A program made the translations under genes and the position numbers. Positions 1-57,076 of a DNA stretch of 57,076 bases are shown in pieces. The notes beneath the pieces are model-generated. The model was given only the letters and a program-made list of their open reading frames with translations, searched no databases and was not told the DNA's origin. The stretch is from NCBI GenBank assembly GCA_017560095.1, contig JAFYOU010000028.1, positions 1 through 57,076 on the forward strand, given 5' to 3'. The stretch's first letter is position 1; each line of letters opens with the position of its first letter. The DNA is from Candidatus Gastranaerophilales bacterium (GTDB lineage: Bacteria; Cyanobacteriota; Vampirovibrionia; Gastranaerophilales; Gastranaerophilaceae).

Positions 1-32
1 GTTAAAGCAAGCCGTTATTTTCTTCTTTTTTG

Positions 33-90
33 GTTCCATTTTTTCTTCTTTTGATTACGGCGTTTGAGTGCAAAAGAAGAAAAAATGAAC
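33..90. repeat. long inverted repeat, imperfect 21-bp stem
   Basis: Positions 37-53 (CATTTTTTCTTCTTTTG) are the exact reverse complement of 71-87. After one bulged base the pairing continues for four more pairs (33-36 with 87-90). The loop is 17 bases. It lies in the gene-free stretch before tig. It could fold in RNA of either strand, but it has no T-run that would make it a standard terminator. Confidence 0.6.
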
Positions 91-91
91 T

Positions 92-105
92 GGAGCTTTA
101 GCTCC
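92..105. repeat. short GC-containing hairpin
   Basis: GGAGCTTTAGCTCC is self-complementary and lies 4 bases after the long inverted repeat. Function unknown. No T-tract follows. Confidence 0.5.
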
Positions 106-140
106 AAAGGAAAACAGAGCCTTTTGTTTTTAAAGAAAAT

Positions 141-165
141 TGAATAAAATAATACATTTTATTCA
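141..165. repeat. perfect 10-bp inverted repeat, AT only stem
   Basis: TGAATAAAAT at 141-150 pairs with ATTTTATTCA at 156-165 around the loop AATAC. It could be a weak terminator of an upstream gene outside the window or an operator upstream of tig. Bases 1-271 contain no convincing coding region. Confidence 0.5.
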
Positions 166-217
166 AAAAGTGCCCTATTAAAGATTTAATAATGCTAAGC
201 TTAATAAATACTCTAAA

Positions 218-248
218 TTGACCATGTTTTATATTTTTGATTTATAAT
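218..248 (+). promoter_or_regulatory. sigma70-type promoter of tig-clpP-clpX
   Basis: TTGACC at 218-223 and TATAAT at 243-248 are separated by 19 bases, slightly long. The predicted transcript starts near 255 and gives a leader of about 30 bases before the tig start. Confidence 0.5.
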
Positions 249-283
249 ATATTATACGTAATTACTATAAAATGAGAGGTGCC

Positions 284-1570
284 ATGACAAATACAGTTAC
301 AATTGATGATAAAAATATCGCAACTATAGATATGACCATTGCTTCGGATGTAGCAAAGAAGATGTATGAAAATACTCTAAGAGCATATAGTGCAAATATT
401 AATATTGCAGGATTTAGAAAAGGCAAAGCTCCAGCTCCTATTGTTGAAAAATATGTTGGTGCAGATAGAGTTAAGATGGAAGTGATTGATAGATTATTTC
501 CAGGTGAGTTCCAAAAAGTGGTTTCAGAAAATAAATTAAACATTGCTTTTACTCCTGCTATTGAATCTTATGAATTTGAATTAGGAAAAGATGTAACAAT
601 CAAGGCAACTGTTGAATTGAAACCTGAAATTAAATTAGGTGCTTTTAAAGATGTTGAAGTAGAATATGCTGAATTTAAAAATCCTGCTGATGCACTAGAT
701 AAAGAATTAGAAATGACGCAAAAAAGATTTTCAACATTAAATGTTGTTGAAAGAGCTGCAACCGATAAAGATACTGTAGTGTTTGATTTTGAAGGTTTCG
801 TAGGAGATGAAAAAATTGAGCATGGCGAAGGTAAAAATTATACACTTGATCTTGCAAATTCAAACTTTATTCCTGGTTTTGCTGAAGGTTTAGTTGGTCA
901 TGCTGCAGGTGAAGAATTTGCAATTGACGTAACTTTCCCAGAAGAATATCACGAAGAAAAATTAAAAGGCGCTAAGGCTCAATTTAAAATCAAATTAAAT
1001 GAAGTTAAAGAAAGAGTTCTTCCTGAATTAAATGATGAATTAGCAAAAAAAGCAGGCAAGGATACTTTAGATGCCCTAAAAGAAGATATTCAAAAATATT
1101 TAGATAATATGGCTAAAAACCAAAATGATAGAGCGAAATCAGATGCAATCTTTAACAAAGTTGCTGATGCTACTGAAATTAAAATTCAAGATTCAATGTT
1201 GAATCGTGAATACGAGGCAATTGTTGAAGAGGCTAAAGTTGGTGCTCAACAACAAGGTGCCGATTTTGACAAATTGGTTGAAGCTGAAGGAAAAGAATCA
1301 GTTGAAGCTAGATTTAAAGAAGAAGCAGCAAAAAGAATTAAAAACTCTTTAATTGTTGAAAAAATCGCACAAGAGGCTGATTTAAAAATTGAGCAAAAAG
1401 ATATAATGGAACATATTAATCAATTGGCTATGATGTATGGAATGGCTCCAACTCAATTATTTGAAGAAATGAGAAAAAATCCAAATTCATTTGCTGCAAT
1501 ATCTCAACAAATTACTGCCAATAAGGTTAATGAATATCTATTAGAAAACAATAAATTTTTAGCAAAATAA
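284..1570 (+). CDS. tig: trigger factor (ribosome-associated chaperone and peptidyl-prolyl isomerase)
   Basis: Trigger factor binds the ribosome at the exit tunnel and helps nascent chains fold. The N-terminal domain carries the family's ribosome-binding signature GFRKGKAP near residue 45. An FKBP-type isomerase domain follows at about residues 150-245 (VFDFEGFVGDEKIEHGEG region), then the long helical C-terminal domain. Length, 428 aa, is normal. An in-frame ATG at 272 also exists, but the GAGAGG at 274-279 overlaps it and lies a usable distance before the ATG at 284, so 284 is preferred. First gene of tig-clpP-clpX, the same order as in many bacteria. The gap to clpP is 23 bases. Confidence 0.95.
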   Translation: MTNTVTIDDKNIATIDMTIASDVAKKMYENTLRAYSANINIAGFRKGKAPAPIVEKYVGADRVKMEVIDRLFPGEFQKVVSENKLNIAFTPAIESYEFELGKDVTIKATVELKPEIKLGAFKDVEVEYAEFKNPADALDKELEMTQKRFSTLNVVERAATDKDTVVFDFEGFVGDEKIEHGEGKNYTLDLANSNFIPGFAEGLVGHAAGEEFAIDVTFPEEYHEEKLKGAKAQFKIKLNEVKERVLPELNDELAKKAGKDTLDALKEDIQKYLDNMAKNQNDRAKSDAIFNKVADATEIKIQDSMLNREYEAIVEEAKVGAQQQGADFDKLVEAEGKESVEARFKEEAAKRIKNSLIVEKIAQEADLKIEQKDIMEHINQLAMMYGMAPTQLFEEMRKNPNSFAAISQQITANKVNEYLLENNKFLAK

Positions 1571-1593
1571 AAAATTGAAAGGATAAAATTAGA

Positions 1594-2184
1594 ATGAGTT
1601 TCGTTCCTGTAGTTATAGAACAATCATCTAGAGGTGAGAGAAGTTTTGATATATTCTCAAGATTATTAAGAGAAAGAATTATTTTCTTGGGAACTCCAAT
1701 TGATGATATGGTTGCAAATTTAATAGTAGCTCAATTGTTACTTTTGGATAGTGAAAATTCCGAAAAAGATATTATGTTGTATATCAATTCTCCAGGTGGT
1801 TCTGTAACTGCGGGTCTTGCGATTTATGATACTATGCAACATATTAGGGCTGATGTTTCTACAATTTGTTTAGGTCAGGCTGCTTCAATGGGTGCATTCT
1901 TGCTATCTTCAGGTGCTAAAGGAAAACGTTTAGCGCTTCCACATTCAAGAGTATTGATTCATCAACCTTTAGGTGGTGCTCAAGGTCAAGCGACAGATAT
2001 CGAAATTCAAGCTAATGAAATTATAAGAATTAAAAAATCATTGAATTCAATTTTAGCTTCTAACACTGGTCAACCTCTAAAGAAAATTGAAAAAGATACT
2101 GACAGAGACTATATTATGACAGCGCAAGAAGCAGTTGAATATGGCATGATTGACAAAGTAATCACACTTGAAGAAAATAAATAA
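1594..2184 (+). CDS. clpP: ATP-dependent Clp protease proteolytic subunit
   Basis: ClpP is the serine peptidase of the ClpXP/ClpAP machines in the cytosol. The catalytic triad is visible as Ser98 (AASMGAF), His123 (VLIHQPLGG) and Asp172 (DRDYIM), close to the E. coli positions. The 196-aa length is typical, with a short N-terminal extension that is probably processed. GAAAGGA lies 10 bases before the ATG. It is followed after 20 bases by clpX, its partner unfoldase, so the two are very probably co-transcribed with tig. Confidence 0.97.
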
Positions 2185-2204
2185 AATTATTAAAAGGGAA
2201 TAAA

Positions 2205-3503
2205 ATGGCAAAACCAACTGATCCAAATTTAAAATGTTCATTTTGTGGCAAAACTCAAGACCAAGTTAAAAAGTTAATTGCTGGTCCTGATGTTTGCATT
2301 TGTGATGAGTGCATTGAATTATGTAATGAGATTTTAGATGAGGAATTGTTTAACTTTAAGCAAGAAGAAAAAGACGAAAATGCAGAAGTAAAAGTTGAAT
2401 CTATACCAAAACCTCAAGAAATTAAAGCTTATTTAGATGAACACATTGTTGGTCAAAATGATGCAAAGAAAGTTTTGGCAGTTGCTGTTTATAACCATTA
2501 TAAAAGAATTGCTCACAATATGGAGCAACCCGATTCAGATATTGAAATTCAAAAAAGCAACATCTTGTTGGTTGGCCCAACAGGTTCTGGTAAAACATTA
2601 TTAGCACAAACTTTAGCTAAAATGTTAAATGTTCCTTTTGCGGTTGCCGATGCTACAACATTAACAGAAGCTGGCTATGTTGGAGATGATGTTGAAAACA
2701 TTTTATTAAGATTATATCAAAGTGCCGATTACGATGCTAAAAAAGCAGAACGAGGCATAATTTACGTTGATGAAATTGACAAAATTGCAAGAAAATCTGA
2801 AAATCCATCAATAACTCGTGACGTTTCAGGCGAAGGTGTACAACAAGCATTGTTGAAAATGATAGAAGGTACAGTTGCTAATGTTCCTCCTCAAGGAGGC
2901 AGAAAGCATCCTCATCAAGAGTTTATTCAAATCAATACAAGCAATATTTTATTTATTGTTGGTGGTGCTTTTGTTGGATTGGAAAAAATTGTTGAAAGAC
3001 GTGCAGGCTCAACTCAATCTGTAGGTTTTGGCTCAACTGGAATGACTACCGAAGAAAAAGAAAGAGAACAGGCAAGAATTCTTAAAAAATTACAACCAGA
3101 TGACTTATTGAAATTTGGTTTAATTCCTGAATTTATTGGAAGAATTCCCGTATACACCGTATTAGATGCGCTTGATGAATCAACATTAAAAATGATTCTT
3201 ACTAAACCAAAAAATGCAATTGTAAAACAATATCAATGTCTATTGGGTATGGATGGAGTTGATTTAAAATTTGAAGATGAAGCAATTGATTTGATTGCAA
3301 AAGAAGCATTGAAACGTAAAACTGGTGCTCGTGCATTAAGATCTATTGTTGAAGAAATAATGCTTGATATTATGTATGAAGTTCCATCTAAAGAAGACAT
3401 TAAAGAGTTTGTTGTAACCAAGGAGATGGTTGAAAAAAAGCAGTTACCCCAATCGGCAGAAGTCGTACAACTTCCAATGAAACAAAAGGAAGAAATCGCA
3501 TAA
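2205..3503 (+). CDS. clpX: Clp protease ATP-binding subunit ClpX
   Basis: ClpX is the AAA+ unfoldase that feeds proteins into ClpP. The N-terminal zinc-binding domain shows CSFCG...CICDEC (four Cys, residues ~11-40). Then come Walker A GPTGSGKT (~residue 125), Walker B IIYVDEID (~185) and sensor/arginine-finger regions around [11 protein letters not shown]. Length 432 aa is usual. Start ATG is preceded by AAAGGGA. A strong terminator follows directly and ends the tig-clpP-clpX operon. Confidence 0.97.
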
Positions 3504-3506
3504 AAT

Positions 3507-3530
3507 AAAGCTCCCAAAAGGGAGCTTTTT
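3507..3530 (+). terminator. rho-independent terminator after clpX
   Basis: AAAGCTCCC pairs with GGGAGCTTT around an AAAA loop and runs into a T-tract. It starts 4 bases after the clpX stop codon. Confidence 0.93.
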
Positions 3531-3544
3531 AAATATATTTTTGT

Positions 3545-3550
3545 TATACT
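3545..3550 (+). promoter_or_regulatory. -10 element of leuC-type gene
   Basis: TATACT lies 29 bases before the ATG at 3579, immediately downstream of the clpX terminator. No good -35 hexamer is visible. AGAGGAAG (3567-3574) provides the ribosome-binding site. Confidence 0.4.
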
Positions 3551-3578
3551 TAAGAAAAATATTAATAGAGGAAGAAAC

Positions 3579-4811
3579 ATGGGATTAACACTAGCTCAAA
3601 AAATATTATCAGCTCATGCTGATCATGAGGTTCAAGTTGGAGAATTGGTTGTAGCAAATATTGATGTTTGCGCTACTCAAGATGGAACGGGGCCATTAGC
3701 TATAAAAGAATTTAAAAAACTTGGTAAGCCTTTGAAAAATCCAAAAAGAACAATACTTTTTATAGATCATGCTGCACCATCCCCAAGAAAAGAATTGTCT
3801 AATGCTCATAATATAATTCGTGATTTTGCTAAAGAATATGGCGCAGTGTTATCTGATATCGGCTGTGGCGTTTGTCATCAAAGATTGATAGAGGACTACG
3901 TTAATCCAGGAGAGATTTTAGTCGGTGCCGATTCTCATACTTGTACATCTGGCGCACTTGGCGCTTTTGCAACTGGTATGGGATCAACCGATATTGCTGT
4001 TTCAATGGCGTTTGGAAAGACATGGTTTAAGGTTCCGCCTTCATTTAAAATTGAAGTTAGTGGGAAATTCCAAGATAATGTAGTTTCGAAAGATTTAATG
4101 CTTTATTTGATTGGTTTAATTGGTGCAGATGGTGCAACATATAAAGTTTTAGAATTTTGCGGCGAAACAATTCAAAATATGTCGATGTCTGAACGTTTCA
4201 CTCTTGCCAACATGGCTGTTGAAGCTGGAGCAAAAGCTGGTTTATTTGAAACAGATGAAAAGACATGCGAGTTTTTAACAACACGAGGTCGTGCAGATAA
4301 ATTTAAAGAAATCAAAATGGATAACGATGCTCAATATGAAAAAATAATAAAAATTGATGCTTCGGTTATAAAACCAATGGTTTCATGTCCTCATACAGTT
4401 GATAATGTAAAAACTGCAGATGAATTAAATGATATTAAAGTAAACCAAGTTTTTGTTGGCACTTGTACAAATGGAAGAATTGAAGACTTAAGAGTTGTTG
4501 CAAATGTTTTAAAAGGCAATAAAGTCAATGAAAACGTTAGAATGATAATAGCTCCTGCTTCAAAAGATATTTATGTTCAAGCAGCCAAGGAAGGTTTATT
4601 GGAAATTTTCCTAGAGTCTGGTGCAAATTTAATTCCAGCTGGCTGTGGACCTTGTGTTGGTGTTCATGGTGGAATTTTGGGAGATGGCGAAGTTTGTCTT
4701 GCAACTCAAAATCGCAATTTCCAAGGAAGAATGGGTAATACTGAAGGTTTTATTTATCTTTCAAGTCCATACACAGCTGCTAAATCAGCTATTAGAGGTT
4801 ATATCTGTTAG
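3579..4811 (+). CDS. leuC: 3-isopropylmalate dehydratase large subunit (LeuC/HacA-type aconitase family)
   Basis: Aconitase-superfamily large subunit that isomerises 2- to 3-isopropylmalate in leucine synthesis using a [4Fe-4S] cluster. Cluster ligands are recognisable: the Cys in FVGTCTNGR (~residue 299) and the CxxC in PAGCGPCVGVHGG (~358-361). Other family motifs are DHAAPSP, DIGCGVCHQ and GADSHTCTSGALGAFATGMGSTD. At 410 aa it is the shorter two-subunit form, which needs a separate LeuD; none is next to it. The archaeal-type LeuC and homoaconitase families are close, so substrate is inferred. Its 3' end overlaps the convergent downstream gene by 27 bases. Confidence 0.85.
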   Translation: MGLTLAQKILSAHADHEVQVGELVVANIDVCATQDGTGPLAIKEFKKLGKPLKNPKRTILFIDHAAPSPRKELSNAHNIIRDFAKEYGAVLSDIGCGVCHQRLIEDYVNPGEILVGADSHTCTSGALGAFATGMGSTDIAVSMAFGKTWFKVPPSFKIEVSGKFQDNVVSKDLMLYLIGLIGADGATYKVLEFCGETIQNMSMSERFTLANMAVEAGAKAGLFETDEKTCEFLTTRGRADKFKEIKMDNDAQYEKIIKIDASVIKPMVSCPHTVDNVKTADELNDIKVNQVFVGTCTNGRIEDLRVVANVLKGNKVNENVRMIIAPASKDIYVQAAKEGLLEIFLESGANLIPAGCGPCVGVHGGILGDGEVCLATQNRNFQGRMGNTEGFIYLSSPYTAAKSAIRGYIC

Positions 4812-6824
4812 TTTAATTTCGGATTTGAGTTTTTGAATAAATTCGTCTCTGTATAAAAAACCTAGATGAGACCCATTATTAAATAAAATTAATTTATCAT
4901 CGCAAAAGCCTTTTAATTCTTTTAATTGGCTTTTGTTTGTTAAATAATCATCTATACTATGAAAGATTTTATAATTATCTTTGTTTATTAAATAATTTGA
5001 TATAGAGTTTAGTGTGTTTGTATTTTCTAATTCTTCTTTTGTGTGATTCGCTAAGAGATATTTTTCGGTGTAGTCCATAAAGTTTGAATTGCTAATCATC
5101 TCATATAATTCTTTTTTGTTGATCTCTGGATTTTTTCTTGTTTCAATTGCATATATTAAATCTGATAGTTTTTGATGGAAAATAAAACCACTAATTAATT
5201 TTGCTTCGTAATTTGTAAAAGGTAATTGAACTATATTTTTCTGTAGTTCTTTTTTGTTTTTAAAGGCTCTTATTACTTTTGCGGTTGTTTGAGCCAAAAT
5301 TTCTTTAAAATCTTCGGGTTTGTTTTTCCAAGAATCAATTATTTTATCGATTTTATTTATTGCATAAAAAAGTTCATAAGGCGGACAAATTGCAATAAAT
5401 TTATCTATATTATTTGCTCCAATTTCATATTGTTCATTTGCTAAAAACAAAACCGTGTAAGCACCAAGCGATGTTCCTAGTGCGGTTCTAGATAAAAATG
5501 TTCTATCATATTTTTTAGATAAGTTTTTAATAATATTATTAACTAATAAATTTATGTATTTTATATCAGTTTTAATATCCCCAGGATGATGTGAATTATC
5601 TATACTTTTTAAAAATTCCCATTGAAAATGACTTCCTAAAATAATTGCGCTATATCCTTCGTCGTAAAACATTTTAGCTAAAATTGAGCTATGAGAATTA
5701 TTTACTCCTTCACCAATGGATGGAAAAATTATTACCAGTGGTGATTGCTTGTTTTTTTGTAAAATGTATTTATAATTATATTTTGGATAATTTTTAAGTA
5801 TTTCAATAGTTCCTGTTTTTATTTTTTTGTTAAAATTTCTGTTCCATAATGATAATTCATTCCAAAAATATTTTTTGCTCTCTTTTAGGTCAAATAATGC
5901 TGTTCGCATAGAATCCAAAATAGGATTTTGCGGATTGTAGTCAGCAAGAATAATATCTGCATTTAATTCATTATCGAAAAATTCATTAACAATTAAATTT
6001 TCGCTTTTGCTTAATTTTCCTTTGACGTTAAGATTTTCCTTTGGAGTTGTATCGACTAATTCAATTTCATCATTAAAATCGTTTTTAATGTTTTCAATTA
6101 CATTTTTTCTATCGTAATTTGACAATTTGATATATTTTTCAATGCCAAAAAATTTTCGAGCTATATCATAAGGGTCTATAAAATTTGATTCAACCATTTT
6201 AATCATCGGTTGAATGTATGCTGTTCTATTAACTAACAATCCAGCTTTAATTGCTGCTGTTATTGGTGTTGTGATGTATGTTGTAGGGTTGAGCGTAAAA
6301 TCTAAAATTCTTCCGAACAAATCTCTAGTGGTGGTCGAGGATATAAATGGCATAACTAAATATTTTCCGCATTTGCATTTGCATTTTGCCAGAGCTTGTT
6401 CCATATCTTCATCATATAATTCAAGATTAAATAGCTTATTTGCAATATCAATTAAACCTGCAACGCCAAGCGTTGTGTTAATTAAAAATCTTTTTGTTTC
6501 GTGTTTAATTGCTTCAATATCCCTTTGCAATAGAGAGCTTATAACTCTTTTTGGATATTCAATATTAGAATAAGCCATATTTAGACTATCAATTATAAAA
6601 TTTGGGACTAATGTTGCCCAAAGTGTATGAATTTTTTTAGCAAAAAGTTTATTCATTTTTAAGTTGAAATTAAATATTTTGCGATTTATACATTCGTTTA
6701 TGTCTTTATCTATGTAAAATTCGGATAATGGTGGGTATTTTTTATGTGCGTGAAATGTTTGCGCTATACACAAATTGCTAATTAAAAGATTAATTAGTAA
6801 AAATAAACTAATAATTTTTTTCAA
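4785..6824 (-). CDS. MlaA (VacJ)-like domain fused to an alpha/beta-hydrolase domain
   Basis: 679 aa with an N-terminal signal peptide (hydrophobic residues 4-17). Residues ~40-250 match the MlaA outer-membrane lipid-asymmetry family: NRKIFNFNLKMN, the hallmark FLINTTLGVAGLIDIA (113-128), then MPFISSTTTRDLFGRILD. Residues ~350-679 look like an alpha/beta hydrolase: strand-rich PLVIIFPSIGEG, nucleophile elbow GTSLGA (Ser452), candidate acid in HSIDD (625/626), and His653 in GSHLGF. The signal peptide has no canonical lipobox (SNLC; cleavage after CIA is plausible), so it may not be a lipoprotein. The start is TTG (6822-6824), chosen because it gives an MKK-type signal peptide and no ATG lies nearby. 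No other mla genes are adjacent. The domain calls are firm; the joint function (a phospholipase or acyltransferase tied to lipid removal) is inference. Confidence 0.8.
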   Translation of the reverse strand: MKKIISLFLLINLLISNLCIAQTFHAHKKYPPLSEFYIDKDINECINRKIFNFNLKMNKLFAKKIHTLWATLVPNFIIDSLNMAYSNIEYPKRVISSLLQRDIEAIKHETKRFLINTTLGVAGLIDIANKLFNLELYDEDMEQALAKCKCKCGKYLVMPFISSTTTRDLFGRILDFTLNPTTYITTPITAAIKAGLLVNRTAYIQPMIKMVESNFIDPYDIARKFFGIEKYIKLSNYDRKNVIENIKNDFNDEIELVDTTPKENLNVKGKLSKSENLIVNEFFDNELNADIILADYNPQNPILDSMRTALFDLKESKKYFWNELSLWNRNFNKKIKTGTIEILKNYPKYNYKYILQKNKQSPLVIIFPSIGEGVNNSHSSILAKMFYDEGYSAIILGSHFQWEFLKSIDNSHHPGDIKTDIKYINLLVNNIIKNLSKKYDRTFLSRTALGTSLGAYTVLFLANEQYEIGANNIDKFIAICPPYELFYAINKIDKIIDSWKNKPEDFKEILAQTTAKVIRAFKNKKELQKNIVQLPFTNYEAKLISGFIFHQKLSDLIYAIETRKNPEINKKELYEMISNSNFMDYTEKYLLANHTKEELENTNTLNSISNYLINKDNYKIFHSIDDYLTNKSQLKELKGFCDDKLILFNNGSHLGFLYRDEFIQKLKSEIKLTDITSNS

Positions 6825-6913
6825 TTTTAACTCTTTCTAACTTGCTAGTATTAAAGTTATATTGTTAATTTATAAAAAAATATATTAGCTTTCTTGGTAG
6901 TATTTTATGTATT

Positions 6914-6941
6914 AAAAAAGGTTGGCGCTTTGCCAACCTTT
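6914..6941 (-). terminator. terminator for the 88-aa protein gene
   Basis: AAAGGTTGGC pairs with GCCAACCTTT around a 5-base loop. On the minus strand it is followed by a T-run (A-run 6914-6919 on plus). It lies 19 bases past the stop of the minus-strand gene. Confidence 0.88.
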
Positions 6942-6959
6942 CGAGTATTTTATTTTCTA

Positions 6960-7226
6960 TTACTTTTCGTTTATTTTTTCTTTGATACTGTTAACTATCC
7001 CTTTAATGCAAGAAATAGCCAATGTAAAACCAATTACGCCTACTGCTGCGCCAACGCCATATTCTTTTATTGTTTTTGGGTCTTTACCTTTGTTTTTTAC
7101 AAAACTATCAAAAGATTGGTTTGCTACACCAAGGTATTTGATTGTTTTTCTACCTAAAGCTCGAACGCCTTGACCTGTGCGTTTAGCAATTTCTTGTATA
7201 TTTGCAGTGATGTTTTGAATTTGCAT
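6960..7226 (-). CDS. small membrane-associated protein of unknown function
   Basis: 88 aa, not recognised. A basic, amphipathic N-terminal half (RTGQGVRALGRKTIKYL) is followed by one likely membrane segment at about residues 56-77 (YGVGAAVGVIGFTLAISCI), then a charged tail. AAAGG lies about 6 bases before the ATG. It follows the 190-aa gene by 23 bases on the same strand and has its own terminator, so the two form a two-gene unit. Confidence 0.65.
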   Translation of the reverse strand: MQIQNITANIQEIAKRTGQGVRALGRKTIKYLGVANQSFDSFVKNKGKDPKTIKEYGVGAAVGVIGFTLAISCIKGIVNSIKEKINEK

Positions 7227-7249
7227 TATTTATGCCTTTATAAATTTTG

Positions 7250-7822
7250 TTAGCAATCCCAATCTGGCATTTCTTGGAATTGTTCATCTAGTTTATCAAG
7301 TGTTACTTCGGCTATATCAGCAGTATTATCTGCTACAAGTGCTGCAACTGCTGCAGCGGCAGTTGCATCTACTACTGCACATGGATTATTTATATTAAGT
7401 GTGTCTAGTGCTGTTTTTATAGTTTTAGCTTGTTTTCCGCCTGTACATTTTTCAAGAACTTCCCCAACTCTTTTTTGGAATTTTGGATCTACAGCATCGG
7501 TACCTTGTCTAAGTTTGTCGGCAACCCTTCCGATTGCTTTGCTTGTGTTATCGGCGTCAATTTTATTGCTAATACAAGAACATAATTTGGTAATGCCTTT
7601 TGCAAGTTCTTCTATAATTGTAACACCTGTTTTTCTTATTGTTTCTACAGCTGATTTACCTTTCATTGCACAAGCTGCACCGGTACCCAAACCTGCAGCA
7701 AGTGTCAGTCCATGTACTATGTCTTCTTTTGTGCCTGTATTTCCTTTTGCATTTCTCAAATTTTTAAATCTTGTCATAGGATTTACTGTAGGATTTGTTG
7801 CAGGAATAGCATTAATTGCCAT
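7250..7822 (-). CDS. hypothetical protein with alanine-rich hydrophobic segments
   Basis: 190 aa, family not recognised. There is no signal peptide. Two Gly/Ala-rich stretches (GLTLAAGLGTGAACAMKG near 38-55 and DATAAAAVAALVADNTADI near 152-170) could be membrane-inserting or amphipathic. A central region holds CSCIS. A clear AGGAG lies 8 bases before the ATG. It is the first gene of a unit with the downstream 88-aa protein. Confidence 0.65.
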   Translation of the reverse strand: MAINAIPATNPTVNPMTRFKNLRNAKGNTGTKEDIVHGLTLAAGLGTGAACAMKGKSAVETIRKTGVTIIEELAKGITKLCSCISNKIDADNTSKAIGRVADKLRQGTDAVDPKFQKRVGEVLEKCTGGKQAKTIKTALDTLNINNPCAVVDATAAAAVAALVADNTADIAEVTLDKLDEQFQEMPDWDC

Positions 7823-7846
7823 ATTTTTATCTCCTAGTTGAAGTCA

Positions 7847-7858
7847 ATACACCTGTAT
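7847..7858 (-). promoter_or_regulatory. palindromic motif upstream of the 190-aa gene
   Basis: ATACACCTGTAT is a perfect 5-bp inverted repeat around CC. On the gene's sense strand it reads ATACAGGTGTAT, 24 bases before the ATG. Nearly the same sequence, ATACAGGTGCAT, occurs in sense orientation at 45205-45216 upstream of another orphan gene. It could be an operator; two occurrences are thin evidence. Confidence 0.3.
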
Positions 7859-7976
7859 AAAATAGAAACAGAAATTTTATTGCTAATATAAGTTTTTATT
7901 TTAACAAATGTTTACAATTTACAACACAACATGTTTAGGATTATATTATATAATAAAATTTGTTTTTGCAACAGTA

Positions 7977-9194
7977 CTAAATTTCAAAATATTTTTTGTC
8001 TTTAATTTCATCTGGCATGAATTGTTGAACATAATTTGGATTATCATGGGTGTAAACATAGCCTTCTCCGAAGCCATATTTGTTTGCATCTTTATAGTGG
8101 GCATCTCTTAAATGCTTGGGCGGAAGATAATCTAATCCTGATTTAATATCTGCAATTGCACTATCAACTGCCATTATTGCTCTATTTGATTTTTTGGCTC
8201 GTGCAATAAATTCAACTGCTTGAGCTAGAGTAATTCTAGCTTCTGGCATGCCTAAGTGTTCGACTGCTCGAAGTGCGGCTTCTGCAATCAATAAAGCTCT
8301 AAAATCAGCATTTCCAACGTCTTCTGAAGCAACTACAATTAATCTTCTTGCAATAAATCTTGGGTCTTCTCCTGCTGTTAACATTTTTGCTAAATAATAA
8401 ATTGCAGCATTAGCATCTGACCCTCTTAAGCTTTTTTGAAAAGCACTTGCATAATCATAATGTGAATCAATTGAATATCTTGTTCCTGTTTTTTGTAAAA
8501 GTTCTTCAACGGTTTGATTTTTAATTTCTTTATCTGACGCAAAAAATGTATTTTCAATAGCATTCAAGCAATATCTTGCATCCCCTCTTGAAAGTTCAAT
8601 TATTGTTTCAAGAGCTTTTTCTTCAATTGTTTTTTCTTCGTAAGTTTTGGATAAGTATTCCAAACCTTTAAGGGCAATTTTTTTAAGTGATTCTTTATCG
8701 ATTGAATTTAAAATAATTACTTGAGCTCTGCTTATTAATGCAGGAACTGTATGAAAGCTTGGATTTTCGGTGGTAGAGCCCATAAAATAAAACAAACCTG
8801 ATTCAACGTGAGGTAAAAGTGCATCCTGTTGAGTTTTTGAAAAGCGATGAATTTCATCGATAAAAACAATTGTTTTTATACCTTCTCTTAATTTTTGTCG
8901 AGCATATTCTGCGGTTTCTTTAATTTCTTTAACACCCGAATTAACTGCCGATAATTCAACAAACGCTGCATTATGAAAAGACGCAACAAGTCGAGCTAAA
9001 GTAGTTTTTCCACATCCTGGTGGGCCCCAAAGAATAAAAGAAAATAATCTTTTTGCCAATAATAATTTATAAAATGGTGAATTTGGGTTGATTATTTTAG
9101 TTTGTCCTAAGTAATCTTCAAGATTTTTAGGGCGCATTAACTCAGCCAAAGGAATTTGTTTATTATTATTTTCTAGCGAATCGAATAAATTCAT
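7977..9194 (-). CDS. rarA: replication-associated recombination protein A (RarA/MgsA/WRNIP1 AAA+ ATPase)
   Basis: AAA+ ATPase related to clamp-loader subunits that acts at stalled replication forks. Visible features: PLAELMRPKNLEDYLGQ at the N-terminus, Walker A WGPPGCGKTT (~residue 57-66), Walker B TIVFIDEIHRF (~110), sensor 1 GSTTENPSF, and the C-terminal tetramerisation region with GEDPRFIARRL and ASEDVGNADF. Length 405 aa is slightly short of the usual 430-450. No Shine-Dalgarno precedes the ATG; a -10-like TATGAT lies 6 bases upstream. Divergent from the solute-binding protein gene with only 14 bases between start codons. Confidence 0.93.
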   Translation of the reverse strand: MNLFDSLENNNKQIPLAELMRPKNLEDYLGQTKIINPNSPFYKLLLAKRLFSFILWGPPGCGKTTLARLVASFHNAAFVELSAVNSGVKEIKETAEYARQKLREGIKTIVFIDEIHRFSKTQQDALLPHVESGLFYFMGSTTENPSFHTVPALISRAQVIILNSIDKESLKKIALKGLEYLSKTYEEKTIEEKALETIIELSRGDARYCLNAIENTFFASDKEIKNQTVEELLQKTGTRYSIDSHYDYASAFQKSLRGSDANAAIYYLAKMLTAGEDPRFIARRLIVVASEDVGNADFRALLIAEAALRAVEHLGMPEARITLAQAVEFIARAKKSNRAIMAVDSAIADIKSGLDYLPPKHLRDAHYKDANKYGFGEGYVYTHDNPNYVQQFMPDEIKDKKYFEI

Positions 9195-9206
9195 AGTATA
9201 ATCATA
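9195..9206. promoter_or_regulatory. overlapping divergent -10 elements, leaderless start geometry
   Basis: TATAAT on the plus strand (9197-9202) ends 6 bases before the ATG at 9209. TATGAT on the minus strand (9206-9201) ends 6 bases before the rarA ATG (9194). Both predicted transcripts would begin at or next to the A of the start codon. Neither gene has a ribosome-binding site. Confidence 0.55.
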
Positions 9207-9208
9207 TC

Positions 9209-10456
9209 ATGATTAAAAGGATAGTATTATTTGTAATTTTAATTTTTGTTTTGTGGTATGGGGTTTCTAAAATTAAGCAGTATCAGCCTGATGTTGATAC
9301 CAGAAAGAAATTTACCTTTTGGTCAATTCAATTGAAACCAATATATGAAAAACAAATGAATAATATTATTTCGGAGTTTGAAGAAAAATATCCAGAATAT
9401 AAGGTTGTTTGGGTTGATATTCCGATACAAGAAGCCCAAAAAAGAACTCTAGCTTCTATATTATCTTCAACTCCTCCTGATTTGATTAATTTGAATCCTG
9501 AATTTTCACATATTTTAGCTAAAAAAAATGCATTAGAATTTTTAAACCCTATAAAAATGAATCGTTTTCATGAGGGGCTTGTGAATAAATTGAAATATAA
9601 GGAGCATGTTTACGGTATTCCTTTTTATGCGACAAGTCCTGTTGCTGTATACAATAAAGAAATTTTAAATAAATGCTTAAACGGGCAAGTTATTAAAACT
9701 TATAACGATTTAATTTTAAACTCTCAAAAACTATATGCATGTTCAAAAGAGCCAGTGTATGTTGCAAATTTAAATGAAAACGATACTTTATTGAAGATTT
9801 TAAATAAATATGACATTCAAGATTTTTCTAGTGACGAAGTTGTTGACGCTGCCAAATTGTATAATGCGCTAAATTATATGTATAAAGCGGGATATATGCC
9901 TAAAGATACCTTAACTATCAATCATAGAGAAGTTATTGAAAAATATATGTCAAATCAAGCTTCAGTAATTGTTGCGGGAACAAATTTTATAAAAATGATC
10001 AAGGAAAATGCACCTGATGTATATAAAAAAACTGCTATATCTGAACAATTAGTTGGGAGTAATAAAAAGTATGACGTTTCATTGATGAATCTTGTGATTC
10101 CAAAAAAAGCAAAAAATAAAGAATTAGCGTATGAATTTGCAAGTATTTTAACGAGCGAAGAAAATCAACTAGAACTTGCAAAACAGACTAATGTATTACC
10201 AGCAAACATTTTTGCTCTTCGGAATAATTATTTTAAAAATTGTTCTTCTGATATTGTTGATAAATCTCGTTGCGTAAGTGTTAAGCAGCTTGATAATTTA
10301 ATTATAAATAATGTTGAAATAAAAGATAAAAAAGCATTAAATGAGGCTTTAAATAAAGAATTGGAGCGGATTTTACTAGACAAAAATTCCGATTTTAAAT
10401 TAATTAAAATCGGAATAAATAACCTTTTTCCATTATTGAATTCATTTATTGAATAA
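9209..10456 (+). CDS. extracellular solute-binding protein family 1 (sugar-type ABC transporter)
   Basis: 415 aa, periplasmic binding-protein fold of the maltose/glycerol-3-phosphate type. Typical segments are FWSIQLKPIYEKQMNNIISEFEEKYP (strand 1 and helix), TPPDLINLN, GIPFYATSPVAVYNKEI and the late VIPKKAKNKELAYEFASIL...NQLELAKQTNVLPA. The N-terminus is one hydrophobic segment (residues 4-18) without a lipobox Cys, so it is probably membrane-anchored or cleaved by signal peptidase I. No permease or ATPase gene is adjacent, so the ligand and partner are unknown. No Shine-Dalgarno; predicted leaderless. Confidence 0.8.
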   Translation: MIKRIVLFVILIFVLWYGVSKIKQYQPDVDTRKKFTFWSIQLKPIYEKQMNNIISEFEEKYPEYKVVWVDIPIQEAQKRTLASILSSTPPDLINLNPEFSHILAKKNALEFLNPIKMNRFHEGLVNKLKYKEHVYGIPFYATSPVAVYNKEILNKCLNGQVIKTYNDLILNSQKLYACSKEPVYVANLNENDTLLKILNKYDIQDFSSDEVVDAAKLYNALNYMYKAGYMPKDTLTINHREVIEKYMSNQASVIVAGTNFIKMIKENAPDVYKKTAISEQLVGSNKKYDVSLMNLVIPKKAKNKELAYEFASILTSEENQLELAKQTNVLPANIFALRNNYFKNCSSDIVDKSRCVSVKQLDNLIINNVEIKDKKALNEALNKELERILLDKNSDFKLIKIGINNLFPLLNSFIE

Positions 10457-10460
10457 AAAA

Positions 10461-11174
10461 TTAAACATTAACACTTTGCCCTTGTTTAATTTTTTCTAAG
10501 TTTTTCTTAGCCATAGAGAATTTTTGTGCCATTTTTTTAACAAAATCAATAGCTTCAATATCTCTTTTTATAGCGCTTTTTAGATTTAAAATTTCCTCAT
10601 AATTCAACGTGTCAATTTTTGATGTTTCGCAAATTTCAAAAATGTTTTTAAATTTTTCTTGTGTTTCGTTTTCGAAACCTGATAATTTCATTTTATAGCA
10701 ATACCAATTATAAAATTGATAAATAAAAGCATAAGTGTTTAATTCACCATTCCTTAAAACAAACATTTCAGGAGTAGTGAAACTTATTTTTTTATTTAAA
10801 ACAAAATTCAAATAAAGAGCAACCTTACCTTTTTTAGGTAAAATAAAGCCTTCTTGTTCATTAATGCGTGCCAAAATTTTATCCGCATTTTTAATTTTAT
10901 AAATTGGAGTTTTGGCCCCTTTTATAAAATCAAAAAACTTATCAGGTTCGTTTATGTATTTTTCGATAATTTTTTCTATTTTTTCTTGGTTTGCCTTATC
11001 TTTTTTGTAAAGTTCATCTTTAATAGATAAAGTAGCACCATTTGTTGTGATTATTTTTTGTCCACAAACTTTACCTTTTAAAAGTTTGTCCATTTTTTTC
11101 TTGTGCTTTTTTTCTTGATTTTTATAAATAAAATCAAATATTTTAATTGAAATTTTGTCGATTATTTTTTTCAT
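10461..11174 (-). CDS. hypothetical basic protein
   Basis: 237 aa, not recognised. The N-terminus is strongly basic (KNQEKKHKKKMDKLLKGK); the rest is a predicted helical, Lys-rich protein without signal peptide or membrane segments. There is an ATG at 11178-11180, but the GAGG at 11181-11184 abuts it. The ATG at 11172-11174 sits 6 bases after GAGG and is preferred. It stands alone, convergent with the solute-binding protein gene (4-base gap). Confidence 0.65.
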   Translation of the reverse strand: MKKIIDKISIKIFDFIYKNQEKKHKKKMDKLLKGKVCGQKIITTNGATLSIKDELYKKDKANQEKIEKIIEKYINEPDKFFDFIKGAKTPIYKIKNADKILARINEQEGFILPKKGKVALYLNFVLNKKISFTTPEMFVLRNGELNTYAFIYQFYNWYCYKMKLSGFENETQEKFKNIFEICETSKIDTLNYEEILNLKSAIKRDIEAIDFVKKMAQKFSMAKKNLEKIKQGQSVNV

Positions 11175-11205
11175 AAGCATCCTCTATATAGAAATAAAAA
11201 CAATT

Positions 11206-11233
11206 TTGCGAAAAAAATTGCCTGTAATATAAT
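11206..11233 (+). promoter_or_regulatory. promoter of the pseudouridine synthase gene, leaderless geometry
   Basis: TTGCGA (11206-11211), 16-base spacer, TATAAT (11228-11233). The ATG follows after 6 bases at 11240, so the transcript is expected to begin at the start codon. No Shine-Dalgarno is present. Confidence 0.6.
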
Positions 11234-11239
11234 TGATTT

Positions 11240-11965
11240 ATGAGAATTAATAAATATATTGCTCAAAGCGGTTTTTGTTCAAGAAGAAAAGCTGATGAAT
11301 ATGTTTTAGCAGGTCGCGTCAAAGTAAATGGCGAAGTTGTTACAATGCTTGGCTATGAAATAAGGGTTAAAGATAAAGTAACAATTGATGATAAAATTCT
11401 TCGAGCGGACAAATTAGAGTATTTTAAATTTTATAAACCAACAGGCTACATAACCACAAAATCTGATGAAAAAAATAGGAAAACTATTTATGATGTATTG
11501 CCAAAAGAATATCATCATTTAAATCCTGTTGGGCGACTAGATAAAGATTCTTCAGGCTTAATTATTATGACTAATGATGGTAATTTGACATACGAATTAA
11601 CGCATCCATCTATAAAAGTGGCTAAAACTTATCTTGTTAAAGTGGATAGTAAATTAACAGATGATAAGCTTCAAAAATTAACGGATGGAATTGAAATTGA
11701 AAAAGGGAAAATTGCATATTGTGATTGGGCAATTTTAGAAGAAGACAAAAATTCAACATTATTTGAGATAATTTTATATCAAGGTTTAAATCGCCAAATA
11801 AGAAAAATGTTTGAATTTTTGGGCTATAATGTGATAAATTTAAAACGTATTAGACATGCAAATATTGAATTAACTGGTTTAAAAAAAGGTCAAATAAAGC
11901 AAATTAAACCAAGACAAATAAAAGAATTAAAGGCTTATTTAAGTAAAATTAAAGAGGAAAAATAA
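11240..11965 (+). CDS. rluB: RluB/RsuA-family rRNA pseudouridine synthase
   Basis: Converts a specific uridine of rRNA to pseudouridine. The S4 RNA-binding domain is at residues 1-45 (RINKYIAQSGFCSRRKADEYV). The catalytic motif GRLDKDSSGLIIMTNDG (~98-114) contains the nucleophilic Asp. The C-terminal part shows EGLNRQIRKM-like LYQGLNRQIRKMFEFLGY. The 241-aa length fits RluB or RsuA; which rRNA site is modified cannot be decided here. The stop codon abuts the serS ATG, so the two are co-transcribed. Confidence 0.88.
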   Translation: MRINKYIAQSGFCSRRKADEYVLAGRVKVNGEVVTMLGYEIRVKDKVTIDDKILRADKLEYFKFYKPTGYITTKSDEKNRKTIYDVLPKEYHHLNPVGRLDKDSSGLIIMTNDGNLTYELTHPSIKVAKTYLVKVDSKLTDDKLQKLTDGIEIEKGKIAYCDWAILEEDKNSTLFEIILYQGLNRQIRKMFEFLGYNVINLKRIRHANIELTGLKKGQIKQIKPRQIKELKAYLSKIKEEK

Positions 11966-13228
11966 ATGCTAGATATCAAGTTAATCAGAGAAAATCCTGA
12001 AAAAATTAATGAATTATTAAAAAGAAGAAACCCTGAATTATCGGTTGATTCTGTTATAAAAATTGATGAAGATAGAAGAAAAATTCAATTTGAGCTAGAC
12101 AACTTAAGAGCAACTAGAAAAACTGAATCAAATAAAATTGGTGCTATGAAAAAAGATGGCATTGATACAACAGAGCTTCAAGCACAAATTCGTACAATGG
12201 GTGATGAAATTAAAGTTTTAGAGGAGAAATTGACCGAATTAGACTCCGCTCAAAAGGAAGCATTGCTATTTATCCCAAATACTCCTGATGAAACAACCCC
12301 AGTTGGAGCAGATGATAGTGCTAATGTTGAAATCAAAACTTGGGGTGAACCAACAAAGTTTGATTTTGAAGCTAAAGCTCACTGGGATTTATGTCCTGAA
12401 TTAAATATGCTTGATTTTGAAAGAGGAGTTAAATTAGCTCATACTCGTTTTACTTTATATCGCGGTAAAGGTGCAAAATTAGAAAGAGCTATTATTAATT
12501 TCTTTTTAGATACACATTGCGAAACAAGAGGTTATGAAGAAATTCTTCCTCCAGTTATGGCAAATTCAAAAACAATGACTGGAACTGGACAACTTCCAAA
12601 ATTTAAAGATGATATGTTTAAATGTGTTGATGAAGATTTATATTTAATTCCAACAGCAGAGGTTCCCGTTACAAATATTTATCAAGATGAAATTTTAGAT
12701 GAAGTAGATTTGCCAAAATATATGACAGCCTATACTCCATGTTTTAGAAGAGAGGCAGGATCTGCTGGTAAGGATACTCGTGGTTTAATTAGACAACATC
12801 AATTTAATAAAGTCGAACTTGTTAAATTAACAAAACCTGAAGAATCAGCAGATGAACATGAAAAATTAACTCAAGATGCTGAAAATGTTTTAGAATTATT
12901 AGGGCTTCCATATAGAAGAGTGGCACTTTGTTCTGGTGACATTGGATTTAGTGCTAAAAAATGCTATGATTTAGAAGTTTGGATGCCTTCATATAATGCT
13001 TATAAAGAAATTTCTTCTTGTTCTAATTTTGGAGATTATCAAGCAAGACGTGCTAATATTCGTTTCAGAAGAAAAGACGGTTCTGTTGAATTTGTCCACA
13101 CTTTAAATGGTTCAGGTTTGGCGGTTGGAAGAACTTTGGCTGCAATTTGTGAAAACTTCCAAACTAAAGATGGTCATATAATAGTACCAGAAGTTTTGAG
13201 AAAATATACTGGTTTTGATATAATTTAA
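11966..13228 (+). CDS. serS: seryl-tRNA synthetase
   Basis: Charges tRNA-Ser. The N-terminal 110 residues form the antiparallel coiled-coil arm that grips the tRNA long variable arm ([36 protein letters not shown] begins it). Class II motif 2 is [22 protein letters not shown] (~265-285). Motif 3 is [17 protein letters not shown] near the C-terminus. Length 420 aa is standard. GAGGA lies 8 bases before the ATG, inside the end of the upstream pseudouridine synthase gene. Confidence 0.97.
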
Positions 13229-13252
13229 TTATAATCTTAGGAGATAAGAAAT

Positions 13253-13672
13253 ATGAAAAAATTTTTAGTATTGTTATTAATGTTAGCGATAGCTGGTTTT
13301 GCAACTGTTAGTGCTGCAGATAAAGCTGTAAAGGCGCAAGCTAAAGCTCAAAAAGAAGCCTTAAAAGCTCAGGCAAAAAAAGAACAAGAGGTTGCTAAAG
13401 CCCAAAAGAAACACCAAAAACAATTAGCTAAAGAATTGAAACATAAAAAAGATATTATAAAAGACGCTGAATATAAACAAATTAAAATGGATTACTTTAA
13501 TGCAGATGGGTATGGCGATACATATAATTGTAAGGTTGCTCAACAAAGATTTTGTAAAGTAAAAGATTTAGATACAGGCGTTTATGTTCTTTGTGATAGA
13601 GAAGTTTCAAGAACGCAAATGGAATCAGCTAAAATCTTTTATAGATTAGGAAGATGTACTAAGTTAAATTAA
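13253..13672 (+). CDS. small secreted protein with Lys/Ala-rich helix and four-cysteine C-terminal domain
   Basis: 139 aa, family not recognised. A signal peptide (KKFLVLLLMLAIAGFATVSA, cleavage after VSA) is followed by a highly charged helical repeat of KAQAK/KEALKAQAKK type (residues 22-65). A compact C-terminal domain then has Cys at CKVAQQRFC, YVLC and GRC, suggesting two disulfides in the periplasm. AGGAGA precedes the ATG. It lies 24 bases after serS but has its own ribosome-binding site and terminator. A copy of its last 30 bases occurs again at 16090-16119. Confidence 0.75.
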   Translation: MKKFLVLLLMLAIAGFATVSAADKAVKAQAKAQKEALKAQAKKEQEVAKAQKKHQKQLAKELKHKKDIIKDAEYKQIKMDYFNADGYGDTYNCKVAQQRFCKVKDLDTGVYVLCDREVSRTQMESAKIFYRLGRCTKLN

Positions 13673-13676
13673 TTAA

Positions 13677-13701
13677 AAACCCCTCAATAATTGAGGGGTT
13701 T
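13677..13701. terminator. bidirectional terminator between convergent genes
   Basis: AAACCCCTCAA pairs with TTGAGGGGTTT. It lies 4 bases after the plus-strand stop codon and 3 bases past the stop of the minus-strand gene, with T/A-rich flanks on both sides. A diverged copy is at 16138-16165. Confidence 0.9.
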
Positions 13702-13704
13702 CTT

Positions 13705-15996
13705 CTAATTGTAATAGCATTCGCGAATTAAATAAGCTATTCCTGCTCTTTCTTTAAGATCTTTAGCGTATTCTGTATAGCCTTTATAGCCAGCTTTAAT
13801 TAACTCTTCTTTAATTTGAGAGGAAGTTTCTTCCGCTATAACATCTTCGAATGCATTAGTAATAATAACTTTGTCAACTTGTCCATATTTATACTTGATT
13901 TCTAAAAAGCGGGTACTACCCTTAAGTTCAAAAATGTAATGTTCACTTTTTATTTTACCTGTTGGATAAAAGTCTATTGCGTTCAAAGGATACATATAAC
14001 TTTGTATTTTGTTTGCAACTCCATCCCAACTATCAATTTCTATAAAGCGATAATTAGAACCCTTTTGATAGTCGGGATGAAGTATTCTTTTTAAATTACC
14101 ATTTTCATCATATTTTACATTATAAGGGTGTATAACGAAGCGTTCGGGGGGATTTCCTTCGGTTATTTTCGGAAATGTTTCTCCAACTACATTATAATGG
14201 CCATATACATCACGTTCGAAAGCAATCGTACAACCATTGCTTTTCACTATTTCTGTCTCGATTAATGTCCCATTTGCATCAAAACACTTATAAGTACCAT
14301 CTTTCCAATACTTCTCATGCCTTTTTTTATAACTACGTGGCCTCCTAATTATTTCTTTAATAGGATCATTTTCACCCCTATCTGGGTAATTCGAGTAATC
14401 AGTTATAGTTGTTTCGGTTCTACTATTCTCTACTACTACTATGCTTCCATTTGCTCTTGTATATGTTTTTGTGTATCCATCCGCACTAGTTTTAACAATA
14501 TTTCCCTGATTTAATGTTGCACTTTTATTTGTATCTTTATGTGAAATTTTGTCCGTACCAGAACCATTATATACTCCAAGTCCCGCTGTTTTAACTTTTG
14601 GACTAGGGACTGGGTTTTGTTTAGTTTCAGCAGTTACTTCTTCTAATCGTTTTTGCACCGAATGAGCTATTCTTGCTCTTTCTTGAAGATCTGAAGCGTA
14701 TTCTGCATAGCCTTTATAGCCAGCTTTATTTAACTTTTCTTTAATTCGAGAGGAAGATTCTTTGGCTACAACTTTATTGTATTTATTTGTAATAGTAATA
14801 TTGTCAACTTGTCCATTTTCATTAAACTCGATTTTAAAATCATAGTTATCATAGTTAAGATTAAAACCGTAATGTTCAGTTTTTATTTTACCTGATGGAT
14901 AAAAATATATTTCGCTCAAAGGACAGCTATAACTTTGTATTTTGTTTGCAGCTTCATCCCAACCACCATATCTTATGCGCTCATGTCTATATCTATAGTC
15001 AGTCAATATATAACTTAAATTACCATTTTTATCATATTTTACACAACGAGGGTGTATTTTGAATTGTTCGGGATATTGAGTATTTTCTCCTTCGGGTTTT
15101 GGTGGAAATGTTTCTGTATCTACTAATAAACGGCCATAAATATCACGCGAGAATCTAATATAAGAATCATCGCTTTTCATTCTTTTTGTCTCGGTTAATT
15201 CCCCATGTTCATTAAAAAGCTCATAATCACCATTTTCCCAATGTCTTTCAATGAGTATTTTATCAGAACGTCCCTTATATATTTCTTTAATAGGTTTATC
15301 TTTATCCCTATTTGAGCAATTCGAGTAATCAATTGTAGTTGTTGTTTTATTATTATCCACTACTACTACGCTTCCATCCCTTCTTGTATATGTTGTTATG
15401 AATCCATCTGCACTAGTTTCAACAATATCTTTCCCATTCAATGTTAGTTTTTGAATTGGATTGTAATCTAAATCGGACGAATAAGTACCCTTATATATTC
15501 CGGATTCCGTTGTTATAACTCTTGAACCAAGGACTCCATCTCTAGCAGGTTTTGTTATATTCGTGCCATATTTAGTTTCGGCAATTACTTCTTTTAAGCC
15601 TCTTTCATCATAAACATATTCTTTTTCAAAAGCTTTTTCACCTTTTCTTGAAACGTGTTTTAATCTTCCAGAAGCATAAGTATGTTCAATTGTATCTCCA
15701 TTTTTAAGAGTTCTTGTAGCAACACCACTGAATTTTTTGTCATCAAGCGTATATGCTACTTTCTTTTTAAACTTAAGATCTTTTATATCAATTGATGGCG
15801 TATCAGATTTTTGAAGAAGCCTTAAAATTACTTTTAATGCTTCTGCTGTAGCTTGACTAAACTCCTCTTGTTTGTGTATAATTTCCCTAACTTCTTCGGC
15901 AGTTAAAGGTTTATCTGACTCAGTTTTAGCTTTAAAGGAGATAGAGCCGCCTTTAAAAAATGTTTTTGAATAATTATGCGCAAAATTAACTTGCAT
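13705..15996 (-). CDS. FKGG-type protein with two tandem ~310-residue YwqK/MORN2-like units
   Basis: 763 aa, function unknown. Residues 1-25 hold the motif FFKGGSISFKAK after MQVNF. Residues 30-65 form a helical segment (EEFSQATAEALKVILRLLQ). The rest is strand-rich, with short motifs such as DKNGNL, FYPSGKIKTEHY and FNENGQVDNITI that resemble MORN-variant/YwqK or YD-type repeats. The body is duplicated: residues ~135-451 and ~452-757 align throughout (TSADGF..TYTR.DGSVVVV / TSADGY.KTYTRANGSIVVV; WDEAANKIQSY / WDGVANKIQSY; KAGYKGYAEYASDLQERA / KAGYKGYTEYAKDLKERA). GGGAGA precedes the ATG. Paralogue of the next upstream minus-strand gene. No classical signal peptide. Confidence 0.75.
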   Translation of the reverse strand: MQVNFAHNYSKTFFKGGSISFKAKTESDKPLTAEEVREIIHKQEEFSQATAEALKVILRLLQKSDTPSIDIKDLKFKKKVAYTLDDKKFSGVATRTLKNGDTIEHTYASGRLKHVSRKGEKAFEKEYVYDERGLKEVIAETKYGTNITKPARDGVLGSRVITTESGIYKGTYSSDLDYNPIQKLTLNGKDIVETSADGFITTYTRRDGSVVVVDNNKTTTTIDYSNCSNRDKDKPIKEIYKGRSDKILIERHWENGDYELFNEHGELTETKRMKSDDSYIRFSRDIYGRLLVDTETFPPKPEGENTQYPEQFKIHPRCVKYDKNGNLSYILTDYRYRHERIRYGGWDEAANKIQSYSCPLSEIYFYPSGKIKTEHYGFNLNYDNYDFKIEFNENGQVDNITITNKYNKVVAKESSSRIKEKLNKAGYKGYAEYASDLQERARIAHSVQKRLEEVTAETKQNPVPSPKVKTAGLGVYNGSGTDKISHKDTNKSATLNQGNIVKTSADGYTKTYTRANGSIVVVENSRTETTITDYSNYPDRGENDPIKEIIRRPRSYKKRHEKYWKDGTYKCFDANGTLIETEIVKSNGCTIAFERDVYGHYNVVGETFPKITEGNPPERFVIHPYNVKYDENGNLKRILHPDYQKGSNYRFIEIDSWDGVANKIQSYMYPLNAIDFYPTGKIKSEHYIFELKGSTRFLEIKYKYGQVDKVIITNAFEDVIAEETSSQIKEELIKAGYKGYTEYAKDLKERAGIAYLIRECYYN
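13726..15594 (-). repeat. internal tandem duplication inside the FKGG-type gene
   Basis: Two units of about 0.95 kb (15594-14644 and 14643-13726) encode homologous halves. They are clearly diverged at the protein level, so the event is not recent. Boundaries are set from the aligned protein motifs and are approximate. Confidence 0.7.
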
Positions 15997-16089
15997 TGTT
16001 TATCTCCCATTTGTTTCCTTGTTTAATTTAATGTTTCTAAAAATGTGAAGTTGTCAAAATTAAAATTAAAAGTTACAAAACTTATTATT

Positions 16090-16119
16090 AATCTTTTATA
16101 GATTAGGAAGATGTACTAA
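16090..16119 (+). pseudogene. duplicated 3' tail of the small secreted protein gene
   Basis: These 30 bases are identical to 13633-13662, the end of the 139-aa secreted protein gene (coding IFYRLGRCTK). They are followed, as in the original, by an AT-rich spacer and a terminator. No upstream part of the gene remains. Confidence 0.75.
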
Positions 16120-16137
16120 ATTAAATTAAATTAAATT

Positions 16138-16165
16138 AAAACCTCTCAAATTATTGAGAGGTTTT
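16138..16165. terminator. terminator of the 470-aa gene, a copy of the one at 13677
   Basis: AAAACCTCTCAA pairs with TTGAGAGGTTTT around ATTA. It sits 4 bases beyond the stop of the minus-strand gene at 16169. Upstream on plus lies a (TTAAA)n run at 16120-16140. Confidence 0.88.
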
Positions 16166-16168
16166 AAT

Positions 16169-17581
16169 TTAATTTGTCCCTTTTTTGTCACTTATAATTT
16201 TTCCAAACTCGGATGATGTAAGTTTTTTTAGTTGTTTCTTAATTTCTTTAAATCTATCTTCTGTCTTTGCTCTGTTTGTTAGTATATCAATATTTCTGAT
16301 CGAACCTTTGTATTTAGCTTGATTTAATTGTTTAATGATTTCGTCTTTATTAAATTCAAGTGGTTTATAGCAATTGCACGAATTGTTTAGATTGTATTTA
16401 ATGTCGCAAACATCTCCCGACTCGTCGAATGAAATTTCAAAATCGTGGTAGGCCAAGCAGTCATCATCATATTTTGCAGCGCTTCTAAATCTTAGCGCTT
16501 CTGTTTTTATTTTGCCGTTTGGATAAAATTCTATATTATAGCATTTAGCAAATCTTTCTGTTATTGCTTTCGCATATTCGTTTGATGTAACACCTCCGCT
16601 AGTAGATTTAGTCTTTAATTTAACCAACTTGATTTTGCCTAAATCAAAGGTTATTTTGGCTAGTCTTCCATCCTTGTTAAATTCATAGCTTTCGATTGGT
16701 AAATGTTCAGAATATGGTTCGTCTATATTTGAATATGTATAAACATTAGAATCCATATCTATAGATACTCCGTCTTCAAAAATTAAACAATTGTCGCACA
16801 TACGGCGTCCATTATTTAGCTCGTATGATTTAACTTCATTAATCATAACTACTTTTATTGGATCTACATTTTCATCTAAACCTTCTACATCTGAATAATC
16901 TATTTCTGTTATTGGTAATCCGGCATATCCATAATGATGATCTATAACTCTTATATGTGCTCCGTTTATGCGTCCCTCTGTAATATAGCCGTGAACTAAA
17001 TCAAACTTTGCATAATCTATAATGTGACCTTCATTATCTGTTTTTTCAAACTTTTTAACTTTTCCTTCGCCACTATATTCTACAGTATATTTATTTGTTG
17101 GAGTTGTCATGGTTTTTTCTTCAAGATGACCATTGCTTCCGTATTGAAATTTTGTTATTGTTTCTGATTCATCTGCATCCGTTTTAACAATTTTTCTTAA
17201 TCTTCCGTTATTGTAAAAATATTCAGTTTCAAAAGCTTTTTCGCCTTTTCTTGAAACATGTTTTAACTTACCTTTAAGATATCTACTTTCAATTTTATCG
17301 CCATTTTCAAGAGTGCTTACAGCAATACCATCAAATGGAACATCATCATTTGTATATGCCATATCATTTTTAAATTTTAAATCACGTATATCAAATGTTG
17401 ATATATTATTTGCTTGAAGTAATCCTAAAATTGCTTTAAGTGCTTGCGCTGTTTCATTAGTAAATTCTCTGAACTGCTCAGCAGTCACATATTTTGGTTC
17501 TTCTGGCTGTGCTGCACCTTGGCCTCCTTTAAAATGGATTCTTTGTATTGGTTGATAGTTTGCTAAATTGTTAATTTGCAT
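16169..17581 (-). CDS. FKGG-type protein, paralogue of the 763-aa protein
   Basis: 470 aa, function unknown. The N-terminus MQINNLANYQPIQRIHFKGG is followed by the same helical segment (FTNETAQALKAILGLLQ) and the same strand-rich block as the 763-aa protein (DLKFKNDMAYTNDDVPFDG, LENGDKIESRYLKGKLKHVS, RKGEKAFETEY). The C-terminal half has FYPNGKIKTEALRF and a CNCY stretch. An upstream in-frame ATG at 17626 would add 15 residues. AAAGGA lies 7 bases before the ATG at 17581, and the paralogues begin MQ, so 17581 is preferred. Confidence 0.75.
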   Translation of the reverse strand: MQINNLANYQPIQRIHFKGGQGAAQPEEPKYVTAEQFREFTNETAQALKAILGLLQANNISTFDIRDLKFKNDMAYTNDDVPFDGIAVSTLENGDKIESRYLKGKLKHVSRKGEKAFETEYFYNNGRLRKIVKTDADESETITKFQYGSNGHLEEKTMTTPTNKYTVEYSGEGKVKKFEKTDNEGHIIDYAKFDLVHGYITEGRINGAHIRVIDHHYGYAGLPITEIDYSDVEGLDENVDPIKVVMINEVKSYELNNGRRMCDNCLIFEDGVSIDMDSNVYTYSNIDEPYSEHLPIESYEFNKDGRLAKITFDLGKIKLVKLKTKSTSGGVTSNEYAKAITERFAKCYNIEFYPNGKIKTEALRFRSAAKYDDDCLAYHDFEISFDESGDVCDIKYNLNNSCNCYKPLEFNKDEIIKQLNQAKYKGSIRNIDILTNRAKTEDRFKEIKKQLKKLTSSEFGKIISDKKGTN

Positions 17582-17640
17582 TGCTGTTTCCTTTTTTGGT
17601 ACTTCAATTACAATTGCATAAGTCATATGAATTTTCGCAA

Positions 17641-17669
17641 TTGACCAAATATTAACAGATTGTTACAAA
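17641..17669 (+). promoter_or_regulatory. promoter upstream of the leader ORF and yebC
   Basis: TTGACC (17641-17646), a 17-base spacer, then TACAAA (17664-17669) preceded by TGT, an extended -10 arrangement. Confidence 0.45.
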
Positions 17670-17692
17670 ACATTAAATAGGAGTATTAAAAG

Positions 17693-17737
17693 ATGAAAAT
17701 AATATTTGCTTTTATTGCCATTCTTTTTTCATCATGA
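17693..17737 (+). CDS. 14-codon signal-peptide-like mini ORF
   Basis: ATG preceded by AGGAG (17679-17683 region) opens an ORF reading MKIIFAFIAILFSS, then TGA. It looks like the start of a signal peptide cut short. It may be the relic of a secreted-protein gene or a leader peptide ahead of yebC, which begins 37 bases later. Only the ribosome-binding site and hydrophobic composition support translation. Confidence 0.35.
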   Translation: MKIIFAFIAILFSS

Positions 17738-17774
17738 TTTAATTAAAAATGTATAACTAAAAAAGGAATTACAA

Positions 17775-18569
17775 ATGGCAGGACATTCTAAGTGGGCAAA
17801 TATTAAGCATAAAAAAGCTAAAACAGATGCTGCCCGAGGTGTTAGTTTTGCTAAGTTTTCAAAAGAAATTATAATGGCTGCAAAAATTGGTGGTGGTGAT
17901 TTAAGCGGAAATTTTCGTTTAAGAACTGCTGTTGAAAAAGCGAAAGCCGGAGGACTTCCAAACGATACAATTAAACGTGCAATCGATAAAGGGTGCGGAA
18001 ACTTAGGAACAGATAACTATGAAGAAATAACTTATGAAGGTTATGGTGCAGGTGGTGTTGCAATATTTATTGAAGCTGCGACAGATAACAGAAATAGAAC
18101 CGCAGGCGACATTAGAAGTTATTTTACAAAATATAATGGTAATTTAGGTGAAACAGGTTGCGTTGGTTGGATTTTTGAGCCATGTGCAATGATATCTATT
18201 GATAAGCCTGTTGAAGCAGATAAGCGTTCTAAAGAAGTTGTTAAAATGTTTGATTTTGATAAACTTTTTGAAGATTGTATGGAATTTGACCCTCTTGATG
18301 TTTTTGAAGATGAAGAGGATGGTGATTATAAAATCAAGACTTCTGTTGATAACTTTGAAGCAACCGTAAAAGGCCTGGAAGGACTTGGGTACATTTTAAA
18401 AAGCGCAGATTATACAAGAATTCCATCAAATTCTTGTGAAATAACTGATGCTGCAATAGCTAAAAAAGTTATGCTTTTATTGGAAAAGCTAGATGAGCAT
18501 GATGATGTACAGAATGTTTATTCTAATTTTGAAGCCAGTGATGAAATAATGGCTTCACTTGATGTGTAG
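17775..18569 (+). CDS. yebC: YebC/PmpR (TACO1) family protein
   Basis: Conserved cytosolic protein reported as a DNA-binding regulator and, more recently, a translation factor for proline-rich stretches. The signature start MAGHSKWANIKHKKAKTDAARG is present, followed by FRLRTAVEKAKAGGLPNDTIKRAIDKG and YEGYGAGGVAIFIE. It is 264 aa, longer than the usual ~245-250. The extra residues are an acidic, Asp/Phe-rich insertion around residues 160-195 (MFDFDKLFEDCMEFDPLDVF). AAAGGA lies 7 bases before the ATG. An 18-base gap separates it from the next gene, so they are probably co-transcribed. Confidence 0.93.
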   Translation: MAGHSKWANIKHKKAKTDAARGVSFAKFSKEIIMAAKIGGGDLSGNFRLRTAVEKAKAGGLPNDTIKRAIDKGCGNLGTDNYEEITYEGYGAGGVAIFIEAATDNRNRTAGDIRSYFTKYNGNLGETGCVGWIFEPCAMISIDKPVEADKRSKEVVKMFDFDKLFEDCMEFDPLDVFEDEEDGDYKIKTSVDNFEATVKGLEGLGYILKSADYTRIPSNSCEITDAAIAKKVMLLLEKLDEHDDVQNVYSNFEASDEIMASLDV

Positions 18570-18586
18570 ATAATTATAGGAAGTTT

Positions 18587-19657
18587 ATGAGCAAGATTTT
18601 AACACCGGATGTACTTAGCCTAATAGCAGCAGCGGTAGCATTTTTGCTATCTTTTGGGCTTGACCCCGCTGTTCTCAGTTTTGGTATAATGATAGCAGGG
18701 TTTGTATTGTCTTTATATTCTTGTGTTTCAAATGATTCAATTCAAACTTTAGGAACTTTTTTGAATACAACAAAAGATAAACCAGCTTGGCAAATTTGGC
18801 TTTATGTTAGTTCTGTAATGGTAATTACTTTTGTTGTTGGGTGGATTGTTAATGACGGTGATATGGCATTTGGTCGTTTAGATAGAATTCCACATGCTGG
18901 AATCTTTTATTGGTGGCATATTTTACCTCCGTTGATTCTTTTGTATTTAACAAGAAGAGGGATCCCAGTTGCAACTGCATTTTTAATTGTTAGCGTATTT
19001 TCTTCAACAACAGTTGTTGGTTTAATGATTATGAAATCATTTGTTGGTTATGTTATGGCATTAATTTCTTCAATGATTTTATATTTTTTTATTGCAAGGC
19101 GAGTTGAAAAAGTATTCCTATATTTAAAAAATAAGCCAATAGGCAAAGGTTGGATCATTGCAAAATGGCTTTCAACGGCATTTTTGTGGAGCGCATGGTT
19201 ATTGCAAGATGGAGCAGTTTTATTTATCTATCTTCCTCGTAAATTGACATTGTTGCAAATGATATTAAGTTTAAGTGTATTTGCTCTTTTGCTTCTTATT
19301 CTTTGTTGTAAACGAGGTGGAGAAATTCAAAATATTGTTAAATTAAAAACAAACACACAAGATCCTCGCTCTGCAACTATAATAGATTGTGTCTATGCAT
19401 TAATTTTAATATATTTTCAAACTGTAAATAATATTCCAATGTCTACAACTTGGGTATTTTTAGGGGTATTGGCAGGAAGAGAAATTGCACTATATAACAG
19501 ATTGCGTTTTATCACCGAAAAGAAAGTTTATAAACATTTAATTAAAGACTTAACAAAAGCAGTTGTTGGGCTTGTTGTTTCAATTGCAGTTGTATTTATA
19601 TTAAACAATCATAAAGCAATTATTGATACTTTAATGCAATATGTTAGCCTGCATTAA
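18587..19657 (+). CDS. PiT-like (inorganic phosphate transporter superfamily) membrane protein
   Basis: 356 aa with about nine or ten hydrophobic segments. Two short motifs recall the inverted repeats of PiT/Pho-4 phosphate transporters: SNDSIQTLGTF (residues 48-58, like the family's GANDVANAxGT) and IPMSTTWVFLGVLAG (~285, like PVSTTHT..GA). Other charged residues sit between membrane segments. AGGA precedes the ATG. The protein lacks the large central cytosolic loop of many PiT proteins, so substrate is uncertain. Its 3' end overlaps the convergent gene by 14 bases. Confidence 0.6.
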   Translation: MSKILTPDVLSLIAAAVAFLLSFGLDPAVLSFGIMIAGFVLSLYSCVSNDSIQTLGTFLNTTKDKPAWQIWLYVSSVMVITFVVGWIVNDGDMAFGRLDRIPHAGIFYWWHILPPLILLYLTRRGIPVATAFLIVSVFSSTTVVGLMIMKSFVGYVMALISSMILYFFIARRVEKVFLYLKNKPIGKGWIIAKWLSTAFLWSAWLLQDGAVLFIYLPRKLTLLQMILSLSVFALLLLILCCKRGGEIQNIVKLKTNTQDPRSATIIDCVYALILIYFQTVNNIPMSTTWVFLGVLAGREIALYNRLRFITEKKVYKHLIKDLTKAVVGLVVSIAVVFILNNHKAIIDTLMQYVSLH

Positions 19658-20495
19658 GTATTGAGTCTAAAAATTCAATAGCTTTATCTAATTCAGAGTT
19701 GAAAATGTCATTATCGCCAAATTCAGCTCTGAATTCTTCACTTTGGATTGTTTCTTTTAATTCTATTAGTGCTAAATATGCCATTTCGTTTGTGGAATTA
19801 TCTGGCGATAAATCGAGATAACATTCTTTTCCGTCATGAATTTGCGTTCTAAAACGTGTTGCTTCGCCTTTAAAATGGTGAGTTATTTCTATGCTTCCAT
19901 TGCTGTCATCTGATGGAGAAGAAAAATCAATTATAAGAGAATTATCTTTCACGTTTTTTCTTAAAACGATTGCTGGGTGATTTTTCCAATTTTTCCCATA
20001 GTTTCTTGAAATTCCAAAAGTTTGTTTGTAATTTTTTCCTGATTTATCTAGACCATCAAATTTTACTACACTTGTCCTTTTTTTGGACATATCTATATTG
20101 CTATACATGTCTTCAAACATAACTTCTTGAATCCAATTGCCATTTTTATAATGATTTACAATAAATTTTGCACCATTATTAAATGTTGTACGCCTAATTA
20201 TTTCTCCTTTAGCATTGCATTCTTCAAGATGATCACCATATGGGACATATACACCTTTGCGTAAAATAAAAAGTCTATCTCCATTTTGCATCAATAGATT
20301 TTGATCAAATTCATGATTGCCCATATAATATCTTTTAGATGTTACAACTTCATCAGGATCAACACCAAGTTTTTGGGAAAGTTCTACAATGTCGCCTTTT
20401 TGAGTGTTTGTATCGTATTTTATGCCAAAATTTATTGGATTATTTTTATATTTAAAATTGCTTCTAATTATATTTTGAACACTTTTTATTTGCAT
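19644..20495 (-). CDS. hypothetical protein with an NFG-type N-terminus
   Basis: 283 aa, not recognised. The N-terminus (MQIKSVQNIIRSNFKYKNNPINFGIKYDT) resembles those of the FKGG-type proteins nearby. The body has HLEECNAKGEIIRRTTFNNGAKFIVNHYKNGNW, again a YwqK-like pattern, and an acidic helical C-terminus. There is no Shine-Dalgarno; the start is chosen because MQI matches the related proteins. It lies 24 bases downstream of the iron-sulfur protein gene on the same strand. Confidence 0.6.
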   Translation of the reverse strand: MQIKSVQNIIRSNFKYKNNPINFGIKYDTNTQKGDIVELSQKLGVDPDEVVTSKRYYMGNHEFDQNLLMQNGDRLFILRKGVYVPYGDHLEECNAKGEIIRRTTFNNGAKFIVNHYKNGNWIQEVMFEDMYSNIDMSKKRTSVVKFDGLDKSGKNYKQTFGISRNYGKNWKNHPAIVLRKNVKDNSLIIDFSSPSDDSNGSIEITHHFKGEATRFRTQIHDGKECYLDLSPDNSTNEMAYLALIELKETIQSEEFRAEFGDNDIFNSELDKAIEFLDSILNAG

Positions 20496-20519
20496 ATTTG
20501 TTTAAAACTTGAAAATACT

Positions 20520-21557
20520 TTATTTTGCTAGTTCATTGTGAATAAAATCTCTTAATTCAAGTGTTTTTTTATAATTAAAAGAAATTAATTGATTGAATCT
20601 AAGTCCCATAGTGCAACTTGGACATGCGGTTAATATTAAATCCGCATTTGATTTTTTGATGGTAAATGCTTTTTTAAGTGCGATTTTAGTGGCTATAATT
20701 GGATGATAGATAAAATAGCTACCGCCAAAACCACAGCATGAGTCAATATTTTCTAAACTTATATATTTTATGTTATCGATTGATGATAAGAATTTTTCAA
20801 TTTTTTGAAAATCGTTTTTGCTCATATGGCAAGGTTTGTGGAAAGTTACAGTTTTATTTTTGTATTTTGAATTAGGTTTTAATGATTTAAAATTATTTTC
20901 TAAATCTGTTATAAAGACGAGCTTACTTTTATCTTCTTGAGTTAGTTCTGAATAATTTTCGATTGCCGATTTGCAACTTACGCAATCAAAGACAACCATA
21001 CTTGCTTTTTTTATTAGTTCAATATTTCTTTTTTTTGCTTTGTTGTAATTTTTTAAATCCCCACAAGTTAAATAAGGTAAAGCACAACAAGAAAAATTTG
21101 GATTATATAAAATTTCATCTAGGTATGTTTTTTTGTGTTGAGCTTTAGCAATGCAACCTTTAAAGTATAAAACATTTGAATTAAGTGAATTTTTTGGTGT
21201 TTTTTTAAATAAATTTATAAAGTATAAAAATTTAATTGGTAAAAGTTTTGTAGCTAACAATATGCGCTGACTTATTTTTGATGGATTTAAAATAGCATTT
21301 TTATATGCAAATATGCTTGTTGTTTTAACTCCCGAGGGGCAATTTGTTTCGCATTTGGAGCAGTTTAAGCATATTTTTAAATCTTTTTTGATTTCGTTAT
21401 CAGATAAATGTTTTTTTTCATACCCTAACAATTTGCATATTAAACCACGTGCGGTATTATTTTCATCTTTTTTTATTTCATATATTGGGCAATTTTGAAC
21501 ACATAATGCACACCTTGCGCATTTAGATATATTTTTTTTAATATCTTTATCAAGCAT
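20520..21557 (-). CDS. (Fe-S)-binding oxidoreductase subunit, GlcF/HdrD-like
   Basis: 345 aa. Two [4Fe-4S] ferredoxin motifs sit at the N-terminus: CARCALCVQNCP (~12-24) and CLNCSKCETNCP (~63-74). Two CCG-type domains follow: CCALPYLTCGDL (~165-176) and CHMSKNDF...SCCGFGGSYF (~255-290). This architecture is that of the glycolate oxidase iron-sulfur subunit and heterodisulfide-reductase-like proteins, which pass electrons between a flavoprotein and quinones or thiols. No flavoprotein partner (GlcD/LldE type) is adjacent. No Shine-Dalgarno; TATACT ends 7 bases before the ATG. Divergent from the dehydrogenase pair, 24 bases apart. Confidence 0.8.
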   Translation of the reverse strand: MLDKDIKKNISKCARCALCVQNCPIYEIKKDENNTARGLICKLLGYEKKHLSDNEIKKDLKICLNCSKCETNCPSGVKTTSIFAYKNAILNPSKISQRILLATKLLPIKFLYFINLFKKTPKNSLNSNVLYFKGCIAKAQHKKTYLDEILYNPNFSCCALPYLTCGDLKNYNKAKKRNIELIKKASMVVFDCVSCKSAIENYSELTQEDKSKLVFITDLENNFKSLKPNSKYKNKTVTFHKPCHMSKNDFQKIEKFLSSIDNIKYISLENIDSCCGFGGSYFIYHPIIATKIALKKAFTIKKSNADLILTACPSCTMGLRFNQLISFNYKKTLELRDFIHNELAK

Positions 21558-21564
21558 AATTTAT

Positions 21565-21572
21565 AGTATAAT
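21565..21572. promoter_or_regulatory. overlapping divergent -10 elements
   Basis: AGTATAAT gives TATACT on the minus strand (21570-21565; 7 bases before the Fe-S protein ATG at 21557) and TATAAT on the plus strand (21567-21572; 9 bases before the ATG at 21582). Both transcripts would have essentially no leader. The same octamer AGTATAAT occurs in the rarA divergent promoter (9195-9202). Confidence 0.55.
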
Positions 21573-21581
21573 TTAAAAGTT

Positions 21582-22565
21582 ATGAAATATGCAAAACTAA
21601 TTAATGGAAAAATTCAAATAATTGATGCCTTTAAACCTGTATTAACAGCAAAAGGTGCAATTATAAAAGTTTTGGGATGTGGGCTTTGTGGTTCAGATAT
21701 TGTTAAAATTAAACAGGCAACTCCTGAAAATGAAGATAAAATTATTCTCGGCCATGAAGTAGTTGGGATTATAGAAGAAATAAATTGCAGAGTAAGAGAT
21801 TTAAAGGTTGGCGATGTTGTCGCTCTTGGGCATCATTACCCTTGCTTTAAGTGTGAATATTGCAAGAATAATTCTTATTCTATGTGTAAAACTTTTAAAG
21901 AATCTAACATCTCTCCCGCTGGATTTAGTGAATATATTAAAGTTGACGAAAATCACTTAAAATATACGGTTTATAGAATGAACCAGTTTTTAAAAGATGA
22001 TGAAAAAGCATTTCTTGAACCACTTTCTTGCTGCTTGAGAGCCATAAGAAGGGCTGGTTTTGAATATAAAAAAGACAACTCTATGCACAGTGCTTTGGTA
22101 ATTGGACTTGGCTCAATTGGACTTTTAATGTTGAAAGGCCTAAGAGCCTTTGGCGTGAATGCATATGGTCTTGATGTTTCTCAAGAACGTTCGATTTTGG
22201 CAGCTCAGCATGGTTTTTGTTTTGAAGATAATAAAAAATATGATGTTGTCTTTTTAACGGCTGGAAGTGACGGTGCTGTTCAAACAGCATTAAAGCATGT
22301 TATTGATGGAGGAAAGATAATTGTTTTTTCGTCAGTTAAAGATGAATTGACAGCTTTTTCCAATAACGAAATATATTATCGTGAGTTATCAATAATTTCT
22401 AGTTACTCACCTGCTGTAGAAGATATTAAATTGTCTAGCGAATTGATTAATAATAAAATTGTTGAAGTAAAAGGATTGAGCTCTAAGTATTCGCTTGACA
22501 ATTTGCAACAAGCGATTGATGATAGTATCGAAGGAAAAGTTTTTAAGGCTTATATCGAGATATGA
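21582..22565 (+). CDS. zinc-dependent medium-chain dehydrogenase, first of two
   Basis: 327 aa, alcohol/polyol dehydrogenase superfamily. The catalytic-zinc Cys lies in GCGLCGSDI (~residue 36) and the His in ILGHEVVGII (~57). The structural-zinc set is CFKCEYCKNNSYSMC (C-x2-C-x2-C-x7-C). The Rossmann nucleotide-binding motif is VIGLGSIGLLMLKG (~170). Substrate cannot be told. Its stop overlaps the start of the next dehydrogenase (ATGA), so the two are translationally coupled and may act in one pathway. No Shine-Dalgarno; near-leaderless promoter. Confidence 0.85.
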   Translation: MKYAKLINGKIQIIDAFKPVLTAKGAIIKVLGCGLCGSDIVKIKQATPENEDKIILGHEVVGIIEEINCRVRDLKVGDVVALGHHYPCFKCEYCKNNSYSMCKTFKESNISPAGFSEYIKVDENHLKYTVYRMNQFLKDDEKAFLEPLSCCLRAIRRAGFEYKKDNSMHSALVIGLGSIGLLMLKGLRAFGVNAYGLDVSQERSILAAQHGFCFEDNKKYDVVFLTAGSDGAVQTALKHVIDGGKIIVFSSVKDELTAFSNNEIYYRELSIISSYSPAVEDIKLSSELINNKIVEVKGLSSKYSLDNLQQAIDDSIEGKVFKAYIEI

Positions 22566-23599
22566 AAATGAAAGCAATTCGCTATTATGCTCCAAATGAT
22601 ATACGATACGAAGAAACCAAAATCCCAGAATTAAAAGAAGGTGAAATTCTAGTCAAGGTTGAAGCTGCGCTTACTTGTGGGACAGATGTAAAAACGTTTC
22701 GTAGAGGACATCCTGTTTTGATCAAAAAAACCCCAAGTGGTTTTGGCCATGAATTTTCTGGTGTGGTTGAAAAAGTTGATGAATCTGTAGTTAATGTAAA
22801 AATTGGTGACAGGGTAGTTTGCGCTAATAGTGCCCCTTGTGGAGAATGTTTTTATTGTAAGCGAGAAGAATATGAGCTTTGTGAAAATTTGGATTTATTA
22901 AATGGAGCTTATGCGCAGTATATTGTCGTTCCAAAACGCATTGTTGAAAAAAATACCCTTATAATTCCAAATAATTTAACTTTTGCTCAAGCCGCATTTG
23001 CTGAGCCTTTATCAAATGTTGTTCATGGAATTGCAAAAACCCCAATTAAAAAAGGTGACGTAGTTGGAGTTATGGGTATTGGGCCAATTGGTTTAATGTT
23101 TGCGCTTTTGGCTAAATTAAAGGGTGCAAAAGTAATTGCTATGGGAAGAAATCCATTAAAATTAAAATTAGCTAAAGATTTTGCTCATGCTGATGTTGTA
23201 ATTGATATAACAAAATTTGACGACCCAACAGATATTATATTAAGCCACACAACCGAAGGCAGAGGGCTTGATGTTGCCATTGAATGCGTTGGCTTGCCTG
23301 CTATGTGGGAAAAAATGTTTAATTTGGTTAGAAAAGGTGGTTATGTGCATTTCTTTGGAGGATGTGCTTCTGGAAGTTCTGTTAATTTAGATACTCGTCG
23401 CTTGCATTATGATGAAGTTAAAATTATCAGTTCCTTCCATCATACGCCTGAATATTTTAGAAAAGCATTGGATTTGATTTCAAATGGTGAAATTGAGGTT
23501 GATAAATTAATTACAAAACGTATGGATATGAAATATGCAAAACGTGCAATTGAAATGCATAGAGATGGCGAAGCAATTAAAATTTTGCTTGAAAATTAA
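22562..23599 (+). CDS. zinc-dependent medium-chain dehydrogenase, second of two (sorbitol/threonine dehydrogenase-like)
   Basis: 345 aa. Catalytic-zinc residues are in ALTCGTDVKTFRRGHP and GFGHEFSGVVE. Structural-zinc Cys are in CGECFYCKREEYELC. The Rossmann motif is GVMGIGPIGLMFALLA (~175). The C-terminal part (HFFGGCASGSSVNLDTRRLHYDEVKIISSFHHTPEYF) is typical of polyol or threonine dehydrogenase relatives. ATGA overlap with the first dehydrogenase; an alternative ATG is 6 bases further (22568). Substrate unknown. The tRNA-Phe promoter begins 4 bases after its stop. Confidence 0.87.
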   Translation: MKMKAIRYYAPNDIRYEETKIPELKEGEILVKVEAALTCGTDVKTFRRGHPVLIKKTPSGFGHEFSGVVEKVDESVVNVKIGDRVVCANSAPCGECFYCKREEYELCENLDLLNGAYAQYIVVPKRIVEKNTLIIPNNLTFAQAAFAEPLSNVVHGIAKTPIKKGDVVGVMGIGPIGLMFALLAKLKGAKVIAMGRNPLKLKLAKDFAHADVVIDITKFDDPTDIILSHTTEGRGLDVAIECVGLPAMWEKMFNLVRKGGYVHFFGGCASGSSVNLDTRRLHYDEVKIISSFHHTPEYFRKALDLISNGEIEVDKLITKRMDMKYAKRAIEMHRDGEAIKILLEN

Positions 23600-23602
23600 T
23601 AC

Positions 23603-23630
23603 TTGACTATAGCGTTTTATTTGCTATGAT
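23603..23630 (+). promoter_or_regulatory. strong promoter of the tRNA-Phe locus
   Basis: TTGACT (23603-23608), 16-base spacer, TATGAT (23625-23630) preceded by TGC, an extended -10. The predicted start near 23637 puts the duplicated tRNA fragment and inverted D-arm piece in the leader of the tRNA precursor. Confidence 0.7.
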
Positions 23631-23637
23631 TAGAAAG

Positions 23638-23669
23638 TTGAAAATTAAATAGATTTGCCGCGTTAGCTC
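23638..23669 (+). pseudogene. duplicated leader plus 5' fragment of tRNA-Phe
   Basis: These 32 bases are identical to 23736-23767: the AT leader, the 5' acceptor strand GCCGCGT and the start of the D-arm (TAGCTC). The tRNA sequence stops there, so this copy cannot fold into a tRNA. Confidence 0.8.
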
Positions 23670-23701
23670 CAAGTGAAGCGAAGCGGAACGGATAAAGAAA
23701 C

Positions 23702-23722
23702 GTAGAGCATGCTCTACCAACT
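23702..23722. repeat. palindrome containing an inverted piece of the tRNA D-arm
   Basis: GTAGAGCATGCTCTAC (23702-23717) is a perfect 16-base palindrome. Its right part continues so that 23711-23722 (GCTCTACCAACT) is the exact reverse complement of the tRNA D-arm, 23768-23779. In the precursor RNA this segment could base-pair with the D-arm. Confidence 0.75.
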
Positions 23723-23754
23723 AAGTCCACATAGTTTGAAAATTAAATAGATTT

Positions 23755-23827
23755 GCCGCGTTAGCTCAGTTGGTAGAGCAAGGGACTGAAAATCCCTGTG
23801 TCCTTGGTTCGATTCCGAGACGCGGCA
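23755..23827 (+). tRNA. tRNA-Phe (anticodon GAA)
   Basis: 73 nucleotides. The acceptor stem GCCGCGT pairs with ACGCGGC, with discriminator A at 23827. The D-arm has the usual AGCTCAGTTGGTAGAGC. The anticodon stem AGGGA/TCCCT has loop CTGAAAA, anticodon GAA at 23788-23790. The T-arm contains GGTTCGATTCC. CCA is not encoded. It is transcribed from the strong promoter at 23603. Confidence 0.96.
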
Positions 23828-24011
23828 AATTTTTTGTATTCATTTGAAAGCTAATTTATAGGTAAGCGTCCCGGAGCGACCTCAGGGGTCGCCCTCTCAG
23901 AAAACTCCTTCGGACTTTTCTTCGGCAGAGTGAGACGCACCCCAAGGGTGCTTCCAAATCCTAAATTCGCATTAGCTCATTAAGGGTTTGTGGGCACGGC
24001 AAATTTTTTGT
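23823..24011 (+). other. GC-rich structured insertion bounded by 15-bp direct repeats at the tRNA-Phe 3' end
   Basis: CGGCAAATTTTTTGT occurs at 23823-23837 (tRNA 3' end and its T-run) and again at 23997-24011. Between them lies a segment far richer in GC than its surroundings, with several stems: GCGTC 23866-23870 with GACGC 23934-23938; GCGACC 23876-23881 with GGTCGC 23887-23892; ACTC 23904-23907 with GAGT 23928-23931; GCACCC 23937-23942 with GGGTGC 23946-23951. TTAGCTCA (23971-23978) repeats a tRNA D-arm octamer. It has no coding potential. It could be a small mobile or repeat element, or a structured RNA. Bases 24012-24187 are AT-rich and hold only a TAATAT that may serve as -10 for the next gene. 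Confidence 0.55.
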
Positions 24012-24187
24012 TTTAATTTAGTTTTGATAAAGATGTGTTTACATAATAACTCATAGATTATAGATGCCTGATTGTAAATTTAAGTTAAGTTTTTTTGATA
24101 AGAAGATAGTTTTTTTAAAGTTTTTTAATTATTCGTCGATACTTAGTTGGTGTGTAATATAAATTAAATTAAATCGTGGAATTTAAT

Positions 24188-25948
24188 ATGGAAAACTTAA
24201 AAGTCGAATTCAATCAATATCTAATAAGCCAAGGAATTAAGCCAGATTTGGATAATGATGAGTTTTCTGCCAAAAGCATTTTTGAACACAAAAAAGAGTT
24301 CGAAGATTTTTCTAGTTCTAAATACGGTATCGATATAGATAGTTCTTTTTTGGAATTAAGTGCTTTGACGAGTCTGGAGTTTGAAAATGGTCAATTTAAA
24401 ATGCCAAAAGATGCGAGTTCGGATTTTGAATTGTCTGATGAATTAATGTTGAATCTGCTAAATATGCTTTTGGTTGACGATACAGTTTTTCAAAATTTAG
24501 ATGACAATAATGATGAAAAATTAGATATTAATGAAGCTGAAAAATTTCTTATGTATATAGGAAATCAAGAAACTGTCAATTCAGAAAGAAATATTGATAA
24601 TTGCGTAGCTGAGAGTAATAAAATATCTTTTGAGCAAATGCGAGCTGCAGTTGCGGGTTTTGGCGAGTATACTTGTAAAAGCGCTGTTAATCTAGAAACT
24701 GATTTCAATGAAGAACAAAAGAATTATGAACAATTGAAAGCTAATTATATTGCTATTTGTAATGGTACTAGTGATGAATTAAGGGATGCACAAACTAATT
24801 TTGATATCTATCGCAAGCAATGTATTGAAAAATTTAAAGATAATGAAGAAGCGCAATATTTTGTTAAATTACTAGATGAATATTTTCCTGTATTCAAGGA
24901 TAAAAATGGACAAATTAATGCTATAAATGAACAAATTGCGTTTTTGTCTCAAGAAATAAGTATTTATGAAGGGATTGCGTCAGATTGTCAATCCAGAATT
25001 GAAAATTTAGAAAAAATGATTTTAAAATCCGAGGATGATGCAGATACAGAATCGGAACTTGAAAAAAGAATTTCTTTATTGGGTATATCAGAACCATATA
25101 AAACAGAAGCTGTAAATGAAGAAAAAGCTCGAATCCAGGCGATGATTGATGATGAGAAGGCAAAGTTAGAAGAAGCGCAAAATTTTATTTTGAATGCTCA
25201 AACAAAAAAATGCCAGCTTGAGTTAAATAGAAATGATATTCAAAAAGAATTAAATAAATTAAAATCCAAATATAATAATATTTATATGCAAATTAATAAT
25301 TTGCCTGAATTTGTTAAAAATGATGATTCATATAAAGCTTTTATGGAAGCGCAAAAGCAGTTGCAATTAAAAGTAATTGAACTTGCTGCCGAAGAAAAAG
25401 AAAATATGAATGTTTCTTTGGCTAGTCTTAATAATATAGCTCAAGAATATGATGTTGCTAAAAAAAGAGATTATAAGGTCGATTGCGAAAAAATGCCTTG
25501 GAGGCATATTGCAAAACGTGCGGCAATGTATGTGGGTTATAGCGAACATAACAAAACAGCTGATATATTTTTAGATGATGGTGAGGGAAAAACAAAAAAT
25601 ACTCCTTGGTGTGGAGCATTTGTAAGATATATTTTACGAGAAACAGGAGTCTATGATGACACCCCTGCTTGGTATTATAATTTGGAAAACAAAAAATATT
25701 GCCCTGATATTTATCAAGCTGCAAAAGATGCTGAAGCTGTTATAAAACCACAAGAAGCGCAACAAGGTGATTTGATAATGTATATGAATGGTTCAAGCGC
25801 ATATCATGTGGGTTTGATTGAATCAATTAAAGAAGAAAATGGTAAATGGATTATAATTACAATAGAAGGAAATACTGGAAGTGGCACTGTTAAGAGGAAA
25901 GAAATAGAATATACTTCAAATTACGCGCTTTTGGATATTACTCAATAA
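24188..25948 (+). CDS. coiled-coil protein with EF-hand loop and C-terminal CHAP-type amidase domain
   Basis: 586 aa. Residues 105-116 (DDNNDEKLDINE) form a textbook calcium-binding EF-hand or dockerin-type loop. Residues ~165-430 are long coiled coils (KILEAQ-type heptads). Residues ~435-586 look like a CHAP peptidoglycan hydrolase: Cys475 in TPWCGAFVRYIL, His540 in AYHVGLIES and Glu560 in TIEGNTGSG as the likely triad. There is no N-terminal signal peptide, so export, if any, uses another route. GTG at 24176 is in frame, but GTGGA then serves as a weak ribosome-binding site for the ATG at 24188. It sits 148 bases before fliD; a role in flagellum assembly or another wall-spanning machine is only a guess. 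Confidence 0.75.
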   Translation: MENLKVEFNQYLISQGIKPDLDNDEFSAKSIFEHKKEFEDFSSSKYGIDIDSSFLELSALTSLEFENGQFKMPKDASSDFELSDELMLNLLNMLLVDDTVFQNLDDNNDEKLDINEAEKFLMYIGNQETVNSERNIDNCVAESNKISFEQMRAAVAGFGEYTCKSAVNLETDFNEEQKNYEQLKANYIAICNGTSDELRDAQTNFDIYRKQCIEKFKDNEEAQYFVKLLDEYFPVFKDKNGQINAINEQIAFLSQEISIYEGIASDCQSRIENLEKMILKSEDDADTESELEKRISLLGISEPYKTEAVNEEKARIQAMIDDEKAKLEEAQNFILNAQTKKCQLELNRNDIQKELNKLKSKYNNIYMQINNLPEFVKNDDSYKAFMEAQKQLQLKVIELAAEEKENMNVSLASLNNIAQEYDVAKKRDYKVDCEKMPWRHIAKRAAMYVGYSEHNKTADIFLDDGEGKTKNTPWCGAFVRYILRETGVYDDTPAWYYNLENKKYCPDIYQAAKDAEAVIKPQEAQQGDLIMYMNGSSAYHVGLIESIKEENGKWIIITIEGNTGSGTVKRKEIEYTSNYALLDITQ

Positions 25949-25965
25949 AATTAAGCGAATACCTA

Positions 25966-25990
25966 GTTTAAAAAAATGATCATTTTAAAC
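25966..25990. terminator. AT-rich hairpin after the CHAP protein gene
   Basis: GTTTAAAA...TGA pairs with TCATTTTAAAC, with three unpaired A on the left arm. It begins 17 bases after the stop codon. There is no long T-run, so termination would be weak. Confidence 0.4.
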
Positions 25991-26016
25991 TTCTTGTTAC
26001 AAAAGATTAAAAAATA

Positions 26017-26025
26017 TGCTATAAT
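26017..26025 (+). promoter_or_regulatory. extended -10 promoter of fliD
   Basis: TGCTATAAT (26017-26025) is a perfect extended -10. TTGTTA at 25994-25999 is a possible -35 with a long 20-base spacer. The leader is about 65 bases and contains AAAAGGA 6 bases before the ATG. No sigma28 or sigma54 motif is visible. Confidence 0.6.
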
Positions 26026-26096
26026 ATAGTATTGATGTGGAATAATATTCGATATAGTGTATTTATACGGATATAAGAAAAGTAAAAGGATTTTAA

Positions 26097-27920
26097 ATGT
26101 CACTTTCAATAACAGGCTTAGGATCAGGATTTGATATATCAGGAATAGTTTCACAGTTAGTTGCTGTGAAAGAAGCTTCTACGATAACTCCGTTAGAAGA
26201 AAAGCTCAATGCTTTGAATACTAAAAATTCCGCTTTAACAAGTTTGAAATCAAAGTATTCGACACTTCAAAGCGCTTTGCAAACTTTTACTAAAACTGTT
26301 TATAATTCTTCTTCTGATATATGGTCTAAAACATCTGTATCATCTTCAAATGATGCTTATGTTACGGCAACAACTTCAGGAAGCGTTGCTGCAGCCAAAA
26401 TTGAAATGTTTGTTGAACAGATTGCAACAGCAACAAGTGCAAAAAGTGTACATAGCTTGGGTGCAATAACTAAAGAAGAATTAGAAAATGCAAAATTTGA
26501 AAACCTTGCAAATGGACAGGCTAAATCTGGTTCTTTTTCAATGTTTTTAAATGGCAAAGAATATGGTATTGAAATCGATAAAGAAGATTCTCTTAAGGAT
26601 GTTATTAATAAAATTAATGAGTCTTCAAACGGTTTAATTCAAGCTAAAATTGACGATAATGGTAATTTTGCTATTCAAGCTTATAAAGATATTGATGGCG
26701 AAAAAGTTGTGGATGTAGATGCTAGTTTAATTTTGGGTTCTGCTGGAGATACATCTAATCTTGCTTCCGCGCTAAAACTTCATTCAAAGATTGATGGTGG
26801 ATATTCAAGTTCTTATGCTGTTTCTGCTCTAAATACAAGCGAAGCAATGAATTCCGCTGAATCCGGTTTAAGTGGTTTAAAATTTTATGATTCAGATGGT
26901 AATACTGCCGAGTCAGGTAAAATATTTATTAATGGAGAAGAAATTGAAGTTAATGGCGATATGTCTATTAATGATTTAATTTCTAAAATAAATGGAAATT
27001 CAGATACTAAAGTTAAAGCTACTTACGATGCGCTAACAAATAAAATAATCTTAACTTCAGCTTATACAGGACAAAGTAACATTAGTCTTTCAAGCGAAGG
27101 AACTAATTTGTTAAATGTTTTAGGCTTAACTGAAGGCGAAGGTGAAAATGAAATTTTAGCCAAAGGTTCGCAAGAATTAGGTCAAAATGCCATTGTGCAC
27201 ATTAATGGCAATAAAGTAATTTCGAATTCAAACACAATTACAGGTGAATCATCTGGTATTGCAAATCTGTCATTAACTATTAAAAAACAAACAAGTGATT
27301 ATTCTGGTAATGATAAAGATGAAAAATCTGTAACTTTAGATATTTCTCCAGACAATTCATCTATTAAAGAAGCTTTAGAAAAGTTTGTTACAGCTTATAA
27401 TGATGTTGTTGCAACAACTAAGACAATGACTGAATCTGGTGGAAAAATAGGGCGAGATTCTTCTTTAAATTCAATTGTTTCTCAATTAAGAGGTATCACT
27501 TCTAATGTAAGCAACAATGACGGTATATATTCAATGTTGGCTGAAATTGGGATTACAACTGATACTACTGATTTATCTAAATTAAAAATTGACAGCTCTA
27601 AATTAGATAAAGCTTTAAGCGAAAATCTCGAATCTGTTAAGTTGTTATTATCTGATGGCTATACTTCAGATAAAGATAATGGACTTTTTGATGGAATACT
27701 TAAAACAGTTAATAATGCATTAGATGTTGAACGTGGTTATTTCAAAACTCAAGGTGAAAGCGTGCAATCTTTAATTAAAAGTGTTAACAGTAGGCTTGAT
27801 AAAGCAAATGAAAGATTGAATGCATATGAAATTAGAATAACCAATCAATTTAATAAAATGGATTCTACAATCGCATCGTTAAACTCTCAATTAAGTACAT
27901 TCACTTCTTATATTAGATAA
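26097..27920 (+). CDS. fliD: flagellar hook-associated protein 2, filament cap (FliD)
   Basis: FliD caps the growing flagellar filament and helps flagellin subunits fold. The family N-terminus is clear (MSLSITGLGSGFDISGIVSQLVAVKE), followed by an N-terminal helical region. The variable middle is rich in Ser, Gly and Asp and holds two repeated motifs (FLNGKEYGIEIDKEDSLKDVINKIN and IFINGEEIEVNGDMSINDLISKIN). The C-terminal FliD_C domain shows LEKFVTAYNDVV and DLSKLKIDSSKLDKAL. Ends with NEYEIRITNQF-like helices (LNAYEIRITNQFNKMDS). Length 607 aa is long but within the family range. No other flagellar genes are in the window. Confidence 0.93.
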   Translation: MSLSITGLGSGFDISGIVSQLVAVKEASTITPLEEKLNALNTKNSALTSLKSKYSTLQSALQTFTKTVYNSSSDIWSKTSVSSSNDAYVTATTSGSVAAAKIEMFVEQIATATSAKSVHSLGAITKEELENAKFENLANGQAKSGSFSMFLNGKEYGIEIDKEDSLKDVINKINESSNGLIQAKIDDNGNFAIQAYKDIDGEKVVDVDASLILGSAGDTSNLASALKLHSKIDGGYSSSYAVSALNTSEAMNSAESGLSGLKFYDSDGNTAESGKIFINGEEIEVNGDMSINDLISKINGNSDTKVKATYDALTNKIILTSAYTGQSNISLSSEGTNLLNVLGLTEGEGENEILAKGSQELGQNAIVHINGNKVISNSNTITGESSGIANLSLTIKKQTSDYSGNDKDEKSVTLDISPDNSSIKEALEKFVTAYNDVVATTKTMTESGGKIGRDSSLNSIVSQLRGITSNVSNNDGIYSMLAEIGITTDTTDLSKLKIDSSKLDKALSENLESVKLLLSDGYTSDKDNGLFDGILKTVNNALDVERGYFKTQGESVQSLIKSVNSRLDKANERLNAYEIRITNQFNKMDSTIASLNSQLSTFTSYIR

Positions 27921-28017
27921 ATATTGTTTTAATTATTGATATTATTAAATTGTGTAATATTTCTTTTTGATATTATATTCTTTTTTTGCCATAATTTCAT
28001 CAAAAAGGGAGAGTTAG

Positions 28018-28148
28018 ATGTTATCTATTTTACCTTTGAAATGTGTCATGGTAATTTGCATACAGATTTAATTGGATACAAGAATGAGATAATATTTTCT
28101 TCTGCCGATTTTACTGATATGCAACATTGTATTGATAAATTTATTTAA
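28018..28148 (+). pseudogene. possible frameshifted small ORF
   Basis: A good ribosome-binding site (AGGGAGAG, 28006-28013) and ATG at 28018 lead into a frame that closes after 17 codons. A neighbouring frame continues with protein-like sequence (VIYFTFEMCHGNLHTDLIGY ... DMQHCIDKFI) to a stop at 28148. Removing one base near 28021 would join them into a ~43-aa protein. Alternatively only the 35-aa ORF from the ATG at 28041 is used. Weak call. It overlaps the end of rlmN by 8 bases. Confidence 0.3.
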
Positions 28149-29175
28149 GTTCGGCTTTTCCTGCTAATTGTCCGCATGCTGCGTCAATATCTGCACCTCT
28201 TTCAAGGCGGATAGTTACTTTTTTGCCAGATGCTTCAAGTAAATATTTAAATTTGAGCATATCTTTTTTGATTGGTTTTTTAAAGCCATTGCCATCATCA
28301 ACAGGGTTGTATGGTATTAAGTTGATATTGCATTTAATATCTTTTAAAAATTCAATCAATTCTAGTGCACATTCTTTTGTATCATTTAAGCCGCCAATTA
28401 AAATGTATTCGATAGTTATTCTGTCTTTTGTTACTTGATTAAATTCTTTTAGTGCTTTTTTTAATTCATCAATATTGTATTTCTTTTCAATTGGCATAAT
28501 TTGCTCTCTAATTTTATGATTTGGAGCGTGAAGAGAAATTGCCAGTGTTGGAATGAGTTCATTTTTACTTAATTCGTATATTTTTGGAACGATTCCTGAA
28601 GTTGATAAAGTCATTCTTCTGATAGATATTTGAAGGTTCTTGTTGATTAGCTCAATTGCTTTTTTAATATTTTCAAAATTATCTAATGGTTCACCTTGAC
28701 CCATAAAAACAACGTTTGTGATTTTTAAATCGGTATCCATTTGTGCTAGTAGAATTTGAGAAACTATTTCGTTTGCTTCAAGATTTCTTTTGAATCCATT
28801 TTTTCCTGTTGCGCAAAATTTGCATCCCATTTTGCAACCAACTTGGCAGGAAACACACATTGAAAGATTGCTTCTGTTGTCAAATCTCATTAAGACGGTT
28901 TCGGCACAAAGTCCATCTTTAAATTCAATTAAATATTTAATAGTGCCATCAGATGAAATTTGCCGAGTTTTGATTTTGCAATCTATAATTTGACAGTTTT
29001 CATTAAGAAAGTGTCTAAATTCTTTTTTAACATCTGTCATATCGTCAAAAGACTTTGCATTTTTTGCCCAAATCCAAGAATGAATTTGTTCTGCTCTGAA
29101 TTTTTTTTCACCTTGTGATATGATGTAATTGCAAAGTTCTTCTTTTGAAAATTTCGAAAGAGTAATTTTTTCCAT
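28141..29175 (-). CDS. rlmN: dual-specificity 23S rRNA (A2503-C2)/tRNA (A37-C2) methyltransferase
   Basis: Radical-SAM methyltransferase. The cluster motif is CKMGCKFC (C-x3-C-x2-C) within VSCQVGCKMGCKFCATG (~residue 110-120). GQGEPLDNFENIKKAIELI is the glycine-rich SAM motif. The catalytic C-terminal Cys is in ADIDAACGQLAG, which together with the mid-protein Cys marks RlmN. Length 344 aa is standard. No Shine-Dalgarno: on the minus strand TAACAT (29187-29182), preceded by TGT, ends 6 bases before the ATG, leaderless geometry. Confidence 0.95.
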   Translation of the reverse strand: MEKITLSKFSKEELCNYIISQGEKKFRAEQIHSWIWAKNAKSFDDMTDVKKEFRHFLNENCQIIDCKIKTRQISSDGTIKYLIEFKDGLCAETVLMRFDNRSNLSMCVSCQVGCKMGCKFCATGKNGFKRNLEANEIVSQILLAQMDTDLKITNVVFMGQGEPLDNFENIKKAIELINKNLQISIRRMTLSTSGIVPKIYELSKNELIPTLAISLHAPNHKIREQIMPIEKKYNIDELKKALKEFNQVTKDRITIEYILIGGLNDTKECALELIEFLKDIKCNINLIPYNPVDDGNGFKKPIKKDMLKFKYLLEASGKKVTIRLERGADIDAACGQLAGKAELK

Positions 29176-29245
29176 AAAATGATGTTAACACGATATCTGA
29201 TTTTTGTCGCATTAATTATTTATTAAAAGTTAAGTTAGCTATACT

Positions 29246-29566
29246 TTAGCTATACATTCTTTGAATTGCTTTGCTTCTTTGTTCTTTTACGCTTTGCTCT
29301 TCTGCTTCAATCATTTCAAGTTGTTGTTGCATTCGCTGCAATTTAGCGTCTAAAGCTTTTTCGGCTTGATATAATCGTTCTTTTTTCTTTTCTAAAGCTT
29401 TCATTTCCGGGCTGTCTGGTTCTAAATCTGAACCCAACCCAACCATATCATTAATTTGAGCAGACAAATCCAACTTTGTTGTAGATATCAATTGTATTTG
29501 ATATTCTAGGTCTGATCTATAGTTATTAATTTGTGCCAATCGCATTTGTGCGATTAATAGTCCCAT
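29246..29566 (-). CDS. small coiled-coil protein of unknown function
   Basis: 106 aa, not recognised. Almost entirely helical: an N-terminal stretch (LIAQMRLAQINNYRSDLEYQIQLI), an acidic hinge (LGSDLEPDSPEM), then a long coiled coil (KALEKKKERLYQAEKALDAKLQRMQQ). It follows the 89-aa gene by 2 bases, so the two are translationally coupled and may form a complex. GAGAT in the end of the upstream gene may serve as ribosome-binding site. Confidence 0.65.
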   Translation of the reverse strand: MGLLIAQMRLAQINNYRSDLEYQIQLISTTKLDLSAQINDMVGLGSDLEPDSPEMKALEKKKERLYQAEKALDAKLQRMQQQLEMIEAEEQSVKEQRSKAIQRMYS

Positions 29567-29568
29567 AA

Positions 29569-29838
29569 CTATCTCATTTCGTTAAATTTGTTACCCCTTA
29601 GAAAAACGTGCTCATTGTTTTGAGCTATAAGTTTTTCCATTTGGTTTAACTGATGCATTTGGTATTTTAGTTTGTATTGAACCATTTTCCTTTTTTTGTT
29701 TATGGAAAGTGCATCTTTTAAACCTGCAACAAGTTCTTTTTTAAACAGATTAATAGGATTATTTCTTCTTAAATAATTTTTTGAATAATTTAAGAAAGTT
29801 TTTAATCTTTTTAAGTTTGCTTTAATTGCTTGTTGCAA
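29569..29838 (-). CDS. small basic helical protein of unknown function
   Basis: 89 aa, strongly basic and helical (LKRLKTFLNYSKNYLRRNN ... KYQMHQLNQMEKLIAQNN). The start is TTG at 29836-29838: AAAGGAG lies 8 bases upstream and no ATG is better placed. First gene of a two-gene unit with the 106-aa coiled-coil protein. A perfect 12-bp inverted repeat lies in its leader region. Confidence 0.6.
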   Translation of the reverse strand: MQQAIKANLKRLKTFLNYSKNYLRRNNPINLFKKELVAGLKDALSINKKRKMVQYKLKYQMHQLNQMEKLIAQNNEHVFLRGNKFNEMR

Positions 29839-29859
29839 CGGGTTTCTCCTTTTTTGCTT

Positions 29860-29894
29860 GTTTTTATTAAGGATCGCCCTAACTTAATAAAAAC
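29860..29894. promoter_or_regulatory. perfect 12-bp inverted repeat in the leader of the small coiled-coil operon
   Basis: GTTTTTATTAAG (29860-29871) is the exact reverse complement of CTTAATAAAAAC (29883-29894), loop of 11 bases. A minus-strand -10 (TATAAT, about 29947-29942) further out would put this hairpin in the 5' leader, about 10 bases before the ribosome-binding site. It could be an operator or a hairpin controlling translation. Confidence 0.45.
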
Positions 29895-29910
29895 AACTGC
29901 ACGAATTAAA

Positions 29911-29939
29911 TTGACACATTTGTAAACATTTATTACATT
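29911..29939 (+). promoter_or_regulatory. distal promoter of secD
   Basis: TTGACA (29911-29916, perfect -35), 17-base spacer, TACATT (29934-29939). It lies 150 bases before secD. Confidence 0.5.
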
Positions 29940-30053
29940 ATAATTTAATAATTAGAACGACATTTTTTAATAAAAACTTTAGTTATTGATACAAAACTTA
30001 ATATTTAAAAGCAATATTACCAAGCATAACAATTTCGCTTTAAATTATTTTTT

Positions 30054-30062
30054 TGTTATAAT
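30054..30062 (+). promoter_or_regulatory. proximal extended -10 of secD
   Basis: TGTTATAAT is a perfect extended -10, 30 bases before the secD ATG. A ribosome-binding site GAGGA lies between. No clear -35. The rest of 29839-30092 shows nothing else. Confidence 0.55.
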
Positions 30063-30092
30063 TTAGAAAAATACTAGATTTGAGGATGTTAA

Positions 30093-31394
30093 ATGAAAAA
30101 CAAGTTGATTTTATTTTGGATAATCATGGGGCTTGCTTTAGCTTCACTATTTATTTTATGGAAAAAACCAACAAGTTTAGGTTTAGATTTAGTCGGTGGT
30201 TCAAGATTGATGCTTGAGGCACAAACTTCTGATTCTGTACCTAAAATTACTTCTGAAATAATGGATAGTTTACAATATGCCATTGAAAATAGAGTTAATG
30301 CTATGGGTGTTGGGGAAACGGTTGTTCAGAGGGTTGGTGCAAAAAGACTTTTGGTAGAAATTCCAAATATTACCGATACAGCAAAAGCAAAAGAATTTAT
30401 CGGCCAAACAGCGCAATTGGAATTTAAAAGACCAATTGTGGGCAAAAATGGTGAAGTGGAGTGGCAATCAACGGGCTTAACAGGTAAAGATTTAAGAAAA
30501 TCTTTGGTTAATTCAACTCCGAACACTGGAGAATGGGTTGTTGCTCTTGAATTTAACAATGAAGGAGCTAAAAAGTTTTCTGATTTAACAAAAGAATTAA
30601 CTGGTAAACAAATGGCAATTTTCTTTAATGGAAAATTGCAATCTGCTCCAACTGTTAATGAGCAAATTTCAGGCGGACATGCTCAAATTTCTGGTAACTA
30701 TGAATATGCACAAGCAAAAGAAATGGTAGATTTGTTAAACGCTGGTGCACTTCCGGTTGGTGCTGAAATTATACAAGAAGAGTCTGTAGGACCAACATTG
30801 GGCTCAGATAGTATCAATAAATCAAAAGTAGCAGCTTTTATCGGAATAACAGCGGTAATGGTGTTTATGATTCTGTATTATAGAGTTATGGGTTTAATTT
30901 CTTGTTTCGCATTAATTATTTATGCATTAATTAACTTTGCGATATTTAAAATTGTTCCTGTAACCTTAACTTTAACAGGTATTGCAGGTTTTATTCTTTC
31001 GATTGGTATGGCAATAGATGCAAATATCTTGATTTTTGAAAGAACAAAAGAGGAATTAAAAATGGGCAGAAGCTTGTTTACTGCCATTAATTCTGGTTTT
31101 GATAGAGCCTTTACAAGTATTTTTGATTCAAACGTTTCAACAATCATGACTTGTTTAATTCTTTATTATTTTGGTGCCTCTATGGTTAAAGGGTTTGCAT
31201 TGACATTGATTATTGGTGTTTGTTTATCTATGTTCAGTGCAATTACAGTTACTAAAAACTTTATGCATTTAATATTTGGCTCAAAAGAATTAAAATACCC
31301 GGAATTATTTGGACTAAAAAAAGAAGATATTCAAAACGCTTATGTGGCAACTGAAACTAAACGCGAAAAAGCTAAGTTTGGCGTTTTAGATTAA
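30093..31394 (+). CDS. secD: protein translocase subunit SecD
   Basis: SecD works with SecF and the proton gradient to pull exported proteins through SecYEG. One N-terminal membrane helix precedes the conserved GLDLVGGSRLMLEA. The periplasmic P1 domain follows, then LPVGAEIIQEESVGPTLGSDSI and five more membrane helices including ALTLTGIAGFILSIGMAIDANILIFER-type sequence (TGIAGFILSIGMAIDANILI). At 433 aa it has a short periplasmic region. SecF follows after 17 bases with its own AGGAG site. Confidence 0.96.
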   Translation: MKNKLILFWIIMGLALASLFILWKKPTSLGLDLVGGSRLMLEAQTSDSVPKITSEIMDSLQYAIENRVNAMGVGETVVQRVGAKRLLVEIPNITDTAKAKEFIGQTAQLEFKRPIVGKNGEVEWQSTGLTGKDLRKSLVNSTPNTGEWVVALEFNNEGAKKFSDLTKELTGKQMAIFFNGKLQSAPTVNEQISGGHAQISGNYEYAQAKEMVDLLNAGALPVGAEIIQEESVGPTLGSDSINKSKVAAFIGITAVMVFMILYYRVMGLISCFALIIYALINFAIFKIVPVTLTLTGIAGFILSIGMAIDANILIFERTKEELKMGRSLFTAINSGFDRAFTSIFDSNVSTIMTCLILYYFGASMVKGFALTLIIGVCLSMFSAITVTKNFMHLIFGSKELKYPELFGLKKEDIQNAYVATETKREKAKFGVLD

Positions 31395-31411
31395 GATTTT
31401 AGGAGAGAAAA

Positions 31412-32395
31412 ATGGCAAATACAAATTTAATCCAAAACAAATATAGGTTTAATATTATAAAATGGCGCTATGTTTCGTTAATTGTGACTAGCATTATGTT
31501 GATACCTTGTATTATTGCAATTATTTATTTGATGGCAACTCAGCAAAATCATGCGCCTTTAAAACTTGGTATTGATTTTACTGGTGGCACCATTCTTCAG
31601 TATGTGACAGAAGAAAGAGTTGAAACAGATGCCATCTCAAATATAAGAATAAAACTCGAAGAAGTAGGGCTTAAGAATCCCGTAATCCAAACAACAACTC
31701 AAACGCAAAATAATGAGAGCGTCAAGAATTTAGTTTCAATCAGAACAGTGTTCTTGGGTGACAAAGAAGGAGCAAAAAAAATTGATGAAATAACAAAAAT
31801 TCTTTCTTCTTCCACTAAAAAAGCTGAGTTGATTCAAGTTAATTCGGTTGGCCCTACACTTGGTTCTGAGCTATTGAGAAATACAATGAGTGCTTTAATT
31901 TTAGCTTTTATAGCTATGGTGATTTATATTTCCTTTAGATTTCGGGTTGAATATGGTTGGATTGCACTTTTAACTTTAGCGCAAGATGTAATATTTGTTG
32001 TTGGTGTATTTGCCATTAGAGGAATATATCAAGATGTAGTTATTGATAGTTTATTTATTACAGCTATTTTAACAGTAATTGGTTATTCAATTAATGATAC
32101 AATAGTTGTGTTTGATAGAATTCGTGAAAATATGCGTTTCTTAGCCAAAAAACATTCATCAAATGAGATTATAAATGCTTCAATCAATCAAACGCTTGCT
32201 CGTTCTTTAAATACAACTGCAACGACTTTATTTACTTTATTTGCTTTATATTTCTTTGGCGGTTCTACAATTAAAGAATTTGTATTAGCAATTATCATTG
32301 GTGTTGCAGCGGGTGCATATTCTTCAATATTTACGGCTGGAACAATTTTATCTATTGTTAAAGAGAAAAAGGAAAAGAAAATAGTACAAGAATAA
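31412..32395 (+). CDS. secF: protein translocase subunit SecF
   Basis: Partner of SecD in the inner membrane. Contains the conserved GIDFTGGTILQY after the first membrane helix, VGPTLGSELL, and the C-terminal membrane block with VIGYSINDTIVVFDRIREN, the family signature. Length 327 aa is normal. A strong terminator follows immediately, closing the secDF operon. Confidence 0.96.
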   Translation: MANTNLIQNKYRFNIIKWRYVSLIVTSIMLIPCIIAIIYLMATQQNHAPLKLGIDFTGGTILQYVTEERVETDAISNIRIKLEEVGLKNPVIQTTTQTQNNESVKNLVSIRTVFLGDKEGAKKIDEITKILSSSTKKAELIQVNSVGPTLGSELLRNTMSALILAFIAMVIYISFRFRVEYGWIALLTLAQDVIFVVGVFAIRGIYQDVVIDSLFITAILTVIGYSINDTIVVFDRIRENMRFLAKKHSSNEIINASINQTLARSLNTTATTLFTLFALYFFGGSTIKEFVLAIIIGVAAGAYSSIFTAGTILSIVKEKKEKKIVQE

Positions 32396-32397
32396 TA

Positions 32398-32426
32398 AAA
32401 AGGCGGTTCAATTACCGCCTTTTTTT
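32398..32426 (+). terminator. terminator after secF
   Basis: AAAAGGCGGT pairs with ACCGCCTTTT around TCAATT and ends in a T-run. The radA -10 box begins only 5 bases later, so terminator and next promoter nearly overlap. Confidence 0.93.
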
Positions 32427-32430
32427 ATGA

Positions 32431-32436
32431 TAAAAT
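32431..32436 (+). promoter_or_regulatory. -10 element of radA, leaderless geometry
   Basis: TAAAAT preceded by TGA (extended -10) ends 6 bases before the ATG at 32443. No Shine-Dalgarno. Any -35 (TTCAAT, 32407-32412) would lie within the secF terminator loop. Confidence 0.55.
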
Positions 32437-32442
32437 TTGTTT

Positions 32443-33837
32443 ATGGCAAAAGTTAAAACAAAATGGGTTTGTCAAAATTGTGGTTATGAAACAGTTTCAT
32501 ACCTTGGAAGATGTCCGGATTGTTCTCAATTTGGGACATTTGTTGAAGAAACGACACAAGTTGTTGCTACTGATTCAAGTAAACTTGCTAATCAGATTTC
32601 TAACGATTCAAAAGTGTCTCTAATAAAAGAGATTGAATTTGATGAAAAAATTCGTTTTAAGACAAATATTGAAGAATTAAATAGGGTTTTAGGCGGAGGT
32701 TTTGTTCAGGGCTCATTATCATTGTTAGCTGGGGATCCTGGAATTGGTAAGTCTACTTTAGTTTTGCAAACGACAAAAAGTATATGCGATATAAAAATAA
32801 ACAATCAAAACCTAAAAGTTTTGTATGTTTGTGCAGAAGAAAGTCCTTTGCAAGTTAAGTTAAGAGCTAAGAGATTAGGTGTAGAGCCTGATAATCTGTA
32901 TTTGACTAATCAAACTTGTATCAATGAGCTAATTAATCAGATTGATGTTATCAAACCTAATTTTTTGATTGTTGACAGTATCCAATCAGTTTTTTGTGCA
33001 AATGTTTCGTCAAGTACTGGTTCTGTTTCTCAAATTAGAGAATGCACAAATGCTTTAATGCAAATTGCAAAACAAAAAAATATAACAACTATTGTTATTG
33101 GGCATGTTACTAAAGAAGGAAATATTGCAGGGCCTAAGGTTCTTGAACATATGGTTGACTGTGTAATAAATTTTGAAGGTGACAAATATAAGCAATATCG
33201 TATTTTAAGATGTATTAAAAATCGATTTGGTGCAATATCTGAAGTTGGAGTATTTAAGATGGAAGATGACGGTTTAAATGAGGTCAGCTCTCCATCCCAA
33301 ATGCTCATGGAGCAACATCAAGGGGCTTTTGGAAGTGCTGTTGTTGCAACACTCGAAGGAAGTAGAATTTTTTTACATGAAATTCAGGCTCTTGTTGGTT
33401 CAACTAATTACGCTAACCCGAGAAGAGTTGCAGTAGGTATTGAGTATAATAGGCTTTTACAAATATTGGCTGTTTTAGAAAAGAAAGTTGGTTTAAATCT
33501 TTCAAAACAAGATGTATATGTAAATGTTGTTGGCGGAATTGATATAGTTGAACCAAGTTATGATTTAGCATTGGCTCTTGCTATAATTAGTTCTATTCGA
33601 GAAATTCCAATTAGGCCTGATACAATTTTAATTGGGGAAGTTGGCTTATTGGGTGAAATTCGCTATGTTGAAAATATAGAAAGAAGATTAAAAGAGGCTC
33701 AAAAACTTGGTTTCAAAAGAGCTATAGTTCCAAAAATGAATGATAAAACTTCTGCTAAGTTATTAAATGTTGGTCTTGAAATTAAACAGGTTTCAAAATT
33801 GACTGACGCCATAATTCAAGGTTTAAAACAAGATTAG
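32443..33837 (+). CDS. radA: DNA repair protein RadA (Sms)
   Basis: RadA is a RecA-like, DnaB-like helicase that promotes branch migration in recombination. An N-terminal zinc finger CQNCGYE...GRCPDC (~10-27) is followed by Walker A GDPGIGKST (~97), the RadA-specific KNRFG motif (~255) and a C-terminal Lon-protease-like domain (VNVVGGIDIVEPSYDLALALAI). The ATG at 32443 is preferred over the TTG two codons upstream because MAKVK is the usual family start. Length 464 aa. Its 3' end overlaps the convergent small gene by 4 bases. Confidence 0.95.
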   Translation: MAKVKTKWVCQNCGYETVSYLGRCPDCSQFGTFVEETTQVVATDSSKLANQISNDSKVSLIKEIEFDEKIRFKTNIEELNRVLGGGFVQGSLSLLAGDPGIGKSTLVLQTTKSICDIKINNQNLKVLYVCAEESPLQVKLRAKRLGVEPDNLYLTNQTCINELINQIDVIKPNFLIVDSIQSVFCANVSSSTGSVSQIRECTNALMQIAKQKNITTIVIGHVTKEGNIAGPKVLEHMVDCVINFEGDKYKQYRILRCIKNRFGAISEVGVFKMEDDGLNEVSSPSQMLMEQHQGAFGSAVVATLEGSRIFLHEIQALVGSTNYANPRRVAVGIEYNRLLQILAVLEKKVGLNLSKQDVYVNVVGGIDIVEPSYDLALALAIISSIREIPIRPDTILIGEVGLLGEIRYVENIERRLKEAQKLGFKRAIVPKMNDKTSAKLLNVGLEIKQVSKLTDAIIQGLKQD

Positions 33838-34139
33838 AGAGACAGACAATTTTTTAGGTATCCAATTCTGTGTATTTTGGTTTCATATAAAAATCTTACA
33901 AAATTTAAGTATTCAATTTGCCTTGAAGAGATTGTTAAATTGATTTCAAATCCATCTGCACAAAAAGGCTCGTAATCATAAATGACATAATTATTATATT
34001 TGCTTTTCCATTCTTTTTTTTCAATTTTACAACGATATTCATTTGCTAAATTTTCAAGCCAACCAATTGATTCTTTTGCAACATTTTTGAATTCGCTTTG
34101 ATGATATTGTCTATTTTGATATTCTTTATCTATCAGCAT
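33834..34139 (-). CDS. hypothetical protein
   Basis: 101 aa, not recognised. Soluble, with no signal peptide; Tyr- and Asn-rich centre (YNNYVIYDYEPFCADGFEINLT). A GTG at 34149-34151 is in frame, but GGAG (34146-34149 region) then lies 6 bases before the ATG at 34139, which is preferred. It stands alone between radA and thiL. Confidence 0.55.
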   Translation of the reverse strand: MLIDKEYQNRQYHQSEFKNVAKESIGWLENLANEYRCKIEKKEWKSKYNNYVIYDYEPFCADGFEINLTISSRQIEYLNFVRFLYETKIHRIGYLKNCLSL

Positions 34140-34149
34140 AAATAACTCC

Positions 34150-34188
34150 ACAAATATTTTTGCATATTTTTTACTCTAAAATATTTGT
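34150..34188. repeat. perfect 11-bp inverted repeat in the thiL-hypothetical gene spacer
   Basis: ACAAATATTTT (34150-34160) is the reverse complement of AAAATATTTGT (34178-34188), loop 17 bases. It could end the thiL operon or serve as an operator for the 101-aa gene. Confidence 0.4.
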
Positions 34189-34241
34189 AAAAGAAATAAA
34201 ATAGACTAAAGAATAATTAAAAACTATCTTTTTAGGTAATT

Positions 34242-35117
34242 CTAATTCTTAAAGTGTTCGTATGCTTTATAGTCAATTTTTTTATTATCAACAAAAACAC
34301 CTTGTCCTTTTGAACAAATTCCTATTTTAATCAATCCGTTTATTTTGTTGAAATCGTCTTCACTAAGACAAATAATCAAAGAGTAGTCTTCTCCGCCATG
34401 CAAAACAAACTCTTTATTTGTAGTTTTGTGTGGAATTTTTGAATAATCAATATTAATTTTTACGTTGCTTTTTGATGAAATTTGATAAAGGCAATCAATA
34501 AGCCCATCAGAAGAGTCCATCATTGCATAAGGCTGTTCTGTTTCTTTTGCGATTTTGGATGCAAGTTTTGGATAAAGTTTTGGATTTTTATGATAGTTGG
34601 TAAAGTAATTGTCCGAAACTCCATTTATCAAATCTTCTAAACCTTGTGCGCTTGAGCCAAATTCACCTACGGTTGCTACAACGTAATTGCATTTTGCATT
34701 TTTTCTTGATGAAATTTTTCTATCTTTATAGCTTCCTATTGCAGTAATTGCAACCATTAATTTGTCCGATTTTGTTATGTCTCCGCCAATAATATTTACA
34801 TTAAATTCTTTTTCTATTGAATTTACTCCGTTGTAAAAATCGTTAATAAATTTTTCATTTAATTTTCCACTTAAATTTATTGTTAAATATTTTGGTTTAG
34901 CTCCGGAGGCTAGAATATCTGAAATATTAACCAAAAGAGCTTTTCTGGCTATTTCATATGGATTCATAAATTGCAAGGAAAAATGAACATCTTCAATAAG
35001 GCTATCTGATGAAATGGCGATTTTGTATTCATTTAAATATGCACAATCATCCCCTAGATAATTTGGGTTAGATAATTTCTCTGAAATAATACTTAAAAGT
35101 TTAAATTCTTTATTCAT
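34242..35117 (-). CDS. thiL: thiamine-monophosphate kinase
   Basis: Phosphorylates thiamine monophosphate to the active cofactor thiamine diphosphate. Family motifs: GDDCAYL (~19-25), ISSDSLIEDVHF, ISDILASGAKPKYL (~62-75), GGDITKSDK and the DSSDGLIDCL motif late in the protein; LHGGEDYSLI near the end is characteristic. 291 aa, slightly short. Last gene of the long minus-strand unit; overlaps aroQ by 8 bases. Confidence 0.93.
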   Translation of the reverse strand: MNKEFKLLSIISEKLSNPNYLGDDCAYLNEYKIAISSDSLIEDVHFSLQFMNPYEIARKALLVNISDILASGAKPKYLTINLSGKLNEKFINDFYNGVNSIEKEFNVNIIGGDITKSDKLMVAITAIGSYKDRKISSRKNAKCNYVVATVGEFGSSAQGLEDLINGVSDNYFTNYHKNPKLYPKLASKIAKETEQPYAMMDSSDGLIDCLYQISSKSNVKINIDYSKIPHKTTNKEFVLHGGEDYSLIICLSEDDFNKINGLIKIGICSKGQGVFVDNKKIDYKAYEHFKN

Positions 35118-35544
35118 TAATTTTGTTTAAAAGTCCATTTAATGCTAGTTTGTAGCTTTCTTTTCCAAAACCTGCTACAACACCAATGCAAGCACTTGCT
35201 GTGTATGATATTTTTCTGTAATCTTCTCTTGAATGAGGATTAGACAGATGTACTTCAACCGCTTTTATATTAACTGATTTAATGGCGTCAGAAATTGCAA
35301 CGGAAGTATGAGTATATGCTGCCGGATTTATAATTAAGCCATTTGCATCCGTTGATTGAATTTTATCTATAATTTCGCCTTCATGGTTTGATTGAAAAAA
35401 TTCAAATTCAATTGAGTAATTAATGGTTTTTGAATACTCTATTAATTCTTTATTAATATCATCCATAGTTGTTGTTCCATAGATTTCTGGTTCTCTTGTT
35501 CCAAGCATATTAATATTAGGGCCATTAATAACTAAAATTTTCAT
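35110..35544 (-). CDS. aroQ: type II 3-dehydroquinate dehydratase
   Basis: Third step of the shikimate pathway. Starts ILVINGPNINMLGTREPEIYG, with the catalytic Tyr in EIYG. QSNHEGEIIDKI, the NPAAYTHTSVAI block and VEVHLSNPHSREDYR (active-site His and Ser/Arg) are all present. 144 aa is standard. GAGGA precedes the ATG. Lies between ribD (14-base gap) and thiL (8-base overlap). Confidence 0.96.
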   Translation of the reverse strand: MKILVINGPNINMLGTREPEIYGTTTMDDINKELIEYSKTINYSIEFEFFQSNHEGEIIDKIQSTDANGLIINPAAYTHTSVAISDAIKSVNIKAVEVHLSNPHSREDYRKISYTASACIGVVAGFGKESYKLALNGLLNKINE

Positions 35545-35558
35545 TTTTCCTCGCTTAT

Positions 35559-36608
35559 TTAATATATTTTTATTTTACCATTAATTAATAAATTATCTTC
35601 AATTTGTTCAACTTTAATATTTTTTAGTTGTATTGAATCATTTATTTCGTTATAGTTTAGTCCACTTACGAAGTTTAGCCCATCGCCAAAAATTTTTGGA
35701 GCAATAAAATGATTTATTTCATCTATTTCGTCTGCCTTTATTAATTCAGAATTAAAACCACAACCAGCTTCAACCATAATAGAACAAATACCCATCATAA
35801 ACAATTCTTTGAATAGTTTATCAAAATTGCCATCAAAGTTTAGTTGCTCTATATGTTTTGGGAGTTCAAGTTTTGAATTATTAATTAAAATTACCCTAGC
35901 GTCATTATTAAAAACGTTATAATTTAAAGGAATTTTATTGTTTGGATCAAAAATTATTCTTATTGGAGAAGTTTTGTTTTTTAAACGTACATTTAATTTT
36001 GGATTATCAGCTAAAATTGTGCCTGATGCAGACATAATTGCTTGATATTTGCTTCTTAATTTTTGTACTTTAAGGCGCGCTTTTTCATTTGTTATCCACT
36101 TTGATTTGCCATTAAGAAGTGCAATTTTACCATCCAATGTTGTTGCGGTTTTCAACATAACGTATGGTTTTTTAAATAAGATATTTTTTAAAAATACTTT
36201 ATTTAGCTCTCTTGCTTCTTTTTCTAATATTCCCTCAACAACTTCAATTCCGGCATTTTTTAATATTTCAGCTCCGCCTGAGGCTTTTTTGTTTGGGTCT
36301 AGCATTGCTATGATGCATTTTTTAAAACCTGATTTAATAATTAAATCGGTGCAAGGTGGCGTTTTTCCATAATGAGAGCATGGTTCTAGACTTACAAGTA
36401 TAGTTTTTCCAATGGTATTACCATTAGCATTTTTAATTGCGTTTACTTCTGCGTGTGCTTCTCCATATTTTTTATGGTAACCACTTGATATTATTTCTTT
36501 TTTTTCTTCATCGTAAACAATAGCTCCAACAAATGGGTTGGGCATATTTTTGCCATTAGCTTTTTTTGCCAAATTAATGCATTTTTGCATTAATTTACTA
36601 TATTTCAT
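35559..36608 (-). CDS. ribD: riboflavin biosynthesis protein RibD (deaminase/reductase)
   Basis: Bifunctional enzyme of the riboflavin pathway. The N-terminal zinc deaminase domain has HAEVNAIKNA and PCSHYGKTPPCTDLII (zinc Cys). The C-terminal reductase domain begins VMLKTATTLDGKIAL and shows NVRLKN, VEAGCGFNSELI and FIAPKIFGDG. The chosen ATG (36608) gives MKYSKLMQKCINLAKKANGK, a normal RibD start, 349 aa. A TTG start at 36623 is possible but adds five residues. It overlaps the end of the cpaF-like gene. Confidence 0.93.
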   Translation of the reverse strand: MKYSKLMQKCINLAKKANGKNMPNPFVGAIVYDEEKKEIISSGYHKKYGEAHAEVNAIKNANGNTIGKTILVSLEPCSHYGKTPPCTDLIIKSGFKKCIIAMLDPNKKASGGAEILKNAGIEVVEGILEKEARELNKVFLKNILFKKPYVMLKTATTLDGKIALLNGKSKWITNEKARLKVQKLRSKYQAIMSASGTILADNPKLNVRLKNKTSPIRIIFDPNNKIPLNYNVFNNDARVILINNSKLELPKHIEQLNFDGNFDKLFKELFMMGICSIMVEAGCGFNSELIKADEIDEINHFIAPKIFGDGLNFVSGLNYNEINDSIQLKNIKVEQIEDNLLINGKIKIY

Positions 36609-38028
36609 CATTAGATTCTTCAAAATCTTGGACTCTTAGCTCGAATTCACCTTGCATTTGAGCATTCTTTTTTAATTCATCAAATTTTTCTTGTGCTTTT
36701 TGCATAAGTTCTTCTTGCGTCAATTGAGATTGTTGTTCGGGTATTTCTTCTTGTGGTGTTATGTTTGTTTCTTCTTTGATTTCTTCTGTTGTTTCTTCTG
36801 AATTTGCAATAGGTAATTCTTTTTTAAATTTTTTCAATATATCTATATTTGCATTTTTCTTTGCATATTGTGAGTCAATACTTGATTTGTGATATGTGTG
36901 TTTATATTCCAAATTAAATATATTCTCGCCAATTGGAAGAGAATTCTCTTTTATATCTGTGTAAAATTTAGGTATTACTCCTTGAGATTTGTGTTGTTGA
37001 AGATAATCAAGGGCGAATATGTTTTCAATGTAATTATCTTCATTTAATAGATTAATTTCGGAAATCGTTGAAATTTTTCTTCTTCCGATTTCATCTTTTG
37101 AAGTTGTAATAACTATATCAAAAGTGTTTAAGATTATTTTTTTGGCTTCATGAATGCTTAAATGCGGAGTGTTTTCACTTAATATCTGGCTTAATTTCTC
37201 AATTGCTTCTTGGGAATTATTTGCCAACATTGTCATTATTAGTCCTTTGTGATTTGATCCAATTTTTTTAATTGTATGTGTAATGATTAAATCATTTTTT
37301 GTGTTAATAAATAATTTATCTGGATTTGAATTAACAATTGAATCTATAAGCGATTTTGTTATTTTTACGTTATCTAATTTTGAAAAATCATAATTAGTGT
37401 GATTTTGAGATATGATTTTGAATTCATTTTCGCAGTCAATTATAACGGCTCTATTATTAGATGGAATTTTTTTAGCTAATGAGCTTAGCAAGGTTGTTTT
37501 TAGTGTGTTTTTTTCTCCGACAATCAAAATATTTTTTTTGATTGCGCAAAACGCTTCTAATATAAGAGCAATTTCTTTTGAAATACTATGTTCGCTTTGC
37601 AATGTCTGTAATGTTGCATGTTTATCTTTGTAGCTTTTAACAAAAAGAGTTGCAACGTTTGATAAAGGTGGAAGAGTTGCAACGACATTTATTCCTTGCT
37701 CATAATTGAACTCAATGTAAGAATTTTTTTCATTAAGTTCAACTCCTGCGTTTTGAGCTATTTTTTTAATTATATTTTCAAGTTGGATATTGTCTCTAAA
37801 AGTTGAAGTGCTCTTTGTGACTTTGCCTTTTTTTTCAAGATAGATATTTTTTGCCCCGCTTACAAAAACATTATTTAAATCATCATCCGCCAATAGTGTA
37901 TCTAAAATTCCCAATGAATCAATTTGGGCTTCTGAATTTGTAGTGTAATATTTTGGTTGTTCTTCTTGTTTTTGTACAGTTGGAACAACTTGTTTTTGTG
38001 CGGTATTTAATCTATCTTTGAGTGACAA
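36598..38028 (-). CDS. CpaF/TadA-like secretion ATPase homologue with degenerate P-loop
   Basis: 476 aa. The arrangement resembles the secretion ATPases of Tad pili: an N-terminal domain (ILDTLLADDDLNNVFVSGAKNIYLEKKGKV), the conserved IIKKIAQNAGVELNEKNSYIEF region, and an ATPase core. The Walker A position reads GEKNTLKT (171-178): the second Gly is Leu176. The Asp-box and His-box positions are also changed (IDCENE; IMTMLANN instead of a TTIHAN-type motif). The C-terminus is a Glu/Gln-rich low-complexity tail (residues ~415-476). The start is TTG at 38028, preceded by GGGGAAG and 1 base after the upstream stop. Probably a non-hydrolysing or regulatory paralogue; partner of the CpaE-like protein before it. 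Confidence 0.6.
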   Translation of the reverse strand: MSLKDRLNTAQKQVVPTVQKQEEQPKYYTTNSEAQIDSLGILDTLLADDDLNNVFVSGAKNIYLEKKGKVTKSTSTFRDNIQLENIIKKIAQNAGVELNEKNSYIEFNYEQGINVVATLPPLSNVATLFVKSYKDKHATLQTLQSEHSISKEIALILEAFCAIKKNILIVGEKNTLKTTLLSSLAKKIPSNNRAVIIDCENEFKIISQNHTNYDFSKLDNVKITKSLIDSIVNSNPDKLFINTKNDLIITHTIKKIGSNHKGLIMTMLANNSQEAIEKLSQILSENTPHLSIHEAKKIILNTFDIVITTSKDEIGRRKISTISEINLLNEDNYIENIFALDYLQQHKSQGVIPKFYTDIKENSLPIGENIFNLEYKHTYHKSSIDSQYAKKNANIDILKKFKKELPIANSEETTEEIKEETNITPQEEIPEQQSQLTQEELMQKAQEKFDELKKNAQMQGEFELRVQDFEESNDEI

Positions 38029-38029
38029 T

Positions 38030-39196
38030 TTATTCTTCCCCCATTTTTTTTAGCAAATTAAAAATTCCGTGGTTTTGGTTTAGTTTTGAATCTAAATTTT
38101 CAAAATTTATTTCTAAAATATTTTGAGCTATTTTTGAATATGCTTTTGCAATATTTGATTGTGGATTTATTTCATCTACATTGCTATTAAGATTAATTGC
38201 ATCAATAAGTGTTAGGTAATTGTTTGGAATTGTTGAAAAAACTTTTTTTTGCAATTCTTTTTCAATATCATTTAACGTAAACTCATTGTTATCAATGTAT
38301 CTGTTGATTATTAACTTTATTTTATCATCACTATAGTTGATTTTGTCAAATAATTCATAATATTTATGACAATTTTTAATTGATGATTGCTTAGAAAGTG
38401 TTAAAAGTAAAATTAAATCTGAATTATTCATAATGGACATATTTGTTTCATTGATTAGATTTGAGGTGTCAATTAATATATAATCGAATATGTTTTTGAA
38501 CGAGTTTATGATTTTTGAAATTAGCTGTGGGTTAAACTTTGTTTCAGATATAATTTCATCTTGTGTTTCAAAAAGATAAATTTTACTGTTTTTATAATTT
38601 GGCAGTAGTGGCAACAATAGTTGTTCATTTAAATTATTTAAATTAAGCAAGATGTCATTAGCACTATGTTTTGAATTGATATTTAAAAATGAGCCCGCAT
38701 TTTCGCAATTAAAGCTTAAATCTAAAATACATATTTTATCATCCGTTTTTTTATATATTTCCCAAGCTAAATTTGTAATAAGGGAAGTTTTGCCGGTTCC
38801 GCCTTTGTTTGAAAATACGCTAATTGTTTTTGCTTTTTTTTCTTTTGTGTTTAATTTTTTAATTGATGTTTCAAGAATGGTTGGCAAAATTGGCTTTAGA
38901 AGAAAATCGCTAACACCAATTTTGAGTGTTTGACTAACTAATTGAGAGTTTATTTCATAACTTAGTGCAATGAAATTTAAATTTTTAAACTCTGTTTTTA
39001 GGCGACTAATTTTTTTTAAGATATTTTCTGAATTTTTAGAATTTATGTCAAAAATTATCAAATCAAGTTCTTTGTAATTTATATTTTCTGAAAAATCTAC
39101 AAAGCTACCTATTGTTTCAATGTTTTCAATATTTTTCAAAATATTGAAAAGTAGTTCTTTTGATTGATTATTTTCATCTATAACAATTGTCTTCAT
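38030..39196 (-). CDS. CpaE/TadZ-like protein: receiver-type domain plus MinD/ParA-type ATPase
   Basis: 388 aa. The N-terminal ~110 residues resemble a response-regulator receiver (Asp50 in LIIFDIN; Lys101 in FLLKPI). A MinD/ParA-type ATPase follows, with deviant Walker A KGGTGKTS (131-138), DLSFNCENAG as Walker A' region, and DYILIDTSN as Walker B. This is the CpaE/TadZ architecture, which positions Tad-type pilus machinery. It abuts pncC upstream and the cpaF-like gene downstream; no other tad genes are here. AGAGGT serves as ribosome-binding site. Confidence 0.75.
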   Translation of the reverse strand: MKTIVIDENNQSKELLFNILKNIENIETIGSFVDFSENINYKELDLIIFDINSKNSENILKKISRLKTEFKNLNFIALSYEINSQLVSQTLKIGVSDFLLKPILPTILETSIKKLNTKEKKAKTISVFSNKGGTGKTSLITNLAWEIYKKTDDKICILDLSFNCENAGSFLNINSKHSANDILLNLNNLNEQLLLPLLPNYKNSKIYLFETQDEIISETKFNPQLISKIINSFKNIFDYILIDTSNLINETNMSIMNNSDLILLLTLSKQSSIKNCHKYYELFDKINYSDDKIKLIINRYIDNNEFTLNDIEKELQKKVFSTIPNNYLTLIDAINLNSNVDEINPQSNIAKAYSKIAQNILEINFENLDSKLNQNHGIFNLLKKMGEE

Positions 39197-39679
39197 TTAA
39201 ACCTCTGATTTTATAAAATTTAAAAATTCGTTTAATGCAGCTTCTACTATATCAACTTTAATATCATATCTTTGTGTTTTATTTGATATATATTTTATGA
39301 TTTTTATTTTGTTTTTTAAACCAAGACCAATATAAACCAAGCCAATAGGTTTTTCTTCACTTCCGCCTGTTGGGCCTAGTATTCCAGTTGTTGCAATTGC
39401 GCAATTTGCATAGTTTAATAAACCTTTTGTCATTTCATATGCAGTTTCTTCTGAAACTGCACCAAAATGGTTTAAAGTTTTGCTTGAAACGTTTAAGAAT
39501 TTTTCTTTTGCTTGATTGGAATAAGTAACAAAATTTTGAAAAATAAAATTGCTTGCTCCATCTATATCGGTTAAATATGAACTTACTAGACCACCTGTAC
39601 AGCTTTCAGCTGTCGACAAATTTAATTTATTTTTAATTAAAATTTCTTTAATTTCTAATAATAACTGATATTTTTTCAT
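39197..39679 (-). CDS. pncC: CinA C-terminal domain protein, nicotinamide-nucleotide amidase (PncC)
   Basis: 160 aa, a stand-alone CinA C-terminal domain that deamidates NMN in pyridine-nucleotide recycling. The family motif LSTAESCTGGLVSSYLTDIDGASNFIF is clear, then VTYSNQAKEKFLNV and ATTGILGPTGGSEEKPIGLVYIG. ATG at 39679 is preferred over 39697: it lies 4 bases after the upstream stop, and MKKYQLLLEIKEILIKNKLNLSTAES is the normal family start. The CpaE-like gene begins directly after its stop. Confidence 0.88.
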   Translation of the reverse strand: MKKYQLLLEIKEILIKNKLNLSTAESCTGGLVSSYLTDIDGASNFIFQNFVTYSNQAKEKFLNVSSKTLNHFGAVSEETAYEMTKGLLNYANCAIATTGILGPTGGSEEKPIGLVYIGLGLKNKIKIIKYISNKTQRYDIKVDIVEAALNEFLNFIKSEV

Positions 39680-39683
39680 AGTT

Positions 39684-40373
39684 TTATGATGGAACATCCA
39701 GTTTGGATAAAAGAATTATGTTAAAGATGGTTCCTTTTTTAATAATAATTTCATCTCCGTGTTCAAATAGATTTGCGATAATATTGTAGGTTCCCGAGCA
39801 AACCGTAGCAACTGTTCCAGCGATTGTTGCAACTGGGACAAAAAGAATTTTTGCGCCTTTAAAAAGATGATCTCCGGCAGTAGCCCCCCATTTTACAGTT
39901 GTAGGGAGAATATTGCCTGACTTTTTAAGATCAGTTTTGGTAGCTTTAAAATAATTCGTATTTGTTGTTAGCGAACCATCAGATTTTAAAATGTAATCAA
40001 AATTGCTTGCAATACCAGAATTAAGTGGTAATTGTGTTCCGTATTTTGTAACCAGATGATCAAGATTTAAGGTAATTTTTGCTGGTCTTGATAAGCTTTT
40101 TGATGGCTCCATAGAAACGACTCTTCCCCTGAAGATTGTTCTGGAAGGAAGTATTAATTTGTTATTCACGTAAATATCTTTTGTTAAATAAGCTTGAAAT
40201 ATATCTCCTTCGGAAATACCTTTTGTTGTGATATTTTCTGCCATTTGGAGTTCTAGTTTGGTTCCATATGGAATATTAATACCATCAATATCAGCATATA
40301 GCTGATGAGCTGCAAAGGCTTGAAACGATAATAATATTGTGCATATTAAAAAAAGTTGTTTTATATATTTCAT
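39684..40373 (-). CDS. exported beta-rich protein of unknown function
   Basis: 229 aa. Signal peptide KYIKQLFLICTILLSFQAFA, cleavage after AFA. The mature part is strand-rich: IPYGTKLELQMAENITTKG, then LILPSRTIFRGRVVSMEPSKSLSRPAKITLNLDHL. This pattern recalls the barrel domains of VirB10/TrbI-type proteins. The similarity is only at motif level. Late residues include a hydrophobic GAKILFVPVATIAGTVATVC. AAAGGA precedes the ATG. Sits between the HD/OB nuclease and pncC in one transcription unit. Confidence 0.6.
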   Translation of the reverse strand: MKYIKQLFLICTILLSFQAFAAHQLYADIDGINIPYGTKLELQMAENITTKGISEGDIFQAYLTKDIYVNNKLILPSRTIFRGRVVSMEPSKSLSRPAKITLNLDHLVTKYGTQLPLNSGIASNFDYILKSDGSLTTNTNYFKATKTDLKKSGNILPTTVKWGATAGDHLFKGAKILFVPVATIAGTVATVCSGTYNIIANLFEHGDEIIIKKGTIFNIILLSKLDVPS

Positions 40374-40383
40374 TTTCTATCCT

Positions 40384-41223
40384 TTAAATTAAATTTTTAA
40401 GATCATTAACGCTTGTTGCGCCAAATTTAGCTGATAAATCATCAACATGATGAATTATATAATAAAATGGCTCTAGGTCTCTTTCTGCAAGGTCAATCAT
40501 AGCGCCCCAGTCTGCTCTTCCGTGGTGTGCAGCTATCATTTTTGCAATATTTAAAAAGCCGTTTGACATGCAAAGAGTGTAACCATATTGCGAATGAGTT
40601 ATCCAATCTTTTCTAAATTGTTCATTATATTCAATTATGCCTGATTCTAAATTTATTTCGTATTCAAAAAGCTTTCCAATATCATGAAGTATTGCTGCAG
40701 CAAGTACTTCATCTTTGTTTAAATATTTTTTAACCTTAGTTAAAACAACTTGTGCCATTTCAACACATTCGTAGGTGTGAACAACAAGCCCGCCTATGTA
40801 GTTGTGATGCATTTGTTTTGCAGCAGGGCAAATAAGCATCTTCTCTTTGTTATTGTTTAAAATTTCTAAAACAAAGTTTTTTAATTTATCATCTTTGAAA
40901 GAATTAACTATATTTATAATTTTATTAAAGTATTCAAGTCTCTTATCTTCATTAAGTCCTAAAATTGCTTGCTCTAAAACTTCAAAATTATTTAATAAGC
41001 AATTGTTAAATTTTTCATTATAGCTTCCTGTAATTATTCTAATAATATTTCCAACCCTTGTTGAAATATCAGGAATTCGATTTAGTGCTTCTTCCCAGAG
41101 TACGCAATTTAAGATAGCAGATGTTTCAAGATTTTTAATCTGCATTTTACCCATTTTTGTTCCGGCTTTAGTGTCTCCTACCGAAAAAGATAAAATTTCA
41201 TATTTTGCATTTAAATCTAACAT
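40384..41223 (-). CDS. HD-domain phosphohydrolase with N-terminal OB-fold (YhaM-like 3'-5' exoribonuclease)
   Basis: 279 aa. Residues 1-85 look like an OB-fold nucleic-acid-binding domain (ILSFSVGDTKAGTKMGKMQIKNLETSAILNCVLWEE begins it). Residues ~140-270 are an HD metal-dependent domain: HTYECVEMA, AAILHDIGKLFEY and IAAHHGRADW, with WITHSQYGY between. This layout is that of YhaM/CBF1-type exoribonucleases. First gene of the eight-gene minus-strand unit. No Shine-Dalgarno: TAAAAT (minus, 41235-41230) ends 6 bases before the ATG, predicted leaderless. Confidence 0.85.
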   Translation of the reverse strand: MLDLNAKYEILSFSVGDTKAGTKMGKMQIKNLETSAILNCVLWEEALNRIPDISTRVGNIIRIITGSYNEKFNNCLLNNFEVLEQAILGLNEDKRLEYFNKIINIVNSFKDDKLKNFVLEILNNNKEKMLICPAAKQMHHNYIGGLVVHTYECVEMAQVVLTKVKKYLNKDEVLAAAILHDIGKLFEYEINLESGIIEYNEQFRKDWITHSQYGYTLCMSNGFLNIAKMIAAHHGRADWGAMIDLAERDLEPFYYIIHHVDDLSAKFGATSVNDLKNLI

Positions 41224-41229
41224 AATTTG

Positions 41230-41235
41230 ATTTTA
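41230..41235 (-). promoter_or_regulatory. -10 element of the HD/OB nuclease operon, leaderless geometry
   Basis: TAAAAT on the minus strand, 6 bases before the ATG at 41223. It lies in the 41-base gap after nagZ. Confidence 0.5.
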
Positions 41236-41264
41236 CTACAATTACCTTGTATATGCAAAATGTT

Positions 41265-42314
41265 TTAAGAGCTTAATTTTCTTTTTAGTCGAGTAATTTT
41301 TTGATAAGAGTTGTCAATATCTTTGATTGAAATATTGCCTAATTCGATTTCTTTTTTGATTATTTTTTTAATTTTAGCAGGCAAATTTTTGTTTTTGGAT
41401 TCAATGTTGTTTGAGAACAATAATATATTTATTCCTGAATTAATTGAATTAACAACAATATCTCGAAGAGAGTAATTATCTTTGATTGCTTTCATATCGT
41501 AATCATCTGAAATAATTATTCCATCGAATCCGATTTCGTTAATTAGTAAATCTTTGATGGTTTTTTCGGATAAACTAGCTGGATATATTTCATCAATATT
41601 TGAATTAAAAATATGAGATACCATAACCATATTTAATTTGTTGTATTTTTTTAAAATATAATATGGTTCAAGTTCTTCTTTTTGAAAGGTATTTGTTGCA
41701 TCAACAAATCCTTTATGAGTGTCTCCTGAAACCGAGCCGTGTCCAGGGAAATGTTTAATGGAAGTTGCTATTTTTATTTTATTGTGTTCTTTTATAAAAA
41801 TTTCTGCATATGATGAAACTGTTTCAGGATTGGCTCCATAGCTTCTTTCTTTTTTCTTAATTATTGAATCTTGGTTTATTTCTAAATCAACACATGGTGC
41901 AAAATTTAAATTAATTTTTAGCATTTTTTGCATATGTGCAAGTTTTTTGTATTCTTCTTTTGCATCAATTTTATCTAATTTTGAAACTTCTTTTGCGCTT
42001 TTATGTTTGTAAAAATCGTATCTTTGTATAATTCCACCCTCGTTATCTATAGAAATAAAAGGGGTTAAGCTGGAATTATCAATTAATTTTTGATTCATTT
42101 TGATTAAATCGTTTTGCGATTTTATATTTTTTGAAAATAATAATACTCCTGAAATTTCATTGTTTTTAAGTTGTTTTAAAACTTTTTTATATCCAGGAGA
42201 GTGAACTGTGTTGCCATTAAAACCAACAATAATCATCTGTCCAATTTTATAATCTAAATCAGATGCCATCGTTAAGTTTGTTAGCAATAAAAATGTTAGG
42301 ATAATTTTTTTCAA
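41265..42314 (-). CDS. nagZ: glycoside hydrolase family 3 beta-N-acetylhexosaminidase (NagZ-like), exported
   Basis: 349 aa with an N-terminal signal peptide (KKIILTFLLLTNLTMASD). NagZ-type motifs: IGQMIIVGFNG, FISIDNEGGIIQR, the catalytic loop KHFPGHGSVSGDTHKGF (~185-200), and the nucleophile Asp in IISDDYDMKAI. It trims GlcNAc from peptidoglycan fragments. A signal peptide is unlike cytosolic NagZ of Proteobacteria and suggests action outside the cytoplasm. The start is TTG (42312-42314), 1 base after the yihY stop, giving the MKK signal-peptide start. Confidence 0.87.
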   Translation of the reverse strand: MKKIILTFLLLTNLTMASDLDYKIGQMIIVGFNGNTVHSPGYKKVLKQLKNNEISGVLLFSKNIKSQNDLIKMNQKLIDNSSLTPFISIDNEGGIIQRYDFYKHKSAKEVSKLDKIDAKEEYKKLAHMQKMLKINLNFAPCVDLEINQDSIIKKKERSYGANPETVSSYAEIFIKEHNKIKIATSIKHFPGHGSVSGDTHKGFVDATNTFQKEELEPYYILKKYNKLNMVMVSHIFNSNIDEIYPASLSEKTIKDLLINEIGFDGIIISDDYDMKAIKDNYSLRDIVVNSINSGINILLFSNNIESKNKNLPAKIKKIIKKEIELGNISIKDIDNSYQKITRLKRKLSS

Positions 42315-42315
42315 G

Positions 42316-43194
42316 TTATTCTGCCTGTTTTGCTTTTTTCTTTTCTAAAATAATTAATTTTCTAAGAGTTTGATTATTTACTTGTCCTCCAATTAATAAA
42401 ATAATTGATGAATAATATAGCCATACCATTAAAATTGCAAAAGTACCAATTGTTCCATAAACTTTGTTGTATGTTCCAAGGGCATTAACATATAGTGAAA
42501 AGCCCCATGAACCTATTAACCAAAATATACAAAAGAACAATGCGCCAGGAATAACACTTTTTCTTTTTGCGCTAAAGTCACGTGCAGGCAAAACATAATA
42601 GTTTATTGCGGCCAGTAAAAACATTAACAAAAATGCAGCAGGCCATCTTGTGATTAAGATCGTGTCAATAATATCTTGTGGAACAGAAAAAAATGAACCA
42701 ACAAAGTTTGTTATAACTTTACCAAGGACGATTAAGTTTATACTAATAAACAAGAAAAAAGTATTTACAAATACCATTAACATTGCAAGAGCCCTAACTT
42801 TGAAAAAATTTCTGTTTTCTTGAATATTGTTTGCTCTGTTCAAACCTTTAATAATAACTGCTATTGCGTTTGATGTAAGAAATATTGTTACAAAAAAACC
42901 AACAATAGCCATCAAGCTTCCACTTTTAAAGATTACAACTTCAGCCAAAACTCCTTTAATCATGCCAATCACGCCTTGTGGTGCAATTGTGGATAAACCA
43001 TAGATTATTTTGTCAATAAATGATGTTTTTCCTAACCAGCCAAAAACAGCCATTAAAAATAGCATAAAAGGGAATATTCCTAAAGCTGTCATATATGCCA
43101 TTTCTCCTGCTGCATTTGCATAATCATCTCTAATGATAGATTTGATTAGATTTTGTATATATTCTTTTAAAATATCAATAATTTTTTTAAACAT
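42316..43194 (-). CDS. YihY/BrkB family inner-membrane protein
   Basis: 292 aa with six predicted membrane segments. Family motifs: DYANAAGEMAYMTALGIFPFMLFLMAVFGWLG at the N-terminus (the conserved A..y..l...P), SSGSLMAIVGFFVTIFLTSNA-like middle, and GALFFCIFWLIGSWGFSLYVNALGTYNKVYGTIGTFAILMVWLYYSSIILLIGGQVN near the C-terminus. The family was once called RNase BN, but its function is not settled. It lies 3 bases after nrnA and 1 before nagZ. Confidence 0.9.
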   Translation of the reverse strand: MFKKIIDILKEYIQNLIKSIIRDDYANAAGEMAYMTALGIFPFMLFLMAVFGWLGKTSFIDKIIYGLSTIAPQGVIGMIKGVLAEVVIFKSGSLMAIVGFFVTIFLTSNAIAVIIKGLNRANNIQENRNFFKVRALAMLMVFVNTFFLFISINLIVLGKVITNFVGSFFSVPQDIIDTILITRWPAAFLLMFLLAAINYYVLPARDFSAKRKSVIPGALFFCIFWLIGSWGFSLYVNALGTYNKVYGTIGTFAILMVWLYYSSIILLIGGQVNNQTLRKLIILEKKKAKQAE

Positions 43195-43197
43195 AAT

Positions 43198-44148
43198 TTA
43201 TATATGAGCTAATACTTCTTTTATAAAAATATCGCATGCTGTGTTAATTTTTTCTTTAATGGTACAGCCTGCTGCCCTTTTGTGTCCTCCGCCATTAAAT
43301 TTTTCTGCAATGCGAGTTGCATCAATTTCTTTTGTGCGAATTGATGCTTTTACTCCGTTATTTGTTTCTTTTAAAACAAAAGCGATCTCTACTCCAGATA
43401 TAGAACGTAGTGTTTCGCAAATTCCTTCAGTATATTCATCTTTTGCGCTAAATTTTTCTATAATTTCTTTAGTGATCAAGGTATATGCTATTTTGTCGTT
43501 TGCGCAAAAAATAGCATTGGAAATTAAATAATTTTGAAATAAAATAAGGTTTTTTGGTTTATTCGTATAGCATAAATCAGCAACATTTGAAGTGTTTATT
43601 AATTTTGATAAAGATGAAGCTATTTCAAAAGTATGCGAAGTTGTGCTTTCGTATTTAAAACAGCCTGTATCTGTTAAAATTGCACTATATAAACCAAGTG
43701 CCATATCGGAGGTAATTTCGATATTTGATTTTTCAAATAAGTCAAATAATACTTCGCCAGTTGACGAGATTCCGCCTTTAATATAATTTATTTTCCCATA
43801 TCCTGAGTTTGTTTTGTGATGGTCGATAACAATTGTATTTTGAGCTTTTTCGAAAATATTTTTGGCTTTATCAATAATTCTGTCAATTGAAGCAACATCG
43901 ACTGCTATAATTAAATCATACTCATTATTTAAATTAGATAAATTTTTTGAATTATTTATGTGTGGCAAAAATGAATATGTATTTGGAAAATTAAAATTAT
44001 CTTTAATTTGAATTAAGATATCTGCCTTCTCGCCAATATATGATTTTAATGCACTAGCACATCCTAACGTATCGCCATCGGGATTAACGTGTGTTATTAT
44101 TAAAATACGAGATGAATCCTCTATTGATTTTAAAATCTCTTTTTCCAT
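43198..44148 (-). CDS. nrnA: DHH/DHHA1 bifunctional oligoribonuclease/PAP phosphatase NrnA
   Basis: Degrades short oligoribonucleotides and dephosphorylates pAp. DHH motifs: ITHVNPDGDTLGCASAL (~20-35), VDVASIDRI and VIDHHKTNSGYG (~105-120). The C-terminal DHHA1 domain has FNGGGHKRAAGCTI, the substrate-binding GGGH. 316 aa is normal. No clear Shine-Dalgarno; on the minus strand TATTCT (44161-44156) ends 7 bases before the ATG. First gene of nrnA-yihY-nagZ, divergent from the cation exchanger (35 bases). Confidence 0.92.
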   Translation of the reverse strand: MEKEILKSIEDSSRILIITHVNPDGDTLGCASALKSYIGEKADILIQIKDNFNFPNTYSFLPHINNSKNLSNLNNEYDLIIAVDVASIDRIIDKAKNIFEKAQNTIVIDHHKTNSGYGKINYIKGGISSTGEVLFDLFEKSNIEITSDMALGLYSAILTDTGCFKYESTTSHTFEIASSLSKLINTSNVADLCYTNKPKNLILFQNYLISNAIFCANDKIAYTLITKEIIEKFSAKDEYTEGICETLRSISGVEIAFVLKETNNGVKASIRTKEIDATRIAEKFNGGGHKRAAGCTIKEKINTACDIFIKEVLAHI

Positions 44149-44183
44149 TGAGTACAGAATAACAAAAAATAAAGGAAAAATAA

Positions 44184-45179
44184 ATGCATTTTGTTACACA
44201 TTTTACAATAGCTTTAATCTCTCTTTTAACAATAGTTTTTGCTTGTAATTTATTTACAAATGCAATTGAATTTTTGGGTAATAAATTAAAGTTAGGAAAC
44301 AATGCTACAGGTTCAATTTTAGCTGTGATTGGAACAGGGTTACCGGAATTCATTGTTCCTTTTGTTGCAATTTTTGGTGTTAAATATTCTGGCATGGAAA
44401 TGAATATTGCATCTGATATTGCATTAGGTGCAATTTTGGGTTCACCTTTTATGCTATCTACGCTTGCGCTTTTTTTGCTTTTATTTGTGTTGTTAATCCA
44501 AAAAAGAAAAGAAATTGATATTGATGTTGATTTTGTATTAAGAGATTACAAGTATATTTTAATAGCTTATTTGATAGCTATAATTTTTTCATTTGATTTT
44601 TTGGATAAATATAAAGCATTTGCTCCTGTTGTGTTGTTGTTATTGTATGTTGTTTTTGTTTATAGAACTGTTGTTAAATCAAGATGTACTTGTATTGAAT
44701 GTGAATGTGAAAAAATATATTTTAAATTTAAAAATAAGAATTTAGCTTTATTTATTCAGCTTTTGGTTTCGCTTTTGGGTTTAGTTATTGCCTCTCATTT
44801 TTTTGTAAATGAAATAAAATATTTTTCTTTAAGTTTTGGAGTTGCACCTTCAATTTTGGCTTTGTTGATCACACCTTTTGCAACAGAGCTTCCTGAGTGT
44901 ATAAATAGTATAATTTGGACAAAACAAAAAAAAGACGATTTGGCACTTGCAAATATTTTGGGTGCAATTGTTTTTCAGACGACGTTATTATTTGCAATAG
45001 GAATGTTATTAACTTCTTGGGATATAAATAATTTAATTTTGTTAAATTTGATTTTAACATTTTTTTCTTGTCTTGTTTTCTTTTTGCTAGTTGCTTTATC
45101 TAAGAAAATAAAGGCATCTTTTTTGATGTTTTTAGGAATAATATATTTTATTTTCTTAACAATTGTATTAATTAAATAG
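44184..45179 (+). CDS. sodium/calcium exchanger family (CaCA) membrane protein
   Basis: 331 aa with about ten membrane helices in two homologous halves. The alpha repeats that line the ion path are visible: GSILAVIGTGLPEFIVPF (~50) followed by IALGAILGSPFMLSTLAL, and SILALLITPFATELPECI (~235) followed by ALANILGAIVFQTTLLF. This is the YrbG-type exchanger architecture. A loop of about 20 residues with CTCIECECEK (~residue 171) sits between the halves, a possible metal-binding patch. AAAGGA precedes the ATG. Confidence 0.88.
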   Translation: MHFVTHFTIALISLLTIVFACNLFTNAIEFLGNKLKLGNNATGSILAVIGTGLPEFIVPFVAIFGVKYSGMEMNIASDIALGAILGSPFMLSTLALFLLLFVLLIQKRKEIDIDVDFVLRDYKYILIAYLIAIIFSFDFLDKYKAFAPVVLLLLYVVFVYRTVVKSRCTCIECECEKIYFKFKNKNLALFIQLLVSLLGLVIASHFFVNEIKYFSLSFGVAPSILALLITPFATELPECINSIIWTKQKKDDLALANILGAIVFQTTLLFAIGMLLTSWDINNLILLNLILTFFSCLVFFLLVALSKKIKASFLMFLGIIYFIFLTIVLIK

Positions 45180-45204
45180 CAAATTTATTTATTCAGCTGT
45201 TTTA

Positions 45205-45216
45205 ATACAGGTGCAT
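45205..45216 (+). promoter_or_regulatory. copy of the ATACAGGTG motif upstream of the 126-aa gene
   Basis: ATACAGGTGCAT, 33 bases before the ATG. It matches the motif at 7847-7858 (minus strand) in 11 of 12 bases and in the same orientation to the gene. Confidence 0.3.
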
Positions 45217-45249
45217 ACTAGAAAATTTAAAGAAAGAAAGGAATAATAA

Positions 45250-45630
45250 ATGAACGTATCTTTTAGACCATTTCAGCCAGCTTTTGGAAGTGCGCAAGAC
45301 AAAAGAAATATGGCCCAAGCAAAAATTAATAAAGGAGCTGTTACTTCGGGATATGGTAATGAATATGACAAGTATGTAGGCTTTCAGAATGAAAAAGAAG
45401 AACTTTTAAGAATGCATGATGAGTACATAGAAGTAGGTGATGAAGAAAATGCTCAAGAATGTCTAGAAGCCGTAAAATTAGTTGGCGCAGATTTTGCTGC
45501 ATTACAAAGACAGTTAGGTATTGCAAGAAGTGACGGAAGTTGCGCTGATGGACGATCTGTATGTGAGTGTAGTCTTGATGGCATGGGTCGCACAAGTCAT
45601 GTTGGCCGAATACCTCATTCTATTTATTAA
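45250..45630 (+). CDS. small orphan protein
   Basis: 126 aa, not recognised. The N-terminus MNVSFRPFQPAFGSAQDKRN recalls the short FKGG/NFG-type starts of other proteins here. The middle is an acidic helical hairpin (EYDKYVGFQNEKEELLRMHDEYIEVGDEENAQECLEAV region). The C-terminus has three Cys in a loop-like stretch (SCADGRSVCEC). A strong AAAGAAAGGA ribosome-binding site lies 8 bases before the ATG. It stands alone and is followed by a bidirectional terminator. Confidence 0.6.
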   Translation: MNVSFRPFQPAFGSAQDKRNMAQAKINKGAVTSGYGNEYDKYVGFQNEKEELLRMHDEYIEVGDEENAQECLEAVKLVGADFAALQRQLGIARSDGSCADGRSVCECSLDGMGRTSHVGRIPHSIY

Positions 45631-45675
45631 GTAAGTTAGCCTAGCATTTTTTACTAAATTTAATATGATAATATA

Positions 45676-45710
45676 AAAATTCCTTTCGTCATCACGAAAG
45701 GAATTTTTTG
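45676..45710. terminator. bidirectional terminator between the 126-aa gene and the MFS transporter
   Basis: AAATTCCTTTCGT pairs with ACGAAAGGAATTT around CATC, with a T-run on the right and an A-run on the left, so it works for both convergent genes. Confidence 0.92.
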
Positions 45711-45726
45711 TATATTGCTTTATTTT

Positions 45727-47106
45727 TTACTCTTCTTTTTCTTTAACAGTCATTGTTATAAAGGCTGAAATAATTAACATTAAAGCACCGAATAAAAATG
45801 CATAATCCCAATGATTGTTTGTGTATTCGCCCATTTGAAAAACTGATTTATTAATAAACCAAGCCAAAAGTGTGCATACAAGAACTTGTGGGGCTGAAAT
45901 GAATATATTAAATATACCCATTGCAGAACCTTCTGTTCCTTCTTTAATGTATTTTGATAACATCGCAAAAGGTAAAGCTAATGTTGAAGACCAGCCAATA
46001 CCTGCAAGACCCATTGCAGCTAATACAGTTACTTTTGTTGGCATACAAGCAATTAATAAATATGCAATTGCCATTGAAAGCAATGAAGTTGCATGAACTC
46101 TTTTATTGCCAAGATTTTCAGCCATTTTTGCAATAGGAATTGCAATTATAAAACAAATTAAATTAAAGAGCGCAAAACAGATTGATGAAAAATTTTGTGC
46201 TTCGCTTTGAGTATTTGCAAAAGTCGCAATAATGTTTTCGCCAAGCTCTGCTGTATTTGGTACTCCGAATAAAATATGTACAACATATTGGGTAAAGAAA
46301 ATCATCATGCTCATTAAGCCGATCCAAGCAAAAAATTGCATTAAACAAATTTTGCCTACTTCAGGGCTTGCGTTTAAAAATTCTTTAACATTTTCAATAA
46401 ATGGTTTTGAAGCACATTTTTTTGCTTCTAGCTTCTTTTCCATTAATGCTTCTCGAGATGGAACATTTTCTCTAAATGTAAAACAAGTCCATAACATGCC
46501 TAAAATGAAGGCTATACCTGCCATTGTAAATTGCGCATCAACTGACATTTGATGATTAAATGCCCATTTTAAAAATGGGGCAGTTCCAGCTGCAACAACT
46601 GAGCCTAAGCCAATAGCAAAGCTTAAGTATGAATTTGCTATTGCATGTTGTGTTTTTTGAATATTGTCAGGAACTAAGGCTCTGTATGGCCCTTGAGCTG
46701 CATTAACGCAAGCATCAATTATCCATATAAACAGTGCAGCTATAAATAAAGCTAACCATGCTGGATGATTTGCACCAAATAGTCCGCTTAAAAATTCACT
46801 TTTAGGCAATAATATTAAGCCAAGTGCACCAAATAATGCGCCAAAAAACAAATATGGAATTCTTCTTCCGAATTTTGTAAATGTATTATCAGATAGTGCT
46901 CCAATTATTGGTTGAACAACAATTCCTGTAACAGGGCCAGCTAACCATATTAATCCGTATAATAATGGACTCGCACCGAGTGATTCTGTTAAAGGGCCTG
47001 ATAAAATAATTCTCATTTGCCAAGCAAATTGTAAGCCAAAAAAACCTATGCAAAAATTTAGCAATTGAAGTGAACTAAATTTTCTTAGATTATCTTCACT
47101 AGACAT
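45727..47106 (-). CDS. MFS sugar transporter (SLC45/GPH-like)
   Basis: 459 aa with 12 membrane segments. The N-terminal block FGLQFAWQMRIILSGPLTESLGASPLLYGLIWLAGPVTGIVVQPIIGALSD and the loop KFGRRIPYLFFGA (MFS motif between helices 2 and 3) are typical of the SLC45-like glycoside/sucrose permeases. Substrate probably a di- or oligosaccharide, by family only. GGAGGA precedes the ATG. Divergent from the SpoIID gene with 71 bases between. Confidence 0.85.
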   Translation of the reverse strand: MSSEDNLRKFSSLQLLNFCIGFFGLQFAWQMRIILSGPLTESLGASPLLYGLIWLAGPVTGIVVQPIIGALSDNTFTKFGRRIPYLFFGALFGALGLILLPKSEFLSGLFGANHPAWLALFIAALFIWIIDACVNAAQGPYRALVPDNIQKTQHAIANSYLSFAIGLGSVVAAGTAPFLKWAFNHQMSVDAQFTMAGIAFILGMLWTCFTFRENVPSREALMEKKLEAKKCASKPFIENVKEFLNASPEVGKICLMQFFAWIGLMSMMIFFTQYVVHILFGVPNTAELGENIIATFANTQSEAQNFSSICFALFNLICFIIAIPIAKMAENLGNKRVHATSLLSMAIAYLLIACMPTKVTVLAAMGLAGIGWSSTLALPFAMLSKYIKEGTEGSAMGIFNIFISAPQVLVCTLLAWFINKSVFQMGEYTNNHWDYAFLFGALMLIISAFITMTVKEKEE

Positions 47107-47164
47107 TTATTCCTCCATAAACATAAACGAAACATTATAATTTTACATTAATATTTTTTAATTG

Positions 47165-47170
47165 TAAAAT
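47165..47170 (+). promoter_or_regulatory. -10 element of the spoIID-murJ unit, leaderless geometry
   Basis: TAAAAT preceded by TTG ends 7 bases before the ATG at 47178. No Shine-Dalgarno is present. Confidence 0.5.
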
Positions 47171-47177
47171 TGTAAAT

Positions 47178-48863
47178 ATGAAATTAAAGTTATTGTTAGT
47201 ATTATTTTTGGGTTTATTTATAATTCAAAAACCCATATTGGCTCAAGAAAAACAAGTTGTTAGAGTAGCAATATCTAACCAGAATTTTTCTACGTATGAG
47301 CATCAAAGTGTTAAGCTCTCATCAGATGATTTTATAAAAATCATTGATATGTCGCAAAAAAATCAAATCGATCCCGTTGATGCAAATAAAATTATTGAAA
47401 TTCGTATGGAAAATTCTTTGTTTAATATTTATATTGATGGAGATTTGAAGTATGAAAATTTAAATGGGCCTTTGCTGTTTGGTTCTAATAAAGAATTGCA
47501 AATTTTAGAGCTTAACAGAAAAGGAACCCCTGCGAAATATTTTGGTATGCTCGAGTTGCGACATAGTAAAAATAATATTTTCTTTAACATTATTAATGTT
47601 ATTGATATGCAAAATTATCTTCGAGGAGTTGTTTCAAATGAAATGCCAATTAGCTTCGGTTTAGAAGCTCTTAAAGCTCAAAGTGTTGCAGCAAGAAATT
47701 ATGTGCAAAATGCTCAAATTAATCAAAATTATGACGTCGTTGATTCTACTGCATCACAAGTATATTATGGTGTAAATTCGTATAAAGATGTTGCTGATAT
47801 GGCAGTTTATCAAACAAAAGGTATTTATGCGCTATACGATGAAAAACCAATTACTGCGCTTTATTTTTCTACAAGCACAGGTATAACTGATGATTGGGAA
47901 GATATTTTTGGTACGGGAGTTTATTCGGGTAAATACCCATATTTAAAAGCAAGATATGATTTAGATAATGAGCCATTAAAATCAGAACGTGATGTTGAAA
48001 AGTTTTTATCTCAGAAAGATAATGGACTAGATATTAATTCGCCAAAATTTAGATGGGAGTTTGAATTTGACAGAGGTGAGTTAGAAGAAGTTTTGCATTA
48101 TACTTTGCAGCAACAATCGAAACTTGGATATGTTAGTCCAAATTACGATGGGGATATAAAAATCGAAGGTTTAAAAGAAATTATTGCAATAAAAAGAACT
48201 CCTGCCGGAAAGATTACAGAGCTAGAAATTAAGTCTAAAACTGGAAATTATAAAATCAAAACTCAATTAGCCATAAGGCGTGTTTTAAAGAAAAATAATG
48301 CTATGATGCCAAGTACCGCCTTTTTTGTTATAGCATCAAAGAAAGAAGAAGCTCTTTTAAATGAAGGCAGTGACGCAGGCTTGCTAAATATATTTGATTC
48401 TGAAGCCGAAGGTAGATATCCAAAAACTTTTAAAGTTGTTGGCGGAGGGTTTGGTCATGGCGTTGGAATGAGTCAGTATGGTGCAAGTGCATTAGCAAAA
48501 GTAGGGAAAAGATACCCAGAAATTTTGAAGCATTATTATACTGATATCAAAATTTCAACTATACCAAAAATTGTTGAAGCAAATGAATATAATATGGGTT
48601 CTAAAGTGGAATTTTACTTTGAACCGGAAGTATATAAAGAAGCTTATTTGTATATAAATAATACAAGAGGTGTTAAAGAGTTTCCATTTAAAATAAATGA
48701 TATTGAATTTAGTGAAACTGCGCATATTGCAAATAAAAAAGTTGTTAAAATAAATATAACTGAATATTTGAGACAAGGAATAAATATTATCGATTTTCCT
48801 CCTTTGAGTTATGATAATAAAGGTAAACATATAATTTATCGAGTGGAATTTGAAAATGAATAG
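47178..48863 (+). CDS. SpoIID/LytB-domain protein, exported
   Basis: 561 aa with signal peptide (KLKLLLVLFLGLFIIQKPILAQ). The SpoIID/LytB core runs from ~residue 140: YLRGVVSNEMPISFGLEALKAQSVAARNYV, then ALYFSTSTGITDDWEDIFG and the C-terminal GGGFGHGVGMSQYGASALAKVGKRYPEILKHYY. SpoIID cuts glycan strands of peptidoglycan (lytic transglycosylase) and LytB enhances amidases; in diderms without sporulation it is a wall-remodelling enzyme. The last ~100 residues are an extra strand-rich domain. It overlaps murJ by 8 bases, linking wall cleavage to wall precursor export. Confidence 0.9.
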   Translation: MKLKLLLVLFLGLFIIQKPILAQEKQVVRVAISNQNFSTYEHQSVKLSSDDFIKIIDMSQKNQIDPVDANKIIEIRMENSLFNIYIDGDLKYENLNGPLLFGSNKELQILELNRKGTPAKYFGMLELRHSKNNIFFNIINVIDMQNYLRGVVSNEMPISFGLEALKAQSVAARNYVQNAQINQNYDVVDSTASQVYYGVNSYKDVADMAVYQTKGIYALYDEKPITALYFSTSTGITDDWEDIFGTGVYSGKYPYLKARYDLDNEPLKSERDVEKFLSQKDNGLDINSPKFRWEFEFDRGELEEVLHYTLQQQSKLGYVSPNYDGDIKIEGLKEIIAIKRTPAGKITELEIKSKTGNYKIKTQLAIRRVLKKNNAMMPSTAFFVIASKKEEALLNEGSDAGLLNIFDSEAEGRYPKTFKVVGGGFGHGVGMSQYGASALAKVGKRYPEILKHYYTDIKISTIPKIVEANEYNMGSKVEFYFEPEVYKEAYLYINNTRGVKEFPFKINDIEFSETAHIANKKVVKINITEYLRQGINIIDFPPLSYDNKGKHIIYRVEFENE

Positions 48864-50457
48864 CAATACCGAGCAAATTAAATCGCAAGGTTTGATAAAA
48901 AGCGCAGGATTAATTGTAATTGTAATTTTGTTATCTAAAATTGCAGGTTTTTTAAGAGATGTAATTGTTGCAAATTATTATGGTGCAAGCTTGGTTTCGG
49001 ATGCTTATTTTTATGCTTATCAGATTCCAGCATTAGCAATAGTTATTTTAGGTGGAATGGGTGGCCCTTTTCATAGCGCTACCGTTAGTGTATTTTCAAA
49101 AATTATCAAAAATTTTAATGCGAAGCCTGAAAAAGAAGTAAAAAGATTATTTAATACTTATCAAACGTTTTCTATTTTGATTTTTGGTGCAATTGCGTTA
49201 ATTTGTTTCTTTTTCCCGCAACAAGTTATGAATGTAATTATTTCTCAAGCAACTCCTGAATTATCTTCTCTTGCGGCATACCATTTGAGAATAATGTCTC
49301 CTATTATTATTGTGGGTGCAATTTTAGGGCTATATTATGGGATTTTAGTTACATATAATAAGTTTCTATTGCCAAACATCGCTCCTTCAATGCTGTCTGT
49401 TGGATTAATTACAACATTGGTGCTTTCAAATGGAGATGACACAGGTTTTTATTTGGCCATTGGAACAACTATTGGTGCCTTGTTACAGTTATTTATTCAA
49501 ATGCCAGCAGTTATGAAATTAGGGTATGTTTTTAAACCTTGCTTTGAGTTTTTCAATAATAAAAACTTTAAAGATATAATGGAATTGTTAATGCCAGCAT
49601 TTTTATCTTCAACCATTGGACAAATTGGTATTTATGTTGATATTTTCTTTGCTTCAAGTTTGGCAGAAGGTCAATGGACTGCTTACGGCTATGCAAATAG
49701 AATTTTTCAATTTCCTGTTGGTTTGATGCTTGCTGCTCTTTTGGTGCCTTTGTTTCCTTTGTTCTCAAGGCTTGTTGCACAAAACAAACTTGATGAAGTT
49801 CGACATTATTTCAATAAAGGTGTTGGTTCATTAATTTATGTCGGTGCTTTTTTGATGATTTTTATTTTTATATGTCGCACTGATTTGATTTCATTAGCAC
49901 TCGAAAGAGGAGCGTTTGACCATAGTGCAACTTTGATGGTGTCGGAAGTTTTGTTTGTAATTTCTTTATCAATTATTCCATATATGTTCAGAGATTCAAT
50001 TACAAGAATTTACTATTCTTTTAATGATTCCAAAACTCCTTTTTATATAGCAATAAGTTCTATTGTTCTTAAATTTATATTTAACTCAATTTTGGTTAAA
50101 CCTTTAGGTATTAATGGTATTGCATTATCAACGGTAATTATAACCACAATCAACGCTTGTTTATTAGCGTTTTTAATTAGAAAAAGAATATCACTAGGAT
50201 ATAGGGCTTTTGTTTCTCAAATTTTCAAAATATTAATTTCTGCCTTAGTTTCTTTTGGAATTGGTTTTGTTTTGAATCTTGGATTAGGGAATATTTTGGC
50301 CTCAACATTTGTTTTAAAAATTATAAAAGTTGCAATAATTTTCTTTGTGTCTTTGGGAAGTTATATCTTGTTGACGTATTTTTTGCGTGTCGAGTATTTG
50401 TCTGATGTTAAAGAAAAACTTGCTAATAAATTTCTAAAGAGGAAAAATAATGCTTAA
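48856..50457 (+). CDS. murJ: lipid II flippase MurJ
   Basis: Flips peptidoglycan precursor lipid II across the inner membrane. 533 aa, 14 membrane segments. Family motifs: KSAGLIVIVILLSKIAGFLRDVIVANYYGAS at the N-terminus (with the Arg of GFLRD), and AEGQWTAYGYANRIFQFPVGLMLAALLVPLFPLFSR (~275-310). ATG at 48856 has GGA 8 bases upstream and overlaps the end of the SpoIID gene; an in-frame TTG two codons earlier is less likely. Confidence 0.95.
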   Translation: MNSNTEQIKSQGLIKSAGLIVIVILLSKIAGFLRDVIVANYYGASLVSDAYFYAYQIPALAIVILGGMGGPFHSATVSVFSKIIKNFNAKPEKEVKRLFNTYQTFSILIFGAIALICFFFPQQVMNVIISQATPELSSLAAYHLRIMSPIIIVGAILGLYYGILVTYNKFLLPNIAPSMLSVGLITTLVLSNGDDTGFYLAIGTTIGALLQLFIQMPAVMKLGYVFKPCFEFFNNKNFKDIMELLMPAFLSSTIGQIGIYVDIFFASSLAEGQWTAYGYANRIFQFPVGLMLAALLVPLFPLFSRLVAQNKLDEVRHYFNKGVGSLIYVGAFLMIFIFICRTDLISLALERGAFDHSATLMVSEVLFVISLSIIPYMFRDSITRIYYSFNDSKTPFYIAISSIVLKFIFNSILVKPLGINGIALSTVIITTINACLLAFLIRKRISLGYRAFVSQIFKILISALVSFGIGFVLNLGLGNILASTFVLKIIKVAIIFFVSLGSYILLTYFLRVEYLSDVKEKLANKFLKRKNNA

Positions 50458-50998
50458 ATATGGCGAAGTGCTTGCTTTTAAAACAGATACAGTTTGGGGT
50501 TTTGGATGTAATCTGTTAGATGAAATTGCGGTAAATAAAATTTATGAAATCAAAAGAAGAGATTCAAAGAAACCTTTGATTTTGATGAGCGATGATTTTA
50601 GACATTTAAAAAAATATATTAAATTTATTCCTGATTATGCCAATGATTTAATTGAAAAACATCTGCCAGGAGCTTTGACTTTAATTTTTGAAAAATCTGA
50701 TTTATGTCCCAATTTTATTACATCAAATGGAGATACTGTTGGAATCAGGATTCCAGATAGTGAAGACTTTAGAAAAATTATTTCTCAAATTGATGGAAAA
50801 GTTTTAGCGACAACATCTTGTAATGTGAGTAATGAAGAACCTGTTATGAACTATAAAGAAGCTTGTAATAAATTTGGAAATTTTGCAACAATAATCGAAC
50901 CAATTAAAGATGAAGAAAATGAAAATGTTCCATCAACTGTAATTTTGTGCGAAAAAGAGAGTTATAAAATTTTAAGACAGGGGGCAATTAAATTATGA
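50450..50998 (+). CDS. tsaC: L-threonylcarbamoyladenylate synthase (TsaC/YrdC/Sua5 family)
   Basis: First step of the tRNA t6A37 modification. 182 aa, the short TsaC form. Motifs: FKTDTVWGFGCN (~10-21), KRRDSKKPLILM (~40-50), HLPGALTLIFEKSD (~65-78), GIRIPD and LATTSCNVSNEEPV. It overlaps murJ by 8 bases, with GAGGA just upstream, and the following small gene by 4 bases (ATGA). Confidence 0.93.
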   Translation: MLKYGEVLAFKTDTVWGFGCNLLDEIAVNKIYEIKRRDSKKPLILMSDDFRHLKKYIKFIPDYANDLIEKHLPGALTLIFEKSDLCPNFITSNGDTVGIRIPDSEDFRKIISQIDGKVLATTSCNVSNEEPVMNYKEACNKFGNFATIIEPIKDEENENVPSTVILCEKESYKILRQGAIKL

Positions 50999-51282
50999 AA
51001 AAATTAATCATTTTTAGTTTATTATTTATGTCTGCTCTAGCATATGAAGAAGTTCCTCTTTTGATTGATACAAGTATTATTAATGTTGAAGTTGAAAAAG
51101 ACAATAAAGATTTAATTAAAATTCAGAACATGAAAAAACTTGATAGTATGAGTCGTGCAAAAGATGAAAAAACAAATTCGCAAAAACCAAAAATCAAGCT
51201 TGATACAAGACAAATTCATCATCAAAGAACCCTTGATTATATGAATAAACGAGGAAGTGGAACAATGTTGCCAATTTTTTAA
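50995..51282 (+). CDS. small exported protein of unknown function
   Basis: 95 aa. Signal peptide KKLIIFSLLFMSALAYEE, cleavage after ALA. The mature part is short, basic and probably disordered (KNMKKLDSMSRAKDEKTNSQKPKIK region). AGGGGG precedes the ATG; ATGA overlap with tsaC. Last gene of spoIID-murJ-tsaC-95aa. Confidence 0.65.
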   Translation: MKKLIIFSLLFMSALAYEEVPLLIDTSIINVEVEKDNKDLIKIQNMKKLDSMSRAKDEKTNSQKPKIKLDTRQIHHQRTLDYMNKRGSGTMLPIF

Positions 51283-51312
51283 AATTATTATTGATTCATA
51301 AATTGTTAGAGT

Positions 51313-51318
51313 TACAAT
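51313..51318 (+). promoter_or_regulatory. -10 element of the radical SAM gene, leaderless geometry
   Basis: TACAAT ends 6 bases before the ATG at 51325; no Shine-Dalgarno. Confidence 0.5.
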
Positions 51319-51324
51319 TAAATT

Positions 51325-51960
51325 ATGGTAGAAGACAAAGAAAATCTTTTATATTTTTTAGACAATAAGCCATATATAAATATGACAAACGCATGCACAA
51401 ACGCATGTGTTTTTTGCTTGCGAAATCAAAAAGATGACGTTCAAGGAGCAAATCTTTGGCTCGGTAAAGATAATGCAACTGCAAGTGCTGTCATAGAACA
51501 AATTGAGGCAAAAAAAGATGTTATATCTAAAAGTGATGAAATTGTTTTTTGTGGATATGGTGAACCTTTAATTAAAATTAATGAAGTAGTTGAAATTTCT
51601 AGATATTTAAAAGAAAACTTCCCGAATATTAAAATAAGAATTAATACAAACGGACACGCTAATGCAATTCATAAAAGAAATGTAGCACTTGAATTAGCTC
51701 CTTATGTTGATTCTATTTCAATTAGCTTAAATGGCGAAAATGAAGAAACTTATAACAAAGTTTCAAATCCAAAAATTGAAAACGCATACGAAGAAGTAAA
51801 AAGATTTATTCGAGCTTGCGTTGAAGAAAAAATTAAAACTACAACAACTGTTGTTTCTGGGGTTCCAAATTATCCAGTAAATGTTCAACGTTGTGAAGTT
51901 GTTGCAAAATCTCTTGGAGCAAAATTTAGAGCAAGAGATTTTATTGAAAATGGTTATTAA
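51325..51960 (+). CDS. radical SAM protein, TatD-associated type
   Basis: 211 aa. The cluster motif is CTNACVFCLR (C-x3-C-x2-C, ~residue 24-31), embedded in NMTNACTNACVFCLRNQKDDV, the hallmark of the TatD-linked radical SAM family. GYGEPLIKINEVVEISRYL is the glycine-rich motif, INTNGHAN and SISLNGENEETYNKV follow. The true substrate is unknown; many relatives sit beside or are fused to a TatD nuclease, but none is adjacent here. A GC-rich structured spacer follows the stop codon. Confidence 0.88.
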   Translation: MVEDKENLLYFLDNKPYINMTNACTNACVFCLRNQKDDVQGANLWLGKDNATASAVIEQIEAKKDVISKSDEIVFCGYGEPLIKINEVVEISRYLKENFPNIKIRINTNGHANAIHKRNVALELAPYVDSISISLNGENEETYNKVSNPKIENAYEEVKRFIRACVEEKIKTTTTVVSGVPNYPVNVQRCEVVAKSLGAKFRARDFIENGY

Positions 51961-51961
51961 A

Positions 51962-52038
51962 GGCGTAAGCCGGTGCTAAATCGGCGAAGCGTTGAGCTTT
52001 GACGATAGCACCACGAGAGCGACGTGGAACGAAGTTCC
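51962..52038 (+). other. GC-rich multi-hairpin spacer between the radical SAM and acetate-CoA ligase genes
   Basis: Non-coding and much richer in GC than its surroundings. Nested stems: GGC-GTAA-GCC (51962-51971, a GNRA-type loop); GGTGCTA 51972-51978 with TAGCACC 52006-52012, extended by TCG/CGA; inside it AAGC-GTTGA-GCTT (51987-51999); CCACG 52011-52015 with CGTGG 52023-52027; GGAAC-GAA-GTTCC (52026-52038). There is no T-run, so it is not a simple terminator. It may be a structured RNA or a genomic repeat element. Confidence 0.5.
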
Positions 52039-52081
52039 CCAGGAGCTAAAAAAAATAAAATACTAGAGGAAAGGATATATA

Positions 52082-54244
52082 ATGCTAAGTAAAATTATGA
52101 AACCTAAATCAGTAGCTGTTATTGGCGCTTCAACCAAGCCAAAAACTATTGGTTCAGAATTAATGCAAAGATTAAGAGACTATAAATTTCAAGGTAATAT
52201 TTACCCAGTTAACCCAAAAGGTGGCGTAATAGAGGGATTTCAAGCTTATACTTCTGTTTTAGAAATTCCAAACGAAGTTGATTTTGCAGTTATTATTGTT
52301 CCTCAAAAATTTGTTTTAGCTGCAATTGATGAATGTAATCAAAAAGGTATTAAAGGTATTTGTATTATCTCTGCTGGATTCAAAGAATCAGGCAAAGAAG
52401 GGGCAGAAGCTGAAAAAGAATTGCTTGAAAAAGTTAAAGCTTATGGAATGAGATTAGTTGGTCCAAACTGCCTAGGTGTATTAAACACAAATCCTGATGT
52501 ATCAATGGATGCAACTTTTGCTGAATCATTACCAATTAGAGGTGATATCGGTTTTGTTTCTCAATCAGGCGCGCTTGGTGGCGGTATTTTAAATATTTTA
52601 AAAGACTTAAATGTTGGTTTTGCTCAATTTATTTCAATTGGTAACCAAGCAGATGTTAACGCTGAAACTGCAATTGAATATTGGGAAAATGATGATGATG
52701 TAAAACAAATCTTACTTTATATGGAATCAATTCAAAACCCACAAAACTTTAGAAAATTAGCAACAAGAATTTCTAAAAAGAAACCAATTGTGGCTCTTAA
52801 GGCTGGTAGAAGTGCTGCTGGTGCAAGCGCAGCTTCTTCTCACACAGGTTCACTAGCAGGAGCTGATAAAGCCGCTAATGCACTTTTAGCTCAATCAGGT
52901 GTAATTAGAGAATATTCATTAAAGAATTTATTTGCAACTGCAAAAGTTTTCTCTAACTGTCCAATTCCAAAAGGTGATAGGGTTGCAATTATTACAAATT
53001 CAGGTGGCCCTGGTATTATGGCAACTGATGCAATTTGCGAATACGGTATGCAAATCGCTCCAATTGCAGATGCTACAAAAGATAAATTAAGAAGTTTTTT
53101 ACCTGCTGCAGCTTCAGTTAAAAACCCAATCGATATGATTGCTTCAGCTCCAATTGAACACTATATGCAAACATTAGAAACCGTTATTGCTGATGATAAT
53201 GTTGATATGGTTATGGTAATTTATCTTCCATTCTTAGGCCTAAAAGACATTGATGTTGCCAAAGCTATTATGGAAATCAAAGCTAAAAATCCACAAAAAC
53301 CTGTTATTGGCGTATTTATGACAACATCTGATTTCTTTACAAAATTATCTGAAATGGATGTTAATATGCCATTTTTTATGTACGCTGAGGAAGCTGCTGA
53401 AGGTTTAAACAGATTAAATCAACAAAGAATCTGGCAAGAACGTCCAGTTGGTCAAATTCCAACTTATGAAGTTGATAGAGCAAGAGCAGAAGCTATTATT
53501 AAACAATCAATCCATGAAGGAAGAGCTCAATTAACAACTCGTGAATCAATTGATGTTCTAGAAGCATATGGAATTCGTGTTTGCAAATCTGGTTTTGCAA
53601 CAAACTTAGATGAAGTTGTTGAAATCGGAAACAAAATCGGTTATCCAGTTGTAATGAAAATGACATCAAAAACAACATCTCACAAAACTGATGTTGGCGG
53701 TGTTAGAGTTAATATTCAATCAGAAGAGCAATTAAGAGCTGAATATAATGACTTAATTGCAAAATTAACTGAAAAAGGTTTAATTGATGGTCTTGAAGGT
53801 GTTATTATTCAAGAAATGGTTAAAGGAAACCGCGAAATGGTTTGTGGTATTGCAACTGATCCACAATACGGCCCAATGATGATGTTTGGTTTGGGTGGCG
53901 TATTTATCGAAGTTATGAAAGATGTAACATTTAGAATTGCTCCTTTGACAGACATTGATGCAACCGAAATGATTAAATCAGTTAAAGCATATAAATTGTT
54001 AGAAGGTGCTCGTGGAACTACACCAGCTCAAATGGATCAAATCCAAGAAACATTATTGAGATTATCTCAATTAGTTACTGATTATCCATTTATTGATGAA
54101 TTAGACATCAACCCACTTCTAATATCTGAAAAAACCGGTGAAGGTATTGCAGTTGATGGACGTATTAAAGTTCGTCTTGAAGAAGCAATGGATAAATTAT
54201 CAGGCGGTTGTGTATGTGGTTCATGTCATGGGTGTTGCCACTAA
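52082..54244 (+). CDS. ADP-forming acetate-CoA ligase (acyl-CoA synthetase, NDP-forming)
   Basis: 720 aa, single-chain form. Residues ~1-130 are the CoA-binding domain (SVAVIGASTKPKTIGSELMQRL). Residues ~140-450 are succinyl-CoA-ligase-like, with phospho-His in AASSHTGSLAGAD (~258). Residues ~490-705 are the ATP-grasp domain (YPVVMKMTSKTTSHKTDVGGVRVNI, GLGGVFIEVMKDVTFRIAPL). The enzyme makes ATP and acetate from acetyl-CoA in fermenting cells. Unusual tail: after DKLSGG the chain ends with Cys at 710, 712, 715, 718 and 719 and a final His720. AGGAAAGGA precedes the ATG. A strong terminator follows. Confidence 0.92.
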   Translation: MLSKIMKPKSVAVIGASTKPKTIGSELMQRLRDYKFQGNIYPVNPKGGVIEGFQAYTSVLEIPNEVDFAVIIVPQKFVLAAIDECNQKGIKGICIISAGFKESGKEGAEAEKELLEKVKAYGMRLVGPNCLGVLNTNPDVSMDATFAESLPIRGDIGFVSQSGALGGGILNILKDLNVGFAQFISIGNQADVNAETAIEYWENDDDVKQILLYMESIQNPQNFRKLATRISKKKPIVALKAGRSAAGASAASSHTGSLAGADKAANALLAQSGVIREYSLKNLFATAKVFSNCPIPKGDRVAIITNSGGPGIMATDAICEYGMQIAPIADATKDKLRSFLPAAASVKNPIDMIASAPIEHYMQTLETVIADDNVDMVMVIYLPFLGLKDIDVAKAIMEIKAKNPQKPVIGVFMTTSDFFTKLSEMDVNMPFFMYAEEAAEGLNRLNQQRIWQERPVGQIPTYEVDRARAEAIIKQSIHEGRAQLTTRESIDVLEAYGIRVCKSGFATNLDEVVEIGNKIGYPVVMKMTSKTTSHKTDVGGVRVNIQSEEQLRAEYNDLIAKLTEKGLIDGLEGVIIQEMVKGNREMVCGIATDPQYGPMMMFGLGGVFIEVMKDVTFRIAPLTDIDATEMIKSVKAYKLLEGARGTTPAQMDQIQETLLRLSQLVTDYPFIDELDINPLLISEKTGEGIAVDGRIKVRLEEAMDKLSGGCVCGSCHGCCH

Positions 54245-54263
54245 TTAATTATTAACTTAATTT

Positions 54264-54290
54264 AAAACGCTCCCAATTTGGGAGCGTTTT
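54264..54290 (+). terminator. terminator after the acetate-CoA ligase gene
   Basis: AAAACGCTCCC pairs with GGGAGCGTTTT around AATTT. The galE -10 box follows after 2 bases. Confidence 0.93.
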
Positions 54291-54292
54291 GT

Positions 54293-54298
54293 TATAAT
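54293..54298 (+). promoter_or_regulatory. -10 element of galE, leaderless geometry
   Basis: TATAAT ends 6 bases before the ATG at 54305. No Shine-Dalgarno. Any -35 would lie inside the preceding terminator. Confidence 0.6.
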
Positions 54299-54304
54299 TA
54301 ATTT

Positions 54305-55285
54305 ATGACAATCTTGATTACAGGTGGGGCGGGTTATATTGGTTCGCACTGTGCTTTAGAGATATTAAAGCGCGGGTTTAAACTTGTTATTTTTGATAAC
54401 TTATCAACAGGACATTTAGAAACCATTGAAAAATTAAAAACAATTGGTGAATTTGATTTTATTCAAGGAGATTTAAAAAATAAAGAAGAAATCGATGAAG
54501 TTTTTAATAAATTTAAAATTGATATAGTGTTTCATTTTGCATCATATTCGCAGGTAAACGAAAGCATAAAAGAACCTCAAAAATATTATATAAACAATGT
54601 TCTGGGGGCGATTAATCTTTTTGACTCAATGATCGAGAATAAAGTAAAAAAAATAATTTTTTCTTCGACCGCTGCAATATATGGTGAACCTATATATGTT
54701 CCAATTGACGAAAATCATCCAACAAATCCAATTAATCCATATGGTGAAACAAAATTGCAAATTGAAAAATATTTAGACGAATATGATAAATTATATAATT
54801 TAAAAAGTGTTCGCCTTAGATATTTTAATGTAGCTGGCTCAAATGGATTTGTTGGTGAAGAACATAATCCAGAAACTCATTTAGTTCCAAATATTTTAAA
54901 AGCAAGTAAAGATGTGCCATTTTGCCTTTTTGGAAATGACTATGATACAAAAGATGGAACATGTGTAAGAGATTATATTGATATCGAAGATTTAATTGAA
55001 GCGCATTTGTTAGCGTATGATTATTTAAAAAAAGAAAACAAAACAAATTTTTTTAATTTAGGAACTTCAAAAGGGGATACCACAAAAGAAGTTTTTGATT
55101 TATGTCAAAAAATAACTAATAAAAAAATAAATATAGAAATTAAACCCAGAAGAGATGGAGACCCTGCAATTTTAGTTGCAGACAATAAAAAAGTACAAGA
55201 AATTTTGGGTTGGACACCTAAAAAAACTTTGAAAAACAGTATAAAATCCGCATATAATTATATCTTAATGTCTAATAAAAAATAA
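54305..55285 (+). CDS. galE: UDP-glucose 4-epimerase
   Basis: Interconverts UDP-glucose and UDP-galactose for surface polysaccharide. NAD-binding motif GGAGYIGSHCALEIL at residues 7-21, FDNLSTGH, the catalytic Ser in FSSTAAIYGEP (~120) and YxxxK as YGETKLQIE (~147-151). RYFNVAGSN and DGTCVRDYIDIEDL are typical GalE motifs. 326 aa is normal. Stands alone or with tspO, which has its own possible promoter 12 bases before its start. Confidence 0.93.
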   Translation: MTILITGGAGYIGSHCALEILKRGFKLVIFDNLSTGHLETIEKLKTIGEFDFIQGDLKNKEEIDEVFNKFKIDIVFHFASYSQVNESIKEPQKYYINNVLGAINLFDSMIENKVKKIIFSSTAAIYGEPIYVPIDENHPTNPINPYGETKLQIEKYLDEYDKLYNLKSVRLRYFNVAGSNGFVGEEHNPETHLVPNILKASKDVPFCLFGNDYDTKDGTCVRDYIDIEDLIEAHLLAYDYLKKENKTNFFNLGTSKGDTTKEVFDLCQKITNKKINIEIKPRRDGDPAILVADNKKVQEILGWTPKKTLKNSIKSAYNYILMSNKK

Positions 55286-55297
55286 TTTTTTCTGCAT

Positions 55298-55303
55298 TAA
55301 TAT
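55298..55303 (+). promoter_or_regulatory. candidate -10 of tspO, leaderless geometry
   Basis: TAATAT ends 6 bases before the ATG at 55310; no Shine-Dalgarno. The match to consensus is 4 of 6. Confidence 0.3.
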
Positions 55304-55309
55304 ATTCAT

Positions 55310-55696
55310 ATGTTTGATATGGATTGGTATAATTCTTTAGTTTTTCCTGCTTTTGCTCCACCTGCCTGGGTGTTTGCGCCGGTTTGGTTTGTTTTATATG
55401 TTTTAATGTTTATATCTTTGGCTTTTTATATTATTTCAGATTATACCAATAAAAAATCGGGTTATATATTTTTTGCGACTCAACTTCTTTTGAATTTACT
55501 TTGGCCTCCTGTGTTTTTTGGATTAAAAAGCATTTTAGGTGGACTAATTATTGTGGTTTTATTGGATATTTTTGTATTTTTAACTACAAAAACTTTTTGT
55601 AATTTTTCAAAATGGGCATGTGTATTTTTGATTCCATATTTTATTTGGATTTTGTATGCAACTTATTTAAATTTTCAGTATTTGTTGTTGAATTAA
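55310..55696 (+). CDS. tspO: TspO/MBR family membrane protein
   Basis: 128 aa, five membrane segments. Family motifs: LVFPAFAPPAWVFAPVWFVLYVLMFISLAFYI (the PPxWxFxPVWxxLY motif), QLLLNLLWPPVFFGLKS and LIPYFIWILYATYLNFQYLLLN at the C-terminus. Relatives bind porphyrins. It is shorter than typical TspO (150-160 aa). Convergent with the prepilin gene, 1-base gap. Confidence 0.88.
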   Translation: MFDMDWYNSLVFPAFAPPAWVFAPVWFVLYVLMFISLAFYIISDYTNKKSGYIFFATQLLLNLLWPPVFFGLKSILGGLIIVVLLDIFVFLTTKTFCNFSKWACVFLIPYFIWILYATYLNFQYLLLN

Positions 55697-55697
55697 G

Positions 55698-56876
55698 TTA
55701 ATAAAAACCCGAACTTTCTATATAGTTAAGTTCTTCTAGTGTAAAATCTTTTCCATCTTTTGCAAGTTCTTTATACTCGTCCATAGTTATTATTTTAATT
55801 TCACCATTTATAACTTGAGCATAAAGACTCATGGTTTCAATTCCTTCACTATGATGTACATCAAGATTAATTTCATAAAGGTAATTGCCGTCTTTATCTA
55901 TAGGTTTATCATCTATAGATGGTTCGCAAGAAGGATCAAAAGAGCCATCATCGAGATGTATGCAAGAACTTCTTGATAATTCAATAGCAGCATTTACTGG
56001 AACTTCTCCTACGACTGGATGATAACCATATTCATTTGCAAACTTTTCAATTAAAAGTTCTTCCAATTGTTTTTCATACTTTAAATAATCATCAATATGT
56101 TGCATTGGATTTACTGGCTCTTCTGGCTCAGGCGTTAGATCAGGTGTTGGCTCAGGTGTTGGTTCGGGTGTTGGATTTTGTGCTAAGTTTGAATTAGCAT
56201 CAAGGTTAGTGCACATATACTCATATTCAACACCATTTAGCCCAATTGGAAAATGAAATTGATCTTGATATGCTACGTTGGGTTCATCTTCTCCATTGAT
56301 ATCAACTGATATAATTCCAAGGAGTGATTTTGGCATTATGCAACCTTCAACATCAATTGTTCCTGTTGTACCTAATGATACTCCATATTTTTCCCCTGTT
56401 CCAAGAAATACTAATGCACCATCTTTAAGATAAAATGGCGGGGATTGAGAGGCTGATGTTGGAGAATTTGTTACTATTGTTTTAAATGTTCCTAGTTTAT
56501 CTGATGCGCTATATTCTTTTCTTGTTGTGGCTAAATATTTTTTAAATAGTTGTTCTGTTTTAGATAAATCTTCACTGAATGAAAAATGGTTTGAATCTTT
56601 GTTTAGAAATAGCTTATCCATTTCTCCTGTTTTTGTATTATTGATTGTTATTTGAGTCATTGTGCTATCAATTTCAGAGAATACTTTTTTTGCTAGTACC
56701 TTAAGAGCTTTTTGTTTAAATTCAGCAGGCTTTATTGTTGTTATCATAATTGTTGCAATGATGCCTAATATGGTCATTACAAGAATTGCTTCTGCCATGG
56801 TGAAAGCTTTGTTTTTTGCTTGTTTTTTTATTTTATTATTTAGTTTATTGATTGACTTGTTTTTAAACTTGCTCAT
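55698..56876 (-). CDS. type IV prepilin-like protein (N-methylation motif) with large C-terminal region
   Basis: 392 aa. A basic leader (residues 1-24, KFKNKSINKLNNKIKKQAKNKA) precedes the prepilin motif FTMAEAILVMTILGIIATI. Glu at +5 (Glu29) is kept; residue -1 is Ala24 instead of the usual Gly. The body has LGTGEKYGVSLGTTGTIDVEGC-type sequence, then a Pro/Glu/Thr linker (PTPEPTPEPTPDLTPEPEEP) and a ~140-residue C-terminal domain with a CIHLDDGSFDPSC pair of Cys. Probably a pseudopilin of a type II secretion or type IV pilus system; none of the machinery is adjacent. No Shine-Dalgarno; on the minus strand TAGACT ends 6 bases before the ATG. Confidence 0.8.
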   Translation of the reverse strand: MSKFKNKSINKLNNKIKKQAKNKAFTMAEAILVMTILGIIATIMITTIKPAEFKQKALKVLAKKVFSEIDSTMTQITINNTKTGEMDKLFLNKDSNHFSFSEDLSKTEQLFKKYLATTRKEYSASDKLGTFKTIVTNSPTSASQSPPFYLKDGALVFLGTGEKYGVSLGTTGTIDVEGCIMPKSLLGIISVDINGEDEPNVAYQDQFHFPIGLNGVEYEYMCTNLDANSNLAQNPTPEPTPEPTPDLTPEPEEPVNPMQHIDDYLKYEKQLEELLIEKFANEYGYHPVVGEVPVNAAIELSRSSCIHLDDGSFDPSCEPSIDDKPIDKDGNYLYEINLDVHHSEGIETMSLYAQVINGEIKIITMDEYKELAKDGKDFTLEELNYIESSGFY

Positions 56877-56887
56877 GACAATAGTCT

Positions 56888-56906
56888 ATAATATATATAT
56901 ATATAT
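56888..56906. repeat. TA dinucleotide run
   Basis: About nine TA repeats in the spacer between the prepilin gene and the ABC ATPase. Could vary in length by slippage, next to the prepilin promoter. Confidence 0.6.
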
Positions 56907-56923
56907 CAGAGTTACCGATAAAA

Positions 56924-56940
56924 CGCAATAAAGGATTGCG
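56924..56940. promoter_or_regulatory. CGCAAT/ATTGCG inverted repeat upstream of the ABC ATPase
   Basis: CGCAAT, AAAGG, ATTGCG: a perfect 6-bp inverted repeat, 91 bases before the ATG at 57031. Possible operator or leader hairpin. Confidence 0.35.
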
Positions 56941-57030
56941 ATTTCGTATTGGACTTTCAAAGAACCAAATAATATAATCTTTGTATTAAAAAATCGGATA
57001 AATCGACATATCACGAGCAAGAGGTGCAAT

Positions 57031-57076
57031 ATGAGCAAGATAAGCATTGAAAATCTGTCTTTTGCATATGATACGA
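57031..57076 (+). CDS. ABC transporter ATP-binding protein (start only, cut by window end)
   Basis: Fifteen codons, MSKISIENLSFAYDT, the usual first strand of an ABC ATPase (I-x-I-E-N-L-S-F-x-Y). GAGGTG lies 4 bases before the ATG. The transported substrate cannot be told from this fragment. Confidence 0.65.
   Translation, partial: MSKISIENLSFAYDT

Follow-up and report, generated by a model that had tools for sequence, protein, structure and literature searches.

Introduction

The leaderless start mode is known in Deinococcus–Thermus and in Actinobacteria. In Deinococcus–Thermus, a TANNNT −10 motif is reported 6–7 bp before the open reading frame (ORF), and nearly one third of the genes of D. 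radiodurans have it (PMC12340547). Cyanobacteria are listed among the phyla reported to have many leaderless mRNAs (PMC5397173), whereas an earlier survey describes many Cyanobacteria as using neither Shine–Dalgarno (SD) sites nor leaderless starts (PMC3160421). The lineage studied here, the Gastranaerophilales, stands beside the cyanobacteria, whose start modes are disputed in print (PMC3160421 versus PMC5397173). For divergent genes, bidirectional promoters have been described in E. coli, in which start-to-start distances of 18, 10 and 23 are common (PMC12825309).

The window, that is the whole stretch of DNA that was analysed (57,076 nucleotides), comes from a Candidatus Gastranaerophilales bacterium. 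An earlier note on it proposed that 13 genes have a −10 hexamer ending 6 or 7 bases before the ATG, such that transcription should begin at the start codon itself. The present study follows up this proposal in the window, in a larger part of the genome and in related genomes.

Materials and methods

The test sample consisted of the window and 756 kb more of the same genome, giving 813 kb or 39% of 2.07 Mb, with a genome GC content of 30%. Gene starts were placed at the 5′-most ATG by a home-made caller, which is a caveat on all start-based counts. Among 763 called genes, 758 entered the spacing counts and 756 were kept in the shuffle tests, the seven left out having no upstream neighbour or lying 80 bases or fewer from an edge. 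As the control, the upstream sequences of the 756 genes were dinucleotide-shuffled in 300 rounds. In the window, 51 of 62 ORFs were tabulated, with overlapping ORFs omitted; tspO was missed by the caller and the putative prepilin gene has no upstream neighbour in the window, so neither was counted. The spacing of radA was taken from ATG 32443 and not from the longer TTG ORF at 32437. A pattern search of this assembly gave no 16S anti-SD tail; the genes themselves show plainly that SDs are used (372 of 756).

Pattern counts in other genomes gave 117 rows, of which the 66 'same phylum' rows form the wider-phylum set and the other 51 were counted apart. The ortholog sets comprised 43 of 44 rarA loci at at least 63% identity (one partial locus and more distant phyla were left out), 37 of 43 loci for the solute-binding protein (the rest had no match of 45% identity), 28 radA and 29 rlmN loci (weak partial loci left out) and 26 galE loci (four weak paralogue-like loci left out).

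Results

Hexamers in the window

All 13 hexamers named earlier were found at the spacing given for them, ten at 6 bases and three (those of the Fe–S protein, spoIID and nrnA) at 7. They are listed here with the adjoining features, the promoter roles being putative.

9195..9208, no strand: 14 bp spacer between divergent ATGs with both −10 elements; putative shared two-way leaderless promoter
9197..9202, plus strand: −10 TATAAT of the solute-binding protein gene; ATG 9209, spacing 6, 2 bp overlap with the rarA −10
9201..9206, minus strand: −10 TATGAT of rarA; ATG 9194, spacing 6, TG at −15/−14
11228..11233, plus strand: −10 TATAAT of rluB-like pseudouridine synthase; ATG 11240, spacing 6
21565..21570, minus strand: −10 TATACT of Fe–S protein; ATG 21557, spacing 7
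29182..29187, minus strand: −10 TAACAT of rlmN; ATG 29175, spacing 6, TG at −15/−14
32400..32421, plus strand: terminator-like hairpin with T-run, adjoining the radA −10
32431..32436, plus strand: −10 TAAAAT of radA; ATG 32443, spacing 6, TG at −15/−14
41230..41235, minus strand: −10 TAAAAT of HD-domain protein; ATG 41223, spacing 6
44156..44161, minus strand: −10 TATTCT (weak) of nrnA-like DHH gene; ATG 44148, spacing 7, TG at −15/−14
47165..47170, plus strand: −10 TAAAAT of spoIID-like gene; ATG 47178, spacing 7
51313..51318, plus strand: −10 TACAAT of radical SAM gene; ATG 51325, spacing 6
54267..54286, plus strand: terminator-like hairpin, adjoining the galE −10
54293..54298, plus strand: −10 TATAAT of galE-like epimerase; ATG 54305, spacing 6, TG at −15/−14
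55298..55303, plus strand: −10 TAATAT (weak) of tspO; ATG 55310, spacing 6
56883..56888, minus strand: −10 TAGACT (weak) of putative prepilin; ATG 56876, spacing 6

The TG at −15/−14 is present in five of the 13; in many individual genes, the extended −10 or the −35 element is weak or lacking. Weak members taken singly, for example tspO and the prepilin gene, may be chance hexamers. In the window, 12 of 35 leading genes have the hexamer, eight at spacing 6 and four at spacing 7; these are 11 of the 13 named previously and a dehydrogenase gene at 21582. The estimate that about a third of leading genes belong to this class therefore fits the window, but not the sample, in which the excess is near 15%: 93 of 532 leaders have TAnnnT at spacing 6 without an SD, compared with 6–21 at eight control spacings.

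Spacing across the genome

Of the 758 genes, 31 have TATAAT at spacing 6, and no other spacing between 0 and 45 has more than eight; for the looser TAnAAT, the corresponding counts are 65 and at most 17. In the shuffled sequences, the mean counts at spacing 6 were 1.7 for TATAAT (31 observed), 6.0 for TAnAAT (65 observed) and 33 for TAnnnT (108 observed), with maxima over the 300 rounds of 6, 13 and 51, respectively, and the share of all genes above the shuffles is about 10%. The excess over AT-matched controls anticipated in the earlier note is thus clear at spacing 6 in the 39% of the genome covered. Internal in-frame ATGs, used as a further control, have TATAAT at this position in four of 4050 cases. 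In a split-half test, a motif model built from half of the genes was applied to the other half; 71 of 756 genes scored above 3 at the true position, whereas 40 shifted positions gave 5.3 genes on average and 14 at most. The spacing of 6–7 originally described holds for 6, while 7 is only minor (ten TAnAAT genes versus 65); a few more occur at 8–9, and each of the spacings 0–5 has 0–6 genes. Some of the TAnAAT genes at spacings 7–9 may carry leaders of 1–3 nt.

Sequence context and start codon

The base at −1 is T in 85% of the 65 TAnAAT genes versus 44% of 170 leading genes with neither signal, and the base at −15 is T in 72% versus 32%. The extended −10 TG at −15/−14 is present in 35 of the 102 TAnnnT genes without an SD (2–6 at five shifted positions). 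A hexamer with four or more matches to TTGACA lies at exactly 17 bp in 16 of the 102 (3–9 at fifteen other spacings); the −35 signal of the class is weak. Of 1166 candidate ATGs, 63 have TAnAAT at spacing 6, as do none of 154 GTGs and two of 549 TTGs. An SD occurs in none of the 65 TAnAAT genes and in six of the 108 TAnnnT genes, an exclusion that is partly forced because the hexamer occupies the SD window. Among divergent genes, 40 of 169 have the hexamer and no SD; where another gene on the same strand lies less than 20 bp ahead, the count is five of 98. Neither signal is present in 193 of 531 leaders. A-rich codons 2–4 are no special mark of the leaderless genes, which do not differ from SD genes in this respect (p 0.62).

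Codon adaptation and gene content

The top tenth of codon adaptation contains none of the 102 putatively leaderless genes and 61 of the 372 SD genes; SD sites precede most of the leading genes with high codon adaptation and over half of the genes that closely follow another on the same strand. The leaderless genes seem to be those of lower inferred expression, and most of them head transcription units. The earlier contrast of repair, RNA-modification and envelope genes with SD-led genes holds in part and is better expressed as a split by likely expression, as judged from codon adaptation, which was used here since too few leaders were annotated for an enrichment analysis (20 of 54 leaderless and 20 of 224 SD leaders).

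The proposed two-way promoter and its orthologs

The opposed −10 elements of rarA and the solute-binding protein gene overlap at 9197–9206, from which we infer a common bidirectional promoter with both RNAs leaderless. The layout CAT-N(0–3)-TAnAAT-N6-ATG occurs in 21 of 43 relatives, the identity of the second gene not being required, and in some relatives the TATAAT beside rarA sits 11 bases before the partner ATG, which has no SD. Doubly leaderless divergent pairs number ten of 140, with about seven expected from the marginal rates as calculated by hand, and no excess is claimed.

Spacing 6 is kept for rarA in 39 of 43 relatives while the flanks diverge, and for the solute-binding protein gene in 19 of 37. 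With the window copy included, it is found in 16 of 28 radA, ten of 29 rlmN, five of 30 rluB and only three of 26 galE orthologs, and an SD is present in 19 of the 30 rluB and 24 of the 26 galE loci. Leaderless status is therefore labile between relatives, galE and rluB being mostly SD-led there, and the rarA/solute-binding protein and rluB loci offer ortholog series in which the start changes between the leaderless, short-leader and SD types.

Spread in the phylum

Within the family of this bacterium, TATAATN6ATG outnumbers TATAATN9ATG in 52 of the 52 genomes examined (6402 versus 2865). In other families of the class (labelled f), the N6/N9 ratio is 1.6 (f4), 1.25 (f6) and 1.02 (f7), and in the wider phylum (66 genomes) a difference at p <0.01 is seen only in f12 (2.24), f16 (4.0) and f20 (3.6); f18, with 16 genomes, has 789 versus 767 (ratio 1.03). 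A gene-level check of f12 (genome G167, only 93 kb and 75 genes) gave one gene at spacing 6 and no peak; the sample is too small to be decisive, but it is a warning against pattern counts.

Most families positive for photosystem genes, f18 among them, have ratios of 1.0–1.3. Several families speak against a clean photosynthetic/non-photosynthetic split: f30, with photosystem genes present, leans to N6 (13 versus 3, p 0.02), and f7, f10 and f23, lacking photosystem genes in the genomes tested, also have ratios near 1. We tentatively suggest, as a possibility that we would not yet favour, that some non-photosynthetic relatives of the cyanobacteria sort their genes by output into two start channels, with SD sites for high and exactly positioned leaderless starts for low output, compacted in places to a 14 bp two-way spacer. 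Since the excess is weak or absent in most photosystem-positive families, such a system would have arisen or been retained on the non-photosynthetic side, though not in all families.

Discussion

The hexamers hold a fixed spacing in a promoter-like context, and this arrangement is conserved in part of the orthologs. The leaderless reading advanced earlier gains support from these sequence tests, in which the fixed spacing is joined by promoter features, restriction to ATG, location mostly at unit heads and retention of the spacing in many orthologs. Very probably, these genes give leaderless mRNAs from ordinary sigma-70-type promoters whose −10 element stops 6 bases short of the start codon. 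RNA polymerase would then begin with the A of the ATG and make an mRNA without a leader, and the ribosome would engage its 5′-terminal AUG, so that SD-led and leaderless genes would represent two start modes in one organism; we infer the transcription start, the missing leader and the ribosome entry from the DNA.

The promoters could also be real with transcription starting mostly 1–5 bases upstream or further, giving a very short or a normal leader. Genomes G009 and G024, from two other families of the class, fit very short leaders, with a peak at 6, a tail at 7–9 and a weak T at −1, and the rarA-adjacent TATAAT at 11 bases in some relatives would also be compatible with a leader. In the family of this bacterium, however, the peak at 6 is one base wide and accompanied by T at −1, which is the classic start geometry, and TAnAAT at spacings 0–5 precedes merely 0–6 genes each, making upstream starts an unlikely general explanation.

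A/T-rich translation signals within mRNA leaders are known in Bacteroidota. If the hexamer were such a signal, it would be expected inside operons and ahead of GTG and TTG too, whereas it is depleted close behind same-strand genes and accompanied by TG at −15/−14 and a −35 element at 17 bp, which are promoter features. We consider this reading very improbable, although an upstream A/T-rich bias has been described as not simply attributable to leaderless start signals (PMC5397173). It is harder still to believe that the start codons are misassigned and that the true starts lie downstream with an SD: the home-made caller does take the 5′-most ATG, but an SD with a start within 90 nt downstream is found in only five of the 102 leaderless genes, compared with 16 of the 372 with an SD and 41 of the 282 with neither signal, and the rarA start reads alike from the same ATG in the 43 relatives listed. 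Chance hexamers in a 30% GC genome, where TAnnnT alone is common (33 of 756 expected), are refuted for the class by the spacing peak, the shuffles, the 52 of 52 family genomes and the ortholog conservation.

Leaderless starts would have practical consequences in these bacteria, some relatives of which were sequenced from animal gut samples according to their record titles. Gene finders relying mainly on SD sites would misplace starts. Some antibiotics block leadered and spare leaderless starts (cited in PMC9581028), and if the leaderless mRNAs are those of low-output genes, such antibiotics should shift expression toward the leaderless set.

Comparison with known systems

The start mode is of an already known kind; for its occurrence in Gastranaerophilales, no prior description was found in the literature searched, in line with the earlier note. 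On transcription start sites in this order, the literature search gave a single paper, which judging from its title and the opening of its abstract concerns diet and liver. The E. coli bidirectional promoters resemble the rarA/solute-binding protein spacer in having pseudo-symmetrical promoter DNA between divergent genes, and the spacer differs in that 14 bp separate its ATGs, the two starts would be 15 apart and both RNAs are putatively leaderless (PMC12825309); the word 'leaderless' is absent from the main text of that paper. The same hexamer, the same spacing and an SD class alongside are described for Deinococcus–Thermus, whereas the present case lies in another phylum at low GC, with a hexamer near TATAAT and a smaller share of genes (about 10%); no pathway bias is reported there, and here none of the leaderless genes reaches the top tenth of codon adaptation (PMC12340547). 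The TA-led genes of Zheng et al. (2011), with TANNNT some 12 bp ahead of the start when counted from its first T, led to the same inference of a missing leader (PMC3160421). Melainabacteria had no match in the text of that survey and, in contrast to its many Cyanobacteria with neither kind of start, the cyanobacterial relative studied here appears to use both SD and leaderless starts (PMC3160421).

A -10 hexamer at a fixed distance from ATG

The window was analysed together with a further 756 kb of the same genome (2.07 Mb in 58 contigs, with a listed completeness of 98.7% and contamination of 7.07%), and these 812,876 bases gave 763 genes, 758 with a usable ATG and 756 with a neighbour; the 5'-most ATG of each called gene was assigned as its start. 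Spacing denotes the bases between the end of the -10 hexamer and the ATG, and leaderless denotes TAnnnT at spacing 6 without a Shine–Dalgarno (SD) site, from which RNA would start at the A of ATG. In the window, upstream sequences were inspected for 51 of the 62 listed ORFs, with a coordinate check of the hexamers named in the earlier note. All 13 were located, ten at spacing 6 and three (Fe–S protein, spoIID and nrnA) at spacing 7. The gene names given there are consistent with Pfam, except that the 'HD/OB nuclease' shows an HD domain only and that, at E 1e-5, no Pfam family matches the 'prepilin'; the genes cited as SD examples (trigger factor, SecD and an acetate-CoA ligase type protein) are present.

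In the 758 genes, TATAAT stands at spacing 6 in 31 and at every other spacing from 0 to 45 in at most 8, and TAnAAT is found in 65 at spacing 6, 10 at spacing 7 and at most 17 at any other spacing. The proposed tally against shuffled upstream sequence bore out this excess in the 813-kb sample: 300 rounds of dinucleotide shuffling, applied to the 40 bases upstream of each of 756 genes, gave means of 1.7 for TATAAT, 6.0 for TAnAAT and 33.2 for TAnnnT (108 observed) at spacing 6, and internal in-frame ATGs carry TATAAT there in 4/4050 cases. The TATAAT peak is not a product of assigning the 5'-most ATG, because neither hexamer codon of TATAATN6ATG is a stop; for TAA-type hexamers that assignment could raise the count, and the -1, TG and ortholog evidence is the better guide to them.

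T occupies -1 in 85% and -15 in 72% of the 65 TAnAAT genes, against 44% and 32% of 170 leading genes (those heading transcription units) with neither the SD nor the -10 signal. Among the 102 TAnnnT genes without SD, TG lies at -15/-14 in 35 (2–6 at five shifted places), and at least four matches to TTGACA lie 17 bp from the -10 in 16 (3–9 at fifteen other spacings, 10–25). Spacing 6 is a property of ATG: among candidates near gene starts, TAnAAT precedes 63/1166 ATG, 0/154 GTG and 2/549 TTG. TAnAAT at spacing 6 without SD occurs in 40/169 divergent genes and, among same-strand genes, in 8/76 with gaps of at least 60, 12/41 with gaps of 20–60 and 5/98 with gaps below 20. SD is found in 0/65 TAnAAT genes, in part necessarily, since the hexamer and SD windows overlap. 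On the sequence evidence, the leaderless class is real and well supported.

Terminator-like hairpins adjoin the -10 of two leaderless genes in the window:

32400–32436: hairpin and -10 of radA
54267–54298: hairpin and -10 of galE

Among same-strand genes of the sample with gaps of at least 20, a hairpin lies at the -10 in 4/31 leaderless versus 2/217 other leading genes (Fisher p 0.0025).

Share of leading genes and codon adaptation

The leaderless class takes in 93 of the sample's 532 leading genes; eight control spacings give 6–21 (mean ~12), an excess of ~15%. The earlier estimate of about a third of leading genes agrees with the window (8 at spacing 6 and 4 at spacing 7, 12/35) and not with the sample, and is therefore a window value. 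In the 813-kb sample, 193/531 leading genes lack both an SD 4-mer and a TAnnnT at spacing 6. An SD start lies downstream in 41/282 genes with neither signal, so some of their starts are misassigned.

Codon adaptation, calculated with tuf as the single reference gene, was used as a proxy for expression in this one genome. The median for leading genes is lower in the leaderless class (0.373, n=93) than in the SD class (0.411, n=245; p 1.2e-6); the median of genes with neither signal is likewise 0.373. The top tenth holds 0 leaderless and 45 SD genes among 57 leading genes, and 0/102 leaderless and 61/372 SD of all genes; the top quarter includes 13 leaderless genes among 146 leading genes, and the leaderless gap therefore lies at the top of the scale. 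By this tuf-only proxy, leaderless and SD genes are likely split by expression.

A putative two-way promoter and its relatives

Two divergent genes of the window start 14 bp apart:

ATG 9194, minus strand: rarA
ATG 9209, plus strand: solute-binding gene

The 14-bp spacer contains both -10 elements, which overlap by 2 bp. The layout CAT-N(0-3)-TAnAAT-N6-ATG recurs in 21/43 rarA relatives (63–92% identity for RarA, many records being named Candidatus Gastranaerophilales), and in others the same TATAAT is kept, with the solute-binding start either 11 bases on without SD or farther away behind an SD site. These relatives read as a natural series of leaderless, short-leader and SD starts, with no direction implied. 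Among divergent pairs of the sample, at least one spacing-6 gene is found in 9/15 with gaps of up to 50, and of all 140 pairs, ten have both genes at spacing 6 and 44 have one. In a purely descriptive comparison, the median divergent gap is 80 for leaderless (n=62) versus 126 for SD genes (n=115).

TAnnnT at spacing 6 among orthologs (sets marked w count the window's own copy)
rarA: 39/43
radA (w): 16/28
rlmN (w): 10/29
solute-binding: 19/37
rluB (w): 5/30
galE (w): 3/26

Beyond the hexamer, ortholog upstream sequences diverge widely. An SD site precedes 19/30 rluB copies, where the upstream DNA, by inspection, often resembles the end of a preceding gene, so that the start mode may follow gene context. 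galE is a counter-example, with SD in 24/26.

Distribution across families

Genome counts of TATAATN6ATG (N6) and TATAATN9ATG (N9) were compared. In the window's own family N6 is 6402 versus 2865 for N9, and is higher in 52/52 genomes; the values are 454 versus 283 in family f4, 641 versus 512 in f6 and 201 versus 198 in f7. At the gene level, genome G102 of the own family shows a sharp peak at 6 and has T at -1 in 23/26, and G009 (f4) and G024 (f6) show a peak at 6, a tail to 9 and a weak preference for T at -1. The spread of hexamers over spacings 6–9 in these latter two suggests that some leaders are very short and that other starts are exactly leaderless; SD sites are also few in G009 (75/331 versus 34 in a control window). 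G007 (f7) gave no peak, with TAnAAT at 6 in 0/164 genes.

Going by the names of its RarA relatives, the window probably comes from a non-photosynthetic relative of cyanobacteria; the photosynthetic reaction-centre domain Photo_RC (PF00124) had no match in its genome. In the wider phylum, N6/N9 exceeds 2 in f12, f16 and f20 (eight genomes, all without Photo_RC), although the pattern-count signal of f12 was not confirmed at the gene level in a small sample, and is 1.03 in f18 (16 genomes), where both genomes tested have photosystem genes. A clean split by photosystem genes is disfavoured: f10 and f23 lie near 1 although the genomes tested lack Photo_RC, and f30 (genome G203) has 13 versus 3 although photosystem genes and Photo_RC are present.

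Comparison with known leaderless starts

Zheng 2011 (PMC3160421) defines TA-led genes by TANNNT ~12 bp upstream and says that starts of neither the SD nor the leaderless kind are used by many Cyanobacteria; contrary to this, PMC5397173 places Cyanobacteria among phyla reported to be rich in leaderless mRNAs. StartLink (PMC9581028) cites predicted leaderless use in 21.6% of bacterial species. No description of leaderless starts in Melainabacteria, Gastranaerophilales or Vampirovibrio was found in the open-licence literature, and an earlier prediction is possible. In D. radiodurans, almost one gene in three has TANNNT 6–7 bp ahead of its ORF (PMC12340547). In conclusion, the class described here extends a known mechanism to a new lineage; the likely split by expression and the predicted conserved two-way leaderless promoter are additions of interest.
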